Assembly: GCA_023231475.1 (NCBI GenBank)
Contig: JALJEE010000366.1
Coordinates: forward strand, 1-64,000
DNA length: 64,000 bases
Source of the DNA: Seison nebaliae
Lineage: Eukaryota > Rotifera > Pararotatoria > Seisonacea > Seisonidae
Direction of reading: 5' to 3'
Part shown: in pieces, positions 1-64,000 of the stretch
How the letters are laid out: each line of letters starts with the position of its first letter
Numbering within the stretch: position 1 is the stretch's first letter
The notes under the pieces: model-generated
The model's database searches: none
Told to the model about the DNA's origin: nothing
Seen by the model: only the letters and a program-made list of their open reading frames with translations
Made by a program: the position numbers and the translations under genes

Positions 1-117
1 ATATTCCAAATAAATAATTTTTTACTTATGGATTTTCCATTAAAACTAAGGATTTTATGTATGAAGAATTGTTGTAACGGAAAATCCATTGGTAGGAAAG
101 TTTCCATTTGGAATATT
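1..117. repeat. Imperfect 117-bp inverted repeat (hairpin)
   Basis: Positions 1-11 (atattccaaat) are the exact reverse complement of 107-117 (atttggaatat). Inside these, atggattttcc near 28-38 pairs with ggaaaatccat near 80-90. The 16-base stretches between the paired blocks are equally long but poorly matched, so two ~38-nt arms face each other around a ~41-nt loop. It could be a MITE or hairpin remnant, or part of a longer palindrome cut by the window edge. It codes for nothing evident. Confidence 0.6.
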
Positions 118-252
118 TGTCAATGAAGAATAAACCGAAGAAATCCAGAGTTTATTGTTGGATTCTTCAAATATTATCATTCATAGAGTGCGATAAAACG
201 TCAATTTATCTACGGAATAAACGACCAATCCCTTTTACGTAATCTGCTAAAA

Positions 253-1773
253 ATGCAAAAAAAATCTATCGGCGATCTTATCGATGTAGCGGAAGAGGAA
301 ATGGAATCACGACGTACTATTCAACAAGTCCAAAATAAAGGTCTTTTGGAACGTAGAGAAATAGACACTCATGACCCAATCAACGTTAATATGTCAAATC
401 ACATTAATTCTCACAACAATCGACGCAAAAACAAATATTATATACCGGAATGTAAATTTTGTAAACAAAATTCTTGTCGAGTCCACGAAAGGTCATGTAA
501 ATTCTGCTGGATAGGAAATTGTCGTCGACACGTCTACTTTAAGGACGACAGTTCACACATTCATCAAGAAAAAAATTACTCAAATAAGAAATCAAATCAT
601 CAAATAACCGTCGATTCTCATGCTTTAAACGGAACTGATAAAACTATGGGATCGAACAATTTAATGTTCGCAAAAATAATAACGAACCAATGTCAAGCCA
701 CAGCTCTACTGGACTCTGGATCGTCCATAAGTTTAATCCACATCAAAATGTGCGATAAAACGAAAATAAACGGAAAAACAATCGCAATTAATACTTTCGA
801 TAATTCTTCGTCGCGTTCAATTGGTGAATCCATCATCAACTTCGAAATCGATGATAGGAAAGTCCGGCATAAATTTGTAGTTGTTGATAAAATGAAATAC
901 GATATGATTCTCGGAAATGACTTTTTCATCGAACATCGCATAAACATATTTCCATCAGAAGGTCTTTTGAGATGGAGAGAAGAGATGGACACGACGAACA
1001 GCAAAAATAATTCATCATGTTGCACTATAGAAATCGAAGGTATTGTTCCTGAATGTACCATCGCCCAAATCGAAAGTATGATAAATACCAAAAGTCTGCG
1101 AAATTGCGAAACAGAACACATTATCGATACGAGTGATGCTAAGCCAATTGCTTGTGCCGCCAGACGGGTACCACATAAATGGGAGGAAGAAATGCGCAAA
1201 CAAGTGAAAACGTTAGAAGAAGACGGAGTTGTCAAACGATCCAATAGTCCATGGCGTTCAAACGCTCTATTGGTTCAAAAGACAAACGGTAATTATCGAT
1301 TAGTTGTAGATTACATCCCATTGAATTCTGTAACAGTCAACGATCGCTATCCGCTACCACATATTGATCGAATTCTTACTAAACTTACCGGAAAATTTTG
1401 GTCTTCAACATTGGATATGGCTTCAGGTTTTCATCAGATTCCTCTTCATCCAAATGATAAAATTAAAACTGCTTTCTACACACCGGACGGTTTATTTCAA
1501 TATGAATTTATGCCATTTGGTTTGAAAAATGCTCCGGCAACTTTTCAAAGGTTAATGGATTCGATCATTGGTAACGAACCAGATACGTATGCATATCTCG
1601 ATGATGTCATTTTGGCAACTGAAGGTACAGAGATTGAACATGCCAACAAATTAATTAAATTGATTCAGTTATTGAAAGTCAATGGTTTATCAATGAACTC
1701 AGAGAAATGTCAATTAATTCGAAAATCGGTTAATTTTCTTGGTCGTAAAGTTAGTCATCAAAAGTTTCACTAA
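253..1773 (+). pseudogene. Retrotransposon pol, part 1: cysteine knuckles, aspartic protease and reverse transcriptase
   Basis: Residues 67-93 hold two back-to-back knuckles of the form C-x2-C-x4-C-x2-H (C67, C70, C75, H78; C82, C85, C90, H93), where Ty3 elements have a gag-type CCHC knuckle. An aspartic protease motif, LLDSGSS, with catalytic D154, follows. Reverse transcriptase spans about residues 300-500 and contains VVDYIPLN, LDMASGFHQIPL, FMPFGLKNAPATFQ and the catalytic YLDD at 448-451. The frame stops at 1773 just after LGRKVS, in the middle of the conserved RT/RNase H join, so this is a broken polyprotein rather than a natural end. The protein would process and copy element RNA. Confidence 0.85.
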
Positions 1774-1781
1774 TCCAAAAA

Positions 1782-2477
1782 TTGCCTACCCCGGCTACCA
1801 AAAAAGAAGTTCGGGCACTAATGGGATTGTTGAACTATTATCGCCAATTTATTCCAAATTTTGCCGAAATATCATCTCCGATTACCGAACTGATGAAGAA
1901 TAACGCAAAAATGAAATGGACAAATATACAAGAGAGAGCAAAAGACATGCTCGTCAAAGCACTCGAAATCCCACCAATACTTCGAACACCAGATTATTCG
2001 AAGCCCTTCATTATTTCAACGGACGCGAGTCAAATAGCGATGAGTGGAATATTGCAACAATCAACGGGAGGAATAGAAATGAATATTGAATATTATTCAA
2101 AACGGTTCACACAGAACGAAACCGGATGGCACATCAATCATAAAGAAGCAGCCGCAATCATCTTCTCTTTAATAAAATTTCATCACCACGTTTACGGGTA
2201 CGAAGTAATTATTCGAACCGATAGTAAGCAAGCGATTACATTACTCAACAACTTTTCAGAAATTGGTAGAGTGGCAAGATGGAGAGAAAGACTATCAATG
2301 TACAACACGAAATTTGAACATATCAATGGGAAATCGAACAATGTCGCCGATGCACTCAGCAGACTGGTGAATTCTATCGAATCTTCAAATAACGCAATTT
2401 TGTCAAAGATTCGGAAGTTGCAGAAACAAGAAAATTGGGAAGTAATTTTGAAAGAAAAAAAAAAAAGTACGAGATAA
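1782..2477 (+). pseudogene. Retrotransposon pol, part 2: RT thumb/connection and RNase H
   Basis: The segment is in a different frame from the RT part. It starts with the ATKKEVRALMGLLNYYRQFI region typical of the Ty3/gypsy RT thumb, then RNase H with STDASQIAMSGIL (first catalytic D), YYSKRFTQNE, a glutamate in NHKEAAAI, and TDSKQAI (another catalytic D), and ends with NVADALSRL. All key residues look intact, so the damage is confined to the frame breaks. The frame ends in an A-rich run at 2453-2466. Confidence 0.8.
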
Positions 2478-3619
2478 GATCGGGATTACTCTATGTTATG
2501 TCCGAAGATAGCGCTCGAAACAACCAACGCCGTCTAGTGCTTCCAAATGCTCTCGTCGAAGAAATGATAATGAACGTACACAATGATGAATATTTTTGTC
2601 ATCGTGGTTACAAACAAATGAAACAAAAAATTTGTTCTCAATACTATAACCCACAGTTGAAGAAAAAGATTCGATCAATCTGCTATAATTGTGAAAATTG
2701 TCGTAAAAACAAGATAAGAAATAGAAAGTTGAGGCATAAGATAAATCTGAAAGTTCCACGACTTACGTTCGACGATCTCCAAATGGATATAAAAGGCCCA
2801 TTGATACCATCCCTTCATAATAACACCTACATATTGGTAATGATTGATTCGTTCTCGAAATATATAGAATTGTATCCCCTGAAAAGACATACGGCAAAAA
2901 TGATCATCAATTTTACGGATAAATTCGTTTGCACCTATGGAATCCCAAAGACCATCACAACGGATGCGGGAGCTGAATTCTGTTCAAAAGAGTTCAACGA
3001 ATACTGCCAACAATTAGGAATTTTCGTGAAACATGCGACTCCCGAACATCATCAATCCATTGGTTTAGCCGAAAGAAACATCCGAACAATTTCCGAATTA
3101 ATAAGAATTACTTGTAGTGAGAAACAGGAGGAATGGGAAACGTATTTAGATAAAATCAAATTTACGTTAAACAACACAGTATCAACAATTACAAATCGAA
3201 CTCCATCAGAAATTGTCTTCCGAAAAATTCCAACTCCACCAAATATCTTTCTTCAAATCAACGCAGATTCACGATATATTAACGACACGATCAAAAACGT
3301 AAAAGAATCAATTGAATCGAATACTCAAAAATATCAAAATCGATTGAACATTCAAAAATACGATAAACTACGAATTGGCGACAAAATACGTATCATATTG
3401 CGTCACATTTCAAAGAAAGATGAGAAGTCAAGGAAAATGTGTCCGCTATACAGTGAACAATTCACTGTTTTAGACGTGCATTCCAACGGAAATGTTAAAA
3501 TGACAAACAAGGACGATTATGTGACTATTCGTCATACTTCTCATCTGGTAAAAGACAAGGAAAATACATCAACCAGGTCCGGAAGAAACACCACTAGAAA
3601 CTACAAACATTTGCTTTAA
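2435..3619 (+). pseudogene. Retrotransposon pol, part 3: integrase
   Basis: This is a third frame, overlapping the RNase H frame across the poly-A run. An HHCC zinc-binding region is present (H-x6-H in HNDEYFCH, then CYNCENC). The DDE catalytic core follows, with D in QMDIKG, D in TTDAGAEF and E in GLAERNI. The C-terminal part (LRIGDKIRIIL) resembles the SH3-like integrase tail. The predicted role is insertion of element DNA into the host genome. Catalytic residues are present, but the polyprotein frame is lost upstream. Confidence 0.85.
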
Positions 3620-3629
3620 AGGAAAGGCA

Positions 3630-3990
3630 GTGTTAAGCCATTGGCTTAAATTTTAAATTTGTTAAGGTAGAAGCAAATGTTGATCCAGATTGATCTTCTT
3701 AGAAACGTATGAGATCCACGTGTTTTTCGTTGTTACATTACTTTTTCTTTTTCCCTTCTTTCGACGATTGGGAGAACTTCTTATTATTCAAAATAAATCA
3801 TCTTTCTATCTTTTTTTATATCCAAGAATGGATCCCCCACAACAGGTGGTCGAATTTAAAATAACGTTTAATTTCTGAGCTCACATCAACACACACACTT
3901 GATTTCTGTTCTATCCCTCTTTTCCTCTTCTGTATCTTTAATAAAAAGAATAATAAATTTATATCTATTCGTTTTCACTTTTCCGTTTTT
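3630..3990 (+). repeat. Putative start of 3' LTR
   Basis: Just after the integrase stop (3617-3619) comes a purine tract, then tgttaagccattggcttaa, which contains a TTAAGCC/GGCTTAA palindrome. LTRs begin with TG and usually follow a polypurine tract directly. The partner 5' LTR is not in the window, so length and end cannot be set. An AATAAA-like element near 3941-3955 could serve as its poly(A) signal. Confidence 0.4.
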
Positions 3991-4150
3991 AACCTTCTAA
4001 AATCTCGGTTTAAAACATGGATCCACAACAACAGATTAGAAAAGAAATTTTTTTAATTTTAAAATTTAGCTCATCATTTTTTGATTTTAATAAAGAAATA
4101 ATTTGTTCCTTTAATTCTCCGTTTTTAAAGAGTTTTTACATCTTTAGAAA

Positions 4151-7131
4151 ATGTTTGGTAACAATCATCAGAATATTTTCGGTGCGAAGAACTTGACGAA
4201 TGATTCGAATAAGAATCCTAATTCATCGCTTGCGAATTCAATTTTCAGTCAGAAGACGCAAAGTAGCCCAATGTTCGGATCAACTACGTCTACGTCAACT
4301 GGTGCGAACAGTGGAGGAAATAGTGGTTCTCTGTTTGGGAGTGGAAGTAGTAGTTCTGGAATGTTTGGAAGCAATAAATCACCTCTCGTCTCGCAACCTT
4401 TATCAACTGCTTCGACGATTTTTCGTTCCGCCAATTCTGGTGGAGGTATATTTGGAAATAATCAACAAACTACAACTTCCACTTTTGGCGGACAACAGAA
4501 CCAAAAGAATATTTTCGGAGCAAATACCTCCAATTCCTCCGCGTCTAATTCGTTATTCAAGAATAATTTATTTGGAACAAATACCAATAATTCGACACAC
4601 ACTTCTTCTGCAACAACAACAACAGTCAATAATACTGGACAAGGATTATTTGCTTCACTCAATTTAAATAATGCAGGAAATACTACGCCGAATAATCAGA
4701 CAAATCAAAAATCATTATTCGAACCCAAAACGACAACAGGAGGAATAGGAGGAAGTACAAATCTCTTCTCCACAACTTCAACAGTACCAGCAGGAAATAC
4801 TGATAGTGGAATGTCGTCTTTATTTGATAAGAATCTTGACCAACAGAAAAAACCTTCAACATTCTCGTTCAATTCACAACCCACTACTACAACTTCATCA
4901 TTATTCTCTAATATACAATCACAACCAAAACAACCTTCTACAACAGCATCAACAATCCATGTAGTTGCAAGTACTTCAGGAAGTGCGTTTTCTTTATTCA
5001 AAATGAATCCAACAAATGCTAATACAACAACTTCCACTACACCACAAATGTTGAATCTGTTCAATAAAGATTCAGCAAAAACTACTCAATCTACACTTTT
5101 CCCTCAACTGTCAACTACAACGACGAATACTATCAATACTAATACACTTTTCAAACCTCCTGCTACATCTTCAATTTCACAATTAAATTTTAATGTTCCT
5201 ACTACAAATATTGCTAATAAAAGTCAATCATCGTTATCCTTTCTTTCATCAACACCTGCAAAGTTACCTCTCACTTCAACGACGACGACAAATGTCGCTC
5301 TCAATATCAGTTCAGCTACAACTACCTCTCAACCACCAGCGACAGGCGTAAATAATTTGACATCATTGTTCAATAATAAAAGTGCAATCGGTAAACCATT
5401 ATCAATTCCTGCAGTCACTTCAATTCCATCAGTCACGTCCGTTGGATTAGGTGGAGTTCAGGGAATAATTGATTCAACTAAATCATCGACGAATGTGACA
5501 GGTAATGAAGCAGGGGAGAAAAAGGAATTGGTATCAATCCTATCGAATAAAACGAAAAATGAGGAGAAAACAATAGTGAAATCAGAAAATACTCTATCAA
5601 AAAAAGGAACGATCTTTGACGAGAACATTCCCGAAGTTATTATGAAAATGATTAATAATTTTCAAGGGAATTTGAAGATGCAAGTTACATTTCTTTTATT
5701 ATCTTTATTCAATAATCTTATTTTTATTATGAATTACAGAAATCGTTACATGACCAGATTGAGAGTAAATTGAATGAACAAACATCTTCGATTGATGATA
5801 AGACGAAGAAGAATGAAATCGAATTAACTCGAAATGAATTGATGAATCTGTCATCTATCGTTACAACGATCGTTCGAACTAATTTGATAGATAATGAGAA
5901 GAAGATCAACTCGTTAAAATTCGAATCAACTGAAGTTGCTTTTACAATATCTTTCTTTATATTTTATATTGTTTTATTGAAGGAAATGAAAGTTGCTGAA
6001 TTATGTCAGAAATTGAATGGAATGAATCATGAACAAGTGATTGATGGTTCGAATGAGCGTCATTGTATGCAATTATCTCAACAGTTCAAATTCTTTTATT
6101 TAATAAATGTTAAAACTTTTCTTTAACATTCTCTTATCAGATATCTATTGAATATGATGGATAAATTCGAGAATTTGATCGCTCAATATTCCCAACAACT
6201 TCAATATTTGGAGAAACAAGTGGACTATATGTTCAATGCAAATACGAAGAGTCAATCAGATTACAATAATCTACAAAGTTCTCAATTTACTTATATCAAT
6301 GTATTATTATATTATTAATAACTAATAATTTCTTCTCACAACAGTTGTAGTTAATTTAATTCAGAATTGTAGTAAGATTATTGTGACGTTGGGTTCAAGA
6401 ATGTATGTATTAAATTCTGCAGTAGATGTTTGAATTATTCTTACTCAATTTTCTTCTTGACATTTTTCTCACAGAAATTACATGAAAGGTTTATGGAACA
6501 AATGAATAAGAAACAGATAATACATGATCAATTGATTCAAGGGAAAATATTGAAGTTAAATCGAAAAGATTTCGTTTCTTCCAATTTGGCAAAATATCGT
6601 TCTGATGGGAATGTTATTCAATCAATTCCGAATAATATCAATAATGAAACAACGTTAACGAATGTCGATGTTTCCCAGAATGTTGGTGATGTACAAAACA
6701 CTAATTTGAATGATACTCAAAATAAATCGATTACTCATGGAACGATAGGAGGCGTAAGGAAAGGACCAAATTTATTCCCTTCCAACATCGAACAGAAACA
6801 AATGAATCCTTTTTTGACTAGTGGAAATGATGGATCCACCTCCATCTCATCCTTCCCATCAACCCCTCAATTTGGAAAGGATTCGAAACAAAATAAATTC
6901 CTACAAGAGCCCGTTATGAATTCAACTGTTTTAACGAAACAACAGTTAGACAATTCTTCATTTAATGGTAATAGTTTGAGTACTACGATAATGGCAGCCG
7001 GTACGATAAAATTGCCGAAAAGTACACCGTCATTGTTTGGAAGTGACAACAATTTTGCCGGGGCTAATAGTGATTCTTCTTCCATATTTGATGGTAACGC
7101 TGATGGAAAAAGAAAAATTCCTAATAAATAA
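4151..7131 (+). CDS. NUP58: Nup58-like FG nucleoporin
   Basis: Six exons fit in phase: 4151-5683, 5740-5934, 5983-6083, 6141-6300, 6365-6427 and 6475-7131, giving 902 residues. Residues 1-500 are Ser/Thr/Asn/Gly-rich with FG repeats (MFGN, IFGA, MFGS, LFGS, IFGN, TFGG, LFGT). The middle is helical and begins with DENIPEVI, matching DENLPPVI of vertebrate Nup58. It continues with a coiled coil ending in a segment like EQYLGYRK (here KLHERFMEQ). A short FG tail follows (LFGSDNNF). Nup58 forms the central transport channel of the nuclear pore with Nup54 and Nup62. The family call rests on the DENxPxVI anchor, the coil layout and the FG-coil-FG architecture. The acceptor of the fifth exon is the least certain join. 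A longer 5' exon is possible. Confidence 0.72.
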
Positions 7132-8375
7132 TTTTATTCTGTTCTTATATTTTCGATTTTGATGATTATATTGAACCGTGAAATGATATCGTTGAAAATG
7201 TTGTTCTTTAATTCTTTTACTCCTCTTGGAAATGTTGATATGATTTTTATAAAATGTTTTTATTTCTTATTTTTTAAATATTTCATTTTTAGATAAGTTT
7301 ACCTTGTTTACTTTCACAACGAGTTTATTATGTTTATTACTTGTTAATCTAGCTTTTAAGTTTTCCGACTATCAAATTTAATCTTAACTGATTGTACAAT
7401 AATGATACTATTAGATTAATTTATGTTGATATTCGATATCTATATTACTTCATGTGTCGCTGAATTGACATCTACATATAGAGCAAAAAAGACCAAAAAC
7501 CAGGTGTAATACTTCGACTTTTACACATCTCTTTAACGTTATTTTTCCTATTTCCATGATTTTTTTGTAGTCAAACGACGGATGCGAACGCGTACCATTC
7601 CCTTGTAAGTTGTTATGTTATTATTATTATTTATTGACAGTGATAGTGCTATCACTTATTATTCTATCACACAGTGAGTGATATAAAATTCGCATGAGGG
7701 ATAAAATTAAGAAAAAAAATATTATGATTGTTAGATTTTAAACATCACAATTATTTGCCGATAATGAAATTTCTAATAATCAAAAAAGGAATAATAAACG
7801 ATTTTCAAATTAATGTTAATTTTGAAATATTTATTGAAAACGGAATAATTATTAAATATTCAAATATAAGTGTGTTTATGACATTATTCCTTCTCTTTCA
7901 TATGAAATTGGTAGAACATCGAATTTATTTGGAGAATAATTCGAAATTTGAAATGAATTAGTAATGTAACTTTTCATAATAGATGATGGACAACGGATAT
8001 GTGGAAAACAAATCGAAACTTATTTAGATGACAAAAACAAATGAATATCTTATTATCTGATTAATCTCTCATTGAATACAGCGAAGGAAAAGAAGAAATC
8101 GGTAAGGCATATCTACAATAATAATTTATTTTAATGATAATGAAACAGATTCCTGATACAGATGAAAATAGTTAAATTTTCATAATTTAGTATGGACACA
8201 ATCGTAAATGAAGACTCATGTAATTTAAATAAATTTTGACGTCATTTGTCTAAGGCCATATTTCGTGACGATACGTCATAAACTTTCATGATTATAGACG
8301 CTAAATAGATAAATCTTCGGATAGTTCAGATTATTCTTGGTAATTGACCAATTTTCTATAGGAAACTTGTTAATC
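7132..8375. other. Intergenic region
   Basis: This is AT-rich spacer between the nucleoporin and the membrane protein gene. One open stretch at 7728-7961 has no family resemblance and an Ile/Asn/Lys-rich composition expected from AT-rich noncoding DNA. The promoter of the downstream gene should lie near 8200-8370. No RNA gene was recognised. Confidence 0.5.
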
Positions 8376-11300
8376 ATGAAACACGACGAAGTTCAGTTTT
8401 ATTTGAAATTTAATGGAATAACTAATTGATTTGTGAAGGATTTCTATTTAACGAATGTTAGAGGGTTCAAATGGAATAAGAATAAGCGGATTAATGTGAA
8501 ACAATTAGTGGATGATGAGAATAATGAATATATTCATTATACAGATGCACTAGAAAGACATCGAAATCGATCTTATAATAATCGATCACCTTCAGCTGAT
8601 GAGAGAGTTAGACGAAATTTGGAACGTTTACAAGATGATTCCCGATCATTCTTTCCAACTAAATCAAGAATTGATAATGGTAAAACGGAAAGAAAGTTTA
8701 AATTGAAATTTTATTAAAAATAATTTGTAATATATCTGATTAAGGAAAGCACCAATTACGGCATTGATTGCAGGAATAGCTTTATTGTTTGCTGCAGGTG
8801 GAACGGCAGCCGCTGTGGGTATCGCCACATGTTACTTAACTTTTTTATGTTGGGTAGTTTTTTATTTCTTTCAATTTCAGCGGATAATAACGATAATAAT
8901 AATAATGTTGTAAATAACGGAACGATAATAACAACGACGACCGTGGCACCAACCAGAGGTTAGCACATTCTTTTCCCACTGCCAAATAATTTAGTCTCAT
9001 ATGAGAAATATTTTTAGTAATTTTAACAGTTCATTCATTGCACAATATTTCGGTACCAGTTACGACTTGTAATACAATAGCAGATCAATTGAATGCGGAA
9101 CTGATGACATATTTTAATCGAACTGACTTTGAAGAATCAACATCTATAATACAAACAAGTGTATTTGCCTGTCGGTTGGTTCTGAATTATTAAAAATTAA
9201 TAGAACCTTATTCCGTTCTTAGTAACTTAGGTTCGACAACGATAAACAATACGGAACTGCCAACTGGTTTTGTAAGTCGTATTCCTGGATCTAATATTTT
9301 GGAAACTTCAACGGCAGCGTCAACAATATTAACTGTAACAACTACTGTAACCCCAGCGCTCAATACCACTACAGTGAAAGTCAACACTACAACGACTACT
9401 ACACTACTACTAATCGTTAATACAACGGTAACTACAACTTCTCTACCTGTTGTCAATAAAACAACAGTAAATACGACCACTTCTGCAGAAGTTAGAGAAC
9501 GAGTCAGGCGACAAGAAGAAGAATCCGACGAAGAACAACCTGCAGAAACTGAAAGTGAAACACACGCAGAATCAGCCGAAGGAGAATCGAAAGAAGAAGA
9601 ATCAGCAGAAGAGGAATCGAAAGAAGGGGAATCGAAAAAAGAAGAATCAGCCGAAGGAGAATCGAAAGAAGAAGAATCAGCAGAAGGAGAATCGTCTGAA
9701 GGCGAATCGGCTGAAGGAGAATCGGCAGAAGGTGAATCGGCAGAAGGTGAATCGAAGGAAGAGGAATCAGCAGAAGGAGAATCAGCAGAAGGAGAATCAG
9801 CTGAAGGAGAATCAGCTGAAGGAGAATCGGCAGAAGGTGAATCTAAAGGAGAAGAATCAGTTGAAGGAGAAACCAAAGAAGAAGAGCCAACTGCAGGAGA
9901 ACCGACAGAAGGTGAAAGTGAAATTGAAAACGAAACGAAAGCTGAAAAACCAGAAAATGAAGAAGAAACCAAACCAGAAGTTGAGTCAGAAACACCAAAT
10001 GAAACTAATGCTGAAAACTCAGAAGAATCCGAAAATGTGGGAAATGAACATTTGAGGATTCCGATTGAAAATGCTATAGCGAATGCAGGTGAAATTGCGT
10101 TTGATTTTGATATTTTTTTTGAAACCAATTATTTTGATCCATTTTTTTAGAAATAATTCATTATTGCATTTTTCAATTGATTTCCTTCAAAACACATTAG
10201 CGGTAGATTCGATGGTTCGGGAAGATGTCAACAATTACTTGCAGGAACGATTTCCATCAGATTTTGTTGAAAAATTGAAAGATATAAATGAAACTCAATT
10301 TCCTAAACTTATTGAAGTATATGTAAATCTTGTTTCTTCTGCCAGTTATAATCAATCTCAGATGTATATTCAACTATCGAATATTTTCAGATTTTACCAC
10401 AAGTCTTTCAACCGCAGTTGTTACAACGACATCGACCCCAACATCAGTGGCAAACGTGACCGCGAGTGCTAATCTACGTCAAGCAGTTAAATTACCTTAT
10501 AATCAATTATAATTTTTTAATTATTTCAGTTCATCAATACTCATCAACTCTCCGTCTCTCAAACTGAATGTAATGCGAATAAAGAAGCAGTATTAAATTC
10601 AGTTTATACAAAAAATCATCAAATAATAATCATCAATCATTTCAATATTTAATTTAATTTCACAGATTATAACTACATTACAAAAATCGAATGTGGCCGA
10701 AAATTACGTTTCATCAGTTTTTCAAAATTGCCAGTTAATTTTTCTCCATTTTTCTCATTTATAAATCACGACATAAATGATCCTCAAACTTCAGGTCATT
10801 AGCAGTCGGAACTAAAAGAAAACGTCAAATCTCATCATCTTCATTATTTGTTGTGCAAGATGTTTTCCGAATCAATAATTTACCATCAAACTTATTGTCG
10901 ACCCCACTGACTACTTTCAAAACAATTTTCAATGAGGTAGATCTCTCCTATTATTCTATTTTGTTTAATTCAAGTTCTTTTTTTTGTTAATCAATTTTCT
11001 AAAATTCCAAATATTAGGCAAGGCAGCGCAATTTGTAGCATCAACTGAAACAACTGCTACACCATCCCCTGATAGCAAAGTATTTAAATCGTTCCATTCA
11101 ACAACTTTGGATGAAGTTGCTTGCAACAATTTAACTTCGAAGTTGAAGGATGAAGTTTCATATTTTGATTATTCTTTTAAACCCAATCTTTCTAACTATC
11201 TTTAATCTATTAGGTGGTAAATTATATAAATATAACTCAATTAAAGTCCACATTTATTCAAACGTCTGAAGATGTTGGATGCTCGTTAAAATTAATAATT

Positions 11301-11559
11301 TGCATAATCTTTTAAATTTACATCATTTTCATAGTGATAATATTATGTCTCTCACAATGACACATAGAACGAATTCGTCAACAATTGAACAAATAGAACG
11401 ATCCTATCTGACATCGTTTCCCCAACAAAATACAGGACACTCTTTCAATCAAACAACTTATCCAAATCTTTATAAATATTATACTCAAATATTAAACGGT
11501 TAAACATTAATTATAACCCTTCTCAAATTTTTCTTTTAATTTTAGTAACTACGATTTAA
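8376..11559 (+). CDS. Type II single-pass membrane protein with acidic repeat domain and three cysteine modules
   Basis: Fifteen exons fit in phase (8376-8390, 8439-8679, 8750-8818, 8881-8958, 9018-9174, 9223-10088, 10201-10344, 10391-10485, 10530-10601, 10666-10733, 10795-10936, 11023-11154, 11214-11284, 11335-11498, 11546-11559) and give 775 residues. An ~86-residue cytosolic head precedes one membrane helix (PITALIAGIALLFAAGG). The large ectodomain is Thr/Asn-rich and carries basic cleavage-like sites (RVRRQ, KRKRQ). A long acidic block built on EGESAEGES repeats lies between cysteine modules 1 and 2. Three modules begin with CN and end with C 32-34 residues later. No family recognised; a cell-surface or cuticle/mucin-like role is only inference. 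The first exon is the weakest part of the model. Confidence 0.6.
9560..9870 (+). repeat. Coding minisatellite, ~12-nt unit
   Basis: About 25 imperfect copies of a 12-nt unit like gaaggagaatcg lie inside the big exon of the membrane protein and encode the EGES(A/K) run. Because the unit is a multiple of three and lacks stop codons, two other frames stay open too, including one on the opposite strand; these are shadows. Confidence 0.85.
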
Positions 11560-32651: not shown

Positions 32652-35024
32652 ATGACGACGAATGTTAATGATGTGAACAAGAATGAGTTAATAAATAATT
32701 TATATCAGAATTATAATAAGGAACATCTTTCAAATTATAATGAGAATGAGAATATTCAAACGTCGTTATGGGCAGGAAATACGTCAATTATTGGAGCAGT
32801 GAGTCAAGAGCCGAAGATAGATATTAATTATTTTAATTATCTCAATGCTTATTATCAATATCTTTCCGAATCAACTACTCAAACAACAACATCAATAACA
32901 TCATCTTCTGCTATATCTTCATTCATTTGTTCTACCACTGCTTCACAAACATCATCATTTACACCATGCTCAATGTCGAATCTTTCAACAGATACTACTG
33001 CATGTAATAATCAAATCATCAATAATAACAACGACAACAACAATAATAATCATAATAATAATAATAATGAATCTCTTGTTCCATCATCATTTATGTATGA
33101 TACTTTAACAAATCCGATGTCGATGTATTTCCATTTATATGATGGAGATAAACCCACCATTCTATTAGATACGACAAATAATATGAGTTATTCGAACAAC
33201 GCTAATACTTCGTCAACACATTTGACTAATATGAATACAGAAGAGATACCGATTGCATATCCATCGGAAACGTTTTCTAATCCGTTCGATTTACTTGCAT
33301 ATCCAAATCATCTATCTATTTATGATGAGAATTTTTATAAAGTTCAAGAACGTTTATTATCAGTATCATCATCTCTCTCAGCCACCACATCGTCCACTTT
33401 ATCAACATCAAATAATAATTCGAGTGGCGATTTAAATGATAATTCTGCTAATAATTCACAAGTGATGAATTCAAATGATTTACGAATGATTTCACCGTTT
33501 GTGGAAGGATTGTATTCTAATAATAATTTGTTGATTGATGCCGTATTCAATAACAAGACCGTCTTCCAATCAATGGAATCACTTCTTCAATTTAATCCGA
33601 ATAACATAAATTCCGAAAATAATGGTCTGAACGATAATTTCAATTGGTCGAATGTAACCCTTAATCAACATAATAAAGTTCAAAAGAATGATTTTAATCA
33701 ACAAAATTTCCTCTTTTGTCCAATCTGTAAAGAAAAACGTATTCCATATAATACGAGTTCTGGAATGCAAGTTTGTCCCGTTTGTCTTTCTTTACAAATG
33801 GAGAATAAGAAGCGACGAACCAAAGTTAGTTCTCTCCAATCACTTCATCCAATCATTTTCTTCCGACGATTCTTTTGTGCTTTACTATTTAATTAATAAA
33901 ATTTGATACCTATAAATTTATTAACTCTTTTTTATTTTAATTCCTCCTACACATTTCTAGTCGTCTGTGAAACGACCTGCAAATTCGAAAAATGAAAATA
34001 AAATTGAAACAAAGAAACCTAATACTTCGACGACCATCACTCCAATATCAGTTACATCATCGCAGTCTTCCTCTGTTACTCTTGGTACGACTTCGGCAAT
34101 CACAAAGAAAACGAATAATTGTTGTAGCAACTGTCGAACAACTGAAACGACATTATGGCGGCGAGATATTAAAGGTGAATCGGTGTGTAATGCATGTGGA
34201 CTTTATTTCAAATTACATAAAGTTTTCTTTTTCGTTATATGGGATGATATTCGCATAATTTTAATGGTCTTTTCACCTTAATCAGAAAGATCGTCCAAAA
34301 TCATATATGAAAAGTATAATTCAACCAAGAAAACGTCATAAGAAACGTGAGCATAAACCACCAATTTGTCCTTCACCACCTCCAACAGACATGAAACAAT
34401 TTAGGTCTAGTGTTATCACAATGAAACGGGATGCTCTCCTTCCAAAAATTATGGAGAATAAATCTTCTCTTGCAACGTCAACATCGATGAAGGATCCACA
34501 TCTTACGGAATTGACAGGAAATTTAGAAAATTATTATTCGAATGGAAATGCATTTAATGCACGAATATTTCATAAAAGTTTTTTTTTACTTTTTCCTTTT
34601 TTCAAATTTTTCTCATTGAGGAATAGATGAGAATGTTAATGTTTTCAATGAATTATCGAACTTTAATGGATTCTATTCATCGTCTAATACACCAATCGAT
34701 AATTCGGTGTTATCAATTCTCAATAATAAAACTACAACCACTGTTGATACTAATTATTCCTCCAACAACGATAATAATACGAATGGTCTTAATAACGATT
34801 ATCATAATGATTGTAATAATGAGGAAATAAATAATAATAATAATAACAATAATAACAATCACAATATTAATAATAATAATAATGATAATAGTGATACGAT
34901 ATCGGGAAAGAAGGAATGTAAAATAGATAAATTTTCTTCAATTCATTCCAATTTATCATTCCATGATAATAATTCATTAGATAATCAATATGATGCAACA
35001 TCATCATTTTTATTTACCCAATAA
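32652..35024 (+). CDS. GATA-type zinc-finger transcription factor
   Basis: Four exons fit in phase (32652-33824, 33961-34221, 34286-34577, 34627-35024), giving 707 residues. A long Asn/Ser/Thr-rich N-terminus leads to a degenerate first finger, C-x2-C-x15-C-x2-C ([10 protein letters not shown] to VCPVCLSLQ), lacking the LWRR core. It is followed by a normal C-terminal GATA finger ([15 protein letters not shown], then [15 protein letters not shown]-x2-C-x17-C-x2-C) and a basic tail [18 protein letters not shown]. The finger is split by an intron after KLHK, a common GATA position. The tail is Asn-rich (AAT repeats). It should bind WGATAR sites. It cannot be matched to one named subfamily (elt/pannier/serpent). 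Confidence 0.9.
34826..34882 (+). repeat. (AAT)n trinucleotide run encoding polyasparagine
   Basis: An imperfect AAT/AAC microsatellite inside the last exon of the GATA gene encodes a run of asparagines. Similar runs occur at 33036-33067 in its first exon. Confidence 0.85.
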
Positions 35025-35278
35025 TTCGTTGAAATTATATTTATTCATTTCTTTTCCTCCCAATGTTTTTTTAGTTCCAATTATATATTTTATTATGAAA
35101 TTTGTAAATATTTCAGAAATATGCCTTTTCCTTTTAAATTTTACAACAATCTGTTTTTGTTCAACATTCTTCCTCTTCTCGTGCGTCATGTTACGGAATC
35201 TTATCAATCTCTCATTGTTCTTTCATCCGATCAATTGGATAGTATTTTAAAAAAGTATTCGATCTGCGTTAATCACAT

Positions 35279-36660
35279 TCAATATGATCCATAATGGAAA
35301 TATATTTTTATGAATAATTTAATAAAGAAATTCTTAACTTCCAATAACGAATCTTCTGGTAGATCGGTACAATGGATTGCATTTCTCACTTTATCTATCC
35401 CAAATTGGGCTCGTAATGTTTTCGGTCTTAACGTTCTCCCAATTTCCTGTCAATAATTTTTCCATTTTGGAACAAATTTTATATTCATCATAGATAGATC
35501 AATAATCTAACCGGATCAAATGGTCCGCAGAAATTTCGAAAATGTTTCTGAGCTTCCTTTCCTTGGAGTTCGAGAGCGATACACGGACCATTGCACAATT
35601 CATTGACCATTTTGGGATAATCTGAGAGAACGCCTTTGTATATTTCGAAGAATTCTTCAGCATCTTTCATTTGTAAGACGAAAGAATGTACTGCAATTAT
35701 ATCGAATCCTTCCTCTTCAATCCGTTGAATAATAGACGCTGAAAAATCAAAAATTTTCAAAACTCTAAAATATATCTTTAATGGACTAACATGTTAGATC
35801 GCTCTTTACTGCATGAGGCTTGATAATGGTTAAAGTTACATCATCTGTAAATATCGCATTACTTCGACCAATACTCTTATTGGATGTCGAGAAGAAAATG
35901 TTTGATAATTTCTCAGTCATCATTTCAGTTTTGGAGGCTAATGTCGTTTTACTTCCAAATTTCTTCTCAATAGTTACATCAGCATCCTCGTTCGATGATA
36001 TGAGTTGCCATTGCTCGACTGCTTGAAGACCTACCATTTCCAATAATATTAAAGTAGTACCAGCTAAATCGGTAGGTGAATATCTTAATGTTCGAAATAA
36101 ACTTTGATTTTAAGAAGTAAAATAGAAACTGATCATTCGCTTCCAAAATATTCAACATCAATCGAACGTCTTCAATCGATGGAACAATCGATCGAATATG
36201 AACAAGTTTCAATTGACTACGTGAGATGATATGCGTAATGTCACCCAAATGTTTCAATAATTCTCCTCGAATTATTCCTACTGTTCTCTCACTTTGTGCT
36301 GTACGCTTCGATCTAGTATATTCATTCCCATAATCAACAATATTTAACAATCTTCCATTAACATTGATGGAACTTCCAATATTAAGATCATTAACTTCAA
36401 CGGCTTCATGTTTCATCCGTCGTAAGAATTGACGGTTGTGCATCATATCGAACTAATTTTATTAAGAAATTATAATTTTAGGAAGAATATTGAAGGAAAC
36501 CATTTCGATGGTACCGTCATTCGGATAATAAACTAATTGATAAGTTCGTCGAATATTCGCCTGTGGATCCAACCATTGTACTTTATAAACGAAACGTTCT
36601 TCTGACTACAAGAATTTAAACGATTTGAATGATTTCTGTCAAATCTAATCTTCTAACCAT
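35279..36660 (-). CDS. NME7: NME7, nucleoside diphosphate kinase homologue with DM10 domain
   Basis: Six exons fit in phase: 36660-36658 (only the ATG), 36605-36501, 36452-36130, 36101-35791, 35738-35512 and 35446-35279. They give 378 residues; human NME7 has 376. The DM10 domain starts SEERFVYKVQWLDPQANIRR and contains YYPNDGTIEMFD. It is followed by LLNIVDYGNEYTRSK and a first, degenerate NDK domain. The second NDK domain has LTIIKPHAVKSDLT, YKGVLSDYPKM, GPCIALELQG, FCGPFDP, LRPKTLRAQFG, and the catalytic-His segment RNAIHCTDLPEDS. NME7 is a component of the gamma-tubulin ring complex and of ciliary/flagellar microtubules. The first NDK copy lacks the normal active-site His segment. The intron 36129-36102 is only 28 nt. 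Confidence 0.9.
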
Positions 36661-37198
36661 ATCAATTTATCGATCAAATGCGGAAGTTGTAACAATAAAA
36701 TGTTTTACGAGTAGATGTTCGGTTGTCTTGGTGATTTATTTGAAAATCTTCTTCGTTTCTCTGAAAAGAAAAACTCTCTTTCTCTTGAATAATAAATAAG
36801 AAAATAATTTTAATATTTCAAATTTTATTCTCAATTCCATTTGAATGCAAGCTTTGGAAGATTATTTATATTTTATCGGTCTCTTATGACAATTGTTCAT
36901 GGTTCTTTCATCTAGTTCTTTTGGTTCAATTTAATTGGGATCAATTTACATTATGGAACTTCCAAAAAAATATTTTTACATATAAATTTAAAGTTAAGTT
37001 AAAAGTTTGTTAAAGAAAAGTAACTGAATAAACAATAAATTAATAAATTTCTATGAGACTTTGGAAATAGATAAGTCGTAAAACGTGACATCGGATGGGA
37101 AATTATATCAAATCATTTTTCCGAAGTAGACTTATTTCATTCAATAATCTATTATTTTCTTGCACTATTTACTTGAATTTTTGGGAGTTTTATATGAA
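36661..37198. other. Divergent promoter region between NME7 and the FN2/sushi gene
   Basis: 538 bp of AT-rich DNA separates the ATG of NME7 (minus strand) from the ATG of the FN2/sushi gene (plus strand). It must carry both upstream regions. No motif stands out by eye. Confidence 0.5.
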
Positions 37199-40100
37199 AT
37201 GTGGAATATTATCATTTTAATAATATTCTTAACTCATTTAACGGAGTCAAGTTCAATTCAACAATATTCATTCAACATTCTTTTTTAAATAAACTCCGAT
37301 TCTTTTTTAGAGAAATATGATTTGGATTGTAAATTTCCTTTCAAAATTAATAAGAAATCATTTAATCGATGTATTAATCTTAACAAAAGTTTTTTTTTAT
37401 TGATTTTTATAAATTACTATTTCTCCATTTAGCTCATACTTGGTGTAAGATTCATGGGAGAATAGGAGAAAGAGATTGGGACTATTGTGATGAAACGAGG
37501 AAGCATTCCTTAAGTTGGAATAAGAATAATTTAAACAGGAAACGAAGTGCTTCTAATAATAAGAAAGTTAATTTTCATTCAATTATAATAACTTTCTTCT
37601 TTTTCTTTACGACAAGTAGAAGAGAAATTGTAAAATGGAAAATATAGAAATTTTCAAAAAGGTAAAAAGGAAATATGATGTTCCGGTCGTTCCACCTGAT
37701 ACAAAAATTGAAATAAACTGTCCAGATATAGGATATAAGATTAAAGTATTTGATGGAAAGAAATATAAATTTTTGGAAACAATCAAAGCCACATGTCTCC
37801 CATCTGGAACATGGAAATATGATTCAGAATTAGTTGGTTGTTTTAAAGACAATGAGAAGAAGAAAAAGAAGAATAAAATTCGTCGAATAGACTTGCATAA
37901 GACGAAAATTCTAGTTAAAGAAAATATGGAAATAAATTATATAAAAAATTACAAAGGATGGATTGAAATTGCTAAGAAGAATGTCGACAGAGCATCAAAA
38001 GAAAAGTCGAAACGTTTTCTCGATGTATTTGCTCAATCTCTGGAATTACCTCTTCCAAAAACGGTAAACAGTAACTTGAGAAAGAGAAATGTTGGGAAGA
38101 CAGTTGTCAATTCACTTTGGAATCAACTTCCGAAAACTGATAAATCATTTTTGAATACCCAATTATCGATTGTACTTGATTCACCACACCAGAAACGAAG
38201 TTTTAATGATTTCTATTTGAAATCGATAAGTAATCCAAAAGTGTTTGGTATCGAAAGACTGAAAGAATTCTTCAGAAAGAAAGATAAGAAGAAAAAAGAA
38301 TTTAAAAATACAATTTTGGCAATCTTACTAGATGATGTCATTAACTTACAACCGATTAACTCGGAAAATAATTTTAATTCAAACAAATTACAAAATCAAA
38401 AGAAGAAATCTATTAATAGAAAGACAGAGAAGAAATTATTGGGAAATGAAGATAATTCTGAAAAATATGAATTTGTTGAACCGTCTAAAGAACGAGAGGA
38501 ATTTTTTTCAAGACGAAGATTATTTCGACAATTTCAAAAGAAGAAGAATCAGTTGAAAAATATGGAGAAAAGAGATTTGAATGAAATCGATTTATCTAAA
38601 TATGATATCGTCACACCAAAAGACAATGACACATTCTATCAATTTATCAATAATGAATTGAAAAATAAATCAAAACACTCAATAAGAATTATGGAAGGAG
38701 AATTGACGCATAAAAATTTCAATTCAGTTTCATTTGATAATGATGAAGAAAAAACGAGAGTGAAAAAATATATATTGAATCTTCCGATAAATTATCTGGA
38801 GAATTTGAAAATAAAGAAAGGAAAGTTAGAGGATTTCTCTTCGACGATCCAAGAATATTTATGTTCTATTAATAATGGAAAATTGCCGATATTATACGAA
38901 GCGGAAAACTTTGAGACGTATATTGTTGAACCGTTTGAGGAAACTTTATGTGCTAGAAATCATAAATCCCCAAAGACGATTATTTTAATGGAACCGATTA
39001 AAACTACAACTACAACAACCACAACCACCATATTTGCAACCACCATCACACATCTTTCAACCCTTAACGATAATCAGCGAGGAACCATAATAATTTCTCA
39101 CGATAATGGAGAAAAAATTTCGGAGAAAGATATGAAAAAGATGATGAAGGAGAATAAGAAGAAAATTAAAGAGAAATCAGAAGAAAATATAGAAAAAACT
39201 TCTGATAAATTAACTGATAAAATTGGGAAGGCTTTAGATAAACTTCACATTTTAGAATCAAAGGAAAATTTAACAAATGTGGCAGTGAAAACAGGCCTAA
39301 ACTTATTAAAGAATTTAGTTCGACGACGAAATGGTGTGACACAAGAACCAACTCAATTATTCTCATTAAGAAACAGACAAGAATTACCGATCAAGAAAAT
39401 GAAAGATTATAATTCATTAAGCAAAATTAAATCTGTAAAATTGGGAAATAAAAATATTCGATTTTACAAAAATCGGAAATTGGTGAAATTGGGGAGACCA
39501 TCTCCAAAAAACTTACAAAGGAAACCGAAGACGTTCATAACGAGAAGAATCACTCCTTCTAAAATACAATCACGATTACATAGAAAATCGAAGATGATAC
39601 GAAAAAATAATGAGAAAAAAATCAAATGGATCAGAGATAGTCGTCCAAATAATTTTAATCTGAATTTAGAAAATGACTTTCCAATAACTAAAAAGAAAGA
39701 ATTTGGAAGAATATTACAAACTATTTCTGATAGAAATCAAAACAGTTTAGTCACAAAAAAATTCCATTCAAAAAATATTGGAAAACTTTACAATGATTTC
39801 GATAGAATTACTACAATCTCTCAAAGTTATACTACAGGTAGTCCAGTAACTCGAAAAAAACGGAGTGAAAGAATAACCGATTCAATCAAAAAGGATAATT
39901 TCAATTATTCTGTTAATGATAATTTCAATAATAAAATTTTGAGTACGACCAGTTCAATGCAAATCACTACCTCCAATAATTTTGAGCAAGATAGTTTGGA
40001 ATTGATGAATGACAAATTATCAATATCAAAGAACAATGAAATAGGCGAACAGGAAAAGAATGAGAAGAAGCGAATAAGTGATGAAGAAATTACTTCGAAG

Positions 40101-41789
40101 GTTGTCAATTCGACATCGAAACAAAATAATTTCACAAAATCGAAATTGTTCTCTTGGGAAACTGGATATACGACAAGTGCGTTTATGGAATCGATTGCTA
40201 ACATTTCTATTAATAGAAGATTGTCGAATAATGACACAAAACTAGTTGAAAAAGAAATAAATATAACGAATATGGTGACGGGAGAAGCTGAAATAAATGA
40301 GGATTCTTTCACAATTTTTGAAACTGAATTAATTCCATTACCAGTAACGACCACGATAGATGTATATTCAAATGTTAAGTGGAGAACTAATTCAAAGCGA
40401 AATAATACAAAAAAAGTTCCAATACAAAGGAAGAAATTGCCAGAGAAAAAGTTAGAAATTCCAGATAAGAAAATTGAAACATTTAGTACAAAGAGCAAGA
40501 AAGATTTTAAAAAACTTCTTACATCCGATAAAAAAGTTTTTCAAAAGTTTACTACTCAAGTTATAACAGTAAAATCGAAAAAAAAGAATGAAATAGATGA
40601 GAAAAAGATAACTACCCATTTTATACCACATACAATTTTAGTGACAGAAGGTGAAAAAAGTGGAGTACTGAATGAAATGGACAAAATAGAAAAGAATAAA
40701 ATATTTACATTGGAACGTCCAATGGTGAAACATAAAACAACACAAAAAATGAAAAATTTGAACGAGAAGAAAAGACATGAAATGGATGAAAGTTTTTCGA
40801 ACAATCCAAACTCAAAAATTAATGTGGAGAAGAAAACATTTTCAGTGAAAATTAATGGAGTCAATTCAAAAATGAATAAGAAAAATGAATATTTGTTTAA
40901 TAGCAAATTAACATCAAATACAAAACCGTTAATAGAAACGAAAAATTATACTGAATCCAAATTTTCGGTAACCGAAATGATTCCGAAGAAATTGCCAAAA
41001 ATTGATTTACCTCTAAAATCTCAGAGAATATCAACTAAATTATATACATTGCCAATAACATCAGCTGTAACGGAATCTACTGTGAGTGAACAAATAACTG
41101 AAGGTAAGATAAATGGAAAGTTGAACGAACAGCGTCTCAAACAACATCTGAAACAACGAACAACAACTGAATTGATCGAATTGACTTCTATTTTGTTGGG
41201 TAATAAGAGAAATTTATCGAAGAATCAGAATAGTAATAACATTCGAAATAGTTTTAATAATGTTATTACTCCAAATTTTAATGTAACACAATTAATTCCA
41301 ATGCCATCTAATTATTCAGAAATTTATTTGGTTAATGAAAATTTAAAAGAAAGAAAAGTGATAAATAATATCGTTCCAAAACCAATTCAAATATCAATCA
41401 AGAATGCAACTATTGACAAATTTAACAATATGGATAATTCTGAAGTGAAGTCGAAGGAAAAACGACAATCGAAAGTTATTGATATGTCTCAACATCATAT
41501 GGGCAAATTATCATTTATTCCACCAGCTAACAAAAAGAAGAATAATAATGAGAATAATTATGGAAAATTGGGTTCGATCACAATAAAAAAGAAAATTCCA
41601 ATTACTTCAAATGAAAACGAAATCGAAATTGATAATGAGAAGGATCTTCTTGATTTAGACGATGAACCAGATAACGATTTTCTGATATTTTTAGCGAATA
41701 TGAAAAAAAGCGAAAATAAGAAAATTTCAAAGAATTCCGCAACGACCACATTCTTCTCCACTACCAGCAGTTGGCGAACGACGACATAA
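37199..41789 (+). CDS. Large secreted protein with fibronectin type II and sushi (CCP) domains
   Basis: Exons 37199-37250, 37311-37388, 37433-37566 and 37620-41789 fit in phase and give 1477 residues. Residues 1-17 are a signal peptide (MWNIIILIIFLTHLTES). Residues 24-62 form a fibronectin type II domain: C24 in DCKFPFKINKKSFNRC, then TWCKIHGR and DWDYC62. Residues ~92-163 form a sushi domain with four cysteines, ending LPSGTWKYDSELVGC. The remaining ~1300 residues, in one 4.2-kb exon, are Lys/Asn/Thr-rich, nearly without cysteine and probably disordered, with many dibasic sites and a Thr-rich patch. FN2 domains bind collagen and sushi domains bind proteins, so extracellular-matrix attachment is a reasonable inference. 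I know no family with this layout. Confidence 0.8.
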
Positions 41790-41919
41790 AATAAAATTTG
41801 AAAACTTTTCAAATTGAACAATAATTATTTTCTTCTTATTATAAAATGACTCTTTCATGTTTTCTAGACAGTAGTAGCTTTGTTGTCAGTCAGTGAAGTA
41901 TTTTGAGTTTGAATTATAG

Positions 41920-42945
41920 TTAACATTTGTAAGAGAATTTGTTTGCCATGAAACTCATGACCGCCTCACGATTGGAAACTAGAATAAAACCAACAATAAG
42001 GAAAATCATTCCACTTGCAATCGAACAAGTAAATAAGATTATGATGAGATCGGTTGGTGAGAAGACAAGATGTATTTGGGTTAAATCCTCTATAAGTTTT
42101 GGAGAATTGAGAAAGAATTGAAATAAGATTAATATTATTCATTTTGGTGGAGGGAGAAATCACTTGAAACTTGAAAATACAATTCCTCTACAATTTATAC
42201 ATGGCGGTCCAGTTTGAACTACTTGTGTGCTTCTTTTGTGCTTTCTCGCTAGTTCTTCTAAACTACTCTTATGCATCAGAAGGAAATTCCATAAAGCTTT
42301 CATACGATCAGTGAACTTCCAATCTGACATAGTTGTTCCTCTTTCTTTTGCATATCTCGCTCTACTATCTGTATTTCCTTTCTCTTTCGTTTTCAATTTA
42401 GATGATGCTCTTTGATTATCTTTATTTTTTGATAACCTTGAATGGCTTTTCTTCCTCTGATGACTATGACCTTTCTTATGTGATGGACGTTTTGTAGTAC
42501 TTTCATCGACATCTTTCGCCGGCTGTTCCTCTATCGGTTTTTTAATTTCAGACGCTGGAGAACGATCTGTACCGTCGGTAGGAACATCGGAATAAATCTC
42601 AACTAAACCAGGATCCTCATCTCTTGGATCGTTTTTTGAATTTGGGTCAAATCGTTTATCTTGCAGACTCATATAGTTTGCTGAGTTTAGATTGAAATCG
42701 TTTCGTTTTAATCGGAACAATCGATCTTCATAATCAATATTCTCGTTATGTTGATACTTGTGAAGTTTTGGCGACAAATATGATTGATGAGGCATGAAAT
42801 TTTGGTCCATTCCCACTACGTTTTTGAAGAATGGTTTCATTCGATATACAGGTACGAGATCGGATTCTGCAGATAATTTCAAAAATTTCTTATAAGAGAA
42901 TCCATGTAAGATGTGTATGAGAAATAGACAAATGAACAAATGCAT
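41920..42945 (-). CDS. Single-pass type I membrane protein, unknown family
   Basis: Two exons, 42945-42171 and 42089-41920, join in phase 1 to give 314 residues. ATG 42945 begins a signal peptide (MHLFICLFLIHILHGFS); the frame continues upstream but without ATG. The ectodomain has two dibasic sites (RLKRND, DKRFDP), an acidic stretch, then a very basic His/Lys/Ser-rich stretch, and a PPCINC pair near the membrane. The second exon supplies the membrane helix (DLIIILFTCSIASGMIFLIVGFI) and a short tail. It is convergent with the FN2/sushi gene (130 bp between stops). No family recognised. Confidence 0.55.
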
Positions 42946-45619
42946 TAGGAGAAGGAATTCGCGCAAAAAATCGTTTGATTGGTTCAAATCAAAAGAAGGA
43001 TAACTTTCCCATTAGAAATATTTTCGAAAATGGATTCAATTTATCCATTCTATAGAGCAACATCTAAAGAAGATAAACACTCCTCTTTTAGTGTTTTTCC
43101 TCCCCTCTACCACCATCTCCTGATCATATCAGTCATCATTATTATTATTATTATTTTTGATTCAGTTAAAACTAGATCGGGAACCTCCATATTTCTCCAT
43201 AAAAATCACAAGTTAATTTTCGTCGTTAATAAATTCATGAAAAGTGAAGTAAAAGTGTTAAAATTACTTCCATTCAATATTATACATTTGTTTCTATAGA
43301 AATTTTATCAATGTGGTTTCGTCATCATTTCATCTTCATTTATGATGACTTAACTTTCGTTACTCTTTCATTTTCAACTATTTATTGTTGTTCTTCTTGA
43401 TCAAATCGTAACATTAACAATCATATAATTAATTAAATAAAATATTCAAAAAAATGAATAAAATGATAAAAGATCTATTTCTTTCAATATTTTGATTCGC
43501 TTTAATGTTTCTTCTCCAATTGAAATATGGTTCGAATTCGAATTGTTTTACAACTAATTGGGAAAAGAAACAATTGTAACTCCCAAAACAAAAATATTGT
43601 TTTTGGCGCGAGAGAAGCAACCAAGTGTCGACCACAATACGATTATGATGACGTTTAATCGCTTAACAGTTTTATGAGATTTCGTTCATTAAAATATCTA
43701 AGAAAATTGTGCAAACGAATAGAAAGTATAAATTAAATGAATTCAAGTATCTTCAACTGATTTCCCAACATTTCCAATATTCATTATCCAACATTTCTTT
43801 CTATTGATGATTAGAAGATGTGATGAGTCGGCGATGATTGTCTTTTCTCACCAAACGACAATTTCCGCCACTTGACTCGGAAACAAATGAGATATCTTCT
43901 TCCTATTTTCGAATTGGAGGCGATAGAATCTTTCGCAAATTAGACAAATTGAATATCAGAACCGAACTAGAAGAACCAATTCAGTTTAGCGTAATCATCT
44001 AACTAGAAAGATAGACTTTCCCTTTTGATGTAGCGCATCATTATATCAATTATTCGGCTATATTAATCGACACCATTCATTTAGATGAAAATTTCCTGCA
44101 TATTTTTAATCAGTTTATTTATGAAGATGAAAATTTATTTTTTGTCGATTCTCTTTCAGATCTTGTTTACTAATAAATGATGGTGTTGATAATTATTGTC
44201 ACGTTCTCCCATACACTACGTAAATAGGTAGAAAAAATTAAAATTTTTAACACTTAACTTCATTAAAGGAAATGCGCACCAGTTATCCTGTTGAAAAGTA
44301 TTCCGGCCGTCTTCTCATCTAATGCCGTCATCTGTTGACAAATCCTGTTTTGCCATTTCTTCATTTTTTCTTCTTCTTCATCTTCCTTCATCTTCTCTAT
44401 ATCTTTTATCAGAATATTGAAGTTAATTTAGATTTTATCTTAAAGATTTTTCATTCGCGATAGAACATACAAATTAACTTTCGCACAAATCCTTTTTCCT
44501 TCATCCTCCTTTAATGACCATTCTATCTATCTCATTTTTTGAAGAACGACTCCCACATGTCGAAGATTAAAAGTTTTCTTCGTTGATTTGAAAAATTGTT
44601 TAATAATCTAAAATCCCATTAGTTTGATGGATATTTTCGAAAGAACAATATAGAAACATTTCTAATTTTTTTGTTGAATAAAGTATTAATTTGTTTAATT
44701 TGTTTCCATTGATTCATGTTGGTGGAATAGAAGCGATCAAATCCTTCCGCTACTTTCTTCGCCTAATCTCACATCTAATCAGTTCCTATGAAGATGCGCT
44801 AATTGCTTTATGCAATTCTTTCATTTTTGATTGTTTTAACAAGGAAAGTGTGCACGAGAACATCTTCTCGCAGATCTGTAATTTATGAGATTAAGGAGGC
44901 GGTCTCAACCAATTTCTCCCATCTGTGTCCAAAACAAAAGAAAGGTAAATAGATGGAACATCTTCCATAAATGAGGATGAGATAGATCGGAACTATCTCG
45001 AGGTGTCATATTCACACTGAACTTTCCATTGAGATTTGTGTATAGTTTTTGTGAAGAATCGTAGTTTGGTTGGAAAACGATTTTTTCGTTGTCATATTAT
45101 TCATGTCAGTTTAAAGAGAAATATTCTCGCTCAAATATTGTTCATGTAACAGATGGAATTGATTCTATCATCAACATTCTTTTGATATTGACCGATATTG
45201 ATAGGTATCAATTGATTGCTTGGTGCCTCGCCTAAACGGTATGGCGTTCGTTCGTCAGCTCGAATGATTACAATTTACGAACCAATCAATAAACACGATC
45301 TGTATATATTAGATTCTTGCACATGTAGTTGATACATATCTCAACATTTATTCAACATTCTCATCTCATAAAAGAGCATTCGTTTGAAAAAGTGTCAAAT
45401 CTTATTTGAACTATTTGGATAAATTTCAATTCTTCCAAATATTTTCTTTTGATTGAGACGCATTCCTTAACAGGAAAACGCGAACAGTTCCCTTATGTTT
45501 ATGAACTCATTTTTTACGATAACTTTCATTTCATTTACTAAAGTCATTTAATAAGAAAAAATCATAAAATTTTCTTCTAATTTTTCTTATTTTTCCAATT
45601 CTCTGTTCACAGAAAAATT
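42946..45619. other. Long intergenic region upstream of the T-box gene
   Basis: ~2.7 kb holds no frame with family resemblance. It includes a short ATT run near 43137-43160. Its length relative to other spacers here suggests regulatory DNA for the T-box gene, as is usual for developmental regulators; this is inference. The sequence ttctgttcacag just before ATG 45620 could be a splice acceptor for a 5' noncoding exon. Confidence 0.5.
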
Positions 45620-47632
45620 ATGCTGGCTTCTTTAAATTTCAATAGTTGTTCTGATATTAAACCATCAGACGCAACAAACGAATCAACTCTATCATTCCTT
45701 TACAACAACAACATTAATAGCAATGATAATAACAATAACAATCAGAATAATATCGATGGAAATGAACAGAAATTGTTATCCAATTTCCTTCAATCTCAAA
45801 CACAAAATGAACCAATTCCTCAACAACAACAACAACAACAACTGAAGCAACAACCACCCCAACAATTGTTAAGACAGTCGCAAACAAATAATTCGAATGA
45901 ACAAGATTTATTCTCATTAAATTTTAATAATTATTTCCAACAATTACAAACATCACAACTGAATCTCCCGATTAATGAAGTGAGAACACCAGCCACCGTA
46001 GAAAACGATAGTGGAAGTACATTACATGAAAATGAAAGTGGTTATTCGACGGAAGATTCATATACGAATAAATTCAAATTCTCCCCAAAAGATGAAGAAT
46101 TCGTCACAAGAAAACAATCGTCACCGGAAGACACGAAACCGAATATCAATCAAATTCCGAATACTTTCAATACTCAAGTTAATGAACTTGCATCATCACC
46201 CATCACATCTTCATCAACTTCGCCTGCATTTCAACCATTACCACAAATGGTCAATTCTAGTATTGGGAGCGATGCATCCAATATGGCTTCATACCAACAA
46301 TTAGTCGCTCAAATGTTAACTGCAGCATCGATCAATTCCACCAACACCTTTTCCAATTCTAATCATTTAATGGCACAAATTGCAGCCGCTGCCAATGGAA
46401 TGAACTCGTGGAATCCTTATATTCAACATTCATTCTATACTGCCCCTTTGAAATATGCAAATCCCGATACGAATATAGAGGTGACTTTGGAAAATAAAGA
46501 TTTATGGCAACGCTTCCATAACATTGGAACTGAAATGATAATTACGAAAACTGGTCGACGAATATTTCCCACATTTAAATCCAAATTGAAAGGTCTGAAT
46601 GATTCGTTGAAATATATATTATTAATGGATGTTATTCCGATGGATGATAATCGTTATAAATATCATAATTCTGAATGGGTCATTACCGGTAAAGCTGAAC
46701 CACAATTCCAACGACGTTTATATCCCCATCCCGACTCTCCAGCTACAGGCAAACATTGGATGAGTCAAACAATATCTTTCCAAAAACTCAAGTTTACAAA
46801 CAACGCATTAGACCAACAAGGACATGTTAGTCGTTTTATAATTTTCTTTTTTCTTCATATTTGTATTTTATAAAGATTATTTTAAATTCGATGCATAAAT
46901 ATCTCCCACGATTCCATGTTGTGCAAGCAGATGATTTGTCTAATTTGCAGAATGCTCAATTCAATACTTTTGCATTTGAAGAAACTCAATTCATTGCAGT
47001 GACAGCATATCAAAATGAGAAAATTACACAATTGAAAATTGATCACAATCCATTCGCTAAAGGTTTTCGAGATAATTCCATGCTAAAACGAAGTACGAAC
47101 AGGTTTCTTTAATTAATATTTCTCTGAAATCTTTCATATAAATATTTTCCCTTTTAGTGATCAACCGACCAAAACTTCATTTGATCGAACATCGTATGGA
47201 AATGAATTTTTGGAGCAATTTGGACAAAATCCTAATGCTAATGTGCAAAGCTATTATGCAAATCTATTAATGCAAAGAAGATTTCTGATGGCCATGCAAC
47301 AAATATCCTCAGATGCTACTCCAACACAAACACAAAATATTCCATCACAGTTCCTTAATTTCGGTGAACAAAACTTAAAGAATAATATGATGAACCCATT
47401 ATTACAACCTCAACAATTATTCGACCAACAATCTCAACAACCAAATTTCAACCTGCTACAACCACAAGTACAACAACAAACATTATCACAACAAACTCCA
47501 AATAATCAGAGTAATGACACTGGTGAATCAAATAATAATTCCTCGAACCGAAAGCGAAAGAGTTGTGATGAAGAAATTTTCGGCAATTCGGAAAAAATTA
47601 GAAAATTCTCGAATGAATATTTCGCACAATAA
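45620..47632 (+). CDS. T-box transcription factor of the Tbx2/3 type
   Basis: Three exons, 45620-46825, 46876-47102 and 47158-47632, fit in phase and give 635 residues. The N-terminus is rich in Asn, Gln and Ser. The T-box spans about residues 285-475. It begins [20 protein letters not shown] and contains [83 protein letters not shown] and PFAKGFRD. The closest relatives I know are Tbx2/Tbx3, Drosophila bifid/omb and nematode tbx-2. The tail is Gln-rich and has a [10 protein letters not shown]-like nuclear localisation signal. It binds T-box DNA elements and usually represses transcription in development. Confidence 0.92.
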
Positions 47633-47709
47633 AAATTCCATAAATAAATTATATTTCATTCCAATTTTTTATTAATTATTATTCTATTTGAAACAGTATT
47701 TAAATTATG

Positions 47710-47736
47710 AGTGTGTGACGTGTGTGTGTGTGTGAG
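47710..47736. repeat. (GT)n microsatellite
   Basis: A short interrupted GT repeat lies in the 3' flank of the T-box gene. Confidence 0.85.
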
Positions 47737-48193
47737 TGAATTGTGCTTACTTCAAATTTTATTAATTTTATCGCCAATTCAAATTTTACAACATTCATTG
47801 TGAATTTATTTATCACGATTAATTTAATGATTTCATAATTATTCAAATAATATATTTTCTTAACATTTATTCGATAACATAAGAAATATCTTACAAATAA
47901 TCTACAATATCTGTTAGAGTAATCTAAATTATTTCATCACCAGATAAATATCTATACGATATTTAAACATGATAAGCAAGAGTTAGAGAATAAATTAAGA
48001 TTTCGTGAATTTTTAGATTTTAATTTATATTTTTTATAAAGAATTAAAGAAATTAAAGAATTAGAATGAAAGTTTTAAATAGATTGTATCTGAATAGTTG
48101 AAACAAATCTAAACAATTTTGAACATTTTCATTTGATTTTTTTTCGAGTTTAGTTGATTTTAATTATTTTACCATTTTCCTTATCTTAACAAA

Positions 48194-48814
48194 ATGGGAA
48201 GAAGACCAGACGAAACTCCTTGGGATAGTGCTGCGAGGGTATGTCTTCTTTTGTCACTACTAGTGGTATTGGTTAGACTTAATATTGTCTATTCTTGTCT
48301 ATTTCATGGCGATTTAGACAATAAGTGTTATCGTTATAGTACTCACAAGTCAAACAATAAAAGGTATCAATGATGCTGGTAAACCTAGTGATGAAACTAG
48401 CGACATAAAGATGCGATCCGTTGTACTACTGATATTCTGCATATTTTCAACCATATTCTCTTTCGTGTGTCTAGTCGGAGTTCTGCTAAAGAGGTCAAAT
48501 TTACTTTTCATGGTTAGTTCTTCTGGAAAAGGATTTCACTATATACAAAATTTGAATAGTCCGAAAGTTTAATGTTCGCGATAACAATTTGTTCGGTGCT
48601 ATTGTATGCGTTAGTTCAAGAAATATGGATGTACAACTTCGATTGGATATGGCTAAATTATGCTCTCACTTACAGCCTTCATTCATCTTTTGCATTTCTA
48701 TCAGTAGTCTTTGGACTAGTCGTCTGCATTAGAAATGAAACGGCCGGGGATATGTGTTCAAGTTTCTATTGGAAATCGACAGATACGTCGAATCTGTTCC
48801 GCAGAGATTTCTAA
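48194..48814 (+). CDS. Small four-helix membrane protein, unknown family
   Basis: Three exons, 48194-48238, 48318-48512 and 48560-48814, all join in phase 0 and give 164 residues. A short polar N-terminus (GRRPDETPWDSAAR) is followed by four hydrophobic segments: about residues 17-32 (ISVIVIVLTSQTI), 53-75 (VVLLIFCIFSTIFSFVCLVG), 84-104 (LMFAITICSVLLYALVQEIW) and 115-137 (SLHSSFAFLSVVFGLVVC). A short polar loop joins helices 1 and 2. The two-plus-two spacing with short loops is that of a small tetraspan protein, but it has no tetraspanin CCG motif. No family recognised. Confidence 0.55.
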
Positions 48815-51678
48815 AATAAATAAATCAGAAACAATTTTATTTTTTACAAGTTTCTTAGTTATTTCAAAGGTCCAACAAATTTCATTCAATTGAGAATGGA
48901 AAACCTCTTCTAATGACGATTTCGTTGAGTCATCCGAGTAAATTGTTTTTCTGTTTGCCAGCAATTGTCCGTTGAGTGAAATGAAACGTAGTCCAAAAGA
49001 ACTAGAGGATTTTCTTCTGGAACGAATAGTGATTTCCTTCCTTCTTCTACATGCAAGTGTATGTTCAACAATGTTTACTTATCTGATTGAAAGAATCGTC
49101 AGAGTGAATAGACAATAGAATTCTTCAAGAGATGTCTTCCCTCGAATTATCTTTATAAAGAACACTTCATTCGACTTATCAAGAAATAATCTCTGATATC
49201 ATTTACTTTTAATACATTGTCTATTAAAATCGTGGAAGAGTGTAATTCTGTTCTCAAAATATTTTCAACTACGAATAAACTCTACTTTCAATTATTCAGT
49301 AATTGATAAATTTAATCTACTCAAAATATTGATGATAATTCAAACAGATATTAATCTCGTCATATATCATTGCCGTAGGAATAAATCATAGGAAAGATCG
49401 TTAAGCGTTTATACATTTATTATACTAAATTTATTCCATTGGGAATTCCAACTAGTAAACATTATATTTTATAAATGAATTCGGAAGGGTAGAATTTGTT
49501 GTAAATGAGAAGAATACAACTTCATATTATAAACTTTATATTATAAAGTGAATAATAATACATAATTATAAGAACCAGAAGTAATGGAGGTCATACACGT
49601 AATTGTTTATTTCACAATAAATCATTGGACATCAAGTCGTACAATGAGAAATTATTTTAATGTTCAATCAATATTCAAGTTCGTCGATTAGAATACGAAA
49701 CAACATTAGACATCGTCGTGTTCATCTTTTCAAAATCAAATTTTAAATGAATTATATGAAACATTCGATGTACAGGATCAAATTACAGTTCACGACCCTT
49801 TTATATTAACAACATACAATTATGTAGTTGTTCATTATCTCATAATAATCATCTTATAGTTTATTGATTATTATAAATATTAATTGATTTTCAATGATAG
49901 GATGTTCATATTCAAATTGTTAACTAATAGAATAATATCGAAATAAAAAAATTACGATAAATCTTCTTCATATTACGTTTCTTAAGAAAATATCAATTTA
50001 ATATTAATGTTTAATATAAAGTGTTTTTATTATTTATTTACTTCTATGATAATTATTAATTATCGTTTATGGATCGTTCAATATGATTGTTTGTTATATC
50101 ATCAACTACCAAACGAAGCTATATCAAAATTATTTGAAAATAATCATAAGAAAAAAGAAGTAACGTAGAGTTTCCTCAGCTGAAAATTAAGTTTTTTAAC
50201 GTAACATTATGTGGATGATTATGATATGAATTGTTCTTAAAAATAATGAAACAAAATTGAATCTATATCACTCCAACTTGTTAATTGTGTCGAATCACAG
50301 TATTTCTATTAAAGCGGTCTGATCTCTGCGTTTTTTTAATTTTCTCTATTAAATTGATCATACTTTATCGCTTAGGACAATTCGTCATTGTTATTATAAA
50401 TTTTCATGATAATTATTAAGATCGAGTAAAATATGATTGAAGTAAACAAAATAATAATAATATAATTGAAAAATCGAGAAGATTTCTTATGGATGATTTG
50501 TAGGAACAGTTTGGAAGAATGTAGGAAGAATGAAATTGTCCGCGAAATGTCATTAGAGGAAGTTCAGCTTCCTGTGGATTCTAGTCAATTATCATAAATA
50601 CTAAACAATTTTCTTTTAGACGGTTTACATTGATTTCAAATTCGAACTCATATGTTGGAGTTGTTTATATCAGGCGAAATTCGCAGGTATTTGTTAAAAA
50701 CTGTTTTTAGTCATCTGTTTAATAGTGACGTCTGATAATGTTTTGAATAAGCAGGTAATAATTGAATTAGAGTAGATCATTCTACTTCTTAATCGAACTC
50801 ACAGTCATGAAAGGTTTGGAGGGAATGTACTAGATAAAAAAATTTATTAACTGATCGTTATTATACAATCAAAAACATTATGGAAATCATAAAAATCAAG
50901 TACTATCATGACCTGGCTATTTCCGCCAATACGAATCTACCGATAATTATGATGATGTAAAAAACTCTATTCTCCCACTGTTTACTTTCGCTATTATTAG
51001 TGGAAACTCATTTATTTCAGTTGTATAAGTTTGAATCAAGATAACTGTCAGCAATAAGTACTTTTATCTGACGACATTATCACACTTATACAATATTTAT
51101 ATAATCAATAAACACTAATTAAATATACACACAATGACCGGCAACGTTCTCCAATATATCTATGTGCGTGTATTAACCTATTTGTCATAATGTTCATAAA
51201 TAAATATTTCAAGAAATGTTCTCATTCTTTTCTTCTTTATTATTTTCAAATAGATGAATTTCTTATATATTTCCCCTTTAAAAAATTGTTTTTCTATGTT
51301 TCTTTTACTTCGTACCAATTGCCATTTCCTTCATATTACCATATACTTATCGTTGTAAATTATTATTACTTCTTAAAAAAATTATTCGTAAGTTCACTAA
51401 ACTTATTTAATACGGTAGTAGTTTTTTTATTATTCCGATTTTTTTTATTTTTCCGATTTTATTTACCATAATATTCCGTTCTATGACTTTCGATTCTACT
51501 TCAGTTTACACTTCCAAATGTTACGTACAATTGTTATACGTATATTCAATAGTTGTCAAAGTTTAGTTTGATAATAAAATCATAGCTAGTTCCGCCGAAT
51601 AATTGTAATAAATTAGTTAATAAACTTTATTTATGGACGATTATCTGAAGAAAGACGACATTTTAAAGAATTGAAGAT
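48815..51678. other. Gene-poor AT-rich region
   Basis: Nearly 3 kb shows no convincing coding sequence on either strand. Short Phe/Ile-rich frames (for example 51190-51471) have the composition of noncoding AT-rich DNA. No tRNA or other RNA gene was recognised by eye. Confidence 0.5.
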
Positions 51679-51927
51679 ATGTTAATGAATTGGATGGTTG
51701 AAATAGGAATTGATGGAATTGGCGCTTTAATTTTATCGTCAATGCAAACGACCTCACATTTGACTCATAACATTAGAGTTTCTTATGTAAATGAATTGAG
51801 AAGGAAGGTAAGATTGAGAATTATATATGATAATGTAATATGTCCATTCATTATTTATATTCAGTTGAACGTAAATGAATTAATGTTCTATGCGTCAGGA
51901 GATTTTATTACACATAATCTTATGTAA
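51679..51927 (+). CDS. Small possible gene, 63 residues
   Basis: Two exons, 51679-51807 and 51865-51927, are separated by a 57-nt intron with a strong GTAAGA donor and a TTATATTCAG acceptor, and they join in phase 0. The product has no signal peptide and no recognised domain (YVNELRRK joined to LNVNELMFYASGDFI). The good splice signals are the main support; it could also be the last two exons of a longer gene whose 5' part I cannot see. Confidence 0.35.
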   Translation: MLMNWMVEIGIDGIGALILSSMQTTSHLTHNIRVSYVNELRRKVRLRIIYDNVICPFIIYIQLNVNELMFYASGDFITHNLM

Positions 51928-52871
51928 CATTAAAGGAAAATAAATGATTAATCGTAAAAATGATTCATAATTTATCATTCATTTTCTTTGTTCTGATTAG
52001 AGGAAACGGTTTTACTGAAGGGAAATTTGAAGAATCAATCGAATTTTTTGTTTGAAATAGAAAAATTTTTGTGATGAAGATTAATATGGATTGTAAGATT
52101 GATATGTTTCTTTCTAGACAATCGTCCACAATTCGAATATCCTAATTTCAATATAAAGACTAGTATCTTCCCTAAAACGGTTTCCGTTTTCTCTTTAATC
52201 TATTTTCCTATGAAATGAGAATTTTAAGTGACAGCTCAATTCTTAGTTTAATCCAAAATTTGAAAGGAAAAAAATTCATACAAAATTCTCTTTTTTCATC
52301 TTCGAATTGAAGTGATATGATTTGTTGTGAAGAGGAATATTTTATGTAAATAAATTGTGGAAGGAAGACTATTTGAGTTCGATACCTTCCTTGTCGGAAA
52401 AACGGGAAATTCTTTTAATTGAATTTTTGTGAGGGAACTAATTCTTGTGAAGAATTTTTTTGTGAATTGATTTGAATGAATAATAGAATTATCGTCCACA
52501 CTAATCACATATGATGATAATCATGATAATCATATTCATCATCGAACGTCGAATCGAATCAGGTTCTCTATCTTCTTAACGACCGAGTCGAGTAAGAAGT
52601 ATTGTGTTAATGATCAAAATTCGATAGACCAGATTCGATTATTCGGATTAGAATAGAAGAAGAATTTATGTTTATTATCATACATCTTGATAATTCTTTT
52701 CAATATTGTTGATGAAGATGAATATTTATTTTTCCACTTATTATGGTGAGTGTTTGAGGAGGTGAAGAATGATGATGAAGTGAAAATAGTAACGTTTCTT
52801 CTCCCACATTCGTTAGAGAGACAGTGAGTAAATGGATGAACAGATATTTGAATGAATGAATGAATGAATGA
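51928..52871. other. Upstream region of the spectraplakin gene
   Basis: This is noncoding as far as I can see. At 52850-52879 it ends in a (GAAT)n tetranucleotide run that contains the in-frame TGA just before the chosen spectraplakin ATG. Confidence 0.5.
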
Positions 52872-52879
52872 ATGAATGA
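52850..52879. repeat. (GAAT)n tetranucleotide repeat at the spectraplakin start
   Basis: Seven copies of the 4-mer overlap the first codons of the spectraplakin frame. Each copy offers an ATG followed by a stop two codons later in its own frame, so the run forms a cluster of minimal upstream ATGs. Because the unit is four bases, a change in copy number would not alter the frame after the last ATG. Confidence 0.8.
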
Positions 52880-54642
52880 TAATGAAATGGAAGAGAATTT
52901 GAATATAAATCAACAAATATCATCAGTGATGGGAAGAATGACAGGAAAGGAAAGTTCGTCAATGATCGGGATGAATGAGTCGATGGGGGAGCGATGGAGC
53001 GTAGTGAATTCAAAAGAATATTTTTATGCGAAAAAAACGAATCGAGACGTGACAATTCGAAGCGCGAAAGACTATGTTCGAAAGAAGATCGTTATCGAAA
53101 CATCGTCGAGACGAGGAGGGAACGTGAATTTGAATGTTAAGCTGAATCATCCTAATAATTTGAGTAAGAGTCAAGTGAATGAAGATAGAGATAAAAATTC
53201 ATCTTCCCATATCAACATCATAAAGAAGGAGAATTCGTTCGATAATTATAAAAATAATAAATCGTGTATTATTGAAAATAATAAATATTCGAATGGTCAA
53301 CCTCATTCTTATCATCAACATTCTCATATAAATATTATTAATAATAATATAAAAAAGAAAAAAAATTATTATCGAACAAATAAATCAGATATACACTCCA
53401 CTAACCAACATTATCACCATCATCATCATCAAACTAATAGCGACAACAACAGAGATAAATATATTCTTACCTATAATCGTGTGGGAGAGAATAGTGACAT
53501 AGAAACACAGAAGAAGAAGAAGAAGAAGAAAGAAGTAGAATATATCGATACAAGTAGAATTAATACAAGTACATGTACATTCGACAATTATACTGCAAAT
53601 AAAGATGTCGGTAATGTGATTGATGAGAATCATAAAACGAATCAATTAACTGATAAGAAGAGAGTGAATAAGAATAATTATCAGAAGAGGACGACGAATA
53701 ACTCGTCAAGTTTTAGTGAAGAACATCAAGATAATTTTCCATCTCAATCTTCTCGTTCGTTAAAATCTCATTTGAAATTGAATGTTGATGTAAATTCGAT
53801 TAATTTCCAAAAGTTCTCTTCATATTCTGCATCGGCATTCTATTCCACTCATCCCAATAATCTTGTTACATCATCTGAAATATTGCCACTCCCAACTACT
53901 CTAACGACATCAATACCTACAGATCGAACAAATAATTCGATTGAACATACTATTAATAATAATCATCATCAAATTCGTCATCAAATCAATTCGTCTGTAC
54001 CGTCAACTTCAACATTATCTTCATTTGTTTCAACTAGATCGTCATCATCAGTTTCTTTATCTCCCTTATCCATCACCAACAACATCTCCATATCGTCGAC
54101 GAGTTCGAATTGGAGAGAAAAGAAATTGAGATTATTATCACGATCTAATGTTTCAATCGTCTCTTGCGGAAGTAACGGTAATACTGCCACCAGTCATTTA
54201 GTAAGTGAGAATAACGACGATCTAATTCGATTGGAAAATGATGAGAGAAGAATTAATTCTTATACAAAAATTTCGATAAATTCTGAGAAGAAACGGAAGA
54301 AACATCAAAATGAACAGTTTTATACGAGTGAATCCTTTAATCATTATCCCACCACGTCGCAAGTGAAGAAGTTGAAAGAGAATTTATTACCATCTCAACC
54401 CATCATAATCGATTATTCTCATACGCAAGAAATACCAAACAATTCCCACAATTCAACGAAGAAGACGATGTATTCTGAACGAATCTCTTCCATGACCAAT
54501 GGAACATTAAAGAGAACACGTCAATCTCAACCATTCGTCTATAAACATGGAACATCACAAAATAAGACTGATAATAATACATCTCTCGTTCCATCACTTC
54601 CAACAAATAATACTCAATCAGAAACACATATCAACAACACCA

Positions 54643-54678
<36 letters not shown>

Positions 54679-57600
54679 GATTATCAAATAATCGATCATA
54701 TTATTCAGATAAATTGAATTATACAACTAATCTAACATATCTTCAACAGCAACAACAACAACAACAACATTCGTCATCCATACCATCAGATGGTAAGAAG
54801 GAGACTTTACAAATCCTTCAATTAGATGCAGCTGATCGTGCCGTATTGAAAGTAGCAGAGGAGAGAGATGCAATTCAAAGGAAAACCTTTACCAAATGGA
54901 TCAATAAACATTTGAGGAAGCAGAATTGTCAAATCAGTGACATCTTCCACGAATTGAGAACAGGTGTTCGTCTTTTGCAATTATTAGAGATATTGTCCGA
55001 TGTACATCTCCCGAGAGAACGAGGTAACATGCGTTTTCATCATTTGAACAATGTCCAAAGATGTTTATCATTTCTCGAATCGAATAATATCCGTTTAGTC
55101 AATATGCATGCTGACGAGATTGTTGATGGAAATGGAAAATTGACATTAGGATTAATTTGGACAATTATTCTTCATTTTCAAATTTCGGATATTATTGTTA
55201 AAATGAAAGCGAATCATGCCATCCTCCAACAACAACAACAACAACCAAATTTAACAAAATTAGAAATTTCATCAAAATCTTCTCTCAATTCTCAAAAACA
55301 AAAATCGACATCATCAATTACACGAATTGAATCCATCATTAATCCTTCCCAACTAACAACAACAACAAAAATAGAACCAAAATTAGAAAAGAATGAATTA
55401 AATGTCACAATAAAATCAATAAATTCAAATGAAAATTCATCTCCTAATTTGAAAGTTATTCAATCTACCTTATCCAATGACAACAACAACAACAACAACG
55501 ATAATAAAAATAATGGAGAAGATAAGAAGAAAGTTTTAACTTCATCAGTTTCAACTCCAAGTGCATCAGCTGTAGCAGCTGAAGCAAGAGCAGCTTTATT
55601 GGATTGGGCAAGAGAGAATGTAGACGGATATTCGAATATCACTGTTAATGATTTCGCAAGAAGTTGGAGAAATGGTCAAGCCTTTCTTGCTATTCTCCAT
55701 CGACAGAAACCGGAATTATTTACATTAAAACGATATGGGGAATTTGAGAAATGTTATAACCGTTCATCGATAGTCAATCTTCAATTGGCATTTGATATTG
55801 CCGAAAAAGAGTGGAATGTTACAAAGTTATTAGATCCGGAAGATGTTGATACGGATCATACTGATCCCCGATCATTGATGACCTATATCTCATTATTATA
55901 TGAAGTGATGCCAACGGTACCGATGCATCCATATGAGAAAGAAAGAACAGAAATGTTGAAGAAGTTGAATAAAGATTATTTGAGAATTGGGGAAATACTC
56001 CATTCTAGTATCGAGAAGAGATTCCTCGATTTTTATGAAAAGGAGAAATTATTCGATGAATCAATTCCCAAAATGGAGACGATGGGAAAATTGATTAAGA
56101 GATTGTATAAAGAATTGAATGAATTAAAGAATCGTGAGGATTATTATAAGAATGATCTCCCGAGAATGAGAAGAGATTTAGTAATGCTCTATGTTCAAAT
56201 TAAAAAGATTTCAACGAAAAAATGTTCGATAAAAATTCCTGATCATTTAATGATTGAAGAATTGAATGGTCAATTAACTAAATATGAACAACTTACAATA
56301 TCAAAAGAATTTTCATTAATGGAACGAATTCGTGAACTTCAAGAATTGGACAATACTCAACATATCGATCAACCATTACGATCATTACGTAATAAATGGG
56401 AGAAGGAATGTTATTATCCAATGAAAGAGATGATGGATGGAATTGTTGATAATCGCCAAACGGAATCGATTGATTATGATCATTTGAGGAAGGCAGTCGA
56501 ACAATTTAATGAGAAGAAGAATGAAATAAATGATGAGGCGAATACGATTAGTGATGACATTCAATCACTTCGTGAACAATATGAGAATGTTTTGAGTAAA
56601 GAATATAAAATGTTAATCGATAAACGAATGGAATTATATGAATGTCAATTGAAATGGATCGTTAAAGAATTATCAGAATTTGAAGAATTAATTCATGAGA
56701 ATTTAGTGAAACGATTACATGATATGGAGAAGAATGCGATAAATAGTCGAACGATTTATTTGGAGAAAATTGAAATGATTCGTCAATATCTTCAATCAAC
56801 AAATGATGAAGTTATCAAGAAATATCCGATAAAATTCATTGAGAATGATCGACAAAAATCTCATGAGCAATTAACGTGTTATTTTACATCAACTGATGTA
56901 TTGAATGAAGAATTGGAAGAATTGAATAAAAAACAAAATGAATTTGATCATTTTATTCGATTGAATATTGATGTGGTCGATTTCTTCCAATCAACTGATC
57001 ATCGATTAATTGATATCAATAAAGAGAAGTTAACACAATTTCTGGAAGAGAATAAATCTTATTTCATTCATCCAAAACATCATTCATCGAATGATCGTGT
57101 CAGTTCGAATGCAACAAAATTTCTCACTTCCATCACGAAAATCGTCGAATTGCACAACTCCATTCGACATACTCTCCAACAACGAATAAAACATAAAAAT
57201 CAATTAACGAAATTCTTATCTGATTTCTTATCATTACTCTCATGGATTCATGGTCATATTCGTGAAGAGAACGAACGAGATTGGGCGTCATTTATTCTCC
57301 GTCCACTTCCATCCAATTCCATCACTAATTTCATTACTAATCAATCGTCTTCTTTGTCCATAACGAATTCGATGCAATTACCCAAATCTACTAGTAATCG
57401 AAATAATTTAGATAAAACATTATCAATGATAACAACAACAACAACAGCAACTTCATCGATTAATCCGTCGAATTTGATGACAGTATCAGGAAATTTATCA
57501 TCATCATCTTCACTCAATAATAGTCATAATAGAATGAGTTCATTAAATTATTCGAATCATTTCGATTCATTCGAAAAGATTAATGAATCGAAAATTCTTC

Positions 57601-60600
57601 AAACTTTAATTCAAAATTCTACATCAAATCGATCCGCTATTATTCGACATTTGCAATTGTTGCGAAAAGAATTCAAACATCAGAAACAAATCGATTTTGA
57701 AAGTGTGAAAAAGATGGCACACGATCTCTTAAATGAACATCATCCTAATTCCATATTAATTTCTTCATGTCTCCGTTTGTTGAGGAATGATTGGTTAGAA
57801 TTATATAATTATATCTTCAAAGTTGACGAAAGACATTTGAATGAATTGAAGAAATTTATTGAATTGATTAAGAAACTTTATGATTGTTCTGATTGGATTC
57901 AATGTCAACAAACCAATTTGAATCAAATGCAATTAACAAATCCATCTAACGATAATGATAATGAAAAATATTGTGTGGATATTAATGAGAATATGATGAA
58001 GATATCAGAAAAAGATTCCACAATTACTTCCATGACTGGCAATTCTCAAATATCATTAAAATTGATGGAAGATAATTTATTAGAATTGAGTGGAATTCGA
58101 ACGAAATTAAGAGAATTCTGGTTCCCACGATTGAATAAAATTCGTCGTGAAACTGAAGAATTAGCCTCACCATTATATTTGAGACAAGATGGATCAATTA
58201 ATCAGAATGTTCAACCAACTCATATTTCACTCCAATTGGCAAATGGACAAACGATAAAAATTGCTGATGGATTATGTGAATTGATCGATATAGAAATTTT
58301 GACAAACGTTCGAAAATATTCTCTTTTGAATATGCCGATTTTACCGAGAAATTTGTCTGATAATAAACCATCATATTCCAACAGCCGAAATGATGATGAA
58401 TTTCAGGAAAGAAAACGGAAATTTGTGGAGCAAATTAGTGAAATTTATTCAGGTGAACGAAATGAAGATCATGAGGAGAATAAGAAGATTGTAACACAGG
58501 GCACTAAAGGACAATTGGTGTCGAATGAATATGGAATTGACAAGTGGCTCGTTCAGATAGAATCGGGACAACAATTATATTTACCTGGAAATAAAATGTA
58601 TCTGAAATCATCGAATAGTTTATTGTTGAAATATATTGATGATTTATATGAGGAAATGAATCTGCTCATCAATCAAATTATTCAAATGCATACATCTATC
58701 AAATTCGAAGGTATTCAGCAAACATTAAATTACATTAACAGTGAATGGAACGAGAATAAATTTAGTGAGAATTTCAATACACTTCAATATTTTAACGAAC
58801 TATTCCCTCAATTGGAGATTGAGGAAAATGATTTAATATTAGCCAAATTATCTCCAACCATTTCTCGAATAAACGAAAAACAAATTAATAATTGTCAACA
58901 AATTTTGTTGACGATTGACGACGATATTGATCAATTGAAGAAAGAATTGAATGAGAATAATTCCAATCAATCAATAATGAATAATAATAATAATAATAAT
59001 GATAACAAATTAAAATATGAGAAATTGACATCATTGGAATGGAAAGCGAAAACGACATTTAGTCGATTGGAGAAACAGTTTGAAGAAGAGGAGAAATATG
59101 ATAAATCATTTGATCAGTTTATTCAACAACTGAGGAATTTGGAGCATCGACGGATTGAAGACGAACGTAAAAGAGAAGAAGAAAGTCAACGATTGTTGGA
59201 AGAAGAAGAAAGGAAACGAATCGAATTGGAAAGAGAAATGGAGAAGAAGAGAATTGAAGAAAAACGAAAATTAAAAGAAGAACAAGAAAGAAAATTGAGA
59301 GAAGAAGAAAGAAAATTAAGAGATGAAAAAGAAAGAAAATTGAGAGAAGAAGAAGAAGAAAGAAAATTGAGAGAAGAAAAAGAAAGAAAATTGAGAGAAG
59401 AAGAAGAAGAAGAAGAATTGAGATTGTTAGAAGAGGAAAGATTAAGGTTAATTGCAGAAGAGAATGAGCGTTTAGAAGAAGAACGTAAACTATTTGAAGA
59501 ACAAGAGAGAATTCGAAATGAAAAGAAAGAAGAGGAAGAAAGAATTCGTTTGGCGATAGAAGAACAAAAGAAAATTGAAGAAAAGGAAAAAGTGGAAAAA
59601 AGAAGATTGTTAGAAGAGAAAGAAATATCATTTGAAAATGGAAAAGATAATGGAAAGTTGAATGATCAGAATGAGATTGATGATGATGAAATTTCCGATG
59701 AAAGGAAACATAAAACATCATCATCATCGTCTCAAAATGAAATATATTCGAATAAGGATGATGAATCACATTTGATAAGTTTGTCGGAGGATACTGATAC
59801 TCAGATACAGCCTCATATTGAAAAAAAAGAAGAAGAAAAACGTCGTCTGGAGTTTGAAGAAGTAGAGAATCGTATTGAATTGGAAGAGAAATGGAAAGAG
59901 ACTCGAATAAACAAGGGAGAAGATGAGAAGAATGGTGATAATGATGATATTGAATCATTGCCAGAATCATCACTTGTCTCATCTTCAGGTATTGAAAAGT
60001 CGTTGAATGATGATGATTTGAAGGAGTCAGATAATCAGCTTGATCATTTGAAAAATGAATCCAATTTATTTCAGATTGAAAATACATCACTTATTCCAAC
60101 GTCATCAACAAATGGAACGGAATCGATGAATCGATTATCGAATGAAATCGATGAATTATGTGATCAGAGTAAACAAATAATGGATGCTGTCCGTTCATCT
60201 TCTAACGAACATTTAGATACGATGGATAGTCGAAGAGATTCATCTGAATCCGACAAAATTGTCTTGTCTTATATGCAACAATTGGAGGATGATCAACAAG
60301 AGCAGTTGGAGGAAGAACAATTGAAACATCTTCAAGAATTGGAAGAGGAAACGAAGAAATTGGAAATGCTCCAAAATGAAATGTTGAACGAGAAAGAATC
60401 GAATGAAGGAAAAGTAATGGAGAAAATTGTTGAAGGAGCGAAAACTGGTGGAATGATTCTTGGAGGAGTGATTGCAGCACCAGCAATTCTTGGAGTGATG
60501 GCCGTTTCAAAAATTAAAGATAAAATTAATGAGAATAAAATGGAAAAAGAAAATAAAAAGAGAATGGATGAAGAAAATCGATTATCAATCTCATCTAATA

Positions 60601-62155
60601 ACAGTCCGTTAATTTTAAATAATTCGAAAGAATGTGAACATCGTGAAATTATAAATATAAATGATATTGAATTTGATCGAATTAATATTGGAGAAGACAT
60701 TCATCAGGAATCGGATGAAAGTGAAAAATCGGAAAATAAATTTGAAGGTTCATCTTCAGATAAAATGGAAGAAGATAATATGAATGATAATCATGAAATG
60801 GATAATCATGAAATGGATAATCAATCCGATCATTCGATTGATGATGAGAATTTATTGGATAAATTGAGAGTTGATAATGATTCGATGAATTTCTTCGAAG
60901 GAGAAATGAAGAATGTTATCGATAAGAAGAATGTTGATAATATCGATAATTTGAATCAATCGACATTGACAGATATATGTGAAGAATTGATGAATAATGA
61001 GGAAGATATCCGAAATAAACTGGAAAAGAAAAATCGAGAAGTCTCTAAAAATAGACAGTCGATTAATGAAAATGATCATAATACAAATGATGATGATAAT
61101 GATGATGATGTTGGAGGAGATGTTGATATTAATCAATATATTACAACGGGTGACGAAATTAATGAATTACAAAATCATCAAATAGAAGAATGTGACGAAA
61201 TAGAGAATAATTCGATTGAAAATGATTATGAAAACGGAATAACCAATCTCATAATGACGAGAGATGATGGAAGTAGAATATTGGAAGATGATCTCCAACA
61301 AGATGAAGAAGATGAAGAAGATGAAGAAGATGAAGAAGATGAAGATGATAATTTGGTACCGGATGATTTGTGTTCATATATTCATGGAATTCAAAAAGAA
61401 ATGATGCAAACAAATGACGAATTCGATCGATTAACAAACGTTTTGGATGATATAAATGATCGGACAGTTATCGAACGAAAACATTTGATGAGTGAAGTAT
61501 CGAGTGTTGTGGATAGTAATTATGGGAATAATGATCAAAGTCAAGAGATGAATGATGAGTTGTTACGTGAATCGGAATGTATTGGTTTATTGAAGAATCT
61601 TCTGAAAGAATTTGAAGAGGAAATGAATTTGAGACGTCGACAAACGGGAGAATTGGAAATGAAGGTTTTCGAACCGATCAGTTCTTATTCAGAGAAGAAT
61701 GAAGAGATGAAGAAAGAGTTGGAGATTATGAAAATTCAACAAATGAAAGATTGGCAATTAAAATTGGCTCTACTTCATAAGAGGACTCAACAATTATTAC
61801 CGTTGATTGCCGAGAAGAATGAGAAATTGAGAGATGTGATGGAGGAGAATATTCATAATGAGAATACTTCCGATTTATTGACCACAGTTAATTCATTGTC
61901 GATTGAACAACAAAAACTGTTGGGAGAAACGACAGCGTTCGATGCTTGTTTAAATTCTCATAAACAATTAGAGAATTTATATAATGCATCAAATCAAATG
62001 ATCGATGAGAGAATTGATTTCCTTTCTCATTTGATTGAACAACTCGATCGATTTTGGAAGAAGCGATCTCAATTGAATGAAGAATTCCAATCGATTTCGA
62101 ATGAATTGAAAAAAGAAACAAATGAAGTTCATTTTAATCCAATTCTTAATGAAAA

Positions 62156-62197
<42 letters not shown>

Positions 62198-64000
62198 TGA
62201 TGATAATAATGTTGATAATGTTGATATAAATAATCTCATTCTACGACAACATTATTCAATCGCTTCTAATCTTTTTTGGAATTCTACTCATCTTAATCGA
62301 CAACAACAACAACAACAACAATCATCATTAGCAGATAATCAATTGGATTCTTCATCTTTATTTTCAATCGATTTCCTCCAACAACAAATGATCGATATCG
62401 ATCAATATGATTGTCATTTTAATCAATTATTGAATGGGAATTCTGATGGAGAAGATGAAGAGAATTCATTAAAATTTCTCTTAAATGTCTTATTGCCCGA
62501 ATTGTGTCGTATGTTCGACATATCTCAATCATTTCAAAAGAAGAATAAAGAAGTGAATCAAGAGAAACTTCTTATAATTGATTTGTGTGAAGAATTGGAT
62601 AAGAAAGCGAATGATATTCAGAAAAATATCATTTCATTAAAAGATCAAATTGGATTAGTCGGAAATAATTATGAAATGTTTCAGAATCGTCTCGTCGCTC
62701 TCACTCAATGGACGAGAGATATAGAATTGGAATTTCAATCAATTATCGATGAACATCAATTAATGAAATTATCTCAACATATCGATGAAATGAATGACAC
62801 GAATAAATTATATCAAATCATTGATCAATTGTCAAATGTTCGACGGCAAATTTATGATCGAGGTGTCGTTTTGGAATGTCTCCGAACCGAATTCACTGAC
62901 GCTCAACAAAGACTCGTAGAAACGAAAGAACAATTAGTGATTGATGAACAAATTCAAAAATTATTGAATAATCGAAAAGATCAAAACTCTTCAAACATTG
63001 AACATTCGAATGATGAGAAGATGGATCAGGATGATGAAATTTATTTCCTCAATGAAGATATTCAAAGAGATTTGGAGATGTTAAATGAGAGATGGAATAT
63101 TCTTATTGAACAATTGCAAATTTATTCCGATCTATTTAATCAACGACTTCTTCCATCCACCGATATCGCCACAACGGAGAACAACGAGAAACTTGAAGGA
63201 ATAGAAGGGAATGACGATAAATTGAATGAAATAGATAATGAGAAGATTCGTCAACAAATCGAATTGAAAGAACGATTAGTGACAAAAGAGCCGAAGATAA
63301 TTAACGTTAATAAAGAAACCGTTGACTTATGGAAAAAAACATCGATTCATTATTTAGAGAATTTTAAAAAATCAGAAGATAATTATATGAAATTATTTAA
63401 TCAATTCTATAGAGATATTTCTGATGATTATAAATTGGTAGGGAAAGAATTGATTAAAATCGATAATCGATCACTTCATTTACAATCATTATATGGTTTC
63501 CCAATTCAAGAGATTGAAGAGAATGGAGTTAACATACAGTTCGCTTATAATATTCATTCATTGAATAAATTGAAGATATTATCAGCTGAAGCGAATGTGT
63601 TAAGAAGTGACATCTCATCATATGATGGATCAATTGAATCGTTGAAGAATATTAAGATGAATTTATCTCCCGATGTATCAGATGATGAATTGAATGAAAT
63701 GATTGACAAGTTTGTGAAACGATATAATTTCATTTCCATCAATTCGAAATATCTTCATGAAAATATAGATGAATCATTATCGACGATTACCGTTAAAATT
63801 AATGAAATTAAAGATGCCATCATCTGGTTGAATGAACAAGAATTACAATTATTTAATCGTTCATCAAAGAAGATGTTGGTGAATTTGACAAATAATTCTC
63901 AATTGTCAATGATGAAATATGCGAAAGAACAATTGACATCATTTATGAATAAGACGAATCAATTCTCTCACAGTCAAGTCGTATTCGATGAATTAATAAA
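52872..64000 (+). CDS. Spectraplakin (MACF/dystonin/Shot/VAB-10 type), N-terminal part, runs off window
   Basis: The frame is open from ATG 52872 to the last base, over 3700 codons without an intron. Residues 1-660 are Asn/Ser/Gln-rich and probably disordered. CH1 is at about 664-775 (ERDAIQRKTFTKWINKHL, NMRFHHLNNVQ, KLTLGLIWTIILHFQISDI) and CH2 at about 904-1016 (ARAALLDWARENVDGY, LLDPEDVDT, LMTYISLLYEVMP). The LPRERGNMRFHHL and ILHFQISDI forms are those of plectin/spectraplakin actin-binding domains rather than nesprins. A plakin-like helical region follows, with an SH3-like stretch near 1873-1915 (GTKGQLVSNEYGIDKWLVQI). A long Glu/Arg/Lys helix lies at ~2087-2256, a hydrophobic segment at ~2526-2546, then acidic and spectrin-like helices. 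Such proteins link actin to microtubules and junctions. Confidence 0.85.
61301..61352 (+). repeat. (GAAGAT)n repeat encoding acidic Glu/Asp run
   Basis: Hexanucleotide copies inside the spectraplakin frame encode an alternating Glu-Glu-Asp stretch. Confidence 0.85.
62154..62200 (+). repeat. (AAT)n run encoding polyasparagine in the spectraplakin
   Basis: A trinucleotide run in frame, giving about 15 asparagines followed by aspartates. Other AAT or CAA runs occur at 54645-54675 and 54748-54768. Confidence 0.85.

Follow-up and report, generated by a model that had tools for sequence, protein, structure and literature searches.

In the introns examined from Seison nebaliae, a tiny marine rotifer, GTT is the predominant start, in place of the standard GTA or GTG. 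Of the four U1 snRNA genes detected in its genome, three carry the base that pairs with the changed donor position. The donor shift is real and is not confined to the window (the whole 64,000-nt stretch of DNA analyzed). We consider it very probable that the donor code of this species has shifted together with compensating base changes in U1. It is also probable that this is a natural, genome-wide rewrite of U1–donor pairing in an animal, in which U1 position 6 and the +3 base of most donors moved together, a further change, involving U1 position 9 and the −1 base of donors, is under way, and the old U1 is kept beside the new.

The annotated set comprised three proteins of the public Seison annotation—atlastin, IFT172, and an SLC13-type transporter—aligned to the DNA. 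Each of the 34 introns had exactly one GT/GC–AG solution, in every case starting with GT, and the +3 base was T in 31, A in 2, and C in 1. This frequency exceeds both the T content of intron bodies (0.489; one-sided binomial P = 2e-7) and the GTT share of all genomic GT sites (0.41; P = 1e-9). Unlike +3, positions +4 to +6 showed T near or below intron composition, and the A preference at +4 was absent. By their GT start and AG end, all 34 introns are of the major (U2) type, and none of their donors carried the minor (U12-type) motif RTATCC, as ATATCC or GTATCC; the standard GTRAGT donor with its +3 purine, typical of U2-type introns although not defining, is departed from in the 31 with T. 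The last exon base was A in 22 and G in 8, and acceptors were TAG in 17, CAG in 12, and AAG in 5; among 121 ab initio introns the acceptor counts were TAG 63, CAG 36, AAG 20, and GAG 2. The original prediction from this window had described 31 of 35 donors as GTT, the last exon base as often A rather than G, and acceptors as mostly TAG or AAG rather than CAG. All three features are borne out, with GTT in 31/34 annotated donors, 13/14 anchored donors in the window, and 24/27 gene-finder donors there.

The anchored donors (Table 1) include eight from atlastin, for which the annotated Seison protein P0121, placed by exact exon matching, gives eight introns, seven of them GTT. The other six, all GTT, were placed by the trained gene finder and are gap-free against solved structures (NME7, two; T-box, one; MRPL12, two; GATA, one).

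Table 1. Anchored introns in the window; the slash marks the exon–intron boundary.
Intron	Donor	Position	Strand	Alignment
MRPL12 intron 1	AAA/GTTAGTTA	14816..14862	+	Gap-free vs. human L12
MRPL12 intron 2	CAA/GTTTTCTT	15082..15130	+	Gap-free
Atlastin intron 1	GAA/GTTCTATT	17268..17316	+	Single GT–AG solution with P0121; gap-free vs. three rotifer-group relatives; 4-residue insertion nearby in solved atlastin
Atlastin intron 2	GAA/GTTTTATT	17449..17506	+	Single solution; short alignment gap three residues off
Atlastin intron 3	CAA/GTTTCCTT	17720..17774	+	Gap-free vs. Brachionus, Pomphorhynchus, Adineta
Atlastin intron 4	ATG/GTTAACAC	17868..17913	+	Gap-free vs. Brachionus, Pomphorhynchus, Adineta
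Atlastin intron 5	AAA/GTTCCCAT	18181..18231	+	Gap-free vs. Brachionus, Pomphorhynchus, Adineta
Atlastin intron 6 (canonical-donor exception, 639 nt)	AAA/GTAAGTAG	18289..18927	+	Gap-free vs. Brachionus, Pomphorhynchus, Adineta
Atlastin intron 7	AAA/GTTGAAAA	19138..19198	+	Gap-free vs. Brachionus, Pomphorhynchus, Adineta
Atlastin intron 8	AAT/GTTAATAC	19493..19545	+	Gap-free vs. Brachionus, Pomphorhynchus, Adineta
GATA intron inside zinc-finger domain	AAA/GTTTTCTT	34222..34285	+	KLHK/KDRP gap-free vs. GATA factors
NME7 intron	CCG/GTTAGATT	35447..35511	-	GPFDP/EIGRTLRP gap-free
NME7 intron	CAT/GTTAGTCC	35739..35790	-	SDLT/SSIIQRI gap-free
T-box gene intron	CAT/GTTAGTCG	46826..46875	+	Gap-free

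Ab initio gene finding was begun without any preference after GT. It covered 21 sources, the window plus 20 additional stretches of 10 kb each. In this unbiased round 60 of 83 introns, from 16 of the sources, had T at +3, against 49% T inside introns; after training the count was 108/121, from 18 sources. The pattern is not local: outside the window, T stood at +3 in 43/60 introns in the unbiased round and in 84/94 after training. Over the whole window, with a retroelement excluded, the trained gene finder gave the 24/27 GTT donors cited above. One of its three non-GTT predictions, a GTC donor at 18771, is contradicted by annotated atlastin, and its GTT intron at 17720-17913 merges two annotated atlastin introns; FAF2 in the window was not recovered.

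Annotated and hand-placed junctions beyond the window agree. GTT begins 15 of 16 introns in IFT172 (residues 140-1768 of 1768 covered) and 9 of 10 in the SLC13-type transporter, whose 380-nt intron in first models proved to be two introns and a missed exon. LUC7 contributed five further junctions and U1-C another two, placed by hand with the human proteins as guide, and all seven were GTT. Alignments were gap-free within 8 residues of the junction at 12/16 introns in IFT172 and 7/8 in atlastin. PRPF8, a single open frame of 2395 codons, was of no use as a junction source.

Four U1 genes were found with Rfam, and the same four with a pattern that left positions 6 and 9 unconstrained. Over the full length of the RF00003 model they score 97.4 to 112.9 bits, above the curated cut-off of 69.5, and are U1 snRNAs by sequence and fold. 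The 5′ end ACUUACC, typical of U1 although not required for Rfam membership, is kept in one gene (L002); the other three carry ACUAACC or ACUAACU, within AUACUAACCUG or AUACUAACUUG in place of the usual AUACUUACCUG. All three have A6, in place of a uridine that is normally a pseudouridine, and one of them (L004) also has U9. The three A6 genes keep the U1A loop CAUUGCAC, which L002 does not. An upstream element, TYRCACTTTY, is common to L004, L002, U5, and one U2 gene; L001 lacks it, and in L003 it occurs only with two mismatches. Its background rate is 0.0014 of 130-nt windows, which is not an independent P value because the element was chosen from the sequences on which it was scored; the scoring leaves out a U2 gene with two bases of upstream sequence (L040) and a U6 gene near a contig end (L005). 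As L002 is kept with this element, canonical U1 may still be made. Folded alone (148 nt), L002 is more stable than its shuffles (z = −2.47) and L004 is not (z = −0.98), a result that goes against L004 as the better U1, though it passes the Rfam cut-off.

The U1 changes fit these donors: A6 pairs with the +3 U, and U9 with the −1 A. When every single-base change to the canonical 5′ end (33 in all) was scored on the 34 annotated donors, U6A was best (+0.85 mean pairs) and C9U second (+0.41), and these two are the changes present in the genome. With A6 already in place, C9U brings the largest further gain, and the result is exactly the L004 gene. Mean Watson–Crick pairs rise from 5.09 for the canonical end to 5.94 with A6 and 6.35 with A6 and U9. 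The unbiased ab initio donors again made U6A the first choice. Less favorably for the fit, once the background of genomic GT sites is allowed for, the ab initio donors rank U2A, a change seen in no gene, second and C9U third.

Other parts of the spliceosome look ordinary. U6 keeps ACAGAGA, U5 loop 1 is the canonical CGCCUUUUAC, and all three U2 copies found have the branch-site sequence GUAGUA; the genome thus holds canonical functional U2, U5, and U6 sequences, in keeping with U2-type splicing. U1-C is identical to the human protein at 41 of 57 aligned residues and at 23 of the first 24. With U1 changed and both U6 and U1-C ordinary, the matching change lies in RNA. The original prediction had read the pattern as a lineage-wide shift in donor recognition and had named U1, U6, U1-C, and LUC7 as the places to look for its counterpart; within this species, that reading gains support from the introns beyond the window and from the matching base in three of four U1 genes. 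The bdelloid spliced leader was not found at up to three mismatches, a result that covers this leader only.

U1 selects donors mainly by base pairing (PMC4383343), and judged from sequence the U1 change is the likely cause of the donor shift. We infer that transcripts of the variant U1 genes are made and recognize the donors. The major-spliceosome donor would have moved from purine to U at +3 and, more weakly, from G to A at the last exon base; U6A in three genes would restore Watson–Crick pairing with the +3 U, and C9U in one gene with the −1 A. Variant U1 particles with an otherwise normal U1-C would then choose MAA/GTT donors, mainly via positions −3 to +3, and the donor would pass to an ordinary U5 loop 1, able to pair with the exon A's, and to U6, itself ordinary, which contacts the poorly conserved positions +4 to +6.

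A division of introns between two U1 types—A6 types for GTT and canonical U1 for a GTA/GTAAGT minority, perhaps of long introns—would be compatible with this mechanism, and we regard it as unlikely. The retained canonical gene with its upstream element would suit it, as would the perfect AAA/GTAAGTAG donor of the 639-nt atlastin intron 6. Against it, GTA begins only 2 of the 34 annotated donors, and a second, GTAAGT donor class was used once in 120 introns, compared with 2, 8, 4, 2, 3, and 2 uses in six scrambled controls. A separate canonical class is unsupported ab initio, though this gene finder is blind to such long introns, since it missed the real one in atlastin. GTAAGT is mildly over-represented (84 seen vs. 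67.5 expected).

It is quite unlikely that T-rich introns simply drifted, with canonical U1 at work and tolerating a U–U mismatch at +3 and the A6 genes silent copies. The T content of intron bodies (49%) is an observation that counts against our main explanation, as does the report that, in vitro, U1-C aids U1 binding to donors with a +3U mismatch (PMC4383343); drift could also draw on the well-folding canonical gene with its upstream element. Drift does not account for T at +3 so far above intron composition (P = 2e-7) with +4 to +6 near or below it, nor for the two U1 changes seen, which improve pairing more than any others among the 33. The A6 genes, moreover, keep the U1A loop that the canonical gene lacks, and the A6 and U9 gene shares the upstream element.

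A protein-driven shift, in which altered U1-C, LUC7 number, METTL16, or SNRNP27K changes donor choice, is very improbable. In its favor, a single LUC7 gene was found, the METTL16-like protein has diverged, and donors lack the A preference at +4; positions +3 to +5 are named as those such factors affect (PMC11732430). U1-C is conserved, however, genes of both the METTL16 and SNRNP27K kinds are present, so that their loss is rejected, the yeast association was mapped to +4 (PMC10581693), and the complementary base in U1 would be left unexplained. Gene-prediction artefact or contamination is hardly credible: although the junctions rest on DNA and public protein annotation, independent routes agree, all 34 annotated introns allow one solution only, the IFT172 and atlastin junctions mostly lie in gap-free alignments, and canonical and A6 U1 genes share contig C208. 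The trained gene finder also predicted genes with GTT introns at the U1 loci of C208 and C762, which argues against contamination; at that of C647 it gave only a single-exon prediction.

The 5′ end of U1 has been called invariant from yeast to human (PMC4383343), and ACUUACC was invariant wherever a U1 candidate was found, in 227 of 230 Saccharomycotina and 9 of 10 outgroups (PMC10581693). That survey sought compensatory U1 changes to explain donor shifts without finding any, and a clear correlation of donor variation with U1 is described as not previously shown (PMC10599564). Our literature search found no report of this donor and U1 change. The closest known system is Entamoeba, whose confirmed introns have a GTTTGT donor consensus with T at +3; it is a protist, not an animal, and has no known U1 match, the cited title naming U2, U4, and U5 only (PMC4053983). 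Saccharomycotina likewise shifted a single donor position across lineages, by A/U switches, but at +4, linked to METTL16, and with no compensatory U1 change (PMC10581693). Fritillaria borealis is an animal with a genome-wide donor shift to non-GT/AG introns; its two U1 versions, however, have identical, unchanged 5′ ends, and its authors invoke U2AF duplication and m6A and reject U1 divergence as the route (PMC13326754). The diplonemid S. specki has a natural second U1 gene with an altered 5′ end, but the alteration is a C stretch and both U1s are described as fitting the canonical donor logo comparably (PMC12621601). In engineered U1 suppressors (Zhuang and Weiner 1986, as cited in PMC11732430) a compensatory U1 base rescues an altered donor; those were laboratory-made, whereas the Seison change is natural and spans many genes.

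The U1–donor contact is common to the genome's introns and is expected to be close to frozen. Here both sides have moved, and with old and new U1 genes together the route of a code change becomes testable. Seison also allows the shares of U1 and of U5/U6 in deciding donor sequence to be tested. Its genome would be mis-annotated by any gene finder built on the GTRAGT assumption.

Donors in Seison nebaliae, a seisonid rotifer by taxonomy lookup, were read from three proteins of the public annotation mapped to the DNA through exact matches of their exons, with all splits near the junctions that reproduce the protein enumerated. IFT172 contributed 16 introns, its first 139 residues lying beyond the stretch covered; 8 more came from atlastin and 10 from an SLC13-type transporter. 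Each of these 34 introns had exactly one GT/GC-AG solution, GT every time, and T occupied the third intron base (+3) in 31 of them (15/16, 7/8, and 9/10, respectively; the remainder are two GTA and one GTC), an excess over the intron-body T content of 0.489 (P = 2e-7). Within 8 residues of the junction, alignments to other animals were gap-free at 12 of 16 IFT172 and 7 of 8 atlastin introns, the two proteins compared. In protein searches, the window's atlastin matched Seison nebaliae SNEBB_005836 at 98%, and IFT172 predicted from contig C120 was 97% identical to "hypothetical protein SNEBB_000136 [Seison nebaliae]". For transcriptomes the Seison genome paper names assembly with STAR and Trinity, and for core genes self-training of Augustus (PMC8351084).

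Genome-wide usage was sampled with a gene finder trained on the window (contig C152 of the 36.0-Mb, 846-contig assembly) plus 20 other 10-kb stretches, 264 kb in total; two introns inside the window's Gypsy-type retroelement were excluded from the donor counts. With a first-round donor model holding no preference beyond GT, +3 was T in 60 of 83 introns from 16 of the 21 sources (P = 1e-5 against intron-body T content), and in 43 of 60 from sources other than the window. After training, the fractions rose to 108/121 overall (18 of 21 sources) and 84/94 outside the window; because the trained model amplifies what it has learned, the first round alone counts as unbiased. After training, the donor logo (123 introns, the retroelement's two included) shows A at 55, 69, and 65% from −3 to −1, G at 21% at −1 (the last exon base), T at 89% at +3, and T-richness at +7 and +8. 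Position +4 avoids G (2% vs. 7% in intron bodies), and the otherwise flat +5 retains a G excess (24% vs. 7%).

Six further window junctions called by the trained gene finder (two in NME7, one in T-box, two in MRPL12, and one in GATA) fall where alignments to solved structures are free of gaps, and all are GTT, as are seven in LUC7 and U1-C placed by hand with the human proteins. The joined LUC7 protein scored 244 bits on Pfam LUC7, whereas its highest-scoring single piece reached 60 bits, and the joined U1-C aligned to its human counterpart starting at the first methionine. The original prediction of GT-T donors, often preceded by an exon-final A, holds in the window and beyond.

An Rfam search of the genome, with the best candidates scored, returned at least four U1 snRNA genes; all four found exceed the curated cut-off, and a pattern left open at positions 6 and 9 recovered the identical four. 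Their 5' ends read AUACUAACCUG in L001 and L003, AUACUAACUUG in L004, and AUACUUACCUG in L002: Three carry A6 for the canonical U6, L004 additionally carries U9 for C9, and L002 keeps the canonical end. Position 6 of U1 normally lies opposite donor +3 and position 9 opposite −1, so A6 pairs with a +3 U and U9 with a −1 A, matching both donor departures noted in the original prediction.

We scored all 33 single substitutions of the canonical 11-base U1 end by mean Watson–Crick pairs with the donors. Across the 34 annotated introns the top gains were U6A (+0.85), C9U (+0.41), and G11U (+0.24), with C9U the best next step once A6 is present; the two best-scoring substitutions are those found in the Seison genes. 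Unbiased ab initio donors likewise ranked U6A first and C9U second. Correcting the ab initio ranking for the gain at any genomic GT site left U6A first and placed U2A, carried by none of the four genes found, ahead of C9U, so the second step is predicted less sharply than the first. By pair count, A6+U9 alone fits best for 21 of the 34 donors and A6 alone for 7, with 4 ties between these; the canonical end is best alone for one and ties with A6+U9 for one.

The rest of the inspected machinery looks conventional. The single U6 gene found has a normal ACAGAGA box, U5 loop 1 is CGCCUUUUAC, and all three U2 copies found contain GUAGUA, the third looking decayed (78.7 bits, many broken pairs). U1-C has one gene (a second match resembles WBP4 by eye) and is identical to human at 41 of 57 aligned residues and 23 of the first 24. 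With U6, U5 loop 1, and U2 normal and U1-C conserved, the donor-matching change is, on these sequences, in the U1 RNA. The proposed shift in donor recognition is supported for Seison nebaliae, and the same genome offers a directly testable mechanism. Of the components named as possible seats of a matching change, U1 carries one, U6 and U1-C look ordinary, and LUC7 was found as one gene. A conserved U1-C is expected, since it makes no base contacts in crystal structures and base pairing is the main means by which U1 chooses donors (PMC4383343). An SNRNP27K gene is present, as is a divergent METTL16-like protein (L036; 38.5 bits on Pfam PF05971) that keeps its CNPPF motif.

We propose that A6 U1, and best of all A6+U9 U1, would pair continuously with MAA|GTT, and that the exon A's could also pair with U's of U5 loop 1; conservation is weak in the U6 contact region from +4 to +6. 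By the terminology of a recent review, these donors lean towards the U5 type and away from the U6 type (PMC11732430). Such a system may have evolved as +3 U was tolerated as a mismatch in T-rich introns and a duplicate U1 gene gained A6, after which donors drifted towards the new optimum and the old U1 was retained.

The word TYRCACTTTY occurs exactly, starting 71 to 95 bases upstream, at L002, L004, a U5 gene, and one U2 gene (L038, L039); two mismatches separate it from the L003 version (at −94) and from that of the decayed U2 copy, and the L001 upstream region has nothing closer than three. As the consensus was derived from the very sequences scored, it is only a hint of a candidate snRNA promoter element; if it is one, canonical and A6+U9 U1 would both be made. 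The two U1 types might divide the introns between them: Atlastin intron 6, 639 nt long, has a perfect canonical GTAAGTA donor (AAA|GTAAGTAG) amid GTT introns, but a second GTAAGT class is unsupported ab initio, in a test blind to introns that long. The chief rival, that canonical U1 does all the recognition and tolerates the +3 mismatch, is improbable; it gives no reason for the U1 genes to have changed at precisely the two positions of greatest use. The folding of L002, which is more stable than its shuffles when that of L004 is not, speaks for this rival.

Among the open-access papers listed by the literature searches, none by its title or abstract start describes this U1 change or Seison donor sequences. 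The accessible text of the genome paper (PMC8351084) contains "splic" once and "intron" twice, with no instance of "donor" or "snRNA"; "splic", "intron", and "snRNA" are absent from the text of PMC12256650.

Several smaller features accompany these loci. Loop II of L002 has CAGAGCAC where the three A6 genes retain the U1A-binding sequence CAUUGCAC. The A6 5' ends include UACUAAC, the classic branch-site word; because it is complementary to U2 GUAGUA, pairing between a variant U1 and U2 is conceivable in principle. Read on the opposite strand, the canonical U1 5' end gives CAG|GTAAGTAT, which the gene finder called a donor in a predicted gene there, probably spuriously. The window also holds a very long open frame (at least 3709 codons) without a predicted intron, apparently with paired calponin-homology domains of the kind that spectraplakins carry; PRPF8 is one uninterrupted open frame of 2395 codons.

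Coordinates of the features discussed
Feature	Location	Positions	Remark
Gypsy-type retroelement	window	187-3619	protease, reverse transcriptase, integrase-like frames; judged by eye
Atlastin intron 6	window	18289-18927	
Long open frame	window	52872-64000	
U1 gene with canonical end	L002 (contig C208)	1501-1664	
Antisense of canonical U1 5' end	L002	1501-1511	minus strand
A6 5' end with UACUAAC	L004	1649-1659	also in L001, L003
PRPF8	G000:C431	around 80270-81487
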